A stretch of 64,000 nt of DNA from assembly GCF_008271745.1 (NCBI RefSeq), contig NZ_VKKZ01000023.1:248001-312000 (forward strand), written 5' to 3'. A program made the position numbers and the translations under genes. Below, one piece after another: positions 1-64,000 of the stretch (position 1 is the first letter of the stretch; the number at the start of each line of letters is the position of its first letter). Source of the stretch: Rufibacter glacialis. GTDB lineage: Bacteria > Bacteroidota > Bacteroidia > Cytophagales > Hymenobacteraceae. A model generated the notes under the pieces. The model searched no databases and was not told the origin of the DNA. It saw nothing but the letters and a program-made list of their open reading frames with translations.

Positions 1-148
1 CCGGTTAGACGGCGAAGGTGCCTACCTCTGTGGTGATACCGTCTATCCGGGTCAGGGAATACCGGGCGTGTGCCTAAGTGGGATCATCGCGGCGCATAAA
101 TTGCTGCGCGATCATTTCCCAAGCCAACATAAATCTTTGGTGGCTTGA
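1..148 (+). CDS. C-terminal end of a CrtI/CRTISO-type FAD-dependent oxidoreductase (partial)
   Basis: The reading frame is open from base 2 to the TGA at 146-148, giving about 48 residues. The segment contains GDTVYPGQGIPGV followed by a small-residue helix (SGIIAA). That is the C-terminal FAD-binding signature of carotenoid desaturases, carotenoid isomerases and related NAD(P)/FAD-dependent oxidoreductases, where the GD..(Y/H)PG motif contacts the flavin. The rest of the gene lies outside the window, so the substrate cannot be assigned. The alternative is a non-carotenoid member of the same amine-oxidase/desaturase fold. Confidence 0.7.
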   Translation, partial: RLDGEGAYLCGDTVYPGQGIPGVCLSGIIAAHKLLRDHFPSQHKSLVA

Positions 149-379
149 TTCTTTTCATGGGTGAAAGGAAACGGTTCCCATTATGTTAGCTACAGTAACG
201 TTTGCGCAAAGGGAACCCGCTTCTTTGAGCTTGGGTGCTAAGGAAAAGAGCCTCTTTTGCTGTAGAAACCCTTGGCCGTTGTATCTCTAGGAGTTTTTAG
301 GTTATTTTTAGAGAAATTGCTACTTCAGGAAACTACAACAAGAAATAAGACTTTACACTTTCACCATACCACTTTGACC

Positions 380-1270
380 ATGGCTACTTACACAGAACCA
401 ATGCTGCGCGACGGGGCACTGAACGGAAAAACGATTATCATTACCGGCGGGGGAACAGGCCTGGGTAAATCCATGGGCCTGTATTTCTTGCAACTGGGCG
501 CCAATCTTGTGATCACCAGCCGTAAAATGGAAGTGCTGGAGAAAGCTGCCCAGGAAATGGCCCATCAAACCGGTGGTCAGGTACTGCCGGTAGCCTGTGA
601 CGTGCGCAAACCCTTAGAGGTGGAAGCCATGCTACAAGCCACCTTAGACCGTTTTGGGGCCGTGCATGGCTTGCTGAACAATGCCGCGGGAAACTTTATC
701 AGCCCCACCGAACGGCTTTCGCCCAAAGCATTTGACGTAATCGTGGACATTGTGCTCAAAGGTAGCTATAACTGCACCCTTACCCTGGGCAAGCATTGGA
801 TTGACCTGCAGCAGCCCGGCACCATCCTCAACATTGTCACCACCTACGCCTGGACTGGTTCCGGCTATGTGGTTCCCTCGGCCACGGCCAAGGCCGGCGT
901 GTTGGCCATGACCCGGTCCCTGGCAGCCGAATGGGCCAAATACGGTATCCGGTCCAATGCCATTGCGCCGGGTCCTTTCCCTACGGAAGGCGCCTGGAGC
1001 CGCCTTTTCCCGGAGGCCCTAGCGAAGAAATTAGATCCTTTGAACCGGATTCCTTTGAAACGCTACGGCGAACACCAGGAACTAGCCAACCTGGCAGCCT
1101 ACCTTATTTCAGATTATTCTGCTTATGTGAACGGTGAGGTGGTTACGATAGACGGGGGTGAGTGGCTGTACGGCGGCGGCGAGTTCAATTACCTGGACCA
1201 GGTGCCGCATGAGATGTGGGATACCATTGAAGACATGGTTCGTGGCAAGAAACCCAAACAGGCGGAATAG
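380..1270 (+). CDS. 2,4-dienoyl-CoA reductase-like SDR oxidoreductase (DECR type)
   Basis: A 296-residue short-chain dehydrogenase/reductase. The Rossmann nucleotide-binding motif TGGGTGLG is at residues 22-29. The stretch NNAAGNFISPTERLSP and the block TGSGYVVPSATAKAGV, with the preceding Tyr and the downstream Lys, closely match the mitochondrial DECR1 family, which reduces 2,4-dienoyl-CoA with NADPH during oxidation of unsaturated fatty acids. The later PGPFPTEGAWSRL block is also DECR-like. The open frame runs back to 272, but the ATG at 380 gives the usual N-terminus (MATYTEPML). This is the unrelated SDR form, not the FadH flavoprotein. It stands alone; no other beta-oxidation gene is adjacent. 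Confidence 0.85.
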   Translation: MATYTEPMLRDGALNGKTIIITGGGTGLGKSMGLYFLQLGANLVITSRKMEVLEKAAQEMAHQTGGQVLPVACDVRKPLEVEAMLQATLDRFGAVHGLLNNAAGNFISPTERLSPKAFDVIVDIVLKGSYNCTLTLGKHWIDLQQPGTILNIVTTYAWTGSGYVVPSATAKAGVLAMTRSLAAEWAKYGIRSNAIAPGPFPTEGAWSRLFPEALAKKLDPLNRIPLKRYGEHQELANLAAYLISDYSAYVNGEVVTIDGGEWLYGGGEFNYLDQVPHEMWDTIEDMVRGKKPKQAE

Positions 1271-1367
1271 GCAACTGCCAATGCGGCCACCCATAGAAGC
1301 CTTTCATCGCTAAAAATCGGCCTTTCGATTATGGTCTGAAGTTTTTAGGCCTGAAGGAGCGGCAAAA

Positions 1368-1398
1368 AAAGAAGCCCGGAACATTTCCGGGCTTCTTT
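1368..1398. terminator. Bidirectional terminator between the SDR gene and the S46 peptidase
   Basis: A 13-bp stem (AAAGAAGCCCGGA paired with TCCGGGCTTCTTT, 4-5 nt loop) lies between two convergent genes, with A-rich and T-rich flanks that suit termination in both directions. Confidence 0.7.
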
Positions 1399-1421
1399 GA
1401 TGAAAACAGAAGGCAATGGCC

Positions 1422-3686
1422 TTATTCTGCTTCCACTTTGATTTTGGTGTTTTTCTTGTTTTTCTTGATTTTAAGCTCCGGCTGTTTCTTGCTGGCAGAG
1501 GGGGCTGGGGTCTGAGGACCGTTGTTCACCAGGGTCATCTCCTTTACAAGGTGGCCGGCTCCGGCAAACTTGTCCACGATGAACAGGAAATAGCGGGCGT
1601 CCATGCTGATATTGCGCACCCGGTCAGGGTCATACATGATATCAGACATAGTGCCTTCCCAATTACGGTCAAAGTTGGTGCCTATGAGCTCCCCGCGGGC
1701 ATTGATCACCGGTGAGCCAGAGTTACCGCCCGTGGTGTGGTTAGAGGCGATAAACGCCACCGGCATTTTGCCATTCACGCCGTAGGGACCATAATCTTTC
1801 TTCTGGTAGAGCTCCTTCAGTTTAGCAGGTACCTTGTAATCTGGGATGGAAGGGTCTTCCTTCTCCATGATGCCTTCCAGGGTGGTGTAGTAGTCGTACG
1901 TCACGCCGTCAACGGGTTTGTAGGTATCTACCTGCCCAAAGGAAACCCGAAGGGTAGAGTTAGCATCTGGGTAGAACTTCTTGTCTTTCTGCATCTCGCG
2001 CAGTCCTTGCAGATAGGTGCGGTTCAACAAGGTGTTCTGGTCGGTTAGCTGGGTGTACTTTGGTAAAATCTGGCTCTGGTAGATCGCCATGAAGTTGAAC
2101 ATTAACATGATAGCCGGGTCGGCGGTAAGCTTTGCTTTAAGGGCGGCAGGGTCCAGTTGCAGCAGGTTTTGTACTTTCTGCTCAGACACCAGGTTGGTGT
2201 TGGCGTATAGATTATCCGCGAAGGCGGCCCAGTTTCCCTTGTGGTTTTTGGCCACTACCCCAAAAGCAGCGGGGTGCAGAGATGGATCCAGGTCTTTGGC
2301 GTACAGCTCCATCAGGGCCGCAAATACTTTTTTATCAGTTGGCAGGTTGTAATTCTTGAAGAACCCAGGGGCTGATTCCTGCAGGCGCTTGGTAAGGGCC
2401 TGTACGTCGGCGGCAGAGCCGTTGGTTTGGAGCAGGTCCGCCAGCCGGACGAAGTTTTGGGCGTAGTTCAATAATTCCACCCCTAAAACGGCTTCCATGT
2501 AGTAGTCACGACCCAGGGTGAGGTTCTGGCCTAATTGGGCGTAGTTCTGCTCAAACTGCCCCAGAACCTGGCCATAGGTATTTTTGCGGCCGGTTTCCTG
2601 GGCTACCCACTGCGAAAATTGACGCTCCAGTGCCTGTTTTTTGGCAATGGCGTCTAATTTCTTGAGGCCCCGCATCTCGCCAATCCATTTCTTGTGGGCA
2701 TTGCTCACGCTGGCGTATTTAGCGGCATATTGGATGCGCACCTTGGGGTCAGCTTTCATGTCCTGGTCCAGGATGCCCAATTTCACAGTCCTGATTTTCA
2801 CCTTGGCAGGGTCAGAGACTTCGGCAATCTCACGGACCGCCTGCGAAGGAAGGTACTCTGTGGTTCTACCCGGAAACCCGAACACCATGGTGAAATCACC
2901 CTGCTGGATGCCCGCCAGGGAAATAGGCAGGTGGTGCTTGGGCACGTACGGCTTGTTGTCAGGGGAATAGGCCGCCGGCTTGTTGTCTGGCCCGGCGTAA
3001 ATGCGGAACAGGGCAAAGTCACCGGTGTGGCGCGGCCACATCCAGTTGTCGGTGTCGCCGCCGAATTTCCCGATGCTTTCGGGCGGAGCCCCTACCAGCC
3101 GGATGTCTTTGAACGTCTCGGTCACATACATGTAATACTCGTTGCCGTAGAAGAATGGGCGGATGATGGCCTCATAGTGCGTGCCGGTAGTGGTTTGGGC
3201 CTGCACTTTCTTGATGTTGGCCTGCACCAGCTTCTCGCGTTCGGCTTCCGGCAAACCGGCTGGCACATCTCCCAGAATCTGCTTGGTCACGTCTTCCATG
3301 CGCACAATAAAGGTGGCGGAGAGGCCGGGATTGGGTTTCTCCTCCTGGCGAGTCATGGCCCAGAACCCGTTGGTGAGGTAATCGTTCTCTACCGAGCTGT
3401 GCGATTGGATCTGGCCGTAGCCGCAGTGGTGGTTCGTGAGCAGCAAGCCTTGGTTGGAGATGATCTCGCCGGTGCAGCCGCCCCCAAACTGGACGATGGC
3501 GTCTTTGAGGCTGGATTTGTTGATGCTGTAAATGTCTTCGGCGGACAGGCGCATGCCCTTTTTCTGCATGTCGGCTTCATTCAGTTGCTTGAGCAACATA
3601 GGAAGCCACATGCCCTCGTCAGCGGAGGCAGAAAAAGAACTTAGAGCCAGCAACACCCAAAGGCAGAGTTGTTTGCGGTTAAACAT
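1422..3686 (-). CDS. S46 family dipeptidyl-peptidase, DPP11-like specificity residue
   Basis: A 754-residue secreted serine peptidase of family S46, which releases dipeptides from peptide N-termini, usually in the periplasm. Residues 1-22 form a signal peptide. The catalytic triad regions are visible: His in LLLTNHHCGYG (residues 86-87), Asp223 in RHTGDFALFR, and Ser656 in GGNSGSPV. Arg674 lies 18 residues after the serine in NFDRNWEG. In characterised Porphyromonas enzymes the equivalent position (673) is Arg in DPP11 (Asp/Glu specificity) and Gly in DPP7, so acidic P1 specificity is inferred. The C-terminus has an extra Lys-rich tail of about 25 residues. It is monocistronic, with a shared terminator downstream. 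Confidence 0.9.
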   Translation of the reverse strand: MFNRKQLCLWVLLALSSFSASADEGMWLPMLLKQLNEADMQKKGMRLSAEDIYSINKSSLKDAIVQFGGGCTGEIISNQGLLLTNHHCGYGQIQSHSSVENDYLTNGFWAMTRQEEKPNPGLSATFIVRMEDVTKQILGDVPAGLPEAEREKLVQANIKKVQAQTTTGTHYEAIIRPFFYGNEYYMYVTETFKDIRLVGAPPESIGKFGGDTDNWMWPRHTGDFALFRIYAGPDNKPAAYSPDNKPYVPKHHLPISLAGIQQGDFTMVFGFPGRTTEYLPSQAVREIAEVSDPAKVKIRTVKLGILDQDMKADPKVRIQYAAKYASVSNAHKKWIGEMRGLKKLDAIAKKQALERQFSQWVAQETGRKNTYGQVLGQFEQNYAQLGQNLTLGRDYYMEAVLGVELLNYAQNFVRLADLLQTNGSAADVQALTKRLQESAPGFFKNYNLPTDKKVFAALMELYAKDLDPSLHPAAFGVVAKNHKGNWAAFADNLYANTNLVSEQKVQNLLQLDPAALKAKLTADPAIMLMFNFMAIYQSQILPKYTQLTDQNTLLNRTYLQGLREMQKDKKFYPDANSTLRVSFGQVDTYKPVDGVTYDYYTTLEGIMEKEDPSIPDYKVPAKLKELYQKKDYGPYGVNGKMPVAFIASNHTTGGNSGSPVINARGELIGTNFDRNWEGTMSDIMYDPDRVRNISMDARYFLFIVDKFAGAGHLVKEMTLVNNGPQTPAPSASKKQPELKIKKNKKNTKIKVEAE

Positions 3687-3816
3687 AGGTTCGTTTAAGT
3701 GGTGAATTTTCCAAAATTAACAATTATCTGCTTCTCATGGGGTTTTGCGTACCATCGGCGATCAGCAGAAGAGAAGAAATGAGAGCTTCCCGCGCAGCCA
3801 GAGCAGAAAAAGAAAA

Positions 3817-3860
3817 CCCCGTTTAGGGCCTTGTTTTATTAAACCAGGCCCTAAACGGGG
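3817..3860. terminator. Perfect 14-bp hairpin downstream of the YkvA gene
   Basis: CCCCGTTTAGGGCC pairs perfectly with GGCCCTAAACGGGG around a 16-nt loop whose ends also pair (TTGTTTT..AAACCA). It sits just downstream of the minus-strand YkvA gene and works as a terminator candidate. Its core (TTTAGGGCC..GGCCCTAAA) also fits the dispersed hairpin family described in the findings. Confidence 0.6.
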
Positions 3861-3884
3861 TAAAGGAGAGGGGCTCTTCCAGGA

Positions 3885-4322
3885 CTAGGAATGCCCTACG
3901 GCCACTGAGCTTTCTTCCCACAGCTGGAATTTTTGCAGCTCATCCTGGAAGGCCGTGATAAACCAGGCCATGAGGCTAAGGTCATCGGCAAAGCCGATGA
4001 TGGGGATGAAGTCTGGGATCAGGTCCAGAGGCGTGACCAGGTACAAAAGCACGGCCACCCCCAGCAGCAGCGATTTGGTTTCCACTTGCCGGTAGGCGCC
4101 GCTGTAGTAGGCTTTCACCAGCCTGATGAGCCGGAACATAAGGTCCTTTATCTGGTTCACGCCGCTTTCATTGCTGTTGGCGTCTGTGAGTCTTTCATAG
4201 GCGGTAGTCAGGAGCAATCCTATTTTAACTGGTTTTTTCATGATGCCCGAGGCCCGGGAGACCATAAAGTTGAAAAAAGCATTCTTAGAGAGTTGCAACC
4301 CTTTTTCTGAGAGTGTGGTCAT
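3885..4322 (-). CDS. YkvA family (DUF1232) membrane protein
   Basis: A 145-residue protein with the DUF1232 signature LYLVTPLDLIPDFIPIIGF and the following ADDLSLM, near residues 92-120. The family is found across bacteria and some plants. It has one or two hydrophobic segments around the conserved DLIPD motif and no established biochemical function. The first 85 residues are polar and helical. It is transcribed alone, divergent from the small secreted protein at 4575. Confidence 0.8.
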   Translation of the reverse strand: MTTLSEKGLQLSKNAFFNFMVSRASGIMKKPVKIGLLLTTAYERLTDANSNESGVNQIKDLMFRLIRLVKAYYSGAYRQVETKSLLLGVAVLLYLVTPLDLIPDFIPIIGFADDLSLMAWFITAFQDELQKFQLWEESSVAVGHS

Positions 4323-4391
4323 ATACAGCAGTAGTTAAGGCTTAAAACATGCTGCGTATACGCAGGTAACCGGCAGGGGGATGTCTTGCCC

Positions 4392-4426
4392 TTTTTAAGG
4401 CTGGTTTAGGTAAAACAAGGCTAAAA
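4392..4426. repeat. Dispersed 34-nt imperfect hairpin (copy)
   Basis: TTTTTAAGGCTGGTTTA pairs imperfectly with TAAAACAAGGCTAAAA. It is a member of the family described in the findings and lies between two divergent genes. Confidence 0.5.
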
Positions 4427-4574
4427 CAACATATCCTTTACTTTTTAATAGATAAAGTTATATATTTAGAAAGGCAATCTTCCGGGGTATGCACCAGGGT
4501 AGTTTTGGCGGCGATGCCCTCCTTCCCCTGCACCGGAAGAAAGCCAAGATGGGGTACACTCAACTTCTGCCGGC

Positions 4575-5240
4575 ATGAAAAAGTGGTTTTATTTTGTTGT
4601 CACGTGTGGCTTCTTATTAGGGGCTTCCACTACCCAGGCCCAGATCAAAACCTGGCCGTTGGTGAACCTGTTTTTCAAGAATCAGTTTGACCGGGCCGGG
4701 AGCCACCATGGCCGCTGGGTCTTTTTGACCGATGCCGTGGGGGACAAGGAGCAGATGACCACCAAGGGCCGGTACAAGCATGGGTACATGGTAGGGAAAT
4801 GGAAAACCTTCTCCGCCGATAAGAAGCTACGGAAGCTGGAAATCTGCCGGCTAGACGGAGGCAAAAACATTCTGGAGACCCTTGAATTCCACCCCAATGG
4901 GCAAGTGCATAAAAAAGGAATCGCGGTGTTGGACCGTACCGGCAAGACACCCCGCTTTTTCCTGAAAGATGAATGGGTGTATTACCAGCCCAACGGGGAC
5001 CTTGATAAGAAAGTGGTTTTTGAAGACGGCTGGGGCGTGCAGACTACCTATGCAGACGGCACCGTCAACCATACTCCGCCTCCTCCCAAACCACAGGTGC
5101 TAAAATTAGGGGAAAAACTGGGAGGCGGAAAATACAGGAGCGGCACCAAAATGATGCGGAAAGGAGAGGAGGTAATCCTCATTGAGTACCATGAGAACGG
5201 AGATAGTACCGTGCGGGTAATGCCCAAGAAGGTAAATTAG
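4575..5240 (+). CDS. Secreted MORN/YwqK-like repeat protein, hypothetical
   Basis: A 221-residue protein with a signal peptide (cleavage near AQAQ, residues 20-23). Three loose repeats of the toxin-antitoxin YwqK/MORN type are visible: GKWKTFSADKKL, FHPNGQVHKKG and EWVYYQPNGDLDKK, followed by YADGTV and YHENGDSTV. Such beta-hairpin repeats are common in Bacteroidota surface and periplasmic proteins. No enzymatic motif is seen. It is a paralog of the gene at 8446-8934, sharing the order WKTF..(D).L, HPNGQV.(H)KG, (E/D)W.Y. The start was chosen because the ATG opens directly into a signal peptide. Confidence 0.65.
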   Translation: MKKWFYFVVTCGFLLGASTTQAQIKTWPLVNLFFKNQFDRAGSHHGRWVFLTDAVGDKEQMTTKGRYKHGYMVGKWKTFSADKKLRKLEICRLDGGKNILETLEFHPNGQVHKKGIAVLDRTGKTPRFFLKDEWVYYQPNGDLDKKVVFEDGWGVQTTYADGTVNHTPPPPKPQVLKLGEKLGGGKYRSGTKMMRKGEEVILIEYHENGDSTVRVMPKKVN

Positions 5241-5380
5241 CCTTCAGGTATTCGTGCCATTTGATCATAAAGTACTTTAGTCATAAACATCTTTAAACTA
5301 AAAAGTTACCAATACCTTATTCATTTTCTCTTTCAATCAATACCTGATCTTCCACTGGCCACACCTGGTCCTTTTAGCTT

Positions 5381-6142
5381 ATGAAAAGATTTCTACTTCT
5401 GAGTGTCCTTTGCTGCTTTCTCTCTTCGACCCACGGCCAAAAACTTCTGATCACTCCCTATGTGCTGGGCCTGATAGATGATTACAACGGAAGAACGTGG
5501 TGGAAGGACAACCCCACTGAAAGCCCCGTCCTGGACAAGTTCCATTCCACAGAAACGATTTTGGTCAACTACCTGGATTCCCTTATCAAGGAAACCAATA
5601 AGCGCACCTATGACAAAGTGCAGATCTCCATTGAGAAGTGGGAGAAACCCAATTGTTTTTACTGCCCTGAGTTCAAACGGATTGTTTCTCCTAAGCTGGT
5701 GGAGCAAGTACACGCCGCGTATTCGTTCAAGTGGAACAAGGAGGTGGATGAAAAGGGGTACAAGCAACTGGTGGGGCTCTTGAAACCAAAGTTTTTTGAA
5801 GAAAACCAGGAGCGGTATTCTTTTCTAGCCGGCGCTTACGTACGGTACGGATACCGCGATAACGAGAAATATACCATAAAGCTGGAAGCAACGGGCAGCA
5901 AGTTCAACGCCATCATCAGGGAACTGAAGGCGCTGCGGTGCGAGATTGTGGCGGTGGACCTGAAGGAAAACGCCCCTTATCTGCAGCAGATCACCTTTGT
6001 TCCTACCCCAGAACTAAAATTCTACCTGGACAAGCAGGAAAGGATGCTGTCAGACATCTTGACCCGGAAAGAAAAGTTTGCGCGGGAGAAAAAGCAGAAC
6101 CAGGAAGGCAAAGACCTGTTTTCCACCACTCCTGACCAATAA
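5381..6142 (+). CDS. Secreted hypothetical protein
   Basis: A 253-residue protein with a signal peptide (MKRFLLLSVLCCFLSSTHG). The mature part is mixed alpha/beta with a CFYC pair near residue 92 and a charged, coiled C-terminus (about 215-253, rich in Lys, Glu and Gln). I do not recognise the family. It lies 140 bp downstream of the MORN-like gene and may share its transcript, although the gap has no clear promoter or terminator. Confidence 0.6.
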   Translation: MKRFLLLSVLCCFLSSTHGQKLLITPYVLGLIDDYNGRTWWKDNPTESPVLDKFHSTETILVNYLDSLIKETNKRTYDKVQISIEKWEKPNCFYCPEFKRIVSPKLVEQVHAAYSFKWNKEVDEKGYKQLVGLLKPKFFEENQERYSFLAGAYVRYGYRDNEKYTIKLEATGSKFNAIIRELKALRCEIVAVDLKENAPYLQQITFVPTPELKFYLDKQERMLSDILTRKEKFAREKKQNQEGKDLFSTTPDQ

Positions 6143-6238
6143 CGTTAAATCGGCCGGTCAGGGACCCATAAAGGAGCCGGTAGTTGTAAAAGAAGGCAAG
6201 TCTTCCGACCTTGGTGCTGGTCTTAAAACTGTCTTGCT

Positions 6239-6763
6239 ATGATTCCAAAGCCTCAGCCCTCTGAATACAATGCCTATTATGAGAAATATGTGCAGAGCAT
6301 CCCAGACCAGGCAGATGTGCTGGAGGTACTGCAGAAGCAACGGTATGATGTACTGCAACTATTTGGCCGGGTAAGTGAGAACGAAGCTGACTTCGCCTAT
6401 GCACCGGGCAAGTGGTCCATTAAAGAGGTGCTGGGGCACATGAATGACACGGAGCGCATCATGGCGTACCGGGCCTTGTGCATTGCCCGGGGGGAGCAGA
6501 ATTCTTTGCCGGGCTTTGACGAAAACGACTACGTGGCCCATGCTTTCTTTCATGAACGTACCCTGGCTGGCTTGTTGGAAGAACACAAGGTAGTGCGCGA
6601 AGCCACCATCGCCTTGTTTGATTCCATGGCCCCGGCCGCTTACCCCAGACTTGGCAACGCCAACGGAAGCCCCGTTTCGGTAGCAGCCCTGGCTTTCATC
6701 ATTGCCGGCCATGAGCGCCACCACCTCAATATCCTGAAAGAGCGTTACCTGGTGAAGTTGTAG
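6239..6763 (+). CDS. DinB superfamily metal-dependent protein
   Basis: A 174-residue four-helix protein of the DinB/YfiT-like superfamily (unrelated to polymerase IV). The three metal-ligand histidines are in place: His67 in VLGHMNDTER, and His158 and His162 in AGHERHHLNIL. Members are damage-inducible or act as thiol-dependent transferases; the actual reaction here is unknown. It is convergent with phoH across a very long hairpin. Confidence 0.85.
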   Translation: MIPKPQPSEYNAYYEKYVQSIPDQADVLEVLQKQRYDVLQLFGRVSENEADFAYAPGKWSIKEVLGHMNDTERIMAYRALCIARGEQNSLPGFDENDYVAHAFFHERTLAGLLEEHKVVREATIALFDSMAPAAYPRLGNANGSPVSVAALAFIIAGHERHHLNILKERYLVKL

Positions 6764-6814
6764 TTGATTGTTAGTTGCTAATTGTTAATTGTTAATTGTT
6801 CTTTCGGGAGGTAC

Positions 6815-6885
6815 TTCCTAAAATCAGAATCCCTTTCAGGGCCGTTTTTTCAAAACGGCCCTGAAAGGGATTCTGATTTTAGGAA
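6815..6885. terminator. Perfect 34-bp stem hairpin between convergent DinB-like and phoH genes
   Basis: Positions 6815-6848 and 6852-6885 are exact inverted repeats with a 3-nt loop. The innermost part (TTTCAGGGCCGTTTT..AAAACGGCCCTGAAA) resembles the dispersed hairpin family. Outside it, a 21-nt AT-rich arm at 6781-6801 pairs with 6882-6902 with one mismatch, interrupted by a 13-nt insertion on the left. It can end transcripts from both sides and is long enough to extrude as a cruciform. Confidence 0.75.
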
Positions 6886-6916
6886 CAATTGACAATTAAC
6901 AATCATCAATCAACCC

Positions 6917-8293
6917 CTAAAGCAACTCATTGGCCAAGTTGGCTAATTCTGAGCGTTCGCCCCGTTGTAGCGTCACGTGCGCGTAAAGTGGGTGGTTCTT
7001 GACCTTGTCAATGAGGTAAGACAGGCCGTTGCTTTGGGTGTCCAGATAAGGGGTGTCAATCTGGTAGATATCACCGGTGAAGATGATCTTGGTGTTTTCG
7101 CCGGCCCTGGAGATGATGGTCTTTATTTCATGCGGCGTCAGGTTTTGGGCTTCGTCCACGATAAAGATGATGTTGGAGAGGCTTCTGCCCCTGATGTAGG
7201 CCAGGGGCGTGATCACGAGCCGGTCATCTTCCACCATTTCCTTGATGCGGTTGCTTTCCTTGCTGTGCTCCGGGAACTGGTTTTGGATAAACTTGAGGTT
7301 GTCCCACAGGGGCTCCATGTAGGGCCCAATCTTGGAGTTCACATCGCCGGGAAGAAAGCCCAGGTCGCGGTTACTGAGTGGGATGATGGGGCGGGCCAGG
7401 TAAATCTGGCGGTAGGTCTCGCGCTGCTCCAGGGCCCCGGCCAGAGCCAGCAAGGTTTTCCCTGTGCCAGCTACCCCCTGGATGGAGACCAGTTTTATGT
7501 CGGGGTGCAGGATGGCGTGCAGGGCAAACGTCTGCTCAGCGTTGCGGGGCTTTATACCTACCGCGTGGGGCTTGTCTACCCGTTCCAGAATTCGTTCCTG
7601 GGGGTTATAATAGGCTAAGGCAGAAGATTTATTGCTTTTCAGGATAAAGTAATGGTTGTCTGAAGGCGGGTTGGGCATGGCTTCCTCTACGGGGCACTCT
7701 CCCTTATCATAGAGTTTGGTAATCACCGCCTGCGGAATGTCTTCCACCAGGTCATTGCCCCGGTACAGGTTGGTCACATTCTGGATCTTGCCGGTCTCAT
7801 AATCCTCTGCCGACAGGTTGAGCGCCCGGGCCTTGAGCCGCAGGTTGATGTCTTTTGTCACCAGGGTCACGCGGTGGTCCGGCATCTCGTGTTGCAGCGA
7901 CAGGGTGGCATTCAGGATTTTATGGTCGGCTTTGTCTTCATTGAAGATCTTCTCCGCGTCTATGGGCGAGCCGTTTCCCATAAGCACCTTGAAACGCCCT
8001 TTATTAGACCCTGCCAACGGAATCCAAGTCTGCAGCATGTGTTCCGCGGAAAGATTGTCAATGTAGCGGATGAATTCCCGGGCCTCAAAGTTCTTGATGT
8101 CGTTTCCCTTTTTGAAGTTGTCCAGTTCTTCCAGCACCGTGATGGGGATGGCCACATCATGCTCTCCAAAATGCTCCACGGCGCTGTGGTCATACAGAAT
8201 CACGGAGGTATCCAGCACAAAGGCCTTTTTTACTTTTTGCGCCTCAGTGGTAGCCTTGGCTGCACGCTTACGGGGTTTGGTTGTTGTCTGCAC
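6917..8293 (-). CDS. PIN-PhoH fusion ATPase/ribonuclease (PhoH2 type)
   Basis: A 458-residue cytoplasmic protein with an N-terminal PIN-domain nuclease (residues ~22-160; FVLDTSVILYD carries the first acidic ligand) and a C-terminal PhoH ATPase (residues ~240-455). Walker A is GVAGTGKT and Walker B is IIFIVDEAQN, followed by FTGDIYQID. The architecture matches PhoH2 proteins, reported as sequence-specific RNA helicase/RNases, often toxin-antitoxin linked in actinobacteria. Here no partner antitoxin is adjacent. It is transcribed alone. Confidence 0.9.
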   Translation of the reverse strand: MQTTTKPRKRAAKATTEAQKVKKAFVLDTSVILYDHSAVEHFGEHDVAIPITVLEELDNFKKGNDIKNFEAREFIRYIDNLSAEHMLQTWIPLAGSNKGRFKVLMGNGSPIDAEKIFNEDKADHKILNATLSLQHEMPDHRVTLVTKDINLRLKARALNLSAEDYETGKIQNVTNLYRGNDLVEDIPQAVITKLYDKGECPVEEAMPNPPSDNHYFILKSNKSSALAYYNPQERILERVDKPHAVGIKPRNAEQTFALHAILHPDIKLVSIQGVAGTGKTLLALAGALEQRETYRQIYLARPIIPLSNRDLGFLPGDVNSKIGPYMEPLWDNLKFIQNQFPEHSKESNRIKEMVEDDRLVITPLAYIRGRSLSNIIFIVDEAQNLTPHEIKTIISRAGENTKIIFTGDIYQIDTPYLDTQSNGLSYLIDKVKNHPLYAHVTLQRGERSELANLANELL

Positions 8294-8445
8294 ACGAAAG
8301 GGGTTAGAGGGTGAACATTTTCCTCCGGTTAGAGGCGCATCATAAATACCTAAGATGGCAATTATTTCGTTTTAAAGTATAATTAGAAGGCATTATATTT
8401 TAGGTGTCCGCCTTCTCCTTTTTCCTGTCATTAACCTCGTACGCT

Positions 8446-8934
8446 ATGGCCTGGTCTACTACAAAGAGCACCCACCACCGGAGAGGATGGTTTATTCTGA
8501 TACTGGCGCTATTCCTGCTGGCGGCACCAGCACAGGCCTGGCCTTGGCAATGGAACCGCTTTGACAAGAAACAACTGAAGAACGGCCGGTGGCGCGTGTA
8601 CCACGATGCAGACGCCAAGGTGATCCATTACGTGGGCAGGTACCGGCACGGAAAAGAGGTAGGGGCCTGGAAAACCTTCACCCCAGACGGCAGACTGTAT
8701 TTCACAGAGCGCATCCGCCGCCGGAAACAGAACATCAAAACCGTGTATTACCACCCCAACGGCCAAGTCTCGCATAAAGGCACTGCTTTTTTAAAAGACG
8801 CCGAAAACGGTGGGGTTCATTTCTATTGGGAGGGAGACTGGGAGTATTTTGATGAGGTTGGTCGCCCACTGGGCGTGAAGACTTTTGTGAAAGGGACTCC
8901 CACCACCAGAGATCCGGTTCTAAAGACTAATTAA
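8446..8934 (+). CDS. Secreted MORN/YwqK-like repeat protein, paralog of 4575-5240
   Basis: A 162-residue protein beginning with a basic N-region and a hydrophobic signal segment ending APAQA. The frame opens upstream with a GTG at 8404, but the ATG at 8446 gives a better signal peptide, so I use it. The mature part repeats the paralog's order: VGAWKTFTPDGRL, HPNGQVSHKG and DWEYFDEVGRPLG. No catalytic motif is visible. The two paralogs are separated by three unrelated genes, so this is not a fresh tandem duplication. Confidence 0.65.
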   Translation: MAWSTTKSTHHRRGWFILILALFLLAAPAQAWPWQWNRFDKKQLKNGRWRVYHDADAKVIHYVGRYRHGKEVGAWKTFTPDGRLYFTERIRRRKQNIKTVYYHPNGQVSHKGTAFLKDAENGGVHFYWEGDWEYFDEVGRPLGVKTFVKGTPTTRDPVLKTN

Positions 8935-8970
8935 AGCCACTTGAGTACTAGTAACAGATAGAAAAGGATG

Positions 8971-9004
8971 TTTTACCGGCCTTTTCTCAAAAGAAGGCTA
9001 AAAA
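8971..9004. repeat. Dispersed 34-nt imperfect hairpin (copy)
   Basis: TTTTACCGGCCTTTTCT faces AAAAGAAGGCTAAAAA. It lies in the convergent gap upstream of the strong terminator at 9015. Confidence 0.55.
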
Positions 9005-9014
9005 CCAGTAAGGG

Positions 9015-9062
9015 ATATAAAAGAGAAGGTCAGGCGGTTAAGCCTGACCTTCTCTTTTATAT
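9015..9062. terminator. Strong bidirectional terminator, 21-bp perfect stem
   Basis: Positions 9015-9035 and 9042-9062 are exact inverted repeats with a 6-nt loop; the outer part is A/T-only and the inner part GC-rich. It separates the convergent MORN-like gene and citrate synthase. Confidence 0.85.
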
Positions 9063-9089
9063 TTGATAAGTAACTAAGCAAGCGATTGA

Positions 9090-10376
9090 CTAGCGCTCAT
9101 TGATAGCGGAATAGTCGCGCTCAGTTTCACCGGTGTACACTTGGCGCGGACGACCGATGGGCTCTTTGGCTTCGCGCATCTCTTTCCACTGGGCAATCCA
9201 GCCTGGGAGACGGCCCAAGGCGAACATCACGGTGAACATCTCCGTCGGGATGCCGATGGCGCGGTAAATGATGCCGGAGTAGAAGTCTACGTTCGGGTAC
9301 AGCTTGCGCTCCACAAAATAAGGATCTGTCAAGGCGGCTTGCTCCAGTTCCATGGCAATGTTCAGGATGGGGTCATTGATGCCCAAGGCTGTCAGCACCT
9401 CATCAGCGGTTTTCTTGATGATGGTAGCGCGCGGGTCAAAGTTCTTGTACACCCGGTGCCCGAAGCCCATGAGACGGAACGGATCGTTCTTGTCTTTCGC
9501 TTTCTCAATGTATTTCTTGGAATCACCACCGTCTGCTTTGATGGCTTCCAGCATCTCAATCACGGCTTGGTTGGCACCGCCGTGCAACGGGCCCCAAAGG
9601 GCGCTGATACCGGCAGAAACCGAAGAATAAAGGCTGGCGTGGGCTGAACCTACTAAACGCACAGTAGAGGTAGAGCAGTTCTGCTCATGGTCTGCGTGCA
9701 GGATCAACAGCTTGTTCAACGCATCTACCACCACTGGGTTCACCTCATACTCCTCAGTAGGGTAGGCGAACATCATGTGCAGGAAGTTAGAGCAGTAGTC
9801 CAGTTTGTTCTTTGGGTAATTCACTGGGTGCCCCATCGAGTTCTTGTAAGACCAGGCGGCAATGGTGGAAAGCTTGGCCATCAACCGGATGATGGAAAGA
9901 TCTACCTCTTCCTTGGTCTGGTTTGATTTAAGAGACTCGGGGTAGAAAGCAGTAAGGGAGCTCACCAATGCAGAAAGAATACCCATGGGATGGGCAGCGG
10001 AAGGGAAACCGTCCAGGATCTTCCGCATGTCTTCGTTCACCAGCGTGTGGATCTTGATTTCGTTTGCGAAGAAGTCTAATTCCGTTTGGGTGGGAAGCTT
10101 GCCATAGATCAATAAATACGCAACCTCAATAAAAGAAGATTTCTCTGCCAACTGCTCTATCGGGTACCCTCTGTACCGTAAAATACCTTCCTCGCCGTCC
10201 AGGAACGTGATGGCGCTTTCAGTAGCCCCTGTATTCTTGTAGCCCGAGTCTAGGGTTATATAACCGGTTTGCGCGCGTAAAGCATTGATATCAATGGCTT
10301 TCTCGTTCTCAGCACCCGTTACAACCGGAAACTGGTACGATTTGCCCTCTAGAATTAGTTCAGCAAAATCAGACAT
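9090..10376 (-). CDS. gltA: Citrate synthase (type II)
   Basis: A 428-residue enzyme that condenses acetyl-CoA and oxaloacetate at the entry to the TCA cycle. The catalytic regions are intact: HADHEQNCSTSTVRL, GPLHGGANQAV and GFGHRVYKNFDPRA, containing the two active-site histidines; the catalytic Asp lies further on, in YPNVDFYSG. Length and the N-terminal beta domain fit the large type II enzymes of Gram-negative bacteria. It is monocistronic, with a strong downstream terminator. Confidence 0.95.
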   Translation of the reverse strand: MSDFAELILEGKSYQFPVVTGAENEKAIDINALRAQTGYITLDSGYKNTGATESAITFLDGEEGILRYRGYPIEQLAEKSSFIEVAYLLIYGKLPTQTELDFFANEIKIHTLVNEDMRKILDGFPSAAHPMGILSALVSSLTAFYPESLKSNQTKEEVDLSIIRLMAKLSTIAAWSYKNSMGHPVNYPKNKLDYCSNFLHMMFAYPTEEYEVNPVVVDALNKLLILHADHEQNCSTSTVRLVGSAHASLYSSVSAGISALWGPLHGGANQAVIEMLEAIKADGGDSKKYIEKAKDKNDPFRLMGFGHRVYKNFDPRATIIKKTADEVLTALGINDPILNIAMELEQAALTDPYFVERKLYPNVDFYSGIIYRAIGIPTEMFTVMFALGRLPGWIAQWKEMREAKEPIGRPRQVYTGETERDYSAINER

Positions 10377-10929
10377 ATTACTTCTTTAAGTGAGTGTTTA
10401 GTTAGGGTATGACGCCTTGCGGCGAAGTTAGCCAAAAGCGATTTAAAATGAAAAGTGTTATGCAGAACCTACTTGTTCCAGTATTCCCTCTATTGCGCAG
10501 GTTTTGCCTAAAAAGTTGCGCATACCCCTTTTGTTTCTTTTCTGAGTACAAACCAGAAGGGGCATAGAAGGCAGGAGCAGGGGATTCAGGCGTTATAAGT
10601 CTTACTAAGGAAAATGAAAAACCGGGCAAATTTCCTGCCTGAAGAGGAAGCGTTTCTTTTCATTTTTTCCAGGATTAGCTGGCGCTTCCCGCTTTAAACA
10701 GGGGGGCTGTACCTTTATGGTATTGCAAAAATGGTAAACAAACAACAGTTAGGAAAATTTCATTGCCAAAAATTCAAAGAAAAGTTATTATACAAGAAAT
10801 ATTTAAAAAAATAGCTGATATAATAAAAATTTATTAAATATTAATAAAATGCTTTGAAGATATGACAATAATAAGTATGATTGGATTAGAAGTTCGTTTT
10901 CTCACCAATCACTTATACACAAAAGTAAG
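10377..10929. other. Divergent intergenic region of gltA and the GapN-like gene
   Basis: This 553-bp region has no convincing gene. The right half (about 10735-10880) is strongly AT-rich with runs of A and T just before the GapN-like start, where a promoter would be expected. I could not fix a Bacteroidota -33/-7 pair with confidence. Confidence 0.5.
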
Positions 10930-12582
10930 ATGGAAGTACAAGACCAAACTGCTCTGGTTACGCAGGATTCGCTTCGCCGGATTTTCGTGACAGATGCTGA
11001 GGTGCCGGCGCCTTACGCGCTGGCCGGGGAGCTGCACCAGCGGGAGTACCTCTCCAATGGGTTCATGAAGGAATGGTCGGGACCGGTGCACGAGGTGTAC
11101 TCCCCGGTAGCCTTGGCCCAACCCAACGGGATTTATGCCCGCAAACTTATTGGCACCTACCCCGTGTGTACGGAGAAAGAGGCCTTGGAGGCACTGGATG
11201 CAGCCGTGGCAGCCTACAGCGACGGCCGGGGCGCCTGGCCTACCATGGGCGTAGACGGCCGCATCCGGTGTGTAGAGCACTTCACCCAGAAGATGATCGG
11301 GCAGAAAGAGGCCGTGGTGAAGCTGATCATGTGGGAGATTGGCAAATCCTACGCTGACTCGGTAAAGGAATTTGACCGCACCGTGGAGTACATTTACGCC
11401 ACCATTGACGCGCTAAAGAACCTGGACCGCCAGTCCTCCCGCTTTGAGATAGAGCAGGGTATTGTGGCGCAGGTACGCCGCTCGCCGTTGGGCGTGGTCT
11501 TGTGCATGGGCCCTTTCAACTATCCGCTCAACGAGACTTTCACCACGTTGATCCCGGCGCTCATCATGGGCAACACCATCCTCTTCAAGCCACCCAAGCA
11601 CGGCACCTTGCTGTTTTATCCTTTATTAGAGGCGTTCAGAGACAGTTTCCCCGAGGGAGTGGTGAACACCATCTACGGCCGTGGTCACGCCATTGTGCCG
11701 GCCTTGATGAAAAGCGGACAGATCAACGTGCTCACTCTCATTGGCTCCAGCAAGGTGGCCAACGAATTGAAAAAGCTGCACCCCAAGGTGAACCGTTTGC
11801 GGGCCATTCTGGGATTAGACGCCAAAAACGCCGCCATCATCACCCCACACGCCGACCTGAAGCTCTCAGTGGAGGAGACGGTGCTGGGTTCCCTATCTTT
11901 CAACGGCCAGCGCTGCACCGCCCTCAAGATCATCTTCGTGCACCGCAGCAAGGTAGAGGCTTTCCTGGAGCATCTCACAGAGGCAGTAGCCAAACTAAAA
12001 TACGGCATGCCTTGGGAGAAAGGGGTGACGCTTACGCCGCTGCCTGAACCTCACAAGCCCGCCTACCTGAAAGAGTGCATTGACGATGCCCTGGCGCACG
12101 GAGCAAAAGTGGTGAACCCCGGTGGAGGCACGGCCTTTGAGTCGTTTGTGTACCCGGCCATCCTGTACCCGGTGAACGAGAAAATGAAGCTGTACCGCGA
12201 AGAGCAGTTTGGGCCCCTCATCCCGGTAGTAGCCTATGACGATCTGGAGGAGCCGATCCAGTACCTGATTGCTTCCACCCATGGCCAGCAGGTGAGTATC
12301 TTCAGCCAGGATGCCTCAGAAGTTGCCTCGCTCATTGACCCGCTGGTGAACCAGGTAAGCCGCGTGAACATCAACTGCCAATGCCAACGCGGACCAGACG
12401 CTTTCCCCTTCACCGGCCGCAAAGACAGCGCAGAAGGCACCCTCTCCGTGGTAGATGCCTTGCGCTCGTTCTCCATCCGCTCGCTGGTAGCCACCAAAAT
12501 GAACGAGAACAACAAGCAGTTACTGAACCAGATCATCTCTGAAGAAAAATCAACGTTCCTAAGCACCAAGTTTATTTTTTAG
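10930..12582 (+). CDS. GapN-like NADP-dependent glyceraldehyde-3-phosphate dehydrogenase (ALDH superfamily)
   Basis: A 550-residue aldehyde dehydrogenase-fold protein. The catalytic cysteine is in FNGQRCTALK, and the cofactor/substrate segments MGPFNYPLNET and KPPKHGT are typical of the non-phosphorylating GAPDH (ALDH11) branch, which oxidises glyceraldehyde-3-phosphate directly to 3-phosphoglycerate. Where most ALDHs have the general-base Glu (LELGGK), this protein reads LGLDAKN. I believe this variant recurs in a bacterial GapN-like subgroup, but the missing Glu means activity should not be taken for granted. It is monocistronic, with a terminator just downstream. Confidence 0.75.
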   Translation: MEVQDQTALVTQDSLRRIFVTDAEVPAPYALAGELHQREYLSNGFMKEWSGPVHEVYSPVALAQPNGIYARKLIGTYPVCTEKEALEALDAAVAAYSDGRGAWPTMGVDGRIRCVEHFTQKMIGQKEAVVKLIMWEIGKSYADSVKEFDRTVEYIYATIDALKNLDRQSSRFEIEQGIVAQVRRSPLGVVLCMGPFNYPLNETFTTLIPALIMGNTILFKPPKHGTLLFYPLLEAFRDSFPEGVVNTIYGRGHAIVPALMKSGQINVLTLIGSSKVANELKKLHPKVNRLRAILGLDAKNAAIITPHADLKLSVEETVLGSLSFNGQRCTALKIIFVHRSKVEAFLEHLTEAVAKLKYGMPWEKGVTLTPLPEPHKPAYLKECIDDALAHGAKVVNPGGGTAFESFVYPAILYPVNEKMKLYREEQFGPLIPVVAYDDLEEPIQYLIASTHGQQVSIFSQDASEVASLIDPLVNQVSRVNINCQCQRGPDAFPFTGRKDSAEGTLSVVDALRSFSIRSLVATKMNENNKQLLNQIISEEKSTFLSTKFIF

Positions 12583-12605
12583 GAGTGTTTTCCAGAAAAC
12601 AAGCC

Positions 12606-12647
12606 AAAAGCCTCCGCAGACTTGTTCTGCGTAGGCTTTTTCGTTTT
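12606..12647 (+). terminator. Rho-independent terminator of the GapN-like gene
   Basis: A 15-bp stem with one mismatch (12606-12620 with 12626-12640, loop CTTGT) is followed by TCGTTTT. A member of the 34-nt dispersed hairpin family (about 12574-12609, TTTTCCAGAAAAC at its centre) starts at the stop codon and runs into it. Confidence 0.75.
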
Positions 12648-12730
12648 GGCCGTGGTACCGGCATGCGGGTGAAAGGTTTAAGCTGTCATTGGTTCTGTTG
12701 AAGCTTCCCGATTTCGCTACAGGGCAGCGA

Positions 12731-12781
12731 GGGAAGTCACAGACTTCCCGACAATGTAGGTCTAAGTTGCAAACTTGAACC
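12731..12781 (-). repeat. Short dispersed repeat, copy 1 (dyad plus GGTTCAAGTT motif)
   Basis: The minus strand reads GGTTCAAGTTTGCAACTT, then AGACCTACATTG and the dyad GGGAAGTCTGTGACTTCCC. It aligns over about 45 bp with 33938-33982 on the plus strand. Confidence 0.55.
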
Positions 12782-12874
12782 ATGGGTTTGATTTTGTTGG
12801 CATGGGCTTTTTATGCGGAAATGCGTTTTCTGCCTCCCTTCAGTAAAACAGGTCCTTAATGTAAAAGCGGAGTT

Positions 12875-12909
12875 CCTTCTCCCCGGGGGAGAAGGTTAGG
12901 ATGAGGGGG
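12875..12909 (+). repeat. REP type A (hairpin CCTTCTCCC..GGGAGAAGG with tail TTAGGATGAGGGG)
   Basis: A GC-rich hairpin of about 9-10 bp followed by a conserved tail. It is paired with an inverted type B REP 107 nt downstream; the same pair recurs at 22.6 kb and 38.3 kb. Confidence 0.75.
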
Positions 12910-12948
12910 AAGAAGCCACCACTTAGAAAAACAGTAACTATAAAACTA

Positions 12949-12980
12949 CCGTAGGGACAGGCCAATACCTGTTCCTACGG
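12949..12980. repeat. 13-bp stem hairpin between the REP pair
   Basis: CCGTAGGGACAGG pairs with CCTGTTCCTACGG (one G-T wobble, 6-nt loop). A second imperfect dyad, GGTTCCAAGG..CTTGGAACC, follows at 12979-13014. Confidence 0.6.
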
Positions 12981-13016
12981 TTCCAAGGGGAGGGCACCTG
13001 TTTCTCTTGGAACCAC

Positions 13017-13055
13017 CGCTGCCCCTCACCCTAGCCCTCTCCCAGAGGGAGAGGG
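13017..13055 (-). repeat. REP type B (hairpin CCCTCTCCC..GGGAGAGGG with tail CTAGGGTGAGGGGCAGCG)
   Basis: It is read on the minus strand, so its tail points towards the type A REP at 12875. Together they make a BIME-like composite. Confidence 0.75.
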
Positions 13056-13158
13056 AATTCCTCTTATCATGCCATTTTACAGAGCCTCTACTTGACTTTA
13101 TCCCTTCGTTAAGGAAGTACAACCGAACCACAGAACTAAGTTGAAGGCTTGCGCATTG

Positions 13159-13200
13159 TGGCAGACCTCACAGGTTTTTAAAACCTGTAAGGTCTGCCAC
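13159..13200. repeat. 21-bp inverted repeat GTGGCAGACCT..AGGTCTGCCAC
   Basis: The two 21-nt arms have a single G-T wobble and almost no loop. From memory, dyads of this GCAGACCTTACAGGTTTT type are scattered through many Bacteroidota genomes; this could not be checked here. Confidence 0.65.
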
Positions 13201-13217
13201 CATCCCCTGACGCATTG

Positions 13218-13493
13218 CCTGTTTCCAGTCTTTCCTTCGAGCGCCTCGCTTTTGGCCCTAGATAGACAATTACTAAGGGGGACAGACAGCGCAGGCCGAA
13301 AGGGCAGTGTGAGAAAGGAAGACGGGGCCTAGCGGCCGTGAGCGCTTAGCGGCACCTATGTAAAGAGCCGTACCTGGATCATCGCTAGAAGCGGTACTGC
13401 CAGGGGAACTGCAAAAGGCATGCACCCAAAGCATTTTAAGAAAGAAGCAGGAGAGAAGCAGTTTTGGTTGTTGGTGAGAACACCAACAACGGC
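13218..13493 (+). repeat. Dispersed 276-bp structured element, copy A
   Basis: It aligns along its whole length with the reverse complement of 36043-36322. Conserved blocks in order are TTCCAGTCTTTCC, GCCTCGCTTTTGGCC, AGGCCGAAAGGGCAGTG, GAAGACGGGGCCT and GCGGCC.TGAGCGCT, then a variable middle, then GCAAAAGGC.TGCAC. It ends in an identical hairpin, GTTGTTGGTG-AGAA-CACCAACAAC (13467-13490). Frames through it are not conserved between copies, so a non-coding element or structured RNA is more likely than a protein. Confidence 0.75.
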
Positions 13494-13529
13494 TAGACGG
13501 CTGAAGTCTTTCTACTACTCCATACAAAC

Positions 13530-13566
13530 AAAGAGAGGCTACTGCCAAAGCAATAGCCTCTCTTTT
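13530..13566 (-). terminator. Terminator of the DUF885 gene
   Basis: A 12-bp perfect stem (AAAGAGAGGCTA with TAGCCTCTCTTT) lies 60 nt past the stop codon of the minus-strand gene, with A/T tracts on both sides. Confidence 0.7.
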
Positions 13567-13624
13567 GAAAAAGTAGCAGGTAAATGTATTCTTCTTAAAA
13601 GGAAGCCCTTCGCAGCGGAAGGCG

Positions 13625-15415
13625 TTATTTCTTCTGCTGCTTCGCCCAGTCATCCATTTTCTTCTCCACCAGACGCAACGGCATGGTGCCGTCTTTCAGG
13701 AATTCATCATGGAAGGCGGCCAGCTTGAATTGGTCGCCCAGTTCTTTCTCGTATTTCTCCCGAAGCTCCTTGATTTTCAACTGGCCGGTTTTATAAGACA
13801 AAGCCTGGCCGGGAATGGCCATGTAGCGTTCAATTTCGGCAATAGCGCCTTCCTCTGAGATCGCCTCGTTAGCCATCATGTACTGGATGGCTTCCCCGCG
13901 GGTCATGCCTTTGGTGTGCATGCCTACGTCTACCACCAACCGGATGGCGCGATGCATCTCATCGCCCAGGGCGCCCATGTACTGGTAAGGGTCCGTGTAG
14001 AGGCCCAGTTCCTTGCCCAACGACTCAGTGTAAAGCGCCCAGCCTTCGCCGTAGGCGCCGTACCAGCTGAACCTCCGGAACTTGGGCAGGTTCTCGTTTT
14101 CCTGTTGCAGCGAGATCTGGTAATGGTGCCCGGGAATGGCCTCATGCAGGAACAACGACTCCATGCCAGAGGTGGTGTTGAATTTAGTGGCGTCTAAGAT
14201 GGGCAGGTAGAAAATACCCGGACGCGTGCCATCTGGGGAGCCCTGGTTGTACTCAGCGGAAGCAGAGGCAGCCCGGAAGGCTTCGGTCTGGCGGATTTCA
14301 AACGGGGTTTTGGGGGTACGCCCGAACATCTTCTGAAGGTTGGGCTCAATCTTAGCTTGAATACTCCTAAAGGCGTTTAACACCTCTTCTGGTGTTTTAT
14401 AGGGCGTGAATCGGGGATTGGTGCGCAGGTAAGTGAAGAACTGCTCCATGTTTCCTCTGAAGCCTACCTGGTCTTTCACCTTCTGCATTTCTGCAGTAAT
14501 ACGCTTTACTTCCTGCTGCCCGGTTTTGTAGATTTCGTCAGGTGCCTTATCTGTGGTGGTCCAGTACTTGACGTAGTAGGTGTAGAGGTCCTTCCCGCCG
14601 GGCACATCATTGATCCCGGTGGTGGTGCGGGCCTTGGGCAGGTATTCCTGCTGCAGGAACGTAGCCAGTTTCTGGTACGCGGGCACCAATTGGGTGCTGA
14701 TGGCTTGTTGATAGGCCTGGGTCAGGCGCTGACGGTCGGCGGCCGGAACCTCACCCGGAAAGTTCTGGATTGGGCCGTAGAAAAGGCTTTTGGTAGGATC
14801 AGAAACCACCATGCTCTGCATCTGGGGAATCATCTTGACCACCAGGGGGCGGGGCAATACCACCCCGGCCGCCATTCCCTGCCGGAAGTTGGCAATGGCA
14901 CTGTCGGCCCATACGGTGAAACCCTGTACGCGGCCCAACCAGTTCTCATAGTCTTTGGTGGTCTTGAACGGTTGATTTCCGGTGCCGGCGCCCAATTGGC
15001 CCATGGTGAGGGGCAGCCCCCAGAATTGCTGGAACGGGATCATCCAGGTGTTCAGCTTAAGGCCTTCCAGCCGGGTTTCCAGCTCGTACTCAAAGATGTC
15101 ATAGCTGATCTGGTCGTTGGCGTTCAGGCTGGCGCGGTCAAACTGGTGCAACTTGTCCAGGTGCTGCTGGTAGAAAGTCTGGAGGCTGTCCCGGAAGGCT
15201 TGGGTATTGTCGTTGGGCAGCAGGTGGTTGTAGCGGTTGTCGCCCTGTGCGGTGGCTTCCAGGGGGAAGAACCGCAGGTTCTGATCCCAGTAGGTTTCAA
15301 ACATGGTAATGAGCTGCTGGTTGGGCCACACGTTGGCGGCCGCCCCAGAATCTGCTTTCTTTTGACAGGAAAACAGCACGCCGGCCAATGCGGCCATGAG
15401 CAAAATTTTCTTCAT
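13625..15415 (-). CDS. DUF885 family lipoprotein, probable zinc peptidase
   Basis: A 596-residue lipoprotein with lipobox LFSC (Cys17). DUF885 proteins resemble M32/gluzincin-type peptidases; here HEAIPGHHYQ (HExxxGH-like) and GEGWALYTE supply the probable zinc ligands and catalytic Glu. The protein is expected at the cell envelope, facing the periplasm or outside, where it may degrade peptides. Length is usual for the family. It is monocistronic and convergent with the GapN-like gene across the repeat-rich gap. Confidence 0.85.
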   Translation of the reverse strand: MKKILLMAALAGVLFSCQKKADSGAAANVWPNQQLITMFETYWDQNLRFFPLEATAQGDNRYNHLLPNDNTQAFRDSLQTFYQQHLDKLHQFDRASLNANDQISYDIFEYELETRLEGLKLNTWMIPFQQFWGLPLTMGQLGAGTGNQPFKTTKDYENWLGRVQGFTVWADSAIANFRQGMAAGVVLPRPLVVKMIPQMQSMVVSDPTKSLFYGPIQNFPGEVPAADRQRLTQAYQQAISTQLVPAYQKLATFLQQEYLPKARTTTGINDVPGGKDLYTYYVKYWTTTDKAPDEIYKTGQQEVKRITAEMQKVKDQVGFRGNMEQFFTYLRTNPRFTPYKTPEEVLNAFRSIQAKIEPNLQKMFGRTPKTPFEIRQTEAFRAASASAEYNQGSPDGTRPGIFYLPILDATKFNTTSGMESLFLHEAIPGHHYQISLQQENENLPKFRRFSWYGAYGEGWALYTESLGKELGLYTDPYQYMGALGDEMHRAIRLVVDVGMHTKGMTRGEAIQYMMANEAISEEGAIAEIERYMAIPGQALSYKTGQLKIKELREKYEKELGDQFKLAAFHDEFLKDGTMPLRLVEKKMDDWAKQQKK

Positions 15416-15727
15416 AGGTTTTGTTTGAGGGTTGGAATAAAGGACAAGATAAAGAATTGTTGGAGGTAAACGTGCTTCTGCATCGGCTTGCCTTTACAAG
15501 AGGATTAGCCCCTAAGTGCCTGTTTTTAGGGGGATTCCCGAAAATCAGGGGGAAAAAAGACTGCTTTCTTTCTGGTCCTGCCAGAGGACGGGGAAGGAAA
15601 AAATTGCCCCAAAAGAGGCCATGACTTTCTGGTGGAGTCTTTGGGAGTAACCGGTTTTTCCTATCTTCAAGTCTCAAATGGGGCACTCCCATTCCTTAAT
15701 CTTAAATCCTAATACCTACTTAATACC
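15416..15727. other. Divergent intergenic region upstream of thyA
   Basis: 312 bp with no gene. It contains a degenerate member of the dispersed hairpin family near 15516-15555 (GCCTGTTTTTAGGG..CGAAAATCAGG) and presumably both promoters. Confidence 0.45.
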
Positions 15728-16522
15728 ATGCAGGCTTACTTAGATTTGATGCGTCACATTCTGGACAACGGGGTGAAGAAAGAGGACCGGACAGGCACCG
15801 GTACCCTTAGTGTGTTTGGCTACCAGATGCGGTTTAACCTGCAGGAGGGGTTCCCACTGGTGACCACCAAAAAAGTGCACCTCAAGTCCATTATCTATGA
15901 ATTGTTGTGGTTTCTACGCGGCGAGACCAACGTGCGGTGGCTGCAGGAGCGGGGGGTGAGCATCTGGAACGAATGGGCCGACGAAAACGGGGAGCTGGGG
16001 CCGGTATACGGGTCGCAGTGGCGGTCTTGGCCCACACCAGACGGCGGGCACATTGACCAGATTGCCCAGGTGATTGACCAGATCAAGCGCAACCCAGATT
16101 CCCGACGCCTTATTGTGAGTGCCTGGAATGTGGCCGAGGTCAACAACATGAAACTGCCGCCCTGCCACGCCTTCTTCCAGTTCTACGTGGCCAACGGCAA
16201 GCTGTCATGCCAACTCTACCAACGCAGCGCAGATGTGTTCCTGGGTGTGCCCTTCAACATTGCCTCCTACGCGCTGCTTACCATGATGGTGGCCCAGGTG
16301 TGCGACTTGGAGCCCGGCGAGTTCATCTGGACTGGCGGCGACACGCATCTCTACACGAACCACCTGGAGCAAACTCAACTCCAGCTTTCCCGCTCCCCAA
16401 AACCCCTGCCCAAGATGAAACTGAACCCAGCCGTGAAAGACATTTTCGGGTTTGACTTCGAGGATTTTACCCTGGAAGAGTATGAACCTTGGCCGGGGAT
16501 TAAGGCGCCGGTGGCGGTGTAA
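15728..16522 (+). CDS. thyA: Thymidylate synthase
   Basis: A 264-residue enzyme, the same length as the E. coli protein, converting dUMP and methylene-tetrahydrofolate to dTMP and dihydrofolate. The nucleophile Cys146 is in [10 protein letters not shown]; the dUMP phosphate-binding region [13 protein letters not shown] and folate contacts are intact. In many Bacteroidota a dihydrofolate reductase gene follows thyA. Here the next 1.7 kb is an AT-rich run of orphan genes instead. Confidence 0.96.
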
Positions 16523-16607
16523 TGTATATGTCTCAACTCTATAATATAGGTCCAATAACCGGAGGAGTTCCTGATATATGATGGTTAGGCTTTATATTAA
16601 ATAAGAA

Positions 16608-17057
16608 ATGTTCTTTGGAAGAAAAGATAGAGAACCTGTATTTGAATTAGAAGGATTTGGCTTACTAGAATTGAATCCCGACAAAAGCGATAATGAATGG
16701 TTTGGGGTCGTTCAGAATATTTCTAAAAGTCATACTGTAGAATTAACGATTGAGGTAGAGGGAAATTCTCCGCCCTCAAGTAAACAGATAGAATTTTTAA
16801 ATCAATTTTCTGAGAATATTGAAAACACAGAGCAAGCTATTTATAAACACATCTATGGTTGCTTTGCAGGTACAAAGTGGCAAAGAACTGAGAAGGAATT
16901 AAAAAGAATGTATTTCCTTTCAGCCTTAGTGCTCAAAAGAAAAAGTGAAGATGTATGGATTACCTTTGAGCCTAATTTTGACGTGCCGACGATTTTTAAC
17001 TACTTTTTTCGGTTCACATTGAGTAACAATAAAATATTTTGGAGCAACCATAACTAA
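16608..17057 (+). CDS. Orphan hypothetical protein in AT-rich island
   Basis: A 149-residue cytoplasmic-looking protein without signal peptide or membrane segment. I do not recognise the family. The composition (many Asn, Lys, Phe, Ile) and codon use are visibly more AT-rich than thyA, which suggests transfer. It is followed after 84 bp by another orphan gene, and the spacer contains a GC-rich dyad. Confidence 0.5.
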   Translation: MFFGRKDREPVFELEGFGLLELNPDKSDNEWFGVVQNISKSHTVELTIEVEGNSPPSSKQIEFLNQFSENIENTEQAIYKHIYGCFAGTKWQRTEKELKRMYFLSALVLKRKSEDVWITFEPNFDVPTIFNYFFRFTLSNNKIFWSNHN

Positions 17058-17141
17058 ATACGTAGCTCAATAACATGTAAACGCAAGGATCGACCGCCGG
17101 CCTCTGCCGCCGTTTACACAAGTACGTTTGGACCTACTAAA

Positions 17142-17594
17142 ATGATAATTTCCTTCGATTTGGATGATACCTTGATTCCTCTAAGTGATACCGGCTTTCC
17201 TACGGAGCAAAGAAACGTCTTGCAAAAAATATTGGGAGTAGAGCGAATAAGATTCGGAGCAAGTGATTTGATTAGACATCTCAAGAACCAAGGTCATAAG
17301 GTTGGTATTTATACCACCTCTTATAGGCCTAAATTAAAATTGAGGCTTCACTTATTAACTTATGGAATTAGCCCCGACTTTATAATTACTGAAAAAGAGA
17401 ATAGACGTGAATTAGCAAAAAGACACATCAGTTGTTCTAAATATCCACCTGCATTTAAGATTAATTTACATATTGATGACTCACCTGGCGTAGAACGGGA
17501 AGGGCATAAGTTCAGCTTTCAGACTATTATTATTAAAAAAGATGATACTGAATGGTTAAATAAAATAAAAACAGGGGCTAACGGCCTCTTATAA
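17142..17594 (+). CDS. Small HAD-superfamily hydrolase-like protein
   Basis: A 150-residue protein with the HAD motifs FDLDDTLIPL (motif I, nucleophile Asp), GIYTTS (motif II, Thr/Ser) and HIDDSPG (motif IV, paired Asp). It lacks a large cap domain. HAD proteins of this size are typically phosphatases acting on small phosphorylated compounds. The substrate is unknown. It belongs to the AT-rich island of single genes. Confidence 0.75.
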   Translation: MIISFDLDDTLIPLSDTGFPTEQRNVLQKILGVERIRFGASDLIRHLKNQGHKVGIYTTSYRPKLKLRLHLLTYGISPDFIITEKENRRELAKRHISCSKYPPAFKINLHIDDSPGVEREGHKFSFQTIIIKKDDTEWLNKIKTGANGLL

Positions 17595-17671
17595 AAACCA
17601 TGCTTCGGCCGACGGCCTTTCTCGTTGTTTAACCCAGAGGTGAGCGGGTATCCTTAAAACAGAAACTGAAT

Positions 17672-18244
17672 TTGAAAGAAAAGAAACGATACGAAATTCT
17701 AGAATCATTGCCAGCCTACGGACCGATGTACATACCCGTGACTGGTGATGACGAACCTTTCTTTTCAGAAGGATTTGCTATTCGATTCTACCAATCTGAC
17801 GGGAATGAATGGGTTGCTAACTTTAAACCGGGATGGACGAATTTCAAGGGAGTTTTTGATTTGAGGGACAGCCAAAACATGCTAGTTATTGCTGGCGGGA
17901 CTTGCTACCTAATGAATCCTGACCAGACAAAACCTATTTCTGTTTTTGGTTCTGGCTATGTTGATTCAATAAGTAATTTAGACGGCCGGCTCATTCTTCA
18001 GGACCAGGTTGACCTAACCATCATGGAGACCAATGGAGAATACTGCTATAGTGAAAGAATTTCTTGGGACGGAATGAAAGACCTTAAGCTTGAGAATAAT
18101 GTTGTCATTGGACTCTCCTATGACCCAATGAATGAGGAAGATCAATGGGTTGAATTCACTTATAATATTGACTCAAAACTGTTAACAGGTGGCAGCTATA
18201 ACAGATATAAAATTGAGAAAAAACCTTGGTGGAGAATAGGTTAA
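17672..18244 (+). CDS. Orphan hypothetical protein in AT-rich island, TTG start
   Basis: A 190-residue protein of mainly beta character (many Gly, Asp, Trp, Tyr), without a signal peptide. The only reasonable start is TTG at 17672; the first in-frame ATG would remove 18 residues. I do not recognise the family; the pattern would fit a beta-propeller-like or immunity-type protein, but nothing confirms that. The spacers on both sides carry short GC-rich dyads such as CGGCCGACGGCC. Confidence 0.45.
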   Translation: MKEKKRYEILESLPAYGPMYIPVTGDDEPFFSEGFAIRFYQSDGNEWVANFKPGWTNFKGVFDLRDSQNMLVIAGGTCYLMNPDQTKPISVFGSGYVDSISNLDGRLILQDQVDLTIMETNGEYCYSERISWDGMKDLKLENNVVIGLSYDPMNEEDQWVEFTYNIDSKLLTGGSYNRYKIEKKPWWRIG

Positions 18245-18340
18245 GCAAGAAAGTTCGGCCCACAGGCAAACTTTTGCTACGCCACAATTTAGCCGAGTTC
18301 GTTAATGGTAAGTCGCATTTAACGCTACAATCGCAATAAA

Positions 18341-18766
18341 ATGGAAAAGAAAGACTTGACTACCGTGACTGTTGAGACCTCTGTTCAGGCACCCGTAGAG
18401 AAGGTGTGGGAACTTTGGACTGCCCCAGAGCACATCACGCAATGGAATTTCGCCACCGATGCCTGGCATTGCCCATCGGCGGAGAATGATTTGAAACCCG
18501 GCGGGCGCTTTGTCTGGAGAATGGAAGCAAAAGACGGAAGCTTCGGGTTTGACTATTCTGGTACCTATGGCCATGTAGTGCCGCATGAAAGTATTGAGTA
18601 CAGGCTGGATGACAACAGACAAGTGACCATAACCTTTACGGAACTGGGCCAGGAGACTAAGGTGGTGGAGACCTTTGAGGTAGAAGACCTGAATTCGCTG
18701 GACCTGCAAAGATCTGGGTGGCAAGCCATCTTAGAAAACTTTAAAAAACACACAGAAGCCAAATAA
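18341..18766 (+). CDS. SRPBCC/AHSA1 domain protein
   Basis: A 141-residue START-like fold protein of the AHA1 family. The typical opening PVEKVWELWTAPEHITQWN, the middle GGRFVWRMEAKDG and the C-terminal GWQAILENFKKHTE helix are all present. Such proteins bind hydrophobic ligands or act as small stress-related factors. It returns to the GC content of the host chromosome and so marks the right edge of the AT-rich island. Confidence 0.85.
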   Translation: MEKKDLTTVTVETSVQAPVEKVWELWTAPEHITQWNFATDAWHCPSAENDLKPGGRFVWRMEAKDGSFGFDYSGTYGHVVPHESIEYRLDDNRQVTITFTELGQETKVVETFEVEDLNSLDLQRSGWQAILENFKKHTEAK

Positions 18767-18852
18767 CCACCTCCGGTAGGGCCTCACCTTGACTTCTTCC
18801 GTGGAATAAAATCTCTTTCCCACCAGTGCTGTCACCAACTGATCCTTTAGAT

Positions 18853-19152
18853 ATGAGGGTAGACCTAATGGTTATCTTTCTAGTATTGGCTATTCCAGTT
18901 TATCACCTTTTACTTTAGGTGTTCAGAAAAGCAGGAATAGGCACGGCCTTGCATAGAAAATCCTTGGTCTTACTTCCTACGGCCGTTCTTACTCCCTGCC
19001 TTTATGGAGTCGTGATGTTGCTTCTGTTTCCTGCTGTTTCTTATTATCCTGAGCAGTCTTTTAACCAAGCGGCTTGGAACGCAGAAGCGGAGGAAAGATA
19101 TGAGATGTCCGGGGATATAATCAAACGACAACTTTTGATAGGGGAATCCTGA
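18853..19152 (+). pseudogene. Small two-TM membrane protein gene broken by an in-frame TAG and truncated
   Basis: An ATG at 18853 opens a hydrophobic segment (LMVIFLVLAIPVYHLLL) that ends in TAG at 18916-18918. The same frame continues immediately with a basic loop, a second hydrophobic segment and AEERYEMSGDIIKRQLLIG. That last block is familiar from small Bacteroidota membrane proteins with (E/K)RYEMs.DLI.s..LIGk. The expected C-terminal part after LIG is absent. I read it as a nonsense-mutated, truncated gene rather than two tiny genes. Confidence 0.55.
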
Positions 19153-19256
19153 AAACCCAAACCTTCCGAAGGAAGAATGGACCGTCTTTAGGTGCATCTT
19201 TCCCCAGTGGGATTGGCGGTCATCAGAAAACAGAAACCCGAATAATTAAGAAGATC

Positions 19257-20021
19257 ATGTCTATTACAACAGACCAGGAATGGGAAGGCATGGAGAAGGT
19301 AAGCCAGGCAGTGGCTACTACTCTGAAGGAAATGAGACGGTTTGCCCAGCCCGGCATGTCTACAAAACAAATAGATGAATTCGGCGGACAGTTGCTTCAA
19401 TCTTTGGGGGCGAAATCTGCGCCAGCGTTGGCCTATGGCTTTCCGGGGTGGACCTGTATCAGCGTGAACAATGAAGTAGCCCATGGTATTCCTTCTGCTA
19501 CCAGAATATTACAGGAAGGAGATCTGGTGAATATTGATGTGTCTGCGGAGTTAAACGGCTTCTGAGCCGACAATGGCGGCTCTTTTGTGGTGGGGCAAGA
19601 CCTGCACCAGCATCAACAGCTGGTAGATGCCTCTAAATGGATTTTGAAAAAAGCCCTGCAAACCATCAAGGGCGGAGTTCGCATTGCAGAGGTAGGCCGG
19701 CTCATAGAAACCGAGGCAAAAAATTCAGGTTACAAGGTCATCCGAAATCTGACTGGGCACGGCATTGGCAGAAAGCTGCATGAAGAGCCCAGTGAGATTG
19801 CCAACTACTATGATCGCTTTAATACGACCAGGTTCAAGGAAAACTCGGTCGTGGCCGTGGAAACGTTCATTTCTACCAATTCTACCATGGCCAATACCTT
19901 ACCAGACGGTTGGACCCTGGTGGGGAACAAAGGCGGTTTTGTGGTGCAACATGAACATACCTTGGTAGTGACAGATGATCAGCCCATTATCCTCACCCAC
20001 CTGAATGGTATTTGGGAGTAG
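19257..20021 (+). pseudogene. map: Type I methionine aminopeptidase interrupted by an in-frame TGA
   Basis: The frame runs from ATG 19257 to 20021 (254 codons) with one TGA at 19563-19565. Both halves align to MetAP: NIDVSAELNGF, then the stop, then ADNGGSFVVG, where both Asp residues are metal ligands. GHGIGRKLHEEP, VETFIS and VQHEHTLVV supply the other ligands. The family usually has Tyr, Phe or Trp at the stop position, so a single TGG to TGA change explains it. All catalytic residues are intact and no other lesion is seen, so decay is recent, or the protein is restored by readthrough. A housekeeping copy must exist elsewhere. Confidence 0.8.
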
Positions 20022-20061
20022 CCTGAATGGAACGCTGTCAGCTAAAGAGAAGCGGCATATA

Positions 20062-20625
20062 ATGGAGTTAGACCAGATCTTGGATTGTATTCACCCTTTG
20101 CCCAGTGCCTCTAAAGATATAATGAAAGGGCACTTGGCAGAAGTCACCTATCCCAAAGGCCACCTATTGATAAGGGCGGACCACATAGAACCAAACCTCT
20201 ATTTTATCAAAAAAGGGATTGCCCGCGCTTTCGCGTATCAAGGGGGAGAGGAGGTGACGTTCTGGTTCGGGAGGGAAGGGGACCCGGTCATCTCCATGAA
20301 GAGCTACATTGAAAACCAGAAGGGGTATGAAAGCATTGAGCTGTTGGAAGAGAGCGTGCTGTACGAGTTGAAAGCAGTTACCCTTCAGAAGCTCTTCGTG
20401 GAAGACCTGCACCTGGCCAACTGGGGAAGGCGTTTTGCCGAACAAGAATTGATCAAGACAGAAGAACGCCTGATTTCCCGTCAATTCCGAAGTGCCTCTG
20501 AACGCTACCAGCAATTACTAAGGGAAAACCCAGACCTGGTGCAGCGGGTACAGTTAGGGCATATTGCTTCTTTCCTGGGCATTACCAGGGGAAGTCTCAG
20601 CCGGATCAGGGCAGAAATCAGGTAA
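20062..20625 (+). CDS. Crp/Fnr family transcriptional regulator
   Basis: A 187-residue regulator with an N-terminal cyclic-nucleotide-binding-like beta barrel (residues ~10-115) and a C-terminal winged helix. The recognition segment is VQLGHIASFLGITRGSLSRIR. The frame opens upstream at 20005, but ATG 20062 matches the family N-terminus. It lies 40 bp after the broken map gene and 70 bp before an SMR exporter, so control of the exporter is the natural inference. Ligand unknown; residues for cAMP binding are not evident. Confidence 0.85.
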   Translation: MELDQILDCIHPLPSASKDIMKGHLAEVTYPKGHLLIRADHIEPNLYFIKKGIARAFAYQGGEEVTFWFGREGDPVISMKSYIENQKGYESIELLEESVLYELKAVTLQKLFVEDLHLANWGRRFAEQELIKTEERLISRQFRSASERYQQLLRENPDLVQRVQLGHIASFLGITRGSLSRIRAEIR

Positions 20626-20637
20626 TTTCTGGTGGTT

Positions 20638-20653
20638 TTTACCATTTGGTAAA
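20638..20653. promoter_or_regulatory. Candidate Crp/Fnr operator upstream of the SMR gene
   Basis: TTTACCATTTGGTAAA is a 7-bp inverted repeat with a 2-nt spacer, starting 13 nt after the stop codon of the Crp/Fnr gene and 58 nt before the exporter ATG. Its size and symmetry suit a dimeric regulator. Confidence 0.45.
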
Positions 20654-20695
20654 TCAAATCTCCGCTCTACTCCTGACCTTTGGGGCAAAAAAAGT

Positions 20696-21022
20696 ATGAA
20701 CTGGATTATCCTCATTATTGCTGGTTTGTTTGAAGTAGCGTTTGCTTCTTGTTTAGGCAAAGCCAAAGAAACTACCGGAAATGAAATGTATTGGTGGTAT
20801 GGCGGGTTCCTCGTTTCCCTGACCATAAGCATGGTCTTACTCATGAAAGCCGTACAGACCTTGCCCATTGGTACGGCCTACGCCGTCTGGACGGGGATTG
20901 GAGCCGTAGGAACGGTCCTCATGGGTATCTTTTTCTTTAAAGATCCGGTGACCTTTTGGAGAATCTTCTTCCTTTTTACGCTTATTGGCTCCATCATCGG
21001 CTTGAAATCAGTGTCGCATTAA
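20696..21022 (+). CDS. SMR family exporter, Gdx/SugE type
   Basis: A 108-residue, four-helix dual-topology membrane protein of the small multidrug resistance family. Glu13 in AGLFEV is the proton/substrate site; the WTGIGAVGTV segment and the C-terminal GLKSVSH match the Gdx (formerly SugE) branch, known to export guanidinium, rather than the polyaromatic-cation EmrE branch. The frame is open upstream but ATG 20696 gives the canonical MNWIILIIAG start. No guanidine riboswitch is apparent in the short leader. Confidence 0.85.
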   Translation: MNWIILIIAGLFEVAFASCLGKAKETTGNEMYWWYGGFLVSLTISMVLLMKAVQTLPIGTAYAVWTGIGAVGTVLMGIFFFKDPVTFWRIFFLFTLIGSIIGLKSVSH

Positions 21023-21106
21023 AAGAACAATTCTTGTGCTGCTCTCTTTATTGTCAGCGCGAAGAGTCATATCATTAATTTTCCCAGGAATTAACCAGGT
21101 ACCTAA

Positions 21107-22297
21107 TTGATACCACCTTCCGCAAGCATTCCTCGCCATGTCCTCCCTACCATTGTCCTGGCTCAGTTTGCCTGCACCTCCCTTTGGTTTGCGGGGAATG
21201 CGGTGCTGCCTAACCTTGTCCCGCAGTTTGGGTTAGGTGCGGGTTCCTTGGGACATCTAACCTCGGCGGTGCAGTTGGGCTTCATTCTGGGCACGTTGGT
21301 GTTTGCCGTGTTCACCCTTTCAGACCGGTTCTCGCCGTCTAAGGTGTTTCTGGTTTGCGCGGTGGCGGGGGCAGGGTTTAACCTGAGCCTCTTGCTAGCC
21401 GAAGGCTTTACTACCTTGTTGCTGTCCCGGTTTGTGGCGGGTTTCTGTTTGGCCGGCATTTACCCGGTGGGCATGAAAATAGCGGCAGATTACCACCAGA
21501 AGGGTTTAGGAAAAGCCTTGGGGTATCTGGTAGGAGCCTTGGTGTTGGGTACGGCGTTTCCCCATTTGCTCAAGAGCCTCACCCACGGGCTGCCGTGGCG
21601 GTACGTTATCTGGGCTACCTCGGGCCTGGCCTTGGCTGGAGGAATTGCCCTGGTGGCGCTGGTCCCTGACGGCCCCTTCCGAAGCCGAAGCACCCGGCCA
21701 GATTTCCGGGCCTTTTTTCAGATTTTCCGGCAAAAGGAGTTCAGGGCGGCGGCCTTCGGGTATTTTGGGCACATGTGGGAGCTGTACACCTTCTGGGCCT
21801 TTGTACCGGTCCTGCTGGCCCTTTATGCGGAAGCGCACCCTACAGTAGAACTTAAAATCTCCCTTTTGTCTTTCTGGGTGATTGGGGCGGGAACGCTGGC
21901 TTGCATTTTAGGTGGCTATATAGCCGAAAAGGTGGGAAGCGCCAGAACGGCCTTCGGGGCATTAGCAGTGTCTATGGTCTGCTGCCTGTTGTCGCCGTGG
22001 TCCTTTCAGTTGTCCTTGCCGCTTTTTCTAGGCTTGCTGGTGGTCTGGGGACTGGCCGTGGTCATGGATTCCCCGCAGTTCTCTACGCTGGTGGCGCAGG
22101 CGGCCCCGGTGCAAGCCAAAGGCACAGCGCTGACCATTGTCAACTCTATTGGGTTTGCCATCACTATTGTCAGTATCCAGGTGGTGCGGAGCCTGCAACC
22201 GGAAGTACCAGCCAGGTTCTGGTTCCTGATTCTGTTTGTTGGGCCCTTGCTGGGCCTGCTGGCCATGCGGCGCCTGCTGCGGAGGCCTGCGCGGTAA
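21107..22297 (+). CDS. MFS transporter
   Basis: A 396-residue integral membrane protein with about 12 hydrophobic helices and the MFS loop motif (DRFSPSKVF, between TM2 and TM3). The opening LAQFACTSLWFAGNAVLP resembles the CynX/NarK-type group. The start appears to be TTG at 21107, because no ATG precedes the first helix. The substrate cannot be predicted. It follows the SMR gene on the same strand by 84 bp and might be co-transcribed. Confidence 0.8.
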   Translation: MIPPSASIPRHVLPTIVLAQFACTSLWFAGNAVLPNLVPQFGLGAGSLGHLTSAVQLGFILGTLVFAVFTLSDRFSPSKVFLVCAVAGAGFNLSLLLAEGFTTLLLSRFVAGFCLAGIYPVGMKIAADYHQKGLGKALGYLVGALVLGTAFPHLLKSLTHGLPWRYVIWATSGLALAGGIALVALVPDGPFRSRSTRPDFRAFFQIFRQKEFRAAAFGYFGHMWELYTFWAFVPVLLALYAEAHPTVELKISLLSFWVIGAGTLACILGGYIAEKVGSARTAFGALAVSMVCCLLSPWSFQLSLPLFLGLLVVWGLAVVMDSPQFSTLVAQAAPVQAKGTALTIVNSIGFAITIVSIQVVRSLQPEVPARFWFLILFVGPLLGLLAMRRLLRRPAR

Positions 22298-22326
22298 GGT
22301 GATTGCATCTAGGGAAACGAAAAGTC

Positions 22327-22361
22327 TTTTCAAGCCTGTTTTTCTGAAAACAAGGGGAAAA
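22327..22361. repeat. Dispersed 34-nt imperfect hairpin (copy)
   Basis: TTTTCAAGCCTGTTTTTC faces GAAAACAAGGGGAAAA just after the MFS stop codon. Confidence 0.6.
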
Positions 22362-22584
22362 GGACAGTTTCGGCGTCACCCACTGGGGCGCAGATCTACT
22401 TCCGGGAGTTTGGAGACGCCACCTTTATTATTGTTTTCCATTAGACTCAGAGTGGTTTAGAGCCTTGTTTTAAATAACCTGATGAAAACCCCCACTTTGG
22501 CGCGGATTTACTTCCGTGCCTGACGATACAAGCAGTATAAAGGCTCCCTTCTTTAAACCTGACTTGAAAAGGAAGCCAGCCGTT

Positions 22585-22618
22585 CCTTCTCCCTCAGGGA
22601 GAAGGTTAGGATGAGGGG
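22585..22618 (+). repeat. REP type A, locus 2
   Basis: CCTTCTCCCTCAGGGAGAAGG hairpin with the TTAGGATGAGGGG tail, nearly identical to 12875-12909. Confidence 0.75.
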
Positions 22619-22711
22619 AAGAAGTCTCAAATGAGATTAGCCTTGGCCATGCATCATTTGACTTTTAATAGAAATGTAGTTCAAAATGGGTAGGCTATTT
22701 CCATGGAGCGC

Positions 22712-22750
22712 CGCTGCCCCTCACCCTAGCCCTCTACCAGAGGGAGAGGG
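22712..22750 (-). repeat. REP type B, locus 2
   Basis: On the minus strand the hairpin CCCTCTCCC..GAGAGGG (loop side slightly changed) and tail CTAGGGTGAGGGGCAGCG face the type A REP 93 nt away. Confidence 0.75.
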
Positions 22751-22905
22751 AATTCCGTTATCATACGCCTTTTCCTGGAGTCTCCTTTGTCTTTTCATTT
22801 GATAACCGTTAGTTACGGAAGTAAATCCGCGCCATAGCAGAAAATGCTTTACGGTTTCCTGATCGCCTCTCAAATTACCATTTCACCCAAATACCAAGGA
22901 AACCT

Positions 22906-24261
22906 CTAATGCCGGAACAGCAGGGTGAAGGTGGTTCCTTTGCCTTCCTCAGATTGTACCTGAATGGTGCCTTTGTGCAGCATGATGATCTGCTTGCACA
23001 GACTCAGGCCAATGCCACTGCCGTTTTTCTTGCTGCTGAAGAACGGGATGAAGATTTTCTCCTGTATTTCTTTGGGCATGCCTACGCCGTTGTCGGTGAC
23101 CTTGAGGACTACTTTGCCGTCAGCGGCGGAGTAGGCCGCCAGGGTGATTTGAGGCTCCGGTTGTTCTTTTACCGCGTCCATGGCATTTACCAGCAGGTTG
23201 ATGAGTACCTGGTCCAGCAGGTTGGGGTCGGCTTCTATGGTGAGGTGGGGTTCATGCAGGAGCAACTGCAGCGAGATGTTCTTCTGGGCGAGCGAGGGGT
23301 GCATGAGCCGGCGCAGGTTCAGGAAAATGTCTTCCACCAAAAGCTTCTCCTGGTGCAGGTGGGTGATTTTACTCAGGTTGCGGTAGGTTTGGGCAAACTT
23401 CAGCAGGCCCTGGCTCCGGTATTTAATGGTGCTGATGCCTTCCTCCAAATCTTCCAGGTCATGGGAAGAAACCCCACCCACCACGGTGGCCTGGAGGCGG
23501 TCTTTCAAAGTGTCAGCGAGGGAGGAGATGGGCGCAATGGAGTTCATGATTTCATGGGTCATCACGTTAAGCAGCTTTTGCCAGGCCTCAGACTCGGTTT
23601 CTTCCAGGGCATCGTTCACGTTCTGGAACGCTACCAGTTTGTACCGCCGGCCCTCGTTCTGGAAAACCGTGGCGCTCAGCATGAACTTATAGGTGCTTCT
23701 TTCCAGGCTGGGCGTCTGGATCAAAACAATCTTGGCCGGGCCCGGTGCCAAGGCACAAATCTGGGCGTAGAGGCTGGGGTCCCTTTTCTCCAGCGTACGC
23801 ACCGACCGCAGATACGGCACCTGGAGCAGTTTCTTCAGCGACTCGTTCAACAGCACCACCTCGCCGCTTTCCAGGTCATAGGATAAGATGCCGGTTTCCA
23901 CCAGTTCCAGGATGCGTTGCAGGTGCTGGTGCTGGGTTTCTTTCTCCTGATTGATGGCTTTGAACGTGGTGTTGATCTGGTTGAAGCCTTTGCGCAGGTA
24001 CAGCAGTTGCGGCGAGGTAGGCTTTTCGCTGAAATAGCGGGAGAAGTCGCGGTACTGGATGGCCTCAATGAACAGGTTCAGTTCTTCCTGGGCCTTTTTC
24101 AGGAAATGGTACAGCTCATACACCTGGAACATAAGCAGGGGCACCAGGAACACCAGCAACTCGGCCCAGCCGTTCACCAGTGCCACTGATGGAGTGCTCA
24201 AGGTCACCAGCAGCAGGAGCACCCGCAGCAGTAACTTTCCCTCGAAGTTCTTAAAGCTCAT
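22906..24261 (-). CDS. NtrY-type sensor histidine kinase
   Basis: A 451-residue membrane kinase with two N-terminal hydrophobic segments (residues ~8-50), a PAS-like region and a catalytic core. The phosphorylated His is in [21 protein letters not shown], the N-P-I variant H-box of NtrY/NtrB kinases. The N box is [13 protein letters not shown]1 DNGVGMP and G2 GSGIGLSLC. Its start codon overlaps the end of the upstream response regulator gene by 11 nt, so the two are translated from one transcript. It presumably phosphorylates that sigma-54 activator. Confidence 0.9.
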
Positions 24262-25609
24262 ATTTTCCCAGTCTCCGGTACAAGGCGGTGCGGGTAATGC
24301 CTAACTCCTTGGCCGCTTTGGTCATCACCCCGTTATGTTTCTCCAATACTTTAATGATAGTAGCCCGCTCCAGTTCTTCCAGGTTGGTGGCGGTGGGCAA
24401 GATGCTTTCCGGCTGCACCGATTCAATAGGGGAGAAGATGATGTCCCGGGCATCCAGCGCCTGGTCATCGGCCATGATCACGGCACGCTCCATGGCGTAC
24501 TGCAGTTCGCGCACGTTTCCCGGAAAAGAGTAGTTTTTCAGTTTCTCTATGGCCCGGGCGGTGAGGTCTAGCGGGCCTTTGAAATATTTTTCGGCGTAAA
24601 GGGCCATGTAGTGGCGGGCCAGCAGCAGCACGTCGTTGCCCCGTTGGCGCAGGGGCGGCACCAGAATCTCCACGGTGTTGATGCGGTAAATCAAGTCTTT
24701 CCGGAACCGCGCGTCGCTGGCCAGATCTGTGAGCGACACATTAGTGGCACACAACAGCCGCACATTAACGTTGATGGGCTCATTGGACCCCACCCGAATC
24801 ACCTGGCGGTTCTGCAGCACGCTCAGAAGTTTGGCCTGCTGCTGCAAAGAGATGTTGCCGATCTCGTCCAGGAAGATGGTGCCTTTGTCGGCGGCTTCAA
24901 ACCGGCCGGCGCGCTCTTCGCGGGCATCGGTGAAAGCGCCTTTCTTGTGCCCGAACAGCTCACTCTCAAACAGAGACTCGGTGAGGGCACCTACGTCTAC
25001 TTTCACAAACGGCTGGTTCGCCCGCAGGGAATGCTGGTGGATGGCTTTGGCAATGAGTTCTTTCCCGGTTCCGTTCTCGCCCAGAATCAGGATGTTGGCA
25101 TCAGTAGGGGCCACTTTCTTGATCTTGTAGAAGATGTCTTGCATGGCCTCAGACTCGCCCAGCAATTCAGGAGCCGTCAAAGAGCCACTGGAGCTTTGAC
25201 CATTTGCTTTGGGGCTTTTCTGCTTGCCGCTCACAGCCTCTTGCAAGGTGGTCAGCAGCCGCTCGTTGTGCCAAGGTTTAACCACGAAGTCATAAGCCCC
25301 CTCTTTGAGCGACCGGATGGCTAGGTCAATGTCGCCGTAGGCGGTGATCATGATCACGGCAGCCTGCGCTTTGAGCCGTTTGATTTCCTTGAGCCAGAAA
25401 ATACCTTCGTTGCCGGTATGGATGGAAGCGGCGAAGTTCATGTCCAGCAGGATCACGTCAAAGGCGTATTGCCGCAGCAGAGACGGCAGGTTGGCCGGGT
25501 TTTTCTCCGCCACAATTTCCTTCACCTGCGGCCGCAGAAGTAAGCGTACCGCCGTCAGCACATCAGGGTCATCATCAATCACCAGAACGGTGGCTTTCTT
25601 CAACTGCAT
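24251..25609 (-). CDS. Sigma-54-dependent response regulator (NtrC family)
   Basis: A 452-residue three-domain regulator: receiver (residues ~5-125; VIDDDPD, phospho-acceptor Asp in VILLDMNF, conserved Lys in VVKPW), AAA+ ATPase (~145-385; Walker A GENGTGKE, GAFTDA sigma-54-contact loop, Walker B GTIFLDEIGN) and a Fis-type HTH (~405-450; AAKELGITRTALYRRL). It is the first gene of a two-gene unit with the NtrY-type kinase. The opposite-strand permease gene has a sigma-54 promoter and paired upstream dyads, its probable target. Confidence 0.92.
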   Translation of the reverse strand: MQLKKATVLVIDDDPDVLTAVRLLLRPQVKEIVAEKNPANLPSLLRQYAFDVILLDMNFAASIHTGNEGIFWLKEIKRLKAQAAVIMITAYGDIDLAIRSLKEGAYDFVVKPWHNERLLTTLQEAVSGKQKSPKANGQSSSGSLTAPELLGESEAMQDIFYKIKKVAPTDANILILGENGTGKELIAKAIHQHSLRANQPFVKVDVGALTESLFESELFGHKKGAFTDAREERAGRFEAADKGTIFLDEIGNISLQQQAKLLSVLQNRQVIRVGSNEPINVNVRLLCATNVSLTDLASDARFRKDLIYRINTVEILVPPLRQRGNDVLLLARHYMALYAEKYFKGPLDLTARAIEKLKNYSFPGNVRELQYAMERAVIMADDQALDARDIIFSPIESVQPESILPTATNLEELERATIIKVLEKHNGVMTKAAKELGITRTALYRRLGKYEL

Positions 25610-25672
25610 GGGTTTCTACTTTGGAAGGTGGGTGACCATAACATCATTCTATGGGATTAGCCTTTAAGTCCC

Positions 25673-25706
25673 TTTAGAACCTATTTTCTTAAAAGAAGCG
25701 GAAAAA
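25673..25706. repeat. Dispersed 34-nt imperfect hairpin (copy)
   Basis: TTTAGAACCTATTTTCTTAAAAGAAGCGG continues into AAAAA; it lies 63 bp upstream of the NtrC-type gene. Confidence 0.5.
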
Positions 25707-25846
25707 GCCCAGGGTTGCACCACAGAGCAGGGCGTAAATAGTCACGGGGGGAAGCCTGTTCCGGGCTTAGCTAAAAAACGATTATTATGCCATTCTTGCA
25801 ACTGCTTGAACATTAATGTTTTTGGCGCCTTTGACGGTGCCACCCC

Positions 25847-25881
25847 GTGCGAAAACGCACACCTTCAGTGCGGATCTGCAC
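25847..25881 (+). promoter_or_regulatory. Tandem upstream activating sites, GTGC-N6-GCAC twice, 21 bp apart
   Basis: GTGCGAAAACGCAC (25847-25860) and GTGCGGATCTGCAC (25868-25881) share GTGCG and GCACA flanks. Their starts are 21 bp apart, two helical turns, and they lie about 55-90 bp upstream of a sigma-54 promoter. This is the expected architecture for an NtrC-type enhancer. Confidence 0.65.
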
Positions 25882-25935
25882 AGGTTTTTCTGGAAGTAAT
25901 TTCATAAGTTGCTGAGAATAAAGCAGAAATGGCTT

Positions 25936-25952
25936 TGGCATTTCTTGTGCAT
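25936..25952 (+). promoter_or_regulatory. Sigma-54 promoter (-24/-12) for the permease gene
   Basis: TTTGGCATTTCTTGTGCAT has GG at 25938-25939 and GC at 25950-25951, separated by exactly 10 nt, close to the consensus TTGGCAC-N5-TTGC. It points towards the permease ATG at 26148. Confidence 0.65.
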
Positions 25953-26147
25953 TTTCCTGAAACGACCTCCAAAATGAGTTGCTCACTGCCAGAAGTGGAT
26001 GATCAGAAGTCCGTGACGGGAAAGCGGAGAAGCGGCTTCAAGGGAATAAGGTAAGGGCGGTAGGTCCGGCGTTAGATTAACCATTGCCTTCTGGCGGCCT
26101 CAGGTTTTCCAGGTGGATTTCATAAAAGACCCTTAAAACAGACGCAT

Positions 26148-28571
26148 ATGTTCCAGAATTACTTTAAAGTAGCCTATCGTAACCTCATCAGGCACAAAGG
26201 GTTTTCGTTCATCAACATAGCCGGATTGGCCCTGGGTATCACGGCCTGCCTGCTCATTGGGTTGTTTGTGGTGGATGAGCTGCAGTATGATAAGTTCCTG
26301 CCGCAGGGCGAGCGGGTGTACCGGGTGTATAACCAGGTGAGCTCAGAAGAAGCCAATGACGTGATCACCAGCGTGCCGCCTATGTTTGGCACCACCCTTC
26401 AGGAAAGTTTTCCGGAAGCGGAGACGGTGGTGCGGATTCTCATGCAGCAATGGGACGCCCAGAGCCTGGTAGAGGCCGGAGACCAACGGATCTATGAGAA
26501 AGGCGGTCTGGCCGCTGACCCGGGCTTCTTCCAGGTATTTCCCTTGCCCTTTGTGTACGGTTCGCCAGAGAAAGCCTTGGAAGATCCTACGTCGGTGGTG
26601 GTTTCTGATAAGTTTGCCCAAAAAGTGTTCGGGAACGGTGACCCGGTGGGCCAGAAGGTTTCCATCAACAAGCAGACCCTGCTGGTGAAAGGCGTGTTCG
26701 CCAGCAATCCCAAATTCCATTTGCCGGTGAACTACGTGCGGCCCCTGGCGGCCATGGAGCTTCCCCCGGACCGCATGAAGAACTGGGGCTGGCAGCAGTT
26801 CTACACCTATGTAAAGGTCAAGGAAGGGACAGACCCTGCCTTTATGCTGGGCAAATTCCGGGAACTGGTGAAAAAGCAGGTAGACCCGGAAACAGAGAAG
26901 CCCTTCAAGTACGAGCCCTTCTTCCAGCCGCTGCACCAGGTGCACCTGTACTCCGCGAGTTTCAAGTTTGACCAGGCCATCCGGGGAAACATCACCTATG
27001 TCAAGGCCCTGAGCATTATTGCCGCCTTCCTGTTGCTCATTGCCTGTTTCAACTTTGTGAACCTGTCCACGGCCAAATCATTGCAGCGGGCCAAGGAGGT
27101 GGGTATCCGCAAGACCATCGGCGCCAGCCGGAAGCAGTTGTTGTTGCAGTTCTTGTCAGAGACCTTGCTGCTGACGTTGATCAGCGTGGTCTTCGCGGCG
27201 GCGCTTACGTCCCTGTTTCTGCCCTGGCTCAACACCTTCACTGAGAAAGAGATGACGTTCAACGTGTTCAGCCAACCTGCTTTGTTGCTCCTGCTGCTGG
27301 CCCTGGTGTTGGTGGTGGGCATTCTGGCGGGCCTGTACCCGGCCCTGGTGCTGGCCGGTTTCAAGCCGGTGGCGGTGCTGAAAGGGGCCGCTGTGAGCGA
27401 CGGTGGTCCGGGCAAAACGCCCTGGCTGCGGCACGGCCTCATTGTGGTGCAGTTTGCGCTCTCCATCTTCCTTATCATCAGTGCCTTGGTGGTGTACCGG
27501 CAGGTGGAATTCCTGCACAACAAAGACCTGGGCTTCAACAAGGACCAGATCCTGTTCTTTCCCATGCGCGGCGAAAACATGTTCACCAACTATGAGACCT
27601 TCAAGCGGGAGTTACTGAAATCGCCGGGCGTGGCCAACGTCTCCATTGGGTACGGGTTTCCGGGTGACGCCACGGCCGGCGATGCCATAGAGGTGCTCAA
27701 GAACGGGGAGTGGGTGCACCATTCGGTGACGCAGCTTATGGTGGACCATGACTACATCAACACGTTGGGCCTGCAGATGGTAGCGGGCCGTCCGTTCTCC
27801 AAAGACCGCCCCACCGACAAAGACGCCGCGTTTATCATCAATGAGACCGCCGTGCGCGACATGGGATTCGGAACCCCCGAGAAAGCCCTGGGCCAGAAGA
27901 TGGAGTGGAAGGTGTGGTCAGACAAGCCTGATTCCCTGAAGCGGGGCGAGGTGATTGGCGTGGTGAAGGACTTCCATTTCAAGAGCCTTTTTGACAAAGT
28001 GGACCCTACCGTGTTGCAGATTTTCCCGGGAGCCAACTGGAAAGTAGCCGTAAAACTGAAGAGCGACCAGGTGGAAGGGGCCATGAGCCATGTCAAAAAC
28101 GTGTGGGATGATTTCTCGCCGGAGTACCCCATGGAGTACAAGTTCATGGATGAGAACTTCGAGGTCATGTACAAGGCAGAGGACAAGCTGAGGTCGCTGC
28201 TCTGGATCTTTACGGGACTGGCTATTTTTGTGGGGTGCCTGGGCTTGTTCGGGCTGGCGGCCTACGCGGCCGAACGCCGGAAAAAAGAGATCGGGATCAG
28301 GAAAATCCTGGGCGCGGAGACTTCTTCCATTGTGACCCTGCTTTCTAAGGATTTCCTGAAACTGGTGCTGATTGCCGGGTTACTGGCCGTGCCCCTGGCC
28401 TGGTACGCCATGAGCAAGTGGTTGGAAGACTTTGCCTACCGCATAGAGATTCCCGTCTGGGCCTTTCTGGCCGCTTTTGCCCTGGCCGCCCTGGTGGCTT
28501 TCCTCACCGTCAGTTACCAGGCCCTCAAAGCCGCCACCCTCAATCCCGTGAAAAACCTAAGAATGGATTAA
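26148..28571 (+). CDS. FtsX/MacB-like ABC transporter permease
   Basis: An 807-residue inner membrane protein with the architecture common in Bacteroidota: N-terminal FRVAYRN-type start (YFKVAYRNLIRHKGFSFIN), TM1, a MacB periplasmic core, three TM helices (~285-395), then a second MacB core and three C-terminal TM helices with the FtsX signature RKKEIGIRKILGA. No ATPase subunit is encoded nearby. Control by the divergent sigma-54 two-component pair is inferred from the promoter elements. The family moves signals or substrates across the envelope by mechanotransmission; the substrate is unknown. Confidence 0.85.
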   Translation: MFQNYFKVAYRNLIRHKGFSFINIAGLALGITACLLIGLFVVDELQYDKFLPQGERVYRVYNQVSSEEANDVITSVPPMFGTTLQESFPEAETVVRILMQQWDAQSLVEAGDQRIYEKGGLAADPGFFQVFPLPFVYGSPEKALEDPTSVVVSDKFAQKVFGNGDPVGQKVSINKQTLLVKGVFASNPKFHLPVNYVRPLAAMELPPDRMKNWGWQQFYTYVKVKEGTDPAFMLGKFRELVKKQVDPETEKPFKYEPFFQPLHQVHLYSASFKFDQAIRGNITYVKALSIIAAFLLLIACFNFVNLSTAKSLQRAKEVGIRKTIGASRKQLLLQFLSETLLLTLISVVFAAALTSLFLPWLNTFTEKEMTFNVFSQPALLLLLLALVLVVGILAGLYPALVLAGFKPVAVLKGAAVSDGGPGKTPWLRHGLIVVQFALSIFLIISALVVYRQVEFLHNKDLGFNKDQILFFPMRGENMFTNYETFKRELLKSPGVANVSIGYGFPGDATAGDAIEVLKNGEWVHHSVTQLMVDHDYINTLGLQMVAGRPFSKDRPTDKDAAFIINETAVRDMGFGTPEKALGQKMEWKVWSDKPDSLKRGEVIGVVKDFHFKSLFDKVDPTVLQIFPGANWKVAVKLKSDQVEGAMSHVKNVWDDFSPEYPMEYKFMDENFEVMYKAEDKLRSLLWIFTGLAIFVGCLGLFGLAAYAAERRKKEIGIRKILGAETSSIVTLLSKDFLKLVLIAGLLAVPLAWYAMSKWLEDFAYRIEIPVWAFLAAFALAALVAFLTVSYQALKAATLNPVKNLRMD

Positions 28572-28969
28572 GGCTGTGGAGCAGAGTGGGTCTTTTACTA
28601 TCCCTGACCTTGCTACAAGTTAAAGATGTGAAGTAGTTGTTGTCTGATAAGCTATTAGTGACAAGTAGGTTATCTTGGTGGTGGTAAACTTTTGTCATCT
28701 AGGGTTATCAGCCTATTTTAAGGCTCATCGTCTGGGTTATTGTTTTTCTACTGCTTTCAAAATGAAGGATCTAATTGTTTGGCTGGGAGGCAGGAGGTGA
28801 TAAAGGTAATAGGTGCAAGATGCCAACAGAAAATCCTATTGGAATTGGGACAGAACCTATTTCTGGGGGGTGGGCTTATCGTGTTGTTGACCTTCTGGTT
28901 TCTTCTTTCGTACATCAGGGATACCAAAAGAAGAAAATTCACCACAACAGCCTTTAACCGATAACCGAT
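28572..28969. other. Intergenic region after the permease
   Basis: 398 bp. A frame ending at 28964 could encode a short one-helix membrane peptide (LFLGGGLIVLLTFWFLLSYIRDTKRRK), but it has no good start codon and I do not call it. No repeat of the window's families was found. Confidence 0.4.
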
Positions 28970-29224
28970 ATGGCCAAGGAGAAGAGAATTTTAAAAGCAA
29001 TGTATGCCGTAGTGAAAGACCAAGAAAATCAAACCAGCTGGCCTATTGATGCCGCCGCTATCTCAGAGAAAACCCCTGGCCTCTCTTTGGGAGAGATAGA
29101 GCAGGAGATACGGGATCTGAGCCTCAAGAAGCTGGTGGAACTGGACCAGAGCCCGGAAATGATGCTTTTCTGCCGCCTCACCCCACAGGGGCTGGAAGAA
29201 GCGCAACGGGCGGCCCAAGAATAA
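28970..29224 (+). CDS. Small winged-helix-like hypothetical protein
   Basis: An 84-residue soluble protein whose helix pattern (ILKAMYAVVKD.., SLGEIEQEIRDLSLKKLVEL, RLTPQGLEEAQRA) resembles a minimal winged-helix domain. LTPQGLEEA looks like the wing-helix end seen in MarR/PadR-like folds. No family is recognised by name. It is alone in its transcription unit. Confidence 0.6.
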   Translation: MAKEKRILKAMYAVVKDQENQTSWPIDAAAISEKTPGLSLGEIEQEIRDLSLKKLVELDQSPEMMLFCRLTPQGLEEAQRAAQE

Positions 29225-29264
29225 GGGAATTGAAAGAAGCTTGAAGAGAGCTGGTGTTGCCCCG

Positions 29265-29298
29265 TTTTGGGTTTGTTTCTAGGAAAGCAGGCCCGAAA
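29265..29298. repeat. Dispersed 34-nt imperfect hairpin (copy) between convergent genes
   Basis: TTTTGGGTTTGTTTC pairs imperfectly with GAAAGCAGGCCCGAAA; it may end transcripts of both small genes around it. Confidence 0.6.
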
Positions 29299-29321
29299 CC
29301 GGAGGCGGAAAAGGAGAGAAG

Positions 29322-29669
29322 CTATTGAAATGCCTCCAGGGGTAGGGCTAACTCTTGACCCGTCATCACAAAAAAGAAATTCTGGAGCTGGTGCACATAC
29401 TCTACCGGGGCACTGGTGGCAATGTAACCGCCATTGAACACAATCTCCTTGTACTCAGGGTCTAGAGCCCATTGGCTCAACTCCTGGAATGTGTATTCAT
29501 GCTCCAGTTCATTATAGGTAGCGCCGGAAAGCCATTCCACCGTGAGGGGCATGGGCTCAAAGGCGACTTCCTGGCCTTGTAAGATAGAGATGAGTTTGGG
29601 TACGTCCAGGGCCACGGGTTTCCCAGCCTCCAAAACGATATTCCCTAACCTAAGTTCATTCGCAAACAT
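29322..29669 (-). CDS. Bacteroidota-type LR(I/L)GN hypothetical protein
   Basis: A 115-residue protein beginning MFANELRLGNIV and ending with VHQLQNFFFVMTGQELAL. This pair of motifs (xELRIGNxV at the start, VHQLQNLYFALTGxEL near the end) marks a widespread, uncharacterised family in Bacteroidota, often found in mobile or phage-derived regions. The middle also fits (F.PMPLTVEWL). No function is known. It is not accompanied by other phage genes here. Confidence 0.75.
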   Translation of the reverse strand: MFANELRLGNIVLEAGKPVALDVPKLISILQGQEVAFEPMPLTVEWLSGATYNELEHEYTFQELSQWALDPEYKEIVFNGGYIATSAPVEYVHQLQNFFFVMTGQELALPLEAFQ

Positions 29670-30081
29670 TTTGCAATATAAGATTATTCATTCCATGGTT
29701 AAAATTTAGCTTGAAAACAGGCAACTATTCCGCCTCATTCTCAGGGCTGATGGTTTTAATTGGTGATGCTTTTTATGCGGTATTCACTTGGAATAAAGCA
29801 GTTTTAAGGAATTCAGCCACCCAAGGAAAAGCAGTGAAGCGGCACTTCTTTTTCCTTGGTTTGATCAAACCCAAAGGTGTTTGTCTGCTGCGGCCTTCCT
29901 GCGTTTTAGGCCTTGTTTCGCAAAAGCAGGCTGAAAAGGCACCTGCCCCTTCTGCGGGGAAATAAATTATTACTCCTAATGGAGAGTCCTGTGCAACGGT
30001 TTGGTTTTTCTGGTGTCTATCTTTTAAAGTGCCTCACCAGAACCCGATCTTCTAACATAAACGTCTAAATTTTCTTCTCCT
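29670..30081. other. Divergent region upstream of the outer membrane receptor
   Basis: 412 bp without a supported gene. It includes a clear dispersed hairpin at 29904-29937 (TTTTAGGCCTTGTTTC..GCAAAAGCAGGCTGAAAA). Confidence 0.5.
29904..29937. repeat. Dispersed 34-nt imperfect hairpin (copy, close to consensus)
   Basis: It shows the T4-nn-GCCT-nn-TTT / AAAA-nn-AGGC-nn-AAAA layout particularly clearly. Confidence 0.65.
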
Positions 30082-32559
30082 ATGAAAAAAAGAGCCCTCT
30101 TTTTGCTGGGACTGGTATGCCTTTGCCTGAACTTTTTTGGGGCGGCCTGGGGGCAAACCACACCACCAGCCCCTGCGGTCACCGCGCCCGCCGCCACCGG
30201 GGCCATCTCTGGCCAGCTCACCGACTCACTTACGGGTAAGCCCTTTGAATTTGCCACCGTGGCGTTGCTGCAGAAGGGTACCAACACCGCCGTGGGTGGC
30301 ACTCTCACAGATGCCCAGGGCCGGTATTCGTTCCAGAACGTGGCCTTTGGGGACTATGTCTTGTCGTTCAGCTTCATTGGGTACAAAACCAAAACAAGTC
30401 CGGTGGTGACCGTGGCACCAGGAGCGCCAGAGGTGCGGGTGGGGGCCATGAAGCTCTCCCAGGCTACCACCAACCTTAAAGAAGTGACCGTGACTGGCCT
30501 CAGGCCCCGCATCACGCAGGAAGCCGATAAACTGGTGGTGAGCATTGAGGGCACGGCCCTGGCGGCGGGCCGAACGGCCTTTGATGTGTTGGCTAAGTCG
30601 CCGGGCGTGTTTGTAGACCAGGACGGCAACATCCAACTCAACGGCCGGGGAGGGGTGACCGTGATGCTGGACGGCAAGCTGACCTATCTGTCGGCGACGG
30701 ATCTGCGCAACCTGTTGCAAAGCATGTCAGCGGAGAACATCAAGAACATTGAGATTATCACCAACCCCTCGTCCAAGTATGATGCCGAAGGGGTGTCGGG
30801 TATCCTGAACATCAACCTGAAGAAAAACGAGCTGCGCGGAATAAATGGGAGCGTGTTTGGCACGTCCACCTATAACTTCAAGCAGGTGGCGGCCACTGTG
30901 GGCGGCAACATGAACTACAAGGCGGGTAAATGGAATTCCTTTATGAGCCTGGAGTACCAGCGCCGGGCCTATAACCGCGACGGTACCTTTACCCGGGTGT
31001 TCTTCCAGGAAGAGGAGACCACCTATTTTAACCAGGAGGCCTTCGGGAAAAGCAAGAACCTGGGCCCGCCGGTGCTCCGGTTGGGCACGGACTATACCCT
31101 CAATGACAAGCACAGCATTGGCGGCATGGTTTACTTTAACCGCAACACCCGGTGGGAAGACTTCAATACCGAAACCTTCATCGGCAACGCCCCGCAGCAA
31201 CCAGATCAGTTCATCAAAGCCAATAACTATGTCACCAATACCTTTACCAACTTCACCACCAATCTGCATTACGTTGCCAAACTAGACACCCTGGGCTCCA
31301 CGCTCTCCGCTGACGTGGACTTTGTGAAGATCACCAATGCTGGGCACTCAGATTTCTTCAACTACTTCGGGGCCGTAGACCCTGCCCAGCCCATTACCCA
31401 GGATTTTCTGCACGCCAACTCAGACAACGGCTTTGACATTTACTCGGGCAAGGTGGATTTCGCCAAAAAGCTGAAACGGCTGGGGAAACTGGAACTGGGC
31501 GCCAAGGCCAGCCGGGTGGTGTCTGACAACGATTCCAGGTTCTTTTTCAACAACCAGGGCCTGGTGCTGGACCCCAACCGCACGAACCACTTTCTGTACA
31601 GTGAGAATATTCTGGCGGCCTACGTGAACTGGAACCACAAACTTGGGGAACGGTACACGGTGCAGGCGGGCCTGCGGGCCGAGGAAACCATTTCCAAGGG
31701 AGAACAGCTGACTACGGGCCAAGTAACCAAACGTGATTACCTGAATTTGTTCCCCAGTATTTTTGTGCAGCAGAAGGTCTCTGAGAATTACCAGGTCAGC
31801 TACAGCTACAGCCGCCGCATCCAGCGCCCCAACTACGGCAACCTCAATCCGTTCATCATCTACCGCGACCCTTATACCTACTGGCAGGGCAATCCGTACC
31901 TGCGCCCGCAGTACACCCACGCCCTGGGCATCACGCAGACTTTTAAGAAAGACTACAACCTGGTGTTCAACTACCAGCGCCTGCAAGACGTGATCTCTGA
32001 ACTCCCCTTCCTGGACGTGGAGAACGCCACCACCATCTACACCGTGGGCAACGTAGACAACTCGCAGAACTTCAGCCTGGCCGCCATTGCCCCCATCAAA
32101 ATCACCAAGAAGTGGGACACCAATAACACCATGACCGTGTCTTACAATGAGTTCAGGATGATGGTAGACAACGTGCAGGAAGTCAACTCGCAGGTGTTGT
32201 ATGTGCTGCAGACGAACCATAACATCCTGCTGCCCCTGGGCGTGCAGATGGAAGTGAATGGGGTGGTGCGGAGTGCGGGCGTCTCAGGCCTGTACAAGAT
32301 CGCGCCCATGTGGTGGGTGCATCTGGGCTTCAAGAAAAGCTTCCTGGACAAGAAACTGGACCTGAGCGTGAACGCGAACGACATCTTCAGAACCTACCGC
32401 CTGCGCTTTGACGCCCGCCTGGGCCGCAACATCAATGACTTCGACCAGTATTTCTACAACCGCAGCGTAGGCGTGACCCTGCGCTACAACTTCAGCCGCG
32501 GCCAGAAATTCGATCCCAAACGCCGCACCAACAGCCTGGATGAATTGAACCGCACCTAA
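30082..32559 (+). CDS. TonB-dependent receptor-like outer membrane beta-barrel protein
   Basis: An 825-residue protein: signal peptide (ends GAAWGQ), a carboxypeptidase regulatory-like beta-sandwich (residues ~35-120; GKPFEFATVALLQKGT..GGTLTDAQGRY), a plug domain (~135-255; LAKSPGVFVDQDGNIQLNGR, SSKYDAEGVSGILNINLKK) and a C-terminal OMP_b-brl_3-type barrel ending in alternating aromatic strands. The family imports or senses unknown ligands at the outer membrane and usually has no SusD partner, as here. No adjacent anti-sigma/sigma pair indicates the signal. Confidence 0.88.
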   Translation: MKKRALFLLGLVCLCLNFFGAAWGQTTPPAPAVTAPAATGAISGQLTDSLTGKPFEFATVALLQKGTNTAVGGTLTDAQGRYSFQNVAFGDYVLSFSFIGYKTKTSPVVTVAPGAPEVRVGAMKLSQATTNLKEVTVTGLRPRITQEADKLVVSIEGTALAAGRTAFDVLAKSPGVFVDQDGNIQLNGRGGVTVMLDGKLTYLSATDLRNLLQSMSAENIKNIEIITNPSSKYDAEGVSGILNINLKKNELRGINGSVFGTSTYNFKQVAATVGGNMNYKAGKWNSFMSLEYQRRAYNRDGTFTRVFFQEEETTYFNQEAFGKSKNLGPPVLRLGTDYTLNDKHSIGGMVYFNRNTRWEDFNTETFIGNAPQQPDQFIKANNYVTNTFTNFTTNLHYVAKLDTLGSTLSADVDFVKITNAGHSDFFNYFGAVDPAQPITQDFLHANSDNGFDIYSGKVDFAKKLKRLGKLELGAKASRVVSDNDSRFFFNNQGLVLDPNRTNHFLYSENILAAYVNWNHKLGERYTVQAGLRAEETISKGEQLTTGQVTKRDYLNLFPSIFVQQKVSENYQVSYSYSRRIQRPNYGNLNPFIIYRDPYTYWQGNPYLRPQYTHALGITQTFKKDYNLVFNYQRLQDVISELPFLDVENATTIYTVGNVDNSQNFSLAAIAPIKITKKWDTNNTMTVSYNEFRMMVDNVQEVNSQVLYVLQTNHNILLPLGVQMEVNGVVRSAGVSGLYKIAPMWWVHLGFKKSFLDKKLDLSVNANDIFRTYRLRFDARLGRNINDFDQYFYNRSVGVTLRYNFSRGQKFDPKRRTNSLDELNRT

Positions 32560-32601
32560 TAGAAACAAGCCGGAAACGCCTCTGGTCTTGGTGGCCTCTC
32601 C

Positions 32602-32643
32602 CTGCGCTCTGCTTCCAGAGAACAGAGAGAGGCTTTTCTTTTG
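32602..32643 (+). terminator. Terminator of the outer membrane receptor gene
   Basis: GCCTCTCC..GAGAGAGGC encloses an inner CTCTG-CTTC-CAGAG hairpin and is followed by TTTTCTTTT. Confidence 0.65.
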
Positions 32644-32644
32644 G

Positions 32645-32680
32645 TTTCTGGGCTATTTTTGTGAATAGGCCCTTAAAAAA
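32645..32680. repeat. Dispersed 34-nt imperfect hairpin (copy)
   Basis: TTTCTGGGCTATTTTTG pairs with TGAATAGGCCCTTAAAA directly after the receptor terminator. Confidence 0.6.
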
Positions 32681-32803
32681 GAGGCGGGGTCGGGCAAAAG
32701 GCCTTTGGGAGACCGGTTCCTATGCGAACATTATTCTTAAGTTTGCAGAAAGAAATACGTTTTGCCCGGGCGTGCCGGGCGAAGGGAAACCAGCATTCCA
32801 CAG

Positions 32804-33754
32804 ATGATTAGAGGCTTCTACATTAGAGAGGGGGAGATCCATTGGGAGAAGAATCCAGAGAATTTGGTAGCCCCCGGCAAGGGCCGCACTATTTGGGTTG
32901 ACTTGCAGGCCCCCACTGACCATGAACAGCGGGTGGTGGAGGAGGAGTTCGGGATTGAGTTCTTCACCCAGCAGGAGGCCGCCGAGATTGAGAGCTCCTC
33001 GCGCTACTTTGAAGACGACGACATCTTTGAGGCCAACAGTGCCTTTGTGATGCACCATGACGGATCTTACAGCACGCGGCAAGTCTCTTTCATCCTGAAG
33101 AACGACATCCTGTTCACCCTGCGCCGCACCGAGATGAAGTCCTTTGCCGAGGCGGTACGCAAGCTGAAGACCATCAGAAGCGCCACCACCAAGGCCTTCC
33201 AGATCTGGCTTCTGCTCCTGGAAACCCAGATTGACTATGACGCCGATTTTATTGAGCTTCTTACCCGTACCACCAATGTGGTGAGCAAGCGGCTGGTGAA
33301 AGAGCAGTCCATTGAAGAGGAAGTACTGCTGCGCATCACCGAACTGCAGGAAAACACCATCCTCATACGGGAGAGCATCGTGGACAAGCAGCGGCTGGTG
33401 TCGTCGTTGTTGCGCAGTTACGCCGTAGATGAACCCGAGAAAGAACGCCTGCGCACCATTATCAAAGACATCAACTCGCTTTTGCAACACACCCAGTTCA
33501 GCTTTGAGCGCCTGGAGTACCTGCAGAACACCTTTCTGGGTCTGGTGAACATTGAGCAGAACCAGGTCATCAAGATCTTCACCGTGATGACGGTAGTCTT
33601 CATGCCGCCCACGCTTATTGCCAGCATCTACGGAATGAACTTTGAGGTGATGCCCGAGCTGAAATGGGTGGCCGGTTACCCCTTCGCCCTGGGTATGATG
33701 GTGCTTTCGTCTCTGTGTTTCCTGTGGTACTTCAAACGCAAGAAGTGGCTCTAG
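32804..33754 (+). CDS. corA: CorA family magnesium/divalent cation transporter
   Basis: A 316-residue protein with the long N-terminal cytoplasmic alpha/beta domain and two C-terminal membrane helices. The selectivity motif YGMNF is at the end of the first helix, and the basic tail FKRKKWL follows the second. The frame is open from 32762, but ATG 32804 (MIRGFYIREGEIHW) is the family-like start. CorA pentamers carry Mg2+ (also Co2+ and Ni2+) across the inner membrane. Confidence 0.92.
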   Translation: MIRGFYIREGEIHWEKNPENLVAPGKGRTIWVDLQAPTDHEQRVVEEEFGIEFFTQQEAAEIESSSRYFEDDDIFEANSAFVMHHDGSYSTRQVSFILKNDILFTLRRTEMKSFAEAVRKLKTIRSATTKAFQIWLLLLETQIDYDADFIELLTRTTNVVSKRLVKEQSIEEEVLLRITELQENTILIRESIVDKQRLVSSLLRSYAVDEPEKERLRTIIKDINSLLQHTQFSFERLEYLQNTFLGLVNIEQNQVIKIFTVMTVVFMPPTLIASIYGMNFEVMPELKWVAGYPFALGMMVLSSLCFLWYFKRKKWL

Positions 33755-34190
33755 GCTTCCATGGCTTGAGTTAACCGTAAGTACCTTGCTTCCTGCGTCT
33801 TCCTTTCACCTGCAAAGGGAGGAGGGGATGATTGTTCGCGCAGCAGACTTTCATCTCCGGCTTCCAAGGTTGGAAAGGGACACCAGTAAAAGCAGGGCAT
33901 TTTCTTCTATTTCCTCTCTGGTTCTACTTTATCACTGGTTCAAGTTTTCAACTTGGACCTACCATTACCGGAAGTTTGGGGCTCCGTGAGGCGATAGCCT
34001 CAAAATTGACTTTTGGTGTCTCTACCCCAACAAGAATTCCTGAGTCTGAATCAACCCCTGCCCCATTTTGAGTGGAAATGTTGATGGGGAATATTTTAAA
34101 TATAATTTGTTGTTTAACAGAGAGTTGTATTGTATTATATATTTGTAAGCTTCATGTAATGGAAGGGACTGAGGTGAAACAAAGGAAAGG
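33755..34190. other. Convergent region between corA and the Vms1-like gene
   Basis: 436 bp with no supported gene. It contains the second copy of the GGTTCAAGTT repeat (33938-33982), followed by TGAGGCGATAGCCTCA, a small dyad. The right part (34080-34150) is AT-rich. Confidence 0.5.
33938..33982 (+). repeat. Short dispersed repeat, copy 2
   Basis: GGTTCAAGTT-TTC-AACTTGGACC dyad followed by TACCATTACCGGAAGTT; it aligns with the reverse complement of 12731-12781. Confidence 0.55.
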
Positions 34191-34937
34191 CTAATAGTAA
34201 TCTTCCTGTTCATCCTCCTCTTCAGAACCAAAATCCTCTTCCTCCTCCGGCAATTCTTCGTCCTGGTGATCGGGTAGTAATTGGTGGATCAGGTCCTGGT
34301 GGCGCGGATCAAAGATCAGCTCACCTTTGAGCAGGAACCGGTTCGCGTTCATCATCACCTCATAGATGGGCGTGTGAATGTGCTTGGGGATCTTGAGAAT
34401 CCGTTCGTCGCGTTTCTGGAACGGAGGCGCTACTTTGGCGTCAAACAGGTAGGGGAGCAGCGTCTTGGAGCAGCTCAGGGCAATGCGATGGATCTGGTAG
34501 TGCGCAAAATATTCCTGCAGCCGGCCGTTGATGTTCTCAAAGAACTCCGCCGTTTCGCCCAGCCGCACGCGGGAACCTGCGCGGGACTTTCCCTTTGTCT
34601 TGAGGTACTTGATCTGGCTCTTGCCCTGCTTCTTGCGCACCATGTACGACCTGAACACTTTGTGGTGCAGGTTCACCCCATCTTCAAAATAGCCTAGGGC
34701 GCAATTGCCCGCCTGGATCAGCAGAATCACGTACTGGACCGGGTCTTCCTGCACAGGTTCCAACTGCGCGTTCAACGCCGAGAAAGGCAACGGCAACCGG
34801 AACACCACCTGCTCGTTTCCCTGAGCATCTGAGACGACTACGCGGTGCTTTTCGTGGTCATAGGTGGTCGGCAGGGCCAGGGCCTTGAGGTTCTGCAGCA
34901 CCTGCGCCGCCGTTTCTCGGGAGACAAATTGGTTCAT
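34191..34937 (-). CDS. Vms1-like release factor 1 (bacteroidetes VLRF1) family protein
   Basis: A 248-residue protein with an eRF1 domain 2-like (RNase H fold) core. The diagnostic block is ILLIQAGNCALGYFEDG, then HHKVFRSYMVRKKQGKSQ, matching the Vms1/ANKZF1 pattern (HK.F.RY.VR.KQGGSQ) in which the Gln of the loop promotes peptidyl-tRNA cleavage. The region ending ALSCSKTLLPYLF fits the later strands. The C-terminal 35 residues are almost all acidic. The frame is open to 34976, but MNQFVSRETA at 34937 is the better start. In eukaryotes Vms1 releases stalled chains in ribosome quality control; a similar role is inferred here. Confidence 0.8.
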   Translation of the reverse strand: MNQFVSRETAAQVLQNLKALALPTTYDHEKHRVVVSDAQGNEQVVFRLPLPFSALNAQLEPVQEDPVQYVILLIQAGNCALGYFEDGVNLHHKVFRSYMVRKKQGKSQIKYLKTKGKSRAGSRVRLGETAEFFENINGRLQEYFAHYQIHRIALSCSKTLLPYLFDAKVAPPFQKRDERILKIPKHIHTPIYEVMMNANRFLLKGELIFDPRHQDLIHQLLPDHQDEELPEEEEDFGSEEEDEQEDYY

Positions 34938-35029
34938 AAAGACATGTAACGGAATTTCCGCGCCGCGAAGATGCACATTGTTTCGCGAAGCGGGGAGAAG
35001 AAACGCCCTGGCCTGTTAGCGCCTGTCGG

Positions 35030-35062
35030 TTTAGAGCTTTTTTCCTGAAAACAGGCTGTTTT
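35030..35062. repeat. Dispersed 34-nt imperfect hairpin (copy)
   Basis: TTTAGAGCTTTTTTCCTGAAAACAGGCTG lies in the divergent gap between the VLRF1 and SRAP genes. Confidence 0.5.
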
Positions 35063-35151
35063 CTACTTTGGGCTGAATGGCCGGTTGGATTGCCTTTTTG
35101 GGCGTAAACTGCGTATCTTTCCTTCTCTCTTACCCCTTAACCCAGACGCGT

Positions 35152-35919
35152 ATGTGTGGCCGCTATTCCTTCAGTAAGAAAAAAGTACCCCAAGAGCATC
35201 GGTTCACTTCCAAGCTGGAGGGGTTGGTGTTCTCCCCTAATTTCGATGCCCGTCCGTCGCAGCAGATGCCGGTCATTCTCCCGGAGGCCGCCAAAGCCAT
35301 GATGGCTACCTGGGCCTCCCCGGAGAAAGAGCCCGACGGCAAGCCCACGCTGCCTTTCAACGTGCGGCAGGAGAACCTGCTCTACATCCCGCGGTTCCGG
35401 GAGTTGCTGCCCCGCCACCGGTGCCTTATTCCCGTGGACGGCTTCTTTGAGTGGAAGGAGTTGGAGGAGGAGGAAGAACCGGAAGCACCTGCGCCTGCGC
35501 CTGCCGCTGATCTGGGCCTGGATCTGTTCGGGAACCCCATCCGCAGCAAAGAAGAGAAGGCCCGTTCCCGCAAGCCGAAACCCCGCAAGCAGAAATACCG
35601 CTTCACCCTGAAAAACGAGGAGCCCTTCGGCCTGGCCGGCCTCTGGCGGGAATCCCTGAATCCGGGTACCGGCGAACTGGTGGCGCATTTCAGCATCATC
35701 ACTACCCAGGCCAACAACGCCGTACAGCCCTACCACGACCGCATGCCCGTGATCCTGACCCCACAGAGCGAAGAGATCTGGCTGGACAACAGCCTGGCTG
35801 AGAAGCAATGGTACCACGTGCTGCAACCCTATGACGCCAAGCAGATGAAGGTAATGGCCATTGATGAGGCAGAAAGCATCTGGGGCAATTATGTGGCGCC
35901 GGCGTTGAATTCAAAATGA
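35152..35919 (+). CDS. SRAP domain protein (HMCES/YedK), abasic-site DNA-protein crosslink factor
   Basis: A 255-residue SRAP protein. The start is fixed at ATG 35152 because the family nucleophile is Cys2 (MCGRYSF), exposed after Met removal; upstream in-frame codons are untranslated. The active-site Asn is in FNVRQE, the Glu in GFFEWKE and the His in YHDRMPVIL. SRAP proteins form a covalent thiazolidine link to abasic sites in single-stranded DNA. An insertion of about 45 residues (Glu-rich, Pro/Ala-rich, then Lys/Arg-rich) interrupts the core after FEWKE. It leads the run SRAP, dinB, dnaE2 on one strand. Confidence 0.92.
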   Translation: MCGRYSFSKKKVPQEHRFTSKLEGLVFSPNFDARPSQQMPVILPEAAKAMMATWASPEKEPDGKPTLPFNVRQENLLYIPRFRELLPRHRCLIPVDGFFEWKELEEEEEPEAPAPAPAADLGLDLFGNPIRSKEEKARSRKPKPRKQKYRFTLKNEEPFGLAGLWRESLNPGTGELVAHFSIITTQANNAVQPYHDRMPVILTPQSEEIWLDNSLAEKQWYHVLQPYDAKQMKVMAIDEAESIWGNYVAPALNSK

Positions 35920-36042
35920 CACGGTTGTAGTTTTGTTTTAACGCCTGTTTCCTAAAATAGCCCTTTAGTTGGCTTTTGGGGTATTGATAGGAAGGATGTC
36001 CTTCTGCTAGTCCAGCTGCCTTAGCTGAATTTGTGATTTCCT

Positions 36043-36322
36043 GCCGTTGTTGGTGTTCTCACCAACAACCAAGACTGCGGCTCCTTACTACTCATTCCAC
36101 TTATGGCTGTTCTGTGCACGCCTTTTGCTTCTGCTGGCGTAGCAGACGCTTTTAGCGAGGCCCTTATGCTGGGTATTTCCATAGCTGCCCTCCGAGCGCT
36201 CATGGCCGCGAGGCCCCGTCTTCCCCTCTCGCACTGCCCTTTCGGCCTGAACTGTCCTTCTCTCTTATTGATCATTTATCTAAGGCCAAAAGCGAGGCGC
36301 GCTCGGGAAAGACTGGAACAGG
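36043..36322 (-). repeat. Dispersed 280-bp structured element, copy B
   Basis: On the minus strand it has the same block order as copy A (13218-13493) and the identical terminal hairpin GTTGTTGGTG-AGAA-CACCAACAAC (36046-36069), preceded in both copies by TTGG and followed by GGC. Differences are spread along the length, with the middle third the most variable. Confidence 0.75.
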
Positions 36323-36374
36323 GGAATGATTGTAAATGCGGTGATATGGAACCCTGTAGAGACCAGGCACCGCC

Positions 36375-36480
36375 TTGTCTCTCACCCATTTCCTTCTCTT
36401 GTCTCTCACGCATCGTATCTTTTGCTCGTTCGCATTTCCTTCTCTTGTCTCTCACGCATTGCTTTCTTTTGCTCTCGCGC
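36375..36480 (+). repeat. Imperfect pyrimidine-rich direct repeats
   Basis: A 27-bp unit (CATTTCCTTCTCTTG followed by TCTCTCACGCAT) occurs at 36387-36413 and 36433-36459, 46 bp apart, with degenerate partial copies on both sides. Confidence 0.6.
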
Positions 36481-36990
36481 ATTCCTTACCCACATTTAGA
36501 TTCATTCCTTTCGTCCTTGTTACTTACGCTTAGCTTTTGCTGCCCTGCAAAAGCAAATTTCCTTTAGGGGCAGGCAATATTCTGTCGTCTACTGTTCGGG
36601 AGTTCTACTCCTAAACCTGCCTGCTGCGTAATTTCACTCCGCCAAAAACCATCAGCGAACACAGCGGAATACAACTTCTTTACAGATCACTTCCGAAGCT
36701 CTAGAAGAGCCGCGGCTTTACTTAAGTGCCTTCCATTTCCTTATCCCTCTTTCAAACTTAGAATGGCCACTCGTGCTAACGCTGAACTTCTATTTCTGAC
36801 CTTGTTTCCGTGATTCACCATGAAGATTAGAGGTGCCTATGAGAATAGCAAAAGCATCTTATTGCTAAGTTATTTAGTAAATTTGTGAATAAATACTTCT
36901 TATATATTTAGCTTTTCTATGTCTTAGTTCCGTATTTGCTAAAAATATTAGCTATTAAAAGGTTCTTGGTTTTAGCTTTACCGGAAGAGG

Positions 36991-38142
36991 ATGATGACAG
37001 AAGACAGCCGTACCATTGCCCATTTAGATTTAGACACCTTCTTTGTATCTGTGGAGCGATTGCGCAACACGCAGCTCCAGAACAAGCCCATCATCATTGG
37101 CGGCCTCTCTGATCGGGGCGTGGTGGCCAGTTGCAGCTATGAGACCCGCTTCTTTGGGGTACACGCGGGCATGCCCATGAAGATGGCCCGCCAGCTCTGC
37201 TCTGAGGCCATTGTGCTGCGCGGCGACATGGAAGCCTACAGCCAGCACTCCAAACTGGTCACCGAGATCATCGCCGCCAAGGCCCCCGTCTACGAAAAAG
37301 CTTCCATTGACGAGCACTACCTGGACGTAAGCGGCATGGACAAGTTCGTGGGTACCTGGAAATGGATGCAGGAACTGCGGCAGACCATCATACAGGATAC
37401 CGGCTTGCCTATTTCGTTTGGCTTGTCGGTGAACAAAACAGTGTCCAAGATCGCCACCGGGCAGGCCAAACCCAACGGGGCGCTACAGGTAGCCCAGCCC
37501 CAGGTAAAGCCGTTCCTGGCCCCGCTCTCCATCCGGAAAATACCAGGGGTGGGGCAGAAGAATTACCAATTGCTGCGCAACATGGGCATTCCCACCATTG
37601 AGGTGCTCACCATGATCCCGGTAGAGGTGATGCAGCGGGTGCTGGGCAAGGAAGGCGTGCACATCTGGGAGAAAGCCAACGGCATTGACCGGGCGCCGGT
37701 GGTGCCGTACACCGAGCAGAAGTCCATGAGCACGGAGCAGACCTTCGCCACCGATACCACCGACCTGGCCTTCCTGAACAGCCTGCTGGTGTCCATGACC
37801 GAGGGACTGGCTTTTGACCTACGGCAGCAGGGCAAGCTCACCGGCTGCATCACCGTCAAAATCCGCTACGCCAACTTCGACACCCATACCCAGCAGATTT
37901 CCGTGCCCTACAACGCTGCAGACCACCTCCTCATCAGAACCGCCAAAGAACTCTTCCGGAAACTCTACAACCGCCGCCTGCTCATCCGGCTCCTGGGCGT
38001 GCGGTTCAGCCATCTGGTGCAGGGCTTCCAGCAGATAGACCTCTTTGAAGACACCGCTGAACTAGCCAGCCTCTACCAAGCCATGGACAAAATCCGGAAC
38101 CGCTACGGCGAAACAGCGGTGAAGCGGGCGGTAGGGTGCTGA
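36991..38142 (+). CDS. dinB: DNA polymerase IV (Y family)
   Basis: A 383-residue translesion polymerase. The catalytic acidic residues are in HLDLDTFFVSVE (first motif) and KASIDEHYLDVSG (the SIDE motif). The helix-hairpin-helix region IRKIPGVGQKNYQLL and the little-finger domain follow. Two ATG codons are adjacent (36991 and 36994); either could be used. No beta-clamp motif was confirmed. With the SRAP gene before it and dnaE2 after it, the context is DNA damage tolerance. Confidence 0.92.
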   Translation: MMTEDSRTIAHLDLDTFFVSVERLRNTQLQNKPIIIGGLSDRGVVASCSYETRFFGVHAGMPMKMARQLCSEAIVLRGDMEAYSQHSKLVTEIIAAKAPVYEKASIDEHYLDVSGMDKFVGTWKWMQELRQTIIQDTGLPISFGLSVNKTVSKIATGQAKPNGALQVAQPQVKPFLAPLSIRKIPGVGQKNYQLLRNMGIPTIEVLTMIPVEVMQRVLGKEGVHIWEKANGIDRAPVVPYTEQKSMSTEQTFATDTTDLAFLNSLLVSMTEGLAFDLRQQGKLTGCITVKIRYANFDTHTQQISVPYNAADHLLIRTAKELFRKLYNRRLLIRLLGVRFSHLVQGFQQIDLFEDTAELASLYQAMDKIRNRYGETAVKRAVGC

Positions 38143-38223
38143 TTTATTAATGTGCTGATGTGCTGATTTTGATTTGAAGATTTGGAAATTTGAAGATGGG
38201 AGGATTTGAAAAGTCGAAAGGCA

Positions 38224-38257
38224 TTTCTCAGCCTGTTTTCTGAGAAGTGACCCAAAA
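38224..38257. repeat. Dispersed 34-nt imperfect hairpin (copy)
   Basis: TTTCTCAGCCTGTTTTC faces GAGAAGTGACCCAAAA, 16 bp from the REP pair. Confidence 0.55.
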
Positions 38258-38273
38258 CGTGAAAAGCGGTATC

Positions 38274-38314
38274 CCCTCTCCCTGGAGGGAGAGGGCTAGG
38301 GTGAGGGGGCAGCG
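38274..38314 (+). repeat. REP type B, locus 3
   Basis: CCCTCTCCCTGGAGGGAGAG hairpin with tail CTAGGGTGAGGGGGCAGCG, here on the plus strand: the composite is inverted relative to loci 1 and 2. Confidence 0.75.
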
Positions 38315-38475
38315 GTGATGCCAAGGCAAAGGCTTTTCCAGCGCAAACCACCAGCGAAATAAGCCCTGAGGGAATAGCATTAGTGCCTAAGCCAAGGCTG
38401 TTCAATAGTGGAGTATTTCCCTGAGCAGGCGGCCCTTGTTTTATAGCAAAGGCTTTTTTAAAGGGAAACTAATCC

Positions 38476-38509
38476 CCCCTCATCCTAGCCTTCTCCCTGA
38501 GGGAGAAGG
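38476..38509 (-). repeat. REP type A, locus 3
   Basis: The minus strand reads CCTTCTCCCTCAGGGAGAAG, then GCTAGGATGAGGGG, with its tail facing the type B REP 161 nt away. Confidence 0.75.
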
Positions 38510-38524
38510 AACCACGGTAATGCG

Positions 38525-38557
38525 TTTAGGGGCTGTTTTCTAGAAAGAAGGCTGAAA
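38525..38557. repeat. Dispersed 34-nt imperfect hairpin (copy)
   Basis: TTTAGGGGCTGTTTTC faces TAGAAAGAAGGCTGAAA, 15 bp past the REP pair. Confidence 0.6.
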
Positions 38558-38810
38558 GCGGCCCAGCATGTAGCCACTGCCTGGCTGGCTGGCCCACAAG
38601 ATCCTTTCAGGATGACAGAAGAGGGGAGGCGGGCGCAGCCAAAGCCATATAGGGGTAGCTTGTGTTATTAGAATTGACTCTATAAATATCTAACTATTAG
38701 TTAATTGATTCTAATCATCTAACGAAGAACATCTCATTCCTGCACATCTCTAAAACCACTGACATCTTCCGGTCTTGTGTCTTATATCCTGCTTCTTGTG
38801 TCTCTAAAAA

Positions 38811-41762
38811 ATGTTAGCCTTCGTCCATTCCTATTTTAGCCTGCGCTATGGCACCCTGTCGCCTGAAGAACTGGCGGTGGAGGCGAAGGCCAATGGCTAC
38901 AGTGCCCTGGCCCTCACGGATATCAACGCCACCTCTGGCGTGTTTCCGTTTGTGCAGGCGTGCCGGGCGCAGGGCATTGAACCTCTGGTAGGCATTGAGT
39001 TTAGGGTGGGCAACGTGTGGGTGTACACGGGCCTGGCCCGAAACCAGGAAGGCTTCCGGGAGTTGAACGAGTTCCTGAGCACCTACCTGCTGAAACATGA
39101 GCCGGTGCCTCTGGTGCCGCCGGCTTTCTCGCAGGCTCTGACCATCTATCCGTTTGCCCGGGCCCAGGAGCTGCTACTGAAGCATGTACTGCGGGAGAAT
39201 GAGTACGTGGGAGTGCGGCCCCAGGAAGTGAACCAGCTGTTGTTCTCTGACCTCCGCCGGAAAGGCATACGGTTGCTGCTGTACCCACGCTTCACCTGCA
39301 AGAACCTGGAGGGGTTTGCGCTGCACCGGCACTTGCGGGCCATTGACCACAACATTCTGCTGAGCCAGCTAGACGTGGGGCATGGGGTAGCTGAGGAGCC
39401 GTGCTTTGTTTCTGCGGGCAAGGTCAGGCAGCAGTACGGGCAGTTCCCTGAGTTGCTGAAAAACAATGAGCACTTGGTGCGGGAGGCGGCTTTTTCGTTT
39501 GATTTTCAGAAAAGAAGAAATAAACAGCACTTCACCACTTCTGCCAATGAGGATATCGTGCTGTTGAGGAAGCTGGCGCTGGATGGGGCCAACCGGCGCT
39601 ACGGGTCGGCCAACAAAGTAGCCAAACAACGGGTGGAGCATGAATTGGCTATCATTGAGAAACTGGAGTTCGGGGCGTATTTCCTCATTACCGAAGACGT
39701 GATCAGCTACGCCAAGAAGCGTAATTTCTACCACATTGGGCGGGGGAGTGGGGCCAACAGCGTGGTGGCCTATTGCCTGGGCATCACCGATGTGGACCCC
39801 ATTGAGCTGGATTTGTACTTTGAGCGCTTCCTGAATCCCAAACGCACCTCGCCCCCAGACTTTGACCTTGACTTCAGTTGGGACGAGCGCGACGAGGTGC
39901 TGGATTATATCTTCAAGCGCTACGGCAAAAACCATACGGCGCTCATGGGGGCCATGGTCACGTTTCAGCAGAGCTCCATCCTGCGGGAACTGGGCAAGGT
40001 CTACGGTCTGCCTAAAACCGAACTGGATGCGCTGGTGGAGCGACCGCAGGCCTCCAGGAACGCGAACCGCCTCACCCAGGAGATTTTCAGGTACGGGCAA
40101 CTGCTCACCGATTTCCCCAACGTGCGCTCCATCCACGCGGGCGGGGTCCTCATCTCTGAGGATTCCATCTATAATTACACCGCCCTGGATTTGCCACCCA
40201 AAGGCCTGCCCACCGCGCAGTGGGACATGTATGTAGCAGAAAGCATCGGTTTTGAGAAGCTGGACATCCTGAGCCAGCGCGGCATTGGGCATATAAAGGA
40301 GTGCGTGCACCTGGTGCGGCAGAACCAGGGCATCAAGGTAGACGCGCACGAGGTGGCCAAGTTCAAGCAAGATGAGAAGGTGAAGGAGCAGCTCAGGTCC
40401 GGCGATACCATCGGCTGCTTCTATATAGAGAGTCCGGCTATGCGGGGGCTGCTCACTAAGCTACGCTGCGACAACTACCTGTCGCTGGTGGCCGCCAGCT
40501 CCATCATCAGGCCGGGCGTGGCTAAGAGCGGCATGATGAAAGCCTACATCCAGCGGTTCCATGACCCGGGCAAGATTGAACACCTGCACCCGGTCATGGC
40601 CGAACAGCTGGGCGAGACCTACGGCGTGATGGTCTACCAGGAAGACGTGCTCAAGGTCTGCCACCACTTTGCCGGGCTGGACTTGGCAGATGCCGATGTG
40701 CTGCGCCGGGGCATGAGCGGCAAGTACCGTTCCCGCGCCGAGTTCCAGAAACTGGTAGACAAGTTCTTTGACAACTGCCGGGAGCGGGGCTACCCAGAGG
40801 CCATCACCAAAGAGGTCTGGCGGCAGGTGGAGTCATTTGCGGGCTACTCGTTCTCCAAGGCGCATTCGGCCTCTTTTGCCGTGGAGAGTTACCAGAGCCT
40901 TTATTTGAAGACGTATTACCCGCTGGAGTTCATGGTGGCCGTGATCAACAACTTCGGGGGCTTCTACCGCACGTGGGTGTATGTGCAGCAGGCCCAGAAG
41001 GCGGGGGGCATCCTGCACCTGCCCTGCGTGAACCACAGCAGCTACTACACCTCCCTCCAAGGCTCCGATGTGTATCTAGGGCTGGTGCACGTGCAGAACC
41101 TGGAGCAGAAAGCGGCTTTCAAAATTGTAACCGAGCGCGAAGAGAACGGGCCCTACACCAGCCTGGCGGATTTCCTGCGGCGCACCCAGACTACCCTGGA
41201 GCAGCTGCTGATCCTGGTGCGGGTGCAGGCCCTGCGCTTCACGGGCCAGGGCAAGAAGACGCTGCTCTGGGAGGCCCACCTGCAAGAAGCCACCCCCGGG
41301 AAGGGGAGCGGAGCCGGACTGCTCTTCCAGACCCCCGCCAAGGTCTTCACCTTGCCCACCCTAACCCATACCTGGGTAGAAGACGCCTATGATGAGATGG
41401 AACTGCTGGGGTTCCCGGTGTCCTGTACCTATTTTGACCTGCTGCAGACCGCAGAGCGCGGCGACGTGCCCGCCAAAGACCTGCTGGCGTTCCTGGGCCA
41501 GTCGGTACGCATGATGGGCGTGTTGGTCACCACCAAGTATGTGCGTACCGTGCGGGGCGAGGTCATGCAGTTCGGTACGTTCCTGGACGCCGCCGGCGAT
41601 TTCTTTGACACCGTGCATTTCCCGCCCAGCCTCAAGGCCTGGCCTTTCAAAGGCAATGGCGTGTACCTGATCTATGGCAAAGTAGTAGAGGAGTTCGGGT
41701 TTCCCAGCCTGGAGGTGGAGAAGCTGGCCAAGCTGCCTTTCCAGAAAGACCCGCGGTACTAA
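38811..41762 (+). CDS. DnaE2-like DNA polymerase III alpha subunit (error-prone type)
   Basis: A 983-residue C-family polymerase, shorter than a replicative DnaE (about 1150 or more). The polymerase active site is visible in SPPDFDLDFSWDERD, and the palm/fingers segments GRGSGANSVVAYCLGI and QEDVLKVCHHFAG fit DnaE. In the N-terminal PHP domain the metal ligands are degenerate (AFVHSYFS and ALTDINATSG, where active PHP domains have HLHSxxS and TDHG), so no proofreading is expected. Together with dinB it forms a mutagenesis-cassette-like pair lacking imuA/imuB. Confidence 0.85.
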   Translation: MLAFVHSYFSLRYGTLSPEELAVEAKANGYSALALTDINATSGVFPFVQACRAQGIEPLVGIEFRVGNVWVYTGLARNQEGFRELNEFLSTYLLKHEPVPLVPPAFSQALTIYPFARAQELLLKHVLRENEYVGVRPQEVNQLLFSDLRRKGIRLLLYPRFTCKNLEGFALHRHLRAIDHNILLSQLDVGHGVAEEPCFVSAGKVRQQYGQFPELLKNNEHLVREAAFSFDFQKRRNKQHFTTSANEDIVLLRKLALDGANRRYGSANKVAKQRVEHELAIIEKLEFGAYFLITEDVISYAKKRNFYHIGRGSGANSVVAYCLGITDVDPIELDLYFERFLNPKRTSPPDFDLDFSWDERDEVLDYIFKRYGKNHTALMGAMVTFQQSSILRELGKVYGLPKTELDALVERPQASRNANRLTQEIFRYGQLLTDFPNVRSIHAGGVLISEDSIYNYTALDLPPKGLPTAQWDMYVAESIGFEKLDILSQRGIGHIKECVHLVRQNQGIKVDAHEVAKFKQDEKVKEQLRSGDTIGCFYIESPAMRGLLTKLRCDNYLSLVAASSIIRPGVAKSGMMKAYIQRFHDPGKIEHLHPVMAEQLGETYGVMVYQEDVLKVCHHFAGLDLADADVLRRGMSGKYRSRAEFQKLVDKFFDNCRERGYPEAITKEVWRQVESFAGYSFSKAHSASFAVESYQSLYLKTYYPLEFMVAVINNFGGFYRTWVYVQQAQKAGGILHLPCVNHSSYYTSLQGSDVYLGLVHVQNLEQKAAFKIVTEREENGPYTSLADFLRRTQTTLEQLLILVRVQALRFTGQGKKTLLWEAHLQEATPGKGSGAGLLFQTPAKVFTLPTLTHTWVEDAYDEMELLGFPVSCTYFDLLQTAERGDVPAKDLLAFLGQSVRMMGVLVTTKYVRTVRGEVMQFGTFLDAAGDFFDTVHFPPSLKAWPFKGNGVYLIYGKVVEEFGFPSLEVEKLAKLPFQKDPRY

Positions 41763-42236
41763 AAGCCAAGCGCATGAGGTGCGGCTTCTGCTTCCCAGGC
41801 CGGCAAGTAGAAGCCGCACCGTGCCTGACTAGTTTAAAGCCTCTTTTCTGCAAAAGGCCAGAGAAACAGAATCTCTACCAAAATAGCCCCGGAATAAAAC
41901 TAGCGAGCCAAAAAGAACCGGTTTTCAATGAGCCTGCGCGCTGTACGCCACCGGAAAGCAGCCTGAAAAGTAGCCTTATTTAAAGAAGCGGATAGGACCA
42001 CTCTAAATGGAGTCACAGTATAGGGAAATTGCTATTGTTACCATTAGCCGGAATAGTGGTTGCTTTTTGTCAGACATATAGGGTTAAAAGGCCATCCGGA
42101 GACAGAAACCTGCTTATAAGCCAAGGAGAATCTGCCATTTTTGATGTTACCAATCCCGCCTTCTTTTCCTGTTTTTTACAATTTTAAATGTGTCAATTAG
42201 ATACACTTATTACAAACCTTACTACACCAATCTAAC
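41763..42236. other. Intergenic region between dnaE2 and the S8 peptidase
   Basis: 474 bp without a gene: the hairpin above, a dispersed hairpin at 41833-41866 (TTTAAAGCCTCTTTTC..CAAAAGGCCAGAGAAA), then AT-rich sequence before the peptidase. Confidence 0.5.
41778..41820 (+). terminator. Hairpin downstream of dnaE2
   Basis: A perfect 12-bp stem, GGTGCGGCTTCT with AGAAGCCGCACC, 19-nt loop, 15 nt past the stop codon. No T-run follows, so termination is likely but not certain. Confidence 0.5.
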
Positions 42237-43640
42237 ATGAAGAAAAATTATTTTACAGTTGGAAAGTCTGCCGTGGCAGCTGCAGCCTTGTCTGTCGCCT
42301 TTTTAACAGGTTGCGAAACAGACAAGCTGATGGAGAATGAAGAATTGGTAGCGTCTTCCCAGGCGCAGGATGCCGTAGGGCAGCAGGACTTCGTGCCGAA
42401 TGAGGTGCTGGTGAAGTTCAAGGCCGGGGCCTCAGAAGAGGCGAGAGCCGCCGTACTGGCCCGCATCAGCGGAAAAGTAAAAGAAAAGATATTGACCAAG
42501 ACCATGCAGCGCCTGGGCGACAAAGAAGGACTGGTCTTGTTGCATACGCCCATGGCGGCCTTGGAGGCGCTGAGCAAAGTGAAAGGCGCTCCAGAGATTG
42601 AGTTCGCGGAGCCTAATTACATCTATACCCACCAGGCGGCTACCGCCGATCCTTATTTCACCAATGGTTCCCTGTGGGGCTTGTACGGCGATGCCACCAG
42701 CCCTGCAAACCAGTTCGGCAGCCAGGCCGGTGAAGCCTGGGCCCGCGGCAATACCGGTTCTGCCTCTGTGGTGGTAGGAATCATTGACGAAGGCGTACAG
42801 CACACGCACCCAGACCTGCAGGGCCAGATGTGGATCAACCCTTATGACAAAGTAGACGGCATTGACAACGACGGCAACGGCTACATAGACGATGTGAACG
42901 GCTGGGATTTTGACGGCAACAACAGCAGCGTGTATGACGGCGGCTCAAGCGGCGGAACCGATGACCACGGAACCCACGTGGCCGGTACCATTGGCGGCAA
43001 GAACAACGGCGCCGGCGTAGTAGGTGTGAACTGGAACGTGACCATGATCTCGCTTAAGTTCCTGGGGCGCAGAGGCGGCACCACGGCCAATGCCGTGAAA
43101 GCCGTGGATTACCTCACCGACCTGAAAACCCGCCACGGTATGAACATTGTGGCCAGCAACAATTCATGGGGCGGCGGCGGCTTCTCCCAAGCCCTGTATG
43201 ACGCCGTGAACCGCGCCAACGCCAAAGAGATCCTGTTTGTGGCCGCAGCCGGCAACGGCGGAAGCGACGGAGTAGGCGACAACAATGATGCTGTAGCCAG
43301 CTTCCCTTCTAACATGGACCTACCTAACGTGATTGCGGTAGCGGCCATCACCAACACCGGCGCGAAGTCTTCGTTCTCTAACTACGGTGCCACCACCGTG
43401 GACCTGGGCGCGCCTGGCTCTGCCATCTATTCTACCACGGCCTTCAACACCTATTCTTCTTACAACGGAACGTCTATGGCCACGCCGCACGTAACCGGAG
43501 GGGTAGCCTTGTATGCCGCTACGCACCCAGGTTCTACGGCGGCCGCCATCAAAGCCGCCATCATGAGCAGCACCGTTCCTACGCCTTCTATGGCCGGGAA
43601 ATGCGTCTCTGGGGGCCGCCTGAACGTGAGCGGTTTCTAA
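42237..43640 (+). CDS. Subtilisin-like S8 serine peptidase, lipoprotein
   Basis: A 467-residue protein with a lipobox (FLTGC, Cys26), an I9-type propeptide (residues ~50-130; VPNEVLVKFK.., IEFAEPNYIY) and a peptidase domain. The catalytic triad is Asp in VVVGIIDEGVQHTHPD, His in DDHGTHVAGT and Ser in NGTSMATPHVTGG. The sequence DNDGNGYIDDVNGWDF is a calcium-binding-like loop. It should be anchored in the outer or inner membrane and process or degrade extracellular protein after self-activation. There is no secretion-tail domain. Confidence 0.92.
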   Translation: MKKNYFTVGKSAVAAAALSVAFLTGCETDKLMENEELVASSQAQDAVGQQDFVPNEVLVKFKAGASEEARAAVLARISGKVKEKILTKTMQRLGDKEGLVLLHTPMAALEALSKVKGAPEIEFAEPNYIYTHQAATADPYFTNGSLWGLYGDATSPANQFGSQAGEAWARGNTGSASVVVGIIDEGVQHTHPDLQGQMWINPYDKVDGIDNDGNGYIDDVNGWDFDGNNSSVYDGGSSGGTDDHGTHVAGTIGGKNNGAGVVGVNWNVTMISLKFLGRRGGTTANAVKAVDYLTDLKTRHGMNIVASNNSWGGGGFSQALYDAVNRANAKEILFVAAAGNGGSDGVGDNNDAVASFPSNMDLPNVIAVAAITNTGAKSSFSNYGATTVDLGAPGSAIYSTTAFNTYSSYNGTSMATPHVTGGVALYAATHPGSTAAAIKAAIMSSTVPTPSMAGKCVSGGRLNVSGF

Positions 43641-44112
43641 ACCATCCAATTCCTATAGTTGAAGCCGTCCTGTTCTTAGAGCAGGGCGGCTTTTTTTTTG
43701 TGGAAGTGACCAGGAAAAGTAGAGGCGTAGGTGGCAGTAGTTTGGTACTTTCCAGAGGTGGATTTTCAAGCCAATTTCTGAGAAATGGTCCCTAAACGCA
43801 GTATGTTCTTAAAAAGGAAATTGAAATAGGAAGGCAGATACAGGAAGGAAAGCGGCCCTTTGATTACCGCCTGTCTTCAGCGAAAAGGCCCCAAAGAAGC
43901 AGCTGTAGTGGAGGTTGGTTGTTGCCAGTTGATCTGGTATATCTTTTTGTGCAGAAGGATATTATGTGATTTTGGCAAAAAGAGGCTTTAAACACTGATC
44001 CCAATCAGCAGCCAACCGAAGATGAACCCTGGAGAAAGCGTTCCTCCACCAGGGGTTAGTCAAATTCACCGCTGGCAGCCCCCTAAAGCGAACGTAATTT
44101 CCTCGCCAGCTC
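43641..44112. other. Convergent intergenic region
   Basis: 472 bp without a gene. Besides the terminator it carries two dispersed hairpins, 43763-43797 (TTTTCAAGCCAATTTC..GAGAAATGGTCCCTAAA) and a weaker one near 43858-43893. Confidence 0.5.
43662..43700 (+). terminator. Rho-independent terminator of the S8 peptidase gene
   Basis: An 11-bp stem (AAGCCGTCCTG with CAGGGCGGCTT, one wobble) is followed by nine T residues, the most canonical terminator in the window. Confidence 0.85.
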
Positions 44113-47019
44113 CTAAGAAAGCACTAGCAATTCTTCCTCCAGTTCGGCAGCCGCCTGGGCGCAAACAGCTTCTATCTTACCAAACATGGTGTGGAGCAGG
44201 GCCATGGTTTCTGGGGTGGCTTCCTGATCAGCCGCGTTCAGGCTTTGGTTTACCGCCAACACCTGAATGGCCTTGGCCAGATCTTCAAACTCCTGGTGAA
44301 TGCCCATGGTAGAAAACGTAGGGATGATGGAGTGGGTGGCCAGCCGTAAAGCGTTCCATTGGCGTTCCTGGATGGCCTGCTTCATGGCCTGCACCAGCTG
44401 AGGAATCTCCTGCAGGTACAGCTGGATCATCTCTACCAACCGGGTGTTGTTCTTGGTGATCCGGATGAGGTAGTCAAAATTGACGCACCGCGGGGAATGG
44501 AGTTTCCGGGCTCCCGCACCTGACAACACCGGAGCCAGGCCTTGGTCGCCGTGCTTGAGGTATTTGATGATCTTGCTGTAGAGGAGCTTGTCATCAATGG
44601 GTTTGGAGATATAGTCGTTCATGCCCACGGCCCGGCATTTTTCCAGGTCTACGGTGGTCACATCAGCGGTGAGCGCAATAATGGGTACCTGCAGGTGCAG
44701 TTGGTTCCGGATGTGGGAGGTGGCCTCAAAGCCATTCATCTCCGGCATCTGCAGGTCCATCAGCACGATGTCATAGGTGGTATGCGCCAGCATCTCAATG
44801 GCTATTCTGCCATTGCTGGCTACTTCCATCTCAAACCCGAAGTCTTCCAGCAAGGTTTTCATGAGCAGCTGGTTCAGGGCAATGTCTTCCACCACCAGAA
44901 TGCGGGCGCCTTTCAGGCCCGCCTCCAGGTCAATGTGCAGGCCTGCGTCGGCATCGGCTTTTTCCTGTGTTTTCTTGAAACTAAGGATAAAACTGAAGGT
45001 GGAGCCTTGGCCTACTTTGCTTTTGACCGTGATGGTTCCGCCCTGCGGCTCCACCAGGTTCTTGACAATGGCCAGCCCCAGACCGGTGCCCCCGTACAAG
45101 CGCGAGGTGCCGCTGGTGGCTTGCTGGAAATTGTCAAAGATGCGCTCCAGCTTAGATTCTTCAATCCCAATGCCGGTGTCGGTGACAGAGAACTCCAGAA
45201 TGACTTTTTCCTCGTCCTGCACCAACATACGCACGCCCACGGTGATTTTCCCTTCGGTGGTGAATTTGACGGCATTGCTGACCAGGTTCAACATGATCTG
45301 GTGCAGGCGCACGGGGTCACCCACCAGCACCTCCGGGATCTTGGGGTCATAGTCCATCTCCAGTTCCAGGTTCCGTTCCTGTATCTTGGTCTCAAAGAGG
45401 TGCACCATGGCAAAAATGGAAGCCGAGGGCTTGAACGGGATCTGCTCAAACGTCATTTTACCGGCATCTACCTTGGCTAGGTCCAGAATGTCGTTGATGA
45501 GCACGATCAGGGCATCTCCGCTGAGTTTGATGGCGTTCAGGTATTCCCGCTGCTTGGCGGTCAGATCGGTCTTGAGGACCACCTTGGTAAACCCGATAAT
45601 GGCGTTCATGGGCGTCCTGATCTCGTGGCTCATGTTGCTCAGAAACTGCTGCTTCGCTTTCACGGCGTCTTCGGCCAGGGCAGTGGCGCTCTCCGCCTTC
45701 GCTTTGGCTTCTTCGGCTACCACGGTGGCTTGTTCGGCGGCCTCTTTGGCTTCCATGAGCTCGGTGGCAATCCGTTTCTGATCGGTCACGTCACGGGCCA
45801 CGATCACCACCCCCAGCACGTTTCCCTCGTCGTTTTTATAGACGGCCCCGTTGAACAGAACATCGGTGAGCTTGCCGCCTTTGTGCCGCAGGGTAAGGGG
45901 AAAGTCGGCTACGGCGCCTTTGGCGAAAACCTCCTGGTACACCTCCCGGGCCATCTGGGGCTCGGTGAAGTAATCAAAGAAGTCAGAGCCAATAAGTACC
46001 TGTCGGTCAACACCGGTAATGTTCACCATGGCCTGGTTCATGTCGGTGATCTTGCCTTCCGGACTGATGGTAACCAGCGGGTCTCGGCTGGCTTCAATAA
46101 GGCCGCGCGCATAGTTGGCCACCCGCAGTTCAGCGGCCCGTTTCACTTTCTCATCGTTCTGGAACGCGAGTTCTTTATTAGCCAGGATTAATTCAGCGGC
46201 GCGTTTTTCTTTCTCGTCGTTCTGGAAGGCAAGCTCTATGTTGGCGATGCTCAACTCCGCCGCCCGCTTTTCCTTTTCATCGTTCTGAAAGGCTAATTCT
46301 TTGTTTGCGATGCTCAGTTCCGCGGCGCGCTTTTCTTTCTCGTCGTTCTGAAACGCCAGTTCAATGTTGGCAATGCTGAGTTCGGCCGCCCGCTTTTCCT
46401 TCTCATCATTCTGAAAAGCCAGCTCTTTGTTGGCGATGCTCAACTCGGCCGCCCGCTTTTCCTTCTCATCATTCTGAAAGGCCAGTTCCTTGTTGGCAAT
46501 GCTGAGTTCGGCGGCACGTTTCTCCTTCTCATCATTCTGAAAGGCCAGTTCCTTGTTGGCAATGCTCAACTCCGCGGCGCGTTTCTCTTTCTCGTCGTTC
46601 TGGAAGGCTAATTCTTTGTTGGCGATGGCGAGTTCAGAGGCCCATCTCCGGTCGGTGGTTTCGCGGGCGACAATCACCGCACCCAAGGCGTTTCCCTCTT
46701 CGTCTTTGTACACCGACCCGTTGAACAGGATATCAGTCAAGGTGCCGTCGTGGTGCCGGAGCGTGAGCGGGGCATCTACCACGGCGCCCTGGGCAATAAC
46801 TTGCTGGTAGGTGGCATGAGCCAGCGCTGGCTGGGTGAAATAGCTGAAAAAGTCTGACCCTAGCAGCCGATCACGCTCCACCCCGGTGATTTTCGCGGCG
46901 GCTTCGTTCGTGTCCGTGACAATGCCTTCCAGGTTCACGGTGACCAACAGGTCAAGGCTGGCTTCTATAAGGCGGCGGTATCTTTTTTCACTTTCCTTCA
47001 TGGGGGTAGAGGCTTTCAA
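44113..47019 (-). CDS. PAS-PAS hybrid histidine kinase with 8 x 21-residue coiled-coil repeat, REC and Hpt domains
   Basis: A 968-residue soluble hybrid kinase: PAS1 (~12-125), eight 21-residue repeats (127-294), PAS2 (~297-420, clearly a duplicate of PAS1: both have LIEAS.D.LVT, TGV.R, GSDFF.YFT and PLTLRH), a second short helix, HisKA (FLSNMSHEIRTPMN), HATPase (GGTGLGLAIVKNL), receiver (VLMDLQMPEMNGF, SKPID) and a degenerate Hpt (ATHSIIPTFSTMG). No membrane helix is present, so it senses a cytoplasmic signal. No output regulator is adjacent. Met7 is an alternative start. Confidence 0.92.
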   Translation of the reverse strand: MKASTPMKESEKRYRRLIEASLDLLVTVNLEGIVTDTNEAAAKITGVERDRLLGSDFFSYFTQPALAHATYQQVIAQGAVVDAPLTLRHHDGTLTDILFNGSVYKDEEGNALGAVIVARETTDRRWASELAIANKELAFQNDEKEKRAAELSIANKELAFQNDEKEKRAAELSIANKELAFQNDEKEKRAAELSIANKELAFQNDEKEKRAAELSIANIELAFQNDEKEKRAAELSIANKELAFQNDEKEKRAAELSIANIELAFQNDEKEKRAAELILANKELAFQNDEKVKRAAELRVANYARGLIEASRDPLVTISPEGKITDMNQAMVNITGVDRQVLIGSDFFDYFTEPQMAREVYQEVFAKGAVADFPLTLRHKGGKLTDVLFNGAVYKNDEGNVLGVVIVARDVTDQKRIATELMEAKEAAEQATVVAEEAKAKAESATALAEDAVKAKQQFLSNMSHEIRTPMNAIIGFTKVVLKTDLTAKQREYLNAIKLSGDALIVLINDILDLAKVDAGKMTFEQIPFKPSASIFAMVHLFETKIQERNLELEMDYDPKIPEVLVGDPVRLHQIMLNLVSNAVKFTTEGKITVGVRMLVQDEEKVILEFSVTDTGIGIEESKLERIFDNFQQATSGTSRLYGGTGLGLAIVKNLVEPQGGTITVKSKVGQGSTFSFILSFKKTQEKADADAGLHIDLEAGLKGARILVVEDIALNQLLMKTLLEDFGFEMEVASNGRIAIEMLAHTTYDIVLMDLQMPEMNGFEATSHIRNQLHLQVPIIALTADVTTVDLEKCRAVGMNDYISKPIDDKLLYSKIIKYLKHGDQGLAPVLSGAGARKLHSPRCVNFDYLIRITKNNTRLVEMIQLYLQEIPQLVQAMKQAIQERQWNALRLATHSIIPTFSTMGIHQEFEDLAKAIQVLAVNQSLNAADQEATPETMALLHTMFGKIEAVCAQAAAELEEELLVLS
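46138..46641 (-). repeat. Eight tandem 63-bp repeats inside the hybrid kinase gene
   Basis: Each unit encodes AELSIANKELAFQNDEKEK plus RA. The protein copies are almost identical (Lys/Ile alternation after IAN is the main change), while the DNA copies differ at many third positions. Twenty-one residues are exactly three heptads, so copy number can change without breaking the coiled-coil register. Confidence 0.92.
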
Positions 47020-47545
47020 GGCCCTTTAGCGGGTAGTCTGGTTAGGGTGTAAGACTACGGCAACGGCCATTGCACCCGGAAGGGTGAAGGGGGAGGTAGA
47101 TCTAAGAACAGCTGGGTTGATCCGGTAATAACTACCAAGACCATGCAGTACTGTCTATAGCGCAGTGGAACTCTGGTAAGATACAGCTTTTTACCCGTAA
47201 CTCCTTTTTCCTGTCAAACCAAAGTGCATCAATGCCTGGAATCGGATTTTTCTAAGGCAGGATACTTGGAAGAAGCTGAAAAAAGGAAGGCAGAATAAGT
47301 AGCCCGGAATCGTAGCTTTGATAAGACTTTCAGGAACCGTTTTCTAAACCTTGTGCGTCTTAGAGCCAATGAAAAGGAACGAGATCCTACCTGTAGCCAC
47401 TGGAAAGGGTGAAAACTATGGCTAGTTAAGGAGGTGTTCTTTCTGTTTTTTGGCTGGTTTAGGTTAAAGAAGCCCAAAACGAAGGAGAAGGCCTCAGGTT
47501 GGGCTGTTTACCTGCTATTTTTAGAAAATAGGTGAATTTTTGGGG
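47020..47545. other. Intergenic region between the hybrid kinase and the methyltransferase
   Basis: 526 bp without a supported gene. It includes a dispersed hairpin at 47446-47479 (TTTTTTGGCTGGTTTA..TTAAAGAAGCCCAAAA) and a small dyad at 47511-47534 (ACCTGCTATTTTTAGAAAAT). Confidence 0.5.
47446..47479. repeat. Dispersed 34-nt imperfect hairpin (copy)
   Basis: The right arm TTAAAGAAGCCCAAAA is shared almost exactly with 53897-53914 and 58385-58397. Confidence 0.55.
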
Positions 47546-48304
47546 TTACTCTTTTTTCTTCTCATACAACAGAAAATGCTGGATGGGCAAGAAGTTCTCC
47601 TGGCGGGAAAGGGTGAACCCATTGGCGGCGAGTTCTTTGTCTACCTGGGCTATGCTCATCTTGTGCAGTTCCTTGATGGGCACCGAAGGGTCTTCGGCGC
47701 GGAATTCCAGCAGCAGCAATTTGCCGGTAGGTTTGAGCGCCTGGTGCAGGGCCCGCAGCATTTCCTGCGGATATTCCAGTTCATGGTACACATCTACCAT
47801 GATGGCCACATCTACCGAGGCCGCAGGCAGGTTGGGTGATAAGGCACTGCCTTTCACCACCGTCACATTAGCCAGCCCCAACTCCTGGGCGCGGCTCTTC
47901 AGGATAGAGACAAATTCGTCCTGCACTTCCACGGCATACACCTTGCCTTGGGGTACTTTGGGCGCGATCCGGAAGGTGTAGTACCCAGTGCCGGCCCCTA
48001 CATCGGCTACCACGCTGGAGGGGGCAAGTTCCAGATGGGAGAGAGCCAACGCCACATTCTCTTCTTCCTGCCGGGTGTCACGCTCCAGCCAGGCCGCCCC
48101 AGAGGCCGACATCACGTGCGCGATCTCCCGGCCCAAGTATACTTTGCCAGTCCCGTCGGGGTGCGGGTATTTATAGGTATAATTACCGGTTTCGACCTTC
48201 TGGCTTTTCACCGGCTGTGACTCACAGCCAGTGCTTAGCGCCAGTAAGGAGCCCCAGAAAAAGCTAACGACAGCAAGAGAATTCCGGAAAGGGAACATAG
48301 ACAA
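47546..48304 (-). CDS. Lipoprotein with class I SAM-dependent methyltransferase fold
   Basis: A 252-residue protein with a signal peptide and lipobox (ALSTGC, Cys27) followed by a Rossmann-type methyltransferase domain: motif I VADVGAGTGYYTF, motif II AVEVQDEF, and VDVAIMVDVYHELEYPQEML as motif IV. The conserved approach YKYPHPDGTGKVYLGREIAHVMS.GAAWLER is typical of a Bacteroidota/Planctomycetes subgroup. Export of a SAM-dependent enzyme is odd, since SAM is cytoplasmic. Either the N-terminal Cys is not processed, or the protein acts at the membrane. Expressed alone. Confidence 0.82.
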   Translation of the reverse strand: MSMFPFRNSLAVVSFFWGSLLALSTGCESQPVKSQKVETGNYTYKYPHPDGTGKVYLGREIAHVMSASGAAWLERDTRQEEENVALALSHLELAPSSVVADVGAGTGYYTFRIAPKVPQGKVYAVEVQDEFVSILKSRAQELGLANVTVVKGSALSPNLPAASVDVAIMVDVYHELEYPQEMLRALHQALKPTGKLLLLEFRAEDPSVPIKELHKMSIAQVDKELAANGFTLSRQENFLPIQHFLLYEKKKE

Positions 48305-48684
48305 AAGGCATAACCTGGGATCTCTTCTTTTAACCTTCTTCCGACAGAAAAGTTTGTACTGGTCTGCTTCTGGTAGGGTGGGCTTTGCTGCGCCACCTTT
48401 CTTTCAGGCCCTTTGGGAAGAGGGAAGCCTTCCTTGTGAACAGAATCAGGGGAGCCCAGGTCCAGGAGAAGTTGTGCGGAAAGTAGCGCTTTTTGGTAAG
48501 GGATGAAGTGCGAGGCTTGTAAAAGGTCTGTTTTCTTTAAATCAAGCCATAAACAGAAAGGGTGTTCCCTAGAACATATCCTAGAGAGCCATTCTGTTAA
48601 AAAACCTTCTACCCGGAAAATAGAAAAGCGGCTTTCCAACCTGGGAAGCCGCTTTTCACGGGAGGTTCTAGGTAAAGCTAGCCC
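48305..48684. other. Intergenic region upstream of the methyltransferase gene
   Basis: 380 bp. A 134-residue minus-strand frame overlaps the methyltransferase start but shows no family resemblance and is not called. A weak dispersed hairpin lies at 48520-48554, and a terminator at 48623-48657. Confidence 0.45.
48623..48657 (-). terminator. Terminator of the eRF1-like small protein gene
   Basis: A 12-bp perfect stem, GAAAAGCGGCTT with AAGCCGCTTTTC, 11-nt loop, 28 nt past the stop codon on the minus strand. Confidence 0.75.
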
Positions 48685-49062
48685 TTAGTTAAATTGCTCC
48701 GTGATGTATTGAAGCAGTTTTTCGTCGCTCATGTGGTTGGAGGTGCTTTCTTTAGCCTGGGTGTTCTTGAATTGGGCCGTGTCCGCTAAGAAATGGATGA
48801 ACTGCTCCTGCGTGATGCCGGTACCGGTCACATGCACTTCCTCAGCATTCGTCATTAAGGCACTGATTTCCTTGAAGAACTTCACTTGTAAAGATTGTTC
48901 TGCGTGGTGGGCGGTGTTCTCATTGGAGTTACTGCCCTGGCCTTCGTTTTTGGCCTGGCCTACTACCACGAAGGCACCGGAATCCACGTCTTTTCTACCT
49001 ACTACGGTAGCCTGACCTGAATCTAACCATACGCCAAATTGCTTGCTGTTCTTTCCTGACAT
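48685..49062 (-). CDS. Small eRF1/host-attachment-like hypothetical protein
   Basis: A 125-residue soluble protein. It opens with KQFGVWLDSGQATVVG, a short linker rich in Asn, Ser and Glu, then FFKEISALMTNAEEVHVTGTG and QFIHFLADT..FKNTQ. This order (GVW(L/M)D..A, then a predicted Rossmann-like beta strand ending in a Gly turn) resembles small Bacteroidota proteins related to the eRF1 domain/host-attachment group. I am not certain of the assignment. It may be co-transcribed with the gene at 49155, which lies 92 bp upstream. Confidence 0.5.
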   Translation of the reverse strand: MSGKNSKQFGVWLDSGQATVVGRKDVDSGAFVVVGQAKNEGQGSNSNENTAHHAEQSLQVKFFKEISALMTNAEEVHVTGTGITQEQFIHFLADTAQFKNTQAKESTSNHMSDEKLLQYITEQFN

Positions 49063-49154
49063 TCTCTTGGGTTTAAATATATTAGCCTGTAGCTGGCCGT
49101 AGGAGCAAAGTCTTTCCCTGTATAGTGGCCAGTTTGTGTTTTTAGCAGCCTTTT

Positions 49155-49835
49155 TTAAGCAGCTTCCTGCGGGGCAGTGCTTTCTTCATAAGTTCCTTCA
49201 AACTCCTGAGTCACCACTTCTTCTTTGTTGATCCAATACTCAGACGTGAGCAGGGAATAGGTATGGTCTCCGGAGGTCTGTAACTCCCAAACAATGGCAT
49301 CGGCTTCCGGGAAGGCCACGGTACCGGCCATCTGCTCCCCAAACAACCGCTTCACCAGGTTACTGTCTGATAACCCCTGTTCCAGTAACCGCAGAGCGCC
49401 TTCTTTGGAAAGGGAAGCGTTCTGGGACTGGTCCTGCGGTAAGGCGGTAAACTGAATGCGCGTGGCTTTGGTATTGGGGAATTTGCCGTTAAAAGCTTTG
49501 TAGAGCAACTGGTTGATGTGGAACAAGGGAGCATGCAGGCTGATCACCGGGTATTCCTCAGAGATTTTGTCCAGGAGCATGTCGTTGGAGATTTGCTGAA
49601 TCTGCCCTTCGCCTAGGCTGTCAGACAATTTGTATTCCAACACCAGGGCTGCCGCTTCATTGGGCTCAAAATCAGTGATGGCCATGGCGAGTAATTCAGG
49701 CAGGGACTCTGGACTGGCCGAAGCCGCATCTGGAAAATTGAATTTCTCCAGCAGTTGGATGTAGTCTTGGTCTGACCAATAGCCGGGTACTTCTTCAAGT
49801 GTTTCGGCACTATGAATGGTGATGGAAAAATTCAT
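49155..49835 (-). CDS. Hypothetical protein, unknown family
   Basis: A 226-residue soluble, acidic protein without signal peptide. It begins with a beta strand (MNFSITIHSAETL), contains ALVLEYKLSD near residue 62 and ends with an Ala/Glu-rich tail. I do not recognise the family. The same-strand neighbour at 48685 follows by 92 bp, so the two may form an operon. Confidence 0.5.
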   Translation of the reverse strand: MNFSITIHSAETLEEVPGYWSDQDYIQLLEKFNFPDAASASPESLPELLAMAITDFEPNEAAALVLEYKLSDSLGEGQIQQISNDMLLDKISEEYPVISLHAPLFHINQLLYKAFNGKFPNTKATRIQFTALPQDQSQNASLSKEGALRLLEQGLSDSNLVKRLFGEQMAGTVAFPEADAIVWELQTSGDHTYSLLTSEYWINKEEVVTQEFEGTYEESTAPQEAA

Positions 49836-50239
49836 ATAAAGGAAGGTAAGTAGATGGAAGGCTTGTTTTTAACGTCAAACCAAAGAGCAACATTTGCTCT
49901 ATTTCTGCAGCAGCAGATGCAAAGGAAAAAAGATGAAAACAGCCGGTAGAAAACGAAGAGGTGAAAAGCCAGGCTTTAAAAGAAAGGATGCGGCACCTGA
50001 CAGGTGAAATCTCTTTCTCTTGAACGCGTGCGGGTGGCGAAGGTTGGAAATAAGATTTTTTAAAGCAGAAACGTTTCTCCAGAAAAAGACCACCCCTGAA
50101 AAGGAGAGGATAGAGGGAGAAACGAGGATCAAGCGATGAGCATTGATAATAAGTAGCCCCTTTCCGGCAGTCTGGTCACTGACATGTATCTTTGCCAGGC
50201 AACTATGCGGCTCCCTCACCCAATACGCCTTTCCTTTCC
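49836..50239. other. Divergent intergenic region upstream of the pseudouridine synthase
   Basis: 404 bp without a gene; only a short dyad (AGAGCAACATTTGCTCT, about 49884-49900) was noted. Confidence 0.45.
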
Positions 50240-50947
50240 ATGAAATCCCTGACGTCTTCCCTCCAGTATTTTGTGGTGCAGAAAGGACGCCTTTCCAACA
50301 AAGAGGCCATTCAGGCCATCCTGGGAGGAAGGGTTTTGGTAAATAATCAGAAAGGCCAACTCCGGCAGGTTCTGCAACCCGAAGATGAGGTGCGGCTAGA
50401 CGGTCAACTCCTGAAAGCGGGGCAAGCCTTCACCTACCTGGCCTACTACAAACCCCGCGGCATAGAATCTACGCTTAACCCAGAAATTGAGAACAACCTG
50501 ACCCAAGCCTTGAACTTGAACGTGCGCGTGTTCCCGGTAGGGCGGCTGGACAAGGAATCAGAAGGGCTGCTGCTGCTCACAGACGATGGCCAATTCTACA
50601 ACCGCATCAGTCATGCTGAGACCCACCAGGAAAAGGAATACGTGGTGACAGTAGACAAACCTTTAACTGCTGAGGCCCTTGCTCACTTAGCCGCCGGGGT
50701 GGTGATCATGGGGAAAATGACGCGGCCCGCCCAGGTGCAGAAGCTAGGAGAGAAGACGTTTTCCATTGTTTTGACCCAGGGCCTAAACCGCCAGATCCGC
50801 CGCATGTGCTATAAGCTGGGATTTGAGGTGGAGAGGTTAGTGCGAGTGCGGGTAGTAACGGTTACTATTGGTGACCTTTCTCCAGGGCAATGGCGCCCCA
50901 TCCCGCAAGCGGAATTGGACTCTTTGAATCAATGCCTTGTAAAGTAG
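50240..50947 (+). CDS. RNA pseudouridine synthase, RsuA/RluF-type
   Basis: A 235-residue protein with an N-terminal S4 RNA-binding domain (residues ~4-60; LSNKEAIQAILGGRVLVN) and a pseudouridine synthase domain. The catalytic Asp is in VGRLDKESEGLLLLTDDG, and QGLNRQIRRMCYKLG is the RsuA/RluBEF-type motif. It isomerises a uridine in ribosomal RNA (or possibly tRNA); RluF-like specificity is suggested by the motif pattern but not proven. The open frame extends upstream to 50192, yet ATG 50240 gives the usual N-terminus. Confidence 0.9.
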   Translation: MKSLTSSLQYFVVQKGRLSNKEAIQAILGGRVLVNNQKGQLRQVLQPEDEVRLDGQLLKAGQAFTYLAYYKPRGIESTLNPEIENNLTQALNLNVRVFPVGRLDKESEGLLLLTDDGQFYNRISHAETHQEKEYVVTVDKPLTAEALAHLAAGVVIMGKMTRPAQVQKLGEKTFSIVLTQGLNRQIRRMCYKLGFEVERLVRVRVVTVTIGDLSPGQWRPIPQAELDSLNQCLVK

Positions 50948-50992
50948 GGCAACCCCAGGTTTATAGCTCTTTATTCATTGCTAATCCAAGCA

Positions 50993-51025
50993 TTTTAGGC
51001 CGCTTTTATAGAAAACGCCCTAAAA
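50993..51025. repeat. Dispersed 34-nt imperfect hairpin (copy) between convergent genes
   Basis: TTTTAGGCCGCTTTTAT pairs well with AGAAAACGCCCTAAAA. Confidence 0.65.
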
Positions 51026-51086
51026 GCGCCTTCAAATTGCGTTAGCACTCCCTGAGCGGAAAAGTATTGACGCTAATCCCAAAGAA

Positions 51087-51908
51087 TTACCGGTTCGTCC
51101 ACCTAGACCAGACTTCGTTTACTTTGCCGCCGGTGCTGCTGAGGCCGGTGTGGTGCCAGTTGCCGTCTTTAATCTCATAGTTGAACGTGAGCTCCATGCC
51201 CACCCGGTTGTTGTCGCGGGAGAAGAACTCAATGTGCTCTGTGTACTTGCCATTCTGGGCCGTGTAGGTGCCGCCGCCCGTGCCGGAAAAAGCGCCGGTT
51301 TCAGAATTGAAGGCGATCCATTGGAAGCGGTCTTTGGATAAGATCTTGATGGTCTTGCGCGGCCCTGGCACCATCCGGTTCATCTGGCCATTCTCGCCCA
51401 GTCTGCCACTGATGCGCCAAGCCCCAGCCAACGGAGAGGTAGCGTTTTTATCTGCTACTTTCTCCCAGGTTTGAGGCGCCTTGTCCACCCCACTTACCGT
51501 CTGCAATAGCCATTTCCCATTCTTCCTTGCCAAGGTGCCCGCTACCGCTGAACCAACCTTGGTGCTGTCAAAAGTATTGAACTCATATTTTCCCGCGAAC
51601 TTCCCCTTAGCAAGGGTGTACGTGCCACCGTACGTGCCCAGAAACTTCTTCCCGGCCTTATCAAAGTGCGCCACCGAGAAAAAGCCATCCGCAAGGGTCT
51701 GCACCACGGTCATTTGGCCTCCGATCCCCGTTTTGCCCACCAGTTGCCAGGCTCCTTCCAACTCTGTTGGGGAAGACGAGGTCTGCACCATGCGGTGCTC
51801 GTGGGTAAGGTAGGCAGGTGTTTCAGGCGAGAAATGGTAAAAACTGCCCATAAACAGAAAGCTTAAACTTAAGATTGCCGAGGAAGTAAGTAGGGGTAGC
51901 GTAGCCAT
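51087..51908 (-). CDS. Secreted protein with two lipocalin-like (DUF4488-type) domains
   Basis: A 273-residue protein with an N-terminal hydrophobic signal/anchor segment and two homologous beta-barrel-like domains: residues ~50-150 (LEGAWQLVGKTGIGGQM..GTYGGTYTLAKGKFAGKYEF) and ~160-270 (LAGAWRISGRLGENGQM..GTGGGTYTAQNGKYTEHIEF). The shared pattern GAW..G..G..GQM, K(T/I).K, GGTYT and KY shows an internal duplication. Proteins of this type are annotated as membrane or secreted proteins in Bacteroidota; the ligand is unknown. Confidence 0.7.
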   Translation of the reverse strand: MATLPLLTSSAILSLSFLFMGSFYHFSPETPAYLTHEHRMVQTSSSPTELEGAWQLVGKTGIGGQMTVVQTLADGFFSVAHFDKAGKKFLGTYGGTYTLAKGKFAGKYEFNTFDSTKVGSAVAGTLARKNGKWLLQTVSGVDKAPQTWEKVADKNATSPLAGAWRISGRLGENGQMNRMVPGPRKTIKILSKDRFQWIAFNSETGAFSGTGGGTYTAQNGKYTEHIEFFSRDNNRVGMELTFNYEIKDGNWHHTGLSSTGGKVNEVWSRWTNR

Positions 51909-51979
51909 AGGAAAAAAGAATAAAGTTGGAGTTTAACATGCCTTTCTGAAGTAAATACGAAAAAGGAATTTTTCTGCTG

Positions 51980-52013
51980 TTCTTAGCCTGTTTTCCAGAA
52001 AAGACGCTGAAAA
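51980..52013. repeat. Dispersed 34-nt imperfect hairpin (copy)
   Basis: TTCTTAGCCTGTTTTCC faces AGAAAAGACGCTGAAAA, upstream of the secreted two-domain protein gene. Confidence 0.6.
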
Positions 52014-52107
52014 TAAGAAAAGGCAAAGTACCCCAAGCCCAAAAGTGTTCCTTAATTGCTTCCTAGTGATAGCTATATCATAAACGCGACCAAGATCAGT
52101 TCAGTAC

Positions 52108-52127
52108 GGACAGGTCGCGACCTGTCC
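52108..52127 (+). repeat. RAYT-associated REP palindrome, upstream copy
   Basis: GGACAGGTCGCGACCTGTCC is a perfect 20-bp palindrome preceded by GTAC and followed by the CGCATTGCTGATC tail that begins the tandem array. Confidence 0.85.
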
Positions 52128-52131
52128 TCCC

Positions 52132-52224
52132 CGCATTGCTGATCTTCCCCGCATTGCTGATCTTCCACGCATTGCTGATCCTCCCACGCATTGCTGATCC
52201 TCCCACGCATTGCTGATCCTCCCA
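52132..52224 (+). repeat. Five tandem 18-19 bp repeats (CGCATTGCTGATCCTCCCA)
   Basis: Units start at 52132, 52150, 52168, 52187 and 52206. The last three are identical; the first two differ by 1-2 bases and length. The unit equals the tail of the REP, so this looks like tail amplification. Confidence 0.9.
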
Positions 52225-52282
52225 CGCAAGCACCCATCTTCCATTCTCTCCCTACTGCTTTTCCGTAAAAACCAATTCACTA

Positions 52283-52855
52283 ATGCACCCCATGCACCCA
52301 GCCCGAAAACGGAACAGGCTCCTCGGTTTCGATTACAGCCATGATGCCCTCTATTTTGTCACCTCTTGCGTGAAAGAGATGGCCTGTGTCTTTGGGGAGG
52401 TAGTCCACGAAGAAATGCACTTAACTACCTATGGGCAGATAGCCACCCGCAACTGGTTTTGGCTGCTGGAACGCTACCCTTATGTGGTCTCCCATGCTTT
52501 CGTGGTGATGCCCAATCACATGCATGCTATCCTTGAAATAAACAGAGAAGGTTTAGGGGAAGAAGGGAATACCTTGGGCCCGGTGGGCGAGGGGAAGCAG
52601 CAGCAATGCGTGGGGACAGACCGCGACCTGTCCGTACTTGGGGGGAAGGTGCCTAAGATAAAATCTATTTCTCAGATCATGGGAGCGTATAAAACCATCA
52701 CCTCCAAGCAAATCAGGCTGGCAGGCCTAACGGATTTTGCCTGGCACCGTTCTTTCCATGATCATATCATCAGAAGTGCCAGTAGTTTCCAGCGCATCAA
52801 AGATTACATCGAAAATAACCCTGCCCGGTGGCAGGAGGATACCTTCAGGAGATGA
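52283..52855 (+). CDS. REP-associated tyrosine transposase (RAYT, Y1 transposase family)
   Basis: A 190-residue single-strand DNA transposase of the IS200/TnpA-REP type. The HUH metal motif is in VVMPNHMHAIL and the nucleophilic Tyr in FQRIKDYIENNPARW; YFVTSCV near the start is the usual beta strand. RAYTs are domesticated relatives of IS200 transposases thought to move REP palindromes. Here GGTCGCGACC REPs flank the gene on both sides in the same orientation. An inverted REP with its tail forms part of the coding sequence (52589-52640), encoding QQQCVGTDRDLSVLGGK in a variable loop. The gene looks intact. Confidence 0.92.
   Translation: MHPMHPARKRNRLLGFDYSHDALYFVTSCVKEMACVFGEVVHEEMHLTTYGQIATRNWFWLLERYPYVVSHAFVVMPNHMHAILEINREGLGEEGNTLGPVGEGKQQQCVGTDRDLSVLGGKVPKIKSISQIMGAYKTITSKQIRLAGLTDFAWHRSFHDHIIRSASSFQRIKDYIENNPARWQEDTFRR
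52614..52633 (-). repeat. REP copy embedded in the RAYT coding sequence
   Basis: GGACAGACCGCGACCTGTCC matches the palindrome in 18 of 20 bases. On the minus strand it is preceded by GTAC and followed by CCACGCATTGCTG, i.e. the full REP with tail in inverted orientation. Confidence 0.8.
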
Positions 52856-52904
52856 TATCCAGGAAGGAGATCCGTAAAAGGAGGGAGAGCTGGGCACGAG
52901 GTAC

Positions 52905-52924
52905 GGTCAGGTCGCGACCTGTCC
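52905..52924 (+). repeat. RAYT-associated REP, downstream copy
   Basis: GGTCAGGTCGCGACCTGTCC (one mismatch), preceded by GTAC and followed by CTCTCCGCATTCCAGATCC and a second degenerate tail unit. Confidence 0.8.
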
Positions 52925-52985
52925 TCTCCGCATTCCAGATCCCCGCATGCCTGATCCCCTTATTCTGGAAGGGCGCTTTGATGAT

Positions 52986-53039
52986 GTAGTTCAGGAACGA
53001 TTGGACAGGTCGCGACCTGTCCAATCGTTCCTGAACTAC
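52986..53039. repeat. Perfect 54-bp palindrome centred on a REP
   Basis: The 27-nt half GTAGTTCAGGAACGATTGG followed by ACAGGTCG is exactly mirrored with no loop; the core is the REP GGACAGGTCGCGACCTGTCC (53003-53022). Weaker inverted similarity continues on both sides for about 20 bp. Confidence 0.92.
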
Positions 53040-53185
53040 GCCACTTCAAAGGCCCACACCTTATACCGTTCCTCTGCCTGCTCCAGTATTTCATCCAGTA
53101 TCACCTGCATTTCTGCTTTTACATTTAAGCACAGCACCTTCTTCTCGGCAAGCTGTAATTGTGCTTTGGTATCGTTTAGCTTCTT
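53036..53185 (-). pseudogene. Gene remnant, C-terminal 49 codons of an unknown helical protein
   Basis: The minus strand is open for 49 codons to a TAG inside the 54-bp palindrome. It encodes a helical, charged segment (KAEMQVILDEILEQAEERY, ending VWAFEVA) that looks like the end of a real protein, but there is no start codon and a stop precedes it. The family is not recognised. The left side of the palindrome may contain a second, diverged copy of the same gene end in the opposite orientation. Confidence 0.3.
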
Positions 53186-53235
53186 TTAAACAACTAGCCC
53201 TTTAAGTAATCTAAGTAGCAAAGTATATAAACACA

Positions 53236-53266
53236 AAAAAGCCCCTCCAGATAGGAGAGGCTTTTT
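53236..53266 (-). terminator. Terminator of the cold shock gene
   Basis: AAAAAAGCCCCTCC-AGAT-AGGAGAGGCTTTTT, 27 nt past the minus-strand stop codon; A/T tracts on both sides. Confidence 0.8.
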
Positions 53267-53293
53267 AAAGCAATTTGTCTTTATAGCGAAAGA

Positions 53294-53485
53294 CTAAGCC
53301 AGTTTAACGTTGGTGGCGTTTAGTCCTTTTCTTCCTTCTTGAAGTTCGTAGACTACTTCGTCGTTTTCTCTGATTTCATCGATCAAACCTGACACGTGCA
53401 CGAAGTACTCTTGATTTGAATTGCTGTCTTTGATGAAGCCGAAGCCTTTATCATCATTAAAAAATTTTACTGTTCCTTGATTCAT
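53294..53485 (-). CDS. Cold shock domain protein (CspA family)
   Basis: A 63-residue OB-fold single-stranded nucleic acid binding protein. RNP1 is KGFGFIKD and RNP2 is YFVHVSGL. The start was set at MNQGTVKFF (53485) rather than nine codons upstream, because family members begin there. The protein melts RNA secondary structure and is often induced by cold. The leader is long and AT-rich, as is common for csp genes, but no specific cold-box was identified. Confidence 0.93.
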   Translation of the reverse strand: MNQGTVKFFNDDKGFGFIKDSNSNQEYFVHVSGLIDEIRENDEVVYELQEGRKGLNATNVKLA

Positions 53486-54074
53486 ATTGTTGTTATTATA
53501 CCGTAATGACACTCCTATACGGGCAATCGTTCATTATGAATGGAAAATAAACCAGAAACTTTCAAATACCTCGTTTCCAGGCCCTCAGGGCATAAAAAAT
53601 GGCCAACTAATTTACCCACCCTTGTTTTTTGCCCTGTTTTGGAGTTAAGAAAGCTTAAACCGGCCAAACAATATTAGCGGCAGGGCAGCAGGGGCGGGGC
53701 TTCTTCTCTATATAACTTGTTCCCTTGGCAACCCAGCAACAACAGCTGATTTGAAGGGAGCTTTGTCAAGTCTGTGAGACAAGCAGGAAAGTTACGCTGT
53801 GCAGCGAAGCAGGGCCAGAAGAAAACAATGAGGTAAACAAGCGCAGGTTGGTAAGAACACCAGAAGGAAGCCGGGCCGTTTTTCAAGCGCTTCCTTAAAA
53901 AGAAGCCCAAAACGAAAAAGCTGCGGAGGCAGGCAAACCACCCTCCACAGCTTTTCCATTTTCGGCCGATTTTATAAAATCTAACCGGAAAACCAAACCA
54001 TAGCAGAAACTGCCTAGGGAAGGCTTGCCATCGATTATTTACTCACAGAACATTAACCTAAAGAAGGCCTCGCC
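53486..54074. other. Intergenic region upstream of csp
   Basis: 589 bp without a supported gene: a dispersed hairpin near 53623-53659, another near 53878-53918 and a terminator at 53916-53955. A 78-residue minus-strand frame (53674-53910) overlaps these hairpins and is not called. Confidence 0.5.
53916..53955 (-). terminator. Terminator of the LVIVD/beta-barrel operon
   Basis: AAAAGCTGCGGAGG pairs with CCTCCACAGCTTTT (one mismatch), downstream of the minus-strand gene ending at 54075. Confidence 0.65.
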
Positions 54075-54665
54075 TTAGAACTGAAACCCTATCCTAACGG
54101 AAAGCCTTTTATAGGTGATGTCATTAGAGATAACCGAATTGTCCCAAGTGTTGGTGATTTTGGTGTGGAGGCGTTGGGTTTTGTAGCCCAGGCTGAAAGC
54201 AAAGGCGGTTTGGGGACCGGCCTGTACCCGAAGGCCCAGTGCCGGGTTCCACAGAAAGCCACCCCTGGTTTCGTTGGCATCGCTGCCCTTCTGGAGGAAC
54301 GTGGCGCCGTAGCCCATATCCATGCTATAGAAAGGGCTTACGCGGGCAGGAAGCACGGTGCCCCGAAAGCCCAATGCCAGCGGAGACACCACCGCCTCCT
54401 GATAGAAATCCAGCCCCAGGGTGGTGCCCACGGCCAGCAGGCGGTGCCACTGGTAGCCGTTGAAGATGGTAAACGTAGGCGACGAGACCGAGATATGCAG
54501 GGGCTGGTCATTGTGGCTCTGGTTCAGGTAGCCCAATTCCACCATACCCAGGTATTTCTTGGCAGTCGCGTCAGAGGCAGACGGTGTAGCAGGAACGCGT
54601 TCCTGGGCCAGGGAGGCCGCCGTGACCAGCAGCCAAACCAGCAGGAGAAGAAATAATTTTTTCAT
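54075..54665 (-). CDS. Secreted outer membrane beta-barrel-like protein
   Basis: A 196-residue protein with a signal peptide (ends SLAQ) and a mature part made of alternating hydrophobic/aromatic strands ending in VRIGFQF, the terminal Phe typical of outer membrane barrels. About eight strands would fit. The start codon directly follows the stop of the upstream LVIVD lipoprotein gene (54666), so the two are translationally coupled and probably work together at the cell surface. Function unknown. Confidence 0.75.
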   Translation of the reverse strand: MKKLFLLLLVWLLVTAASLAQERVPATPSASDATAKKYLGMVELGYLNQSHNDQPLHISVSSPTFTIFNGYQWHRLLAVGTTLGLDFYQEAVVSPLALGFRGTVLPARVSPFYSMDMGYGATFLQKGSDANETRGGFLWNPALGLRVQAGPQTAFAFSLGYKTQRLHTKITNTWDNSVISNDITYKRLSVRIGFQF

Positions 54666-55955
54666 TTAGCTGTTGGCGGGTGCCACCGGAATCTTACTGA
54701 TCAGTTTCATTTGCGCCAGGTTGCTGTAGTCAAATTGGTACAGGCCGTCTTTGCCTACCAGCAAAAGCGTGTGCCCCAAGGGGATCACGTCATAGGCATC
54801 CTGGTTCTTGAAATGCTTCAGCAGGTTATTGGTCACGGCCAAAGGATCTTTAACGTCAAAGACTTTGAGGCCAAACGCGCCCTCGCACAGAAACAAGGTG
54901 CTTTGGTCAATGCCCAAGCCGTGCGGGTTTTGCATGGGGTAGGTCTTGATCATTTTAGGGCTTCTGGGGTTGCTGATGTTGATGACCTCCAGTTGGTTCG
55001 TGAACCCGGCGCAGGCATTGCCCGACCGGAGCGTGACCCAGGCCAGATCACCTTCCACCACCACTGGGTCGCAGCTGTTCACGTGCGCGTAGGTAGACAA
55101 ATGCACCGGACTGGCTGGGTTGGCATTGTCGTAGATGTGCATGCCGTTGGTAGAGCCAATGAAGAGCTTGTCCTGGTACGGGAAAATGGTTTCTATGCCC
55201 CAACCCAGGTTGATACGCTGCCCTTTCTGCGGCTGGTTCTGCTGGCTGATGTCAAAAAGCTGCAGCGAGGAAAGGCTCACGGTATACAGGTGATCTCCGG
55301 TGATGGTAAAACGGGCCATGGAGCCGCCTTTGCCTTGCGGGCTACTCATGGCGGCTCCAGCCAAGCCTTTGTTAGAGAATTGGGTGGAAATATTGTCAAA
55401 CAAGATGCCCCGCCCGTTCTGCACCGGTGCCCCGCAATCAGAGGAATAAGGGGCGGTGACTTGTTTGGGGTTGTACTTGGCCAAAAAGGTGGTGGCCGCC
55501 GGATTGACAATAACCCCGTTCACCGGCAATACGTCCTGGAGGCGGTTCACCAGTTTAATGTCCAGCGGTTGGGAAATGTCCAGCACCACCAAGTCAATGT
55601 AGCTGTCGGCGTAGAGGGTGTTGTCTTTTACCGCCAGGTCCACATTGCCAGGAATACTGAGGAAGCGCAGCACCTGCGGAGAGGACGGTACCCGGTTGTC
55701 AATGACGTGGATGCCTTCGCCCACCTCATTCACAAACAGGTAGTCGCCGTAGGAATAGATCTTACCCGGGTTCTGAAGCGCCCGGGCGGGTTCTACTTTC
55801 ACCGAGGTACGCAGTTCTTCTTTGGTCAGATACACCGGTTCATACACCGTGTAGGAGATGGTAGACTCGCATTCATCGGTGCAGGAGGCCAGAAAAAAGC
55901 CCCAAAAAAGCACCAAATAGAACGGCTTAAATAAGAGTAAAAGTTTTGGCTGCAT
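54666..55955 (-). CDS. LVIVD repeat surface lipoprotein
   Basis: A 429-residue lipoprotein (lipobox FLASC, Cys25; mature start CTDECESTISY). The rest is a beta-propeller built from LVIVD-type blades: GIHVIDNRVPSSPQVL, LVVLDISQPLDIKLV, LQLFDISQQNQPQ, MHIYDNANPASPV, LEVINISNPRSPKMI and LKVFDVKDPLAV. Such propellers bind proteins or glycans at the cell surface in Bacteroidota. It is the first gene of a two-gene operon with the barrel protein at 54075. Confidence 0.88.
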   Translation of the reverse strand: MQPKLLLLFKPFYLVLFWGFFLASCTDECESTISYTVYEPVYLTKEELRTSVKVEPARALQNPGKIYSYGDYLFVNEVGEGIHVIDNRVPSSPQVLRFLSIPGNVDLAVKDNTLYADSYIDLVVLDISQPLDIKLVNRLQDVLPVNGVIVNPAATTFLAKYNPKQVTAPYSSDCGAPVQNGRGILFDNISTQFSNKGLAGAAMSSPQGKGGSMARFTITGDHLYTVSLSSLQLFDISQQNQPQKGQRINLGWGIETIFPYQDKLFIGSTNGMHIYDNANPASPVHLSTYAHVNSCDPVVVEGDLAWVTLRSGNACAGFTNQLEVINISNPRSPKMIKTYPMQNPHGLGIDQSTLFLCEGAFGLKVFDVKDPLAVTNNLLKHFKNQDAYDVIPLGHTLLLVGKDGLYQFDYSNLAQMKLISKIPVAPANS

Positions 55956-56131
55956 AGAAGTAGGGTGAAGAGGTGGAAACGTCTGTTCGTAAGTAGATAG
56001 CTTTCTTAGATAACTTCTTTACTTACAAGAGCCTTCGCCCGCCTTATTGGTTGCATGGCCTGTACCGGAAAACTAAAAATTCCTCCCTTTTCCCCTTTCC
56101 CACTACTCTAGACAGATTTCCATTTTTAAAC

Positions 56132-58180
56132 TCAGGCACCAGAAGGCTGAAAGAAGTTTCTGATTTTGGAGACCGTCATCATTTTCTCCTTTACCTGGAA
56201 GTTGGCGTTCGCTAGTTGGCGGCCGCTCTGGTCATAGATCTCCACGCGGTGGTCCCCGGCCACGAAGGTGGTTTCCCGGTCACTTCCCCAGCCAGAAAGG
56301 TACAGGTACTCTTCTTCCGGACTATAACTAATAGTAGCCGCAAAAGAATACCCCGTAGGCGATGATTTGGGGTTGAAGTACAACTGGCCGTTCGGTTTCA
56401 GGTACTTGACCAACACTGGCAGGGTTCCGGGCTTATCAGTGAGCACCGTGATTTTCATCCGGCTGAAAATGTATTTGATGTCGGCCCGCTCAAAGGAGGT
56501 GCCGTACTGCTCTGGGGCTGCGGAATTGAAGAAATCCATGTGCTCCACCAGAAATGGCTGGAGGAGTGCCAGGTGCGCGTATTTTCGGACCACCCCGGTC
56601 ATTTCCTTCTGCAGTTCCCTTTCCTTAAGAACCTGGGCCGATTTTTCTTTTTCCAGTTCCTGGATTCTGCCTAAGGCTACCCGTTTTTTAGCCGCTTCTT
56701 TTTCCAGGTCCTGGGTTTTCTGGTGCAGCGCCTGCTGCGCGGCAGTATGGGTTTTCCGGAGGTCTTCCAGCTGGTGGTGCAGGGTTTTCACTTCCTGGTG
56801 GCTTCCTTCCAAAGCCTGGGCGCTAACTTTTAAGGCAGTCTTGTCCTGGGCCGCCTGAAGTTCCAGGGCTTGAACTTGTGTCCGGAGCTGGGCTATTTCC
56901 TGCTCCAGCGTTTGCCGCGCGTTCTCCAGGGCCATCAGCTGTTGAGAAAGCTGGCCTTTTTCCTGGGTTTTGGTTTTCAGGAAAACCTGCAGCTGGCTTT
57001 CTTCTTCCTCCAGGTGCCTGATCTTCTCCAGCAGTGTGTTTTTTGAGGCCACCTCCTGTTCCAGGCGGGTAGTTTGGTCGTTCAGGAGTTGCTGTTGCCG
57101 GGTAAGTTGGATATCAAGGGTTTTGATTTTGCCTTGCAGGTCCTGCTTCTGGGTTTTCTCCTGCTGGAGGAGCTTGTTTTTGTCTTGCAGTACCTGTTTG
57201 AGCTGCTCGGTGGCTAGTTCCAGGTCATGTACCTGGGTTTGCAGGGCCTGATTCTGGGTGGTGATCTCCAGAAGCTGGTTTTGGTGGTGGCGTCCTTTCT
57301 CTTCCTTTGAGGAAGCTATGGGCAAAGGCGGTTGCTGCTGCCGTTGTTCCAGTTCCTGCAGATGCCCCTGCAGGGTCTGGCGTTGCAGGAGCACCCGTTC
57401 CAGTTCCTTGGTTTTGGCCTGCAGCTCGGCAGTGGCCTGATCAGCGATTTCTTGCAGTTCTGCCAGACGGGTTTGGTGCTGTTCTGCCTCCTGGGCCAGC
57501 GCCTGCACTTGCTTTTCCAGCTGGTGTTGCTTGGCAGATGCCAGCGAAAGTTCTTGAACCCGTTTCTCCAGGGCCTGTTTCTTTTGGGTTTCCTGGGTTA
57601 GTTCCTGGCGTTTGCTGGAGGCGCTTTGGTGGACCCGCTGGAGTTCCTGCTCCAGGGCCAGAATACGGCGCTGCAATTCCTGCGGAGAAGGCCCTTCTGC
57701 TGGGCGCACCACCGGCGGTTGTTCTTTTTTAACCGTGGCTTGTTCCTTCTCCAGCTCCTTTACCTTTTTTTGTAGAAGGGTCTTTTCATTTTTCACCTCA
57801 AACAAGGCCTGCACAAAATGGTCCAGCTCCTGGTGCAAGGCTTTCTTTTCGGCTTGCAAAAGGTCCATCTGTTCGTTTTGGTCCTGTAATTTCAATTCCA
57901 GCCGGGAAACCTGATACTCCAGGTTCTTCAGGTTGGATGGGAGAATGGGGCTGGCGGCCACCAAAGGCCTGTACTGCCTGGTGTCATACTGGCGCTTTCG
58001 CTCCGGGTCAGAGAGCACCTCATAGGCTTCTTTCACTTCTTTAAAATACTCCTCAAAAAACACCTCGCCCTGGTTCAGGTCTGGGTGCACCTTCTTGGAA
58101 AGCTTTCGGTACGCCTCTTTGATCTCTAGCTGGGAGGCTCTAGGTTTCAGGCCTAAGAGCTGGTAATAATTCTTGTCCAT
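56132..58180 (-). CDS. J-domain protein with a long coiled coil and C-terminal beta domain
   Basis: A 682-residue protein. Residues ~3-70 form a J domain with the HPD motif ([10 protein letters not shown]), which stimulates DnaK-type ATPases. Residues ~95-560 are a nearly continuous Gln/Glu/Leu-rich coiled coil, and the last ~110 residues form a beta-rich domain ([39 protein letters not shown]). The frame is open to 58264, but [11 protein letters not shown] at 58180 is the canonical J-domain start. No Gly/Phe or zinc-finger region is present, so it is a class C co-chaperone, perhaps a scaffold. Monocistronic. Confidence 0.88.
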
Positions 58181-58581
58181 TTTGGGTAGTACAGGTGGTA
58201 TGAAAAAGCCTTTATAAAATGGTTGATAGACATAAAACCAGCGGTTGAAAGCACTATGAGGCAAACCGCAGCTGTTTTGATTATTAAATATAGTAAAAAT
58301 TACAAAAAATAAAGGTAAAATTTAAGATATGAGCTTTTATGAATTTTTCTTAGGTCCCTGGTTCTTTTGAGGCTACTTTTTGAAAAGAAACCCAAAAAGA
58401 TAAAAAGGGCTAGTTTTCTTGCTGCGGAAAATTTTCCACTTTTCAGTAGTCGCCTGCCAAAGCCACCTATTTTAGGAAGATAGTCTGCGTACAAACCCAG
58501 CCAAAAGAGGGAGAAAACTTTTATGCTTATTTATTGGTAAATTTGCCTAAGCTTATCGTGTTAACAGCTTTACGTACTTCC
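58181..58581. other. Divergent intergenic region
   Basis: About 400 bp without a gene. It has an AT-rich stretch upstream of the J-domain gene and a dispersed hairpin at 58365-58398 (TTTTGAGGCTACTTTTTG..AAAAGAAACCCAAAAA). Confidence 0.5.
58365..58398. repeat. Dispersed 34-nt imperfect hairpin (copy)
   Basis: The right half GAAAAGAAACCCAAAAA follows the common form of the family. Confidence 0.55.
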
Positions 58582-59679
58582 ATGCCCTCAACCAACCTTC
58601 CTCCGGATTTCTACGAGGCTTTGATAGAAAGAACCGGCCAGGCCTTCTTTGCTTTTGACCTGGGCCAACTGCGTCTGGTTTACCAGAATAGTGCCTTTGA
58701 AGCGGCTTTCAAGGTCCCGGAAGGCACTAGTACGCAACAGGAATGGCTAGAGGTGGTACACCCTGAAGACCGCAACTATGTGGTTGGGAAACTGCCGGAA
58801 GTGCTAGCCTCTGGGGTTTGCCACTCCCTTGAATTCAGGGTGCAGCTTCCGGGGCAGCCAGGGCAGTGGGTATGCTTGTCCGCGTCAGTGGTTGAAAAAG
58901 GGGATGGGCAGCGCCTTCTGGTAGGGCATGTGGAAGACGTTACCACCCAACGGAAATACAATGACCACCTCAAGAAATTCTCCAATAAGAAAAACTCGGT
59001 GCTGAATATCCTGGCTCATGACCTGGCAGGCCCCCTGGGTATGATCCACAACTTGTCGGGCCTTCTTACCGACCAGCTGAAGGCGTTGGAGGAAGAAGAG
59101 AGCCAAAAAACCATTGCCCTTATTGAACGCATCAGCAAACACGGCTCTACCATTCTCCGGGACTTTATGAACCATGAGTTTCTGGAATCATCTCAGACAG
59201 ACCTGGTGACCCGGCGGGTGAATGTGACAGAGAAGGTGCGCGAGGCCCTGGAGGAGTACCTGGGAGAAAAGGGCCGCCTCATGGATGTTCGGTTTGAATT
59301 CCAGTATAGCCATGAGGAGATTTTTGTAGACCTGGATGACCTGAAGTTCCTACAGGTCATTACCAACCTGATCTCTAATTCCCTCAAATTCACGCCTCCC
59401 GGAGGAGTAATCACCATCAGCCTGGAAAAGGAAGAAACCACCTTCCTGGTGAAAGTGGCTGATACAGGGGTAGGCATCCCTAAAGAATTTCATGAGCATC
59501 TGTTTGAAAAGTTCACCAAGGCTCGCCGGCCTGGTCTGAAAGGGGAGCAATCTGTGGGGTTGGGCATGTCCATTGTGAAAACCATTGTTGATTGGCACAA
59601 GGGAGACATCTGGTTGGAGAGTGAGGAAAACAAAGGAACTACTTTCTTCTTACGCTTACCCAAAGTGCAAATACCTTAG
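58582..59679 (+). CDS. PAS sensor histidine kinase
   Basis: A 365-residue soluble kinase: PAS domain (residues ~5-125), HisKA with the phospho-acceptor His in LNILAHDLAGPLGMIHNLS, and HATPase (N box NLISNSLKFTPPGG, G1 ADTGVGIP, G2 SVGLGMSIVK). There is no membrane helix. The frame is open to 58534, but MPSTNLPPDFYEALIERTG at 58582 matches the usual short lead into PAS. No response regulator is adjacent, so the partner is unknown. Confidence 0.9.
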   Translation: MPSTNLPPDFYEALIERTGQAFFAFDLGQLRLVYQNSAFEAAFKVPEGTSTQQEWLEVVHPEDRNYVVGKLPEVLASGVCHSLEFRVQLPGQPGQWVCLSASVVEKGDGQRLLVGHVEDVTTQRKYNDHLKKFSNKKNSVLNILAHDLAGPLGMIHNLSGLLTDQLKALEEEESQKTIALIERISKHGSTILRDFMNHEFLESSQTDLVTRRVNVTEKVREALEEYLGEKGRLMDVRFEFQYSHEEIFVDLDDLKFLQVITNLISNSLKFTPPGGVITISLEKEETTFLVKVADTGVGIPKEFHEHLFEKFTKARRPGLKGEQSVGLGMSIVKTIVDWHKGDIWLESEENKGTTFFLRLPKVQIP

Positions 59680-59836
59680 CAAGGTTCTGTAGCAAAATGC
59701 GAGATGGGTAATTGGCCGGTTCTTCATAGAAAAGCCATTGCCTTTTCCTGGTAACTATTTAGTAAAGGGAAAAGCCGCATAGCGGCCGGTCTCTATACTT
59801 TATAGAAAGAGAAGTATTGTAAAAAATGAGTGGGTA

Positions 59837-60073
59837 TCAGCCTAGCCGTGACTGCTCAAGGCGGACCAGCAGGTAATAGGCGGTACAGGAACCTTCTGTG
59901 GAGGAAAAAGCGACTGTATTTTCCTCATTTCCAGACTGGTCATCTGCCGGGAAGAAATAGGTAATGGACATTCCAAACAAACAGAGGGTCTCAGAAGTGA
60001 GTCTAGGTTGGTAGTGCTCCAGAATAATTTCTAGTACTTCCCTTGAAACCTGTTCCCTTGCATAAATTTCCAT
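59837..60073 (-). CDS. Small hypothetical protein
   Basis: A 78-residue frame with an ATG and a coding-like amino acid pattern (REQVSREVLEIILEHYQPRL, then a short beta segment). No signal peptide or known family. It stands alone between the PAS kinase and a gene-poor stretch, so it may be a false call. Confidence 0.35.
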   Translation of the reverse strand: MEIYAREQVSREVLEIILEHYQPRLTSETLCLFGMSITYFFPADDQSGNEENTVAFSSTEGSCTAYYLLVRLEQSRLG

Positions 60074-60971
60074 GCCTAATGTACTACAAATCCTGGGCTA
60101 TTGTTGCCACGCGGCTAATATTGTACTTTCTAAAGCTAATTCCAAGTAAAACAACTGTAATTAAGTACTTATTCTAGAAGTAGTTTGTTTACAGCTCTTT
60201 GCTCTTATCTCCAAAAGAGGTAGTAGACCAGCATAAAATACCAGGAAGAGCCATTAAACGGAAGAAAAACAGGTTGCCAGACCTGATGACTCCTTGCCCC
60301 ATGCTGAAGGAGGTACTGGATCAAAAGTGGGGGAATTGAGTTGCCCTGGTTCTATGCCCCAAACTAGACAGCCTTTCCTATTATCAAGAAGGCTTAAGCA
60401 TTCTTGTTCTATCCTCTTGTTTCTTTTTTATGAATTATAAAGGTTCAAGGCCACCTCAATAACAGCCAACTTCCCTCTACCCTTGATATTTTTCTAGGCC
60501 TCAACTAAATCTTGAAAAGCGGGAGGTTGAAACATACATAAGCTAAAACCATAAGTCAACTCCCATATCCCAATCCAGCTTTTCTGGCCCACTACCAGTA
60601 ACTAATGGGCCCACGCATTCCGTTGGTAGGGGATGATCAATACGCCTAAACCACCATCTGCCTATCCTCCAAAGGATGGAAAGAGGTTTCTCGGCTTCAC
60701 CTCCTTACCTGGAAACAACTCTAAAACTGGGTACCAACACCGAAGCTGAATCCTTTCCCAGAAAAAGAAAAGGACATCAAGGAAGTACGAATGGTCGTAG
60801 AGGCTTTACACTTTCAGAATAGCGGTCAGTGAAATGGGTTCAGCTTAAAAGGAGAGAGGCAGCATTCCCATCAACCGCAGACTGAATTTTATCCTGAAAA
60901 ATAATTAAAATAGTATATTGGGGCCGACAGAAGAAATGTAATAGTTACACCAATCCTCTCAACCTGCTCAG
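60074..60971. other. 900-bp gene-poor region upstream of the nucleotidyltransferase
   Basis: No convincing gene on either strand, no member of the repeat families and no hairpin of note. Frames are short and interrupted. It may be decayed coding sequence, but I recognise nothing in it. The last 60 bp are AT-rich and probably include the promoter of the next operon. Confidence 0.5.
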
Positions 60972-61922
60972 ATGAAAATAAGAAAAGCTGTGATTACGGC
61001 GGCGGCCCGCGGGGCCAGGCTCTACCCGGTAGCTGATACTGTGCAAAAAGCCATGCTTCCGGTCGTGGACATTGACGGACTTCCCAAACCTACCATCCAA
61101 ATCATTGCCGAAGAAGCTTTTGCCGCTGGCATAGAGGAAATCTGCGTCATTTGTGCCCCCGGTGATGGACCACGTTACCAGAACGCCTTCACTTCGCTTC
61201 GCAACAACCTGCTGGAATCATATAAAAACACCGATTGGGCCAGAGAGGAAGCCGAGAAAATAGACCACCTGCGCACCTGCCTCCATTTCCAGGAACAGGC
61301 GGAGCCGTGGGGTTACGGCCACGCCGTATACTGCGCCCGCGATTTTGTGAAAGAGGAGCCTTTCCTGCTGCTCTTAGGCGACCATCTGTATGTCTCCAAC
61401 AGGTCCGGTCAACGCTCAGCGGCCCAATTGATCTCCTTGGCCGTGCAGGAAGAATGTGCCGTGTCTGCGGTGAACCCTACCATTGAACACCAGATTCACC
61501 GGTACGGCACCCTCACCGGCAAACACCTGCCCAACCGCAAAGGGATCTACCAGATTGAGCGGATCATAGAGAAGCCTTCCATGAGTACTGCGGAACTGGA
61601 ACTGCAAACGCCCGGCCTGCGCAATGGGTACTACCTCTGCTTCTTCGGGATGCACGTGCTTACCCCCGCTGTTTTTACCAGCTTGCAGGCGCAGGTAGAA
61701 AGTGGGAACCAAAACATTCAATTAACGCCTGCTTTACAGGAACTGGCCCAAAAGGAGAAATACCTGGCCCTGGAGGTAAAAGGCAACCGCTATGACCTGA
61801 GCAAAAAGCAAGGGCTGTTGCAGGCCCAGATAGCCTTGGGGCTGGCAGGGGAGGCGCATGATGAAACTCTTACCTCTATGGTAGACCTGCTGGCCGAGGC
61901 GAATCAGCGGAAAACGCTCTAG
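60972..61922 (+). CDS. Sugar-phosphate nucleotidyltransferase (GalU/NTP_transferase family)
   Basis: A 316-residue enzyme of the glycosyltransferase-A-like nucleotidyltransferase fold. The N-terminal loop is ITAAARGARLYP (in place of GxGTRxxP) with QKAMLPVVD, then HFQEQAEPWGYGHAVY and LLLLGDHLY (metal-binding Asp). Similar enzymes make UDP-glucose or other sugar nucleotides from sugar-1-phosphates; the exact sugar is not clear. The next gene starts 63 bp downstream and encodes a GHMP-kinase-like protein, suggesting kinase plus nucleotidyltransferase activity in one operon. Confidence 0.82.
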   Translation: MKIRKAVITAAARGARLYPVADTVQKAMLPVVDIDGLPKPTIQIIAEEAFAAGIEEICVICAPGDGPRYQNAFTSLRNNLLESYKNTDWAREEAEKIDHLRTCLHFQEQAEPWGYGHAVYCARDFVKEEPFLLLLGDHLYVSNRSGQRSAAQLISLAVQEECAVSAVNPTIEHQIHRYGTLTGKHLPNRKGIYQIERIIEKPSMSTAELELQTPGLRNGYYLCFFGMHVLTPAVFTSLQAQVESGNQNIQLTPALQELAQKEKYLALEVKGNRYDLSKKQGLLQAQIALGLAGEAHDETLTSMVDLLAEANQRKTL

Positions 61923-61985
61923 GTTTTCCCATACTCCTACCGCGGTTTCTTGTCCCCTTTCCCCATACCTTCACCAAAGTGGCAG

Positions 61986-64000
61986 ATGAATCTATTTATC
62001 CAAACCATTACTTCTTCTTCGCCCGCCCTGCGGGACCGGTCCTTTTTTGAGCTTAGCCGTAGCCTTTCTTCCAAAGAGCTATTCCAGGCTTTGCGGGAAC
62101 TGGATGATTTCAGGAAAACAACCCCCAATCTTTACGAGAAGGTGCGGGCCATCCTGTTCCTGTTTGCGGGCTACCGGTTCTTCCTCATGGAAGCCGCAGA
62201 TACCCCGCCTACCGGAAAGATCCCTTACGCAGGCTTTGAGGATCTGCTGTCCAGGCGGTTTGAGCATGCCATTGCCACTTTCCTGAGAGAAATAGACCGG
62301 CACGGGCCCAACGCAACCTTGTTCAGCGGCCTGGCCGAAAGCTACCACCACCTGTCTTTCCAGATCTTGGCCAACCAGGTCCGGAAAAGCGTGCGGTCCA
62401 GCAAAGGCAACCAGTGGATGTTCCGGGTGGGGCACCAGGAAGAGCACCCCATCAAGATTCACCCCGCTTTGCTGCAGCGGCAGGAGAACTCCCTTTTCTA
62501 CCCCGTGTTGGAAGAGCAGACTGCCGTGAGGATGGATTTGACTCACAGTGGCTGGTCAGACATCTTCTTCTTGGGCATGGATTATCCGGAAGGGGCGCGG
62601 GTGCTGAACATCTCCATAGACCTGGGCGTGTTTGGCCGGGACCAGGACATCAAGCCGCCGTTGCAGACATATGTGCGGGTCATCCCTGAGCCGGTGTTGC
62701 GCCTGACCAGCATTGACCTGAATACCACCAAAGACATCACCGACCTGGAAGACCTGTTCAACTTCGGGAATGATTATCTGAGTTTGATCAAGGCTGGCGT
62801 GATTGCCTCTGGGTTGGTGCCGCCCTCTTTTGAAGGAACGAATCAATCCTTGCCCCAGATGCTGGCGCGCATGGTGGCCCCGGGCATGGGCATTGAATTG
62901 GTGACCAAGGTGAACGACATTCCCAAAGGGTCACGGTTTGCCGTCTCTACTAACCTGTTAGGATCCATCATCAGTCTGTTGATGCGGGCCACGGGCCAAA
63001 CCAAGAACCTGGTGGGCGGTCTGGAGGAAAGTGAACGCCGTTTGGTAGCATCGCGGGCGATTCTTGGGGAATGGATTGGCGGCTCGGGCGGCGGCTGGCA
63101 GGATTCCGGGGGCGTGTGGCCCGGCATTAAAGCCATCCAAGGCACCTTCGCCCAGGAAGGCGATCCAGAGTTTGGCATTAGCCGCGGCACCTTGCTGCCC
63201 CGTCACCGGGTATTGCAGGGCGAGGACCTACATCCGGACATGGCCGACAAGATCATCAACTCCCTGGTGCTCATGCACGGGGGCATGGCCTCTAACGTGG
63301 GGCCAATCCTGGAGATGGTCACCGAGAAATACCTGCTGCGGGGCGAACAGGAGTGGGCGGCCCGGCAGAAGACGAACCAGGTTTTTGACAACATCCTGGC
63401 GGCCCTGAAAGAAGGCGACATCAGAAAACTAGCGGCGAATACGGCCTATAATTGGGAGAACCCCATCAAAACGATTATCCCCTGGGCCTCCACCCATTTT
63501 ACCGAGCAGATTATCCAGAAAGCCAAGCAGCAGCTAGGCGAGGATTATCTAGGCTTCCTGATGCTGGGCGGCATGTCGGGCGGAGGCATGGGCATGTTCG
63601 TAGATCCGGGCCGGTATGAAGAACACAAACAGCGGGTGCTGGAGATTTTAACCACTACCAAACAGGAGCTTTCCGCTTCGTTGCCCTTTGCCATGGAGCC
63701 GGTGGTGTACAACTGGCGCATCAACCAGAAAGGCTCTTGGTCTTACCTGCACGAAGGTTCTCAGGCGCTCATGCCCGACCAATATTACGGGATTCACGTG
63801 TCTGAATTGGTGCGGAAAGACCCGCAGACGGTCTCCTATGTGCGGCGCGCCGAGATCGACTTCTTTACCACCCACTGCCACCAAAACAACCTGGCCTACC
63901 CCTTGCTGCGCACCATTGTGAGCAACCTGTTCAAGGTGTCAGACCCCACCACCCAGGGCAACCGCAGTCTTGAAAACGAGAAAGCCGATACCATCAAGAA
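61986..64000 (+). CDS. Large GHMP kinase-like protein (partial, runs off the window)
   Basis: Open from ATG 61986 to the end, at least 671 codons. The N-terminal ~340 residues are a domain I do not recognise. Around residues 364-380 is SGGGWQDSGGVWPGIK, the glycine-rich ATP-binding motif of the GHMP sugar-kinase family as seen in L-fucokinase/FKP-type proteins (GG.WQD..GG..GG.K). A later stretch, GFLMLGGMSGGGMGMFVDP, fits the conserved GHMP motif 3. Pairing with the preceding nucleotidyltransferase suggests sugar salvage to a nucleotide sugar. The C-terminus is missing, so completeness cannot be judged. Confidence 0.7.
   Translation, partial: MNLFIQTITSSSPALRDRSFFELSRSLSSKELFQALRELDDFRKTTPNLYEKVRAILFLFAGYRFFLMEAADTPPTGKIPYAGFEDLLSRRFEHAIATFLREIDRHGPNATLFSGLAESYHHLSFQILANQVRKSVRSSKGNQWMFRVGHQEEHPIKIHPALLQRQENSLFYPVLEEQTAVRMDLTHSGWSDIFFLGMDYPEGARVLNISIDLGVFGRDQDIKPPLQTYVRVIPEPVLRLTSIDLNTTKDITDLEDLFNFGNDYLSLIKAGVIASGLVPPSFEGTNQSLPQMLARMVAPGMGIELVTKVNDIPKGSRFAVSTNLLGSIISLLMRATGQTKNLVGGLEESERRLVASRAILGEWIGGSGGGWQDSGGVWPGIKAIQGTFAQEGDPEFGISRGTLLPRHRVLQGEDLHPDMADKIINSLVLMHGGMASNVGPILEMVTEKYLLRGEQEWAARQKTNQVFDNILAALKEGDIRKLAANTAYNWENPIKTIIPWASTHFTEQIIQKAKQQLGEDYLGFLMLGGMSGGGMGMFVDPGRYEEHKQRVLEILTTTKQELSASLPFAMEPVVYNWRINQKGSWSYLHEGSQALMPDQYYGIHVSELVRKDPQTVSYVRRAEIDFFTTHCHQNNLAYPLLRTIVSNLFKVSDPTTQGNRSLENEKADTIK

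Follow-up and report, generated by a model that had tools for sequence, protein, structure and literature searches.

A covarying RNA family in Rufibacter with positions common to species and often different subfamilies at those positions

The genome of Rufibacter glacialis carries two related, oppositely oriented sequences, copies A and B, within the 64-kb stretch of DNA analyzed here (the window). What kind of element do they represent, and how do such copies come to lie where they are?

The two copies in the window and their parts

The first-pass annotation described copies A and B as inverted repeats that align end to end, and we confirmed both their positions and their strands. With copy A as the query, copy B is found over positions 1-276 (76% identity, E 7.7e-45), and a covariance model run on the window recovers both copies, with the next match at an E of 0.2. 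In the core, of ~125 nt, helix P1 (~10 bp) runs on as P1b; a conserved internal loop follows, then the variable arm P2 and the P3 hairpin. After P3 come GUGAGCGC and an A/C-rich tail, which has one to three repeated units in most R. glacialis copies. The “variable middle” noted earlier corresponds to the P2 arm plus this 3' tail. The features are listed below; window places of the P1 strands were obtained by arithmetic from the alignment A1.

13155..13203, + strand: copy A upstream palindrome, GACCTCACAGG.../...CCTGTGAGGTC type (24-nt arms 13155-13178 / 13180-13203, 92% complementary)
13218..13385, + strand: copy A core RNA (covariance-model match R1, E 1.4e-36)
13228..13237, + strand: copy A P1 helix, 5' strand (pairs with 13314-13323, one mismatch)
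13314..13323, + strand: copy A P1 helix, 3' strand
13326..13337, + strand: copy A P3 hairpin, GGCC-loop-GGCC (columns 126-137 of A1)
13338..13345, + strand: copy A near-invariant GUGAGCGC after P3 (invariant or nearly invariant columns of A1)
13410..13425, + strand: copy A first tail unit, GCAAAAGGCATGCAC type
13467..13490, + strand: copy A terminal REP-type hairpin, a separable element
36046..36069, - strand: copy B terminal REP-type hairpin
36114..36129, - strand: copy B tail unit
36154..36323, - strand: copy B core RNA (covariance-model match R1, E 8.3e-40)
36359..36381, - strand: copy B upstream palindrome, GAGACAAGGCGGTGCC..GTCTC type, imperfect and one base shorter (by eye)
36374..36487, no strand: minisatellite upstream of copy B, 24/46-bp units (Tandem Repeats Finder)

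In the usual R. glacialis frame, a palindrome lies ~60 nt upstream of a conserved motif and a tail unit ~90 nt downstream of it. Specifically, fixed-distance upstream palindromes, unrelated in sequence to the downstream REP, were present in 38 of the 46 R. glacialis loci read, and the tail unit lies at +87 to +92 in 39 of them. Copy A's own palindrome type occupies the same slot in 15 of the 46 loci, and its motif at 13164-13194 has one match in the window and none in shuffles. The upstream palindrome type labeled P1 was found 23 times in the slot and never elsewhere (46 regions, at most 4 substitutions). Substitution-only scans miss the upstream palindrome of copy B, which is therefore regarded as a weak copy.

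The terminal hairpin, GTTGTTGGTG-AGAA-CACCAACAAC followed by GGC, is indeed present in both A and B, as annotated, but it is not the general end of the unit, being found in 9 of the 46 loci. When present, it lies ~150 nt downstream of the conserved motif (+146 to +151). The terminal hairpin is a separable REP-type palindrome: R. glacialis and other genomes also have it apart from the core, either alone or as an inverted doublet. Thus, the two-copy element of the first-pass annotation has both its copies, but the unit is composite and belongs to a family of 48 in this genome. No target-site duplication was noticed at copies A and B, whose outer edges are diffuse, and no sharp outer edge was seen among the 46 loci.

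Covariation in the core and spread of the family

Covariation was judged by shuffled and slid controls on two alignments, namely A1, a MAFFT alignment not fitted to structure, and A2, which is model-fitted and leans to the structure by construction. In A1, both sides changed in 18 of 24 pairs (score, 0.433 versus 0.185 when shuffled), and 91.8% of cells were paired, compared with 76.2% when shuffled and at most 54.3% when slid. The structure-leaning A2 gave changes on both sides in 22 of 24 pairs (0.551 versus 0.194). Within A1, P1 (columns 11-20/114-123) had 93.2% of its cells paired and 9 of its 10 pairs changed on both sides; P3 had 99.6% of its cells paired, and both sides changed in three of its four pairs once distant relatives were added. 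Covariation beyond shuffles was, therefore, found on an alignment unfitted to structure. The annotation had allowed for an absence of covariation, which is instead strong against both shuffles and slides.

The mismatches carry further information about the strand. In A1, there were 150 G.T, 13 A.C, and 120 other mismatches (226, 21, and 201, respectively, in A2), and the excess of G.U (150) over A.C (13) implies that the folded strand is the strand as read. The fold of copy A taken alone is weak (z of -0.96 for 120 nt and -1.92 for 276 nt). In copy B, the 5' and 3' GAGCGC motifs could pair as a pseudoknot (36192-36206 with 36292-36306), a pairing that was set aside: in distant relatives the two motifs change independently (by eye), and the 5' GCGC covaries with an inner GYGC instead.

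We also considered a coding element. The tail is open in one frame in several copies; others have early stops (by eye; e.g., R. ruber copies and loci L037-L040), and the length of P2 changes freely, so a coding element was rejected. In agreement with the annotation, no conserved reading frame was seen, and the largest ORF cluster consists of spurious ORFs over the repeat itself.

The R. glacialis genome holds 48 copies, A and B included, the weakest having an E of 8.3e-17 (reporting limit, 0.001), and the numbers in four congeners are 29, 46, 52, and at least 150. The annotation had also allowed for there being few copies, which these counts contradict. Across the bacterial family, the number ranges from 0 or 1 up to at least 150, with weaker relatives also present in further families of Cytophagales. 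No match was found on plasmids, phages, or viruses, the viral scan being for one exact pattern. Altogether, the proposal of a non-coding RNA is strongly supported by the covariation, the G.U asymmetry, and the order-wide distribution, and copies A and B almost certainly belong to a structured RNA family, judging from their sequences.

Shared positions and their possible origin

The copies largely cluster by species, and many positions are common to species, often with different subfamilies. In a tree of copies, species labels change 18 times, compared with a possible minimum of 11 and a shuffled mean of 88.5. R. glacialis and a second genome, G009, have at least two subfamilies each, and the R. 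sediminis copies (4 rows) form no cluster. Among 26 G009 copies, which were the ones with listed coordinates and thus the better-scoring ones rather than a random sample, 14 share locus and orientation with an R. glacialis copy (13 by both flanks and 1 by one flank). The identity within these 14 pairs is no better than that of random pairs (0.706 versus 0.719 when permuted, with 3880 of 5000 permutations as high), and the subfamily clearly differs in 8 of them (9 by the script's raw label).

The gap between the SRAP gene and dinB is 1071 bp in the window, where it holds copy B; in G006 and G013, which have no match there, it measures 334 and 528 bp, respectively. Since these gaps are shorter than that of R. 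glacialis by more than the element, they could represent losses. Seven close orthologues of dinB, including that of R. glacialis, were found, with the element nearby in three; in G004 and G015, it lies near dinB without SRAP as a neighbor. Of 16 genus genomes, five have the element 3' of the DUF885 gene that neighbors copy A, and one more, G006, has it 5' of that gene; the gene offers no clean empty-site test because gene order differs where the element is absent (by eye). Roughly half of the sampled positions are common to two species, a degree of sharing for which an element that is purely selfish and moves freely would have no need.

We consider it likeliest, albeit unproven, that the element is mobile but non-autonomous and overwrites its old copies. 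Specifically, we give a probability of about one-half to dispersed RNA elements that are copied in trans as non-autonomous mobile units and that also replace older copies in place. The element would encode no protein and be copied in trans; new copies would insert between genes, more frequently on the downstream side of a gene; and replacement of older copies, through homologous exchange or a reaction akin to homing, would preserve the addresses while homogenizing the sequence. Conservation of the fold would reflect recognition of the RNA (or of strictly one DNA strand) in the process, or its action as an RNP. The annotation's idea of movement in trans finds indirect support in the 48 copies, the lack of any encoded protein found, the syntenic presence and absence, and the sequence exchange. 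A related but unlikely variant is a SINE-like or self-homing RNA element without a protein, in which addresses are inherited and contents overwritten by an RNA-dependent reaction (retro-homing or RNA-guided conversion).

Alternatively, the copies may be a host non-coding RNA gene family, transcribed and with a cellular job (as an abundant RNP scaffold, a 3'-UTR stabilizer, or a boundary element); selection would maintain how many there are and where they lie, and gene conversion would make them uniform within each genome. This reading, possible though doubtful, is favored by 62 pairs of loci from different species that have the element next to an orthologous neighbor gene (not all independent, as some loci were included twice), 55 of them with the same side and strand (by reading); by an upstream gene that is codirectional in 93 of 134 copies (a raw count with no genome-wide baseline); and by the order-wide distribution. 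However, copy number within the family varies as widely as described above, the direction of the downstream gene is even (68 same and 66 opposite), and no theme unites ten proteins at shared positions (RecJ, CysRS, a cyclase, a response regulator, a phosphoribosyltransferase, two M16 peptidases, DUF885, and two without a Pfam match). The same even direction and varied neighbor functions led us to reject a riboswitch or cis-regulatory leader.

With respect to partner proteins, no traveling gene was recognized among 1154 ORFs of the sampled loci (25 largest clusters, judged by first residues only), nor could the element be linked to a transposase, reverse transcriptase, or nuclease. Common families do recur, e.g., 18 ORFs from 17 loci that cluster together and resemble an ABC transporter. 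The idea of an edge of a known IS was examined solely through these ORFs beside copies. A stand-alone guide RNA resembling omega-RNA or bridge RNA, with its protein acting from elsewhere, would account for the same-site exchange, since a site subject to RNA-guided cutting or homing would take up a different copy, and it would suit a fold as compact as this one, in which the core is conserved and the arms vary; given that the element has no Rfam match and that no recurring nuclease or recombinase ORF was recognized beside copies, we hold it to be very improbable.

Finally, the element could be a single-stranded DNA element, one strand of which folds as in REPINs and IS200/IS605 ends and is moved by a Y1 (RAYT-type) transposase, the RNA being incidental. 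The constant spacing of the upstream palindromes, and of those sometimes found downstream, would suit such an element, and a strand-specific DNA fold would likewise favor G.T over A.C. The R. glacialis genome has four Y1_Tnp genes, and in G022 the REP hairpin is found where an ORF with a weak match to Y1_Tnp begins (E 5.4e-4; 20.5 bits, below the Pfam cut-off of 23). Yet none of the four genes is flanked by the core or has the element's palindromes within 1.5 kb, so that we rejected them as partners, and the downstream REP is present in the minority of loci given above. Moreover, a multi-helix fold with conserved loop letters exceeds a transposon-end hairpin, and no replication-strand bias was seen in G006, where 17 of the 42 copies listed (of 52) lie on the presumed leading strand, counted by hand from coordinates and the skew of 20 samples. 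We therefore regard this reading as quite improbable.

Comparison with known families

The core has no match in Rfam 15 (window at the gathering score, copy A region, and 21 relatives' loci at permissive E-values); sub-threshold matches, including those to the hairpin beside copy A and to the upstream palindrome, all lie off the core. No published description was found in the portions available of the literature outside subscription journals and preprints, and the folded RNA family is apparently undescribed. The MITE that had been proposed is, in the strict sense, not supported, as no inverted-repeat pair bounds both copies in a search that included flanks; copy B has pairs without a counterpart in A, and none bounds A.

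What emerges is a strongly covarying RNA family without an Rfam 15 match, whose loci number dozens to at least 150 per genome within the Rufibacter group. Shared addresses, exchanged contents, and no protein found fit neither ordinary non-coding RNA genes nor ordinary insertion elements, and therefore the existence of SINE-like or RNA-driven self-homogenizing elements in bacteria becomes testable. As such, the element is an unusual candidate for RNA-based mobile or self-homogenizing DNA.

Screens for structured RNAs report “mobile/repeat sequence candidates” (PMC11109978), which, in the available part of that source, resemble the element in having a structured motif, many copies, and no fixed gene context. 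The element differs in having no transposase nearby, and that part does not report positions held in common whose content has been swapped. The terms hymenobacter, pontibacter, spirosoma, cytophaga, and bacteroid do not appear in the text (PMC11109978).

REP/REPIN sequences with RAYT transposases are dispersed, intergenic, palindromic, and non-autonomous, with many copies, according to the accessible text of PMC3116915. The element is also dispersed, intergenic, palindromic, and many-copy, and copies A and B share a terminal hairpin that belongs to the REP kind. However, rather than an inverted REP doublet, its core is a branching fold of ~125 nt whose covariation is strand-specific, and no RAYT gene lies beside the R. 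glacialis copies. Nor is the REPIN layout (an inverted REP pair, one hairpin) seen, the downstream REP being found in 9 of 46 loci.

HEARO, the omega-RNA of IscB, is a structured RNA that sometimes occurs in many copies without its protein. The element is likewise structured, many-copy, and protein-less, but it lacks an Rfam match, and no RNA-guided nuclease ORF was recognized in the 25 largest clusters.

Eukaryotic SINEs are small, structured, protein-less RNA elements with high copy number and species-specific subfamilies, and the element shares each of these properties. An RNA intermediate or a reverse transcriptase would be putative here, and, unlike in SINEs, the sequence of the element is exchanged at shared sites.

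Copies of the element and fold of its core

Both copies of the element were recovered at the positions and on the strands reported in the first-pass annotation, each as a covariance-model match.

Element copies and adjoining features in the window
13218-13493, plus strand: copy A, E 1.4e-36
13535-13560: hairpin with short T-runs, immediately beyond the DUF885 gene on its 3' side; it faces the 3' end of copy A and may be a bidirectional terminator
36043-36322, minus strand: copy B, E 8.3e-40
36374-36487: minisatellite of 24/46-bp units, immediately upstream of copy B

The family covariance model gave no third match with E < 0.2 in the 64-kb window. In the whole Rufibacter glacialis genome, we found at least 41 matches using copy A as BLAST query (40 of 80 candidates scored) and 48 copies using the family model R2 (with 150 of the 988 first-look candidates scored), the faintest of which (E 8.3e-17) lies far from the R2 reporting limit of E 0.001.

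The RNAalifold consensus of the core was computed from 68 sequences (alignment A1; 154 extracted, 69 non-redundant, one removed for a mis-set 5' end). It consists of P1 with 10 pairs, P1b (GCGC with GYGC), the variable arm P2 and hairpin P3 (GGCC-loop-GGCC), followed by GUGAGCGC. In A1, which was not fitted to the structure, paired cells reached 91.8%, compared with 76.2% upon shuffling and at most 54.3% with partners slid; both sides changed in 18 of 24 pairs, and the covariation score was 0.433 versus 0.185 for shuffled alignments (0.433 reached in 0 of 500 shuffles). Alignment A2 (95 matches from 87 selected loci, distant genomes included), which was fitted to the model, gave both-side changes in 22 of 24 pairs and a score of 0.551 versus 0.194. 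Single-fold z-scores were -6.60 (L221), -5.00 (L295), -3.82 (L047), -3.67 (L229) and -1.74 (L299) for extracted loci, -3.48 for copy B and just -0.96 for copy A; at full length, they were -1.92 for copy A (276 nt) and -2.66 for copy B (280 nt).

G.T mismatches exceed A.C mismatches in both A1 (150 versus 13, with 120 remaining mismatches) and A2 (226 versus 21, with 201 remaining). Therefore, the folded strand is the one on which the element was originally read. A strictly single-stranded DNA element, a possible alternative to a folded RNA, would yield this asymmetry too.

By eye, short palindromic GGGGTAGGGGCCC-type inserts occur in P1b/P2 or the P3 loop of distant relatives. Inserts of this type lie inside RNA arms or loops at L225, L227, L228, L233, L235, L242, L246 and L247, from several family genomes, placed as if tolerated there only.

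Composite frame around the core

We fetched 46 regions covering the 48 own-genome copies and read one core per region (46 of 48). Upstream of the core, a narrow slot holds a GAGACAAGGCGGTGCC-type palindrome in 23 regions, with none outside the slot at up to 4 substitutions, and a GACCTCACAGG-type palindrome in 15, with 7 more outside. In 39 regions, a tail unit occurs at +87 to +92 relative to the conserved motif; its 16 other matches, at 4 substitutions, fall elsewhere and are in part due to chance. The GTTGTTGGTG hairpin, described earlier as terminating both copies, is a REP-type element and is not the general end of the unit, given that it occupies +146 to +151 in only 9 of 46 regions and also occurs alone or in inverted doublets in this and other genomes. 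As such, the unit is composite: a conserved one-strand fold, present in many copies, within a frame that is fixed in most own copies.

Genome G022 (L052) has an ORF that matches Y1_Tnp weakly, short of the Pfam cut-off, and the GTTGTTGGTG hairpin sits at the start of this ORF. A distinct RAYT/REP-like pair is present at L187 (C10:394273-394494, own genome), where a Y1 transposase gene has TTCCGGATT...AATCCGGAA palindromes of its own on its flanks. Units like those of the minisatellite (GCATTCC/GCGTGAGAGACAAG) precede many own copies. Judging by eye, four R. ruber loci (L139, L047, L070, L261) also share a further conserved module (CTGATGTGCGCAGCACGGGCTCG...CTAGCGG...), which may be structured and is located some 100 nt upstream of the core. 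A motif search of extracted loci found five close core pairs, four head-to-head and one in tandem; further head-to-head pairs occur among the model matches (G118, G258, L308).

Core pairs less than 1.2 kb apart
L002, 1505-1984
L036, 939-1620
L093, 114-574
L118, 1777-2453
L351, 2541-2993

Shared loci and sequence exchange

Element copies group largely by species: with 135 cores of 12 taxa placed in one tree, 18 changes of label are needed, against a minimum of 11 and a mean of 88.5 after shuffling, with the four R. sediminis rows as the exception. In 62 cross-species locus pairs, several loci being fetched twice, an orthologous neighbour flanks the element in both species, and by reading, side and strand agree in 55 and disagree in 7. 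We compared directly the 26 of 46 copies in relative G009 that have listed coordinates. Thirteen have both flanks and orientation in common with an own copy and one further copy has one flank in common; five other matches either have the reverse orientation or lie on the wrong side. The 14 same-locus pairs have a mean identity of 0.706, versus 0.719 when these copies are paired at random (at least as high in 3880 of 5000), with 0.770 for within-own and 0.730 for cross pairs; subfamily clearly differs in 8 of the 14 (9 by raw label). Since same-locus pairs are no closer than random ones and often differ in subfamily, addresses have been kept and contents exchanged, alongside the clustering by species. 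Element presence also varies between genomes: SRAP and dinB lie 1071 bp apart in the window, copy B included, and 334 bp (G006) or 528 bp (G013) apart in two relatives with no element match there.

The likeliest reading, though unproven, is mobility, in which the element would be copied in trans and older copies would be overwritten by other copies. Its main rival is gene conversion among copies useful to the host, as a source of the exchange.

Distribution, gene context and known systems

A pattern scan of named genomes gave at least 111 stretches, the matches listed all being in Rufibacter, Pontibacter or Sabulibacter. The family-wide model search, scoring at most 18 candidates per genome, found matches in 68 of 150 genomes and four of six genera. 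With 150 candidates scored, copy number was 46 in G009, 29 in G015, 52 in G006 and at least 150 in G010, next to the 48 own copies; G068, G116 and G128 have one copy apiece, and the model search found none in G074. Order-wide, 17 of 241 genomes matched, 10 within the family and the others in families f5, f11, f15 and f19; R2 found 1 to 10 copies apiece in six of these genomes outside the family. A class-wide search with stricter filters (7 candidates per genome) matched 3 of 395 genomes, all in the same order, which for the model searches was inferred from the placement of Rufibacter (Hymenobacteraceae, Cytophagales). A BLAST tally of 26 of 59 genomes includes those matching the REP hairpin alone. 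Viral contigs gave no match to one exact pattern, nor did plasmids and phages yield any match.

For the 134 distinct copies that are flanked on both sides by long ORFs, raw counts show the upstream gene co-directional in 93, and downstream genes running in the same direction in 68 and the opposite in 66. No partner protein was recognised among 1154 ORFs of the sampled loci, with clusters judged from first residues: the biggest cluster comprises spurious ORFs across the repeat itself, and the next (18 ORFs from 17 loci, 12 from 11, and smaller ones) resemble common families. Eight of ten neighbours at shared positions have Pfam matches, two being M16 peptidases, with no common theme among the eight.

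The core lacks tested defining features of REPINs and of MITEs; it also has no Rfam match. On this comparison, we file the element as a new structured-RNA repeat family. Of the Bacteroidetes motifs listed in PMC2864571, those bearing accessions are in Rfam, and two, Bacteroides-2 and GUCCY-hairpin, are shown without an accession. In behaviour, going by excerpts of the respective papers, REPINs (PMC3116915) and the mobile or repeat candidates of RNA screens (PMC11109978) are among the systems closest to the element.
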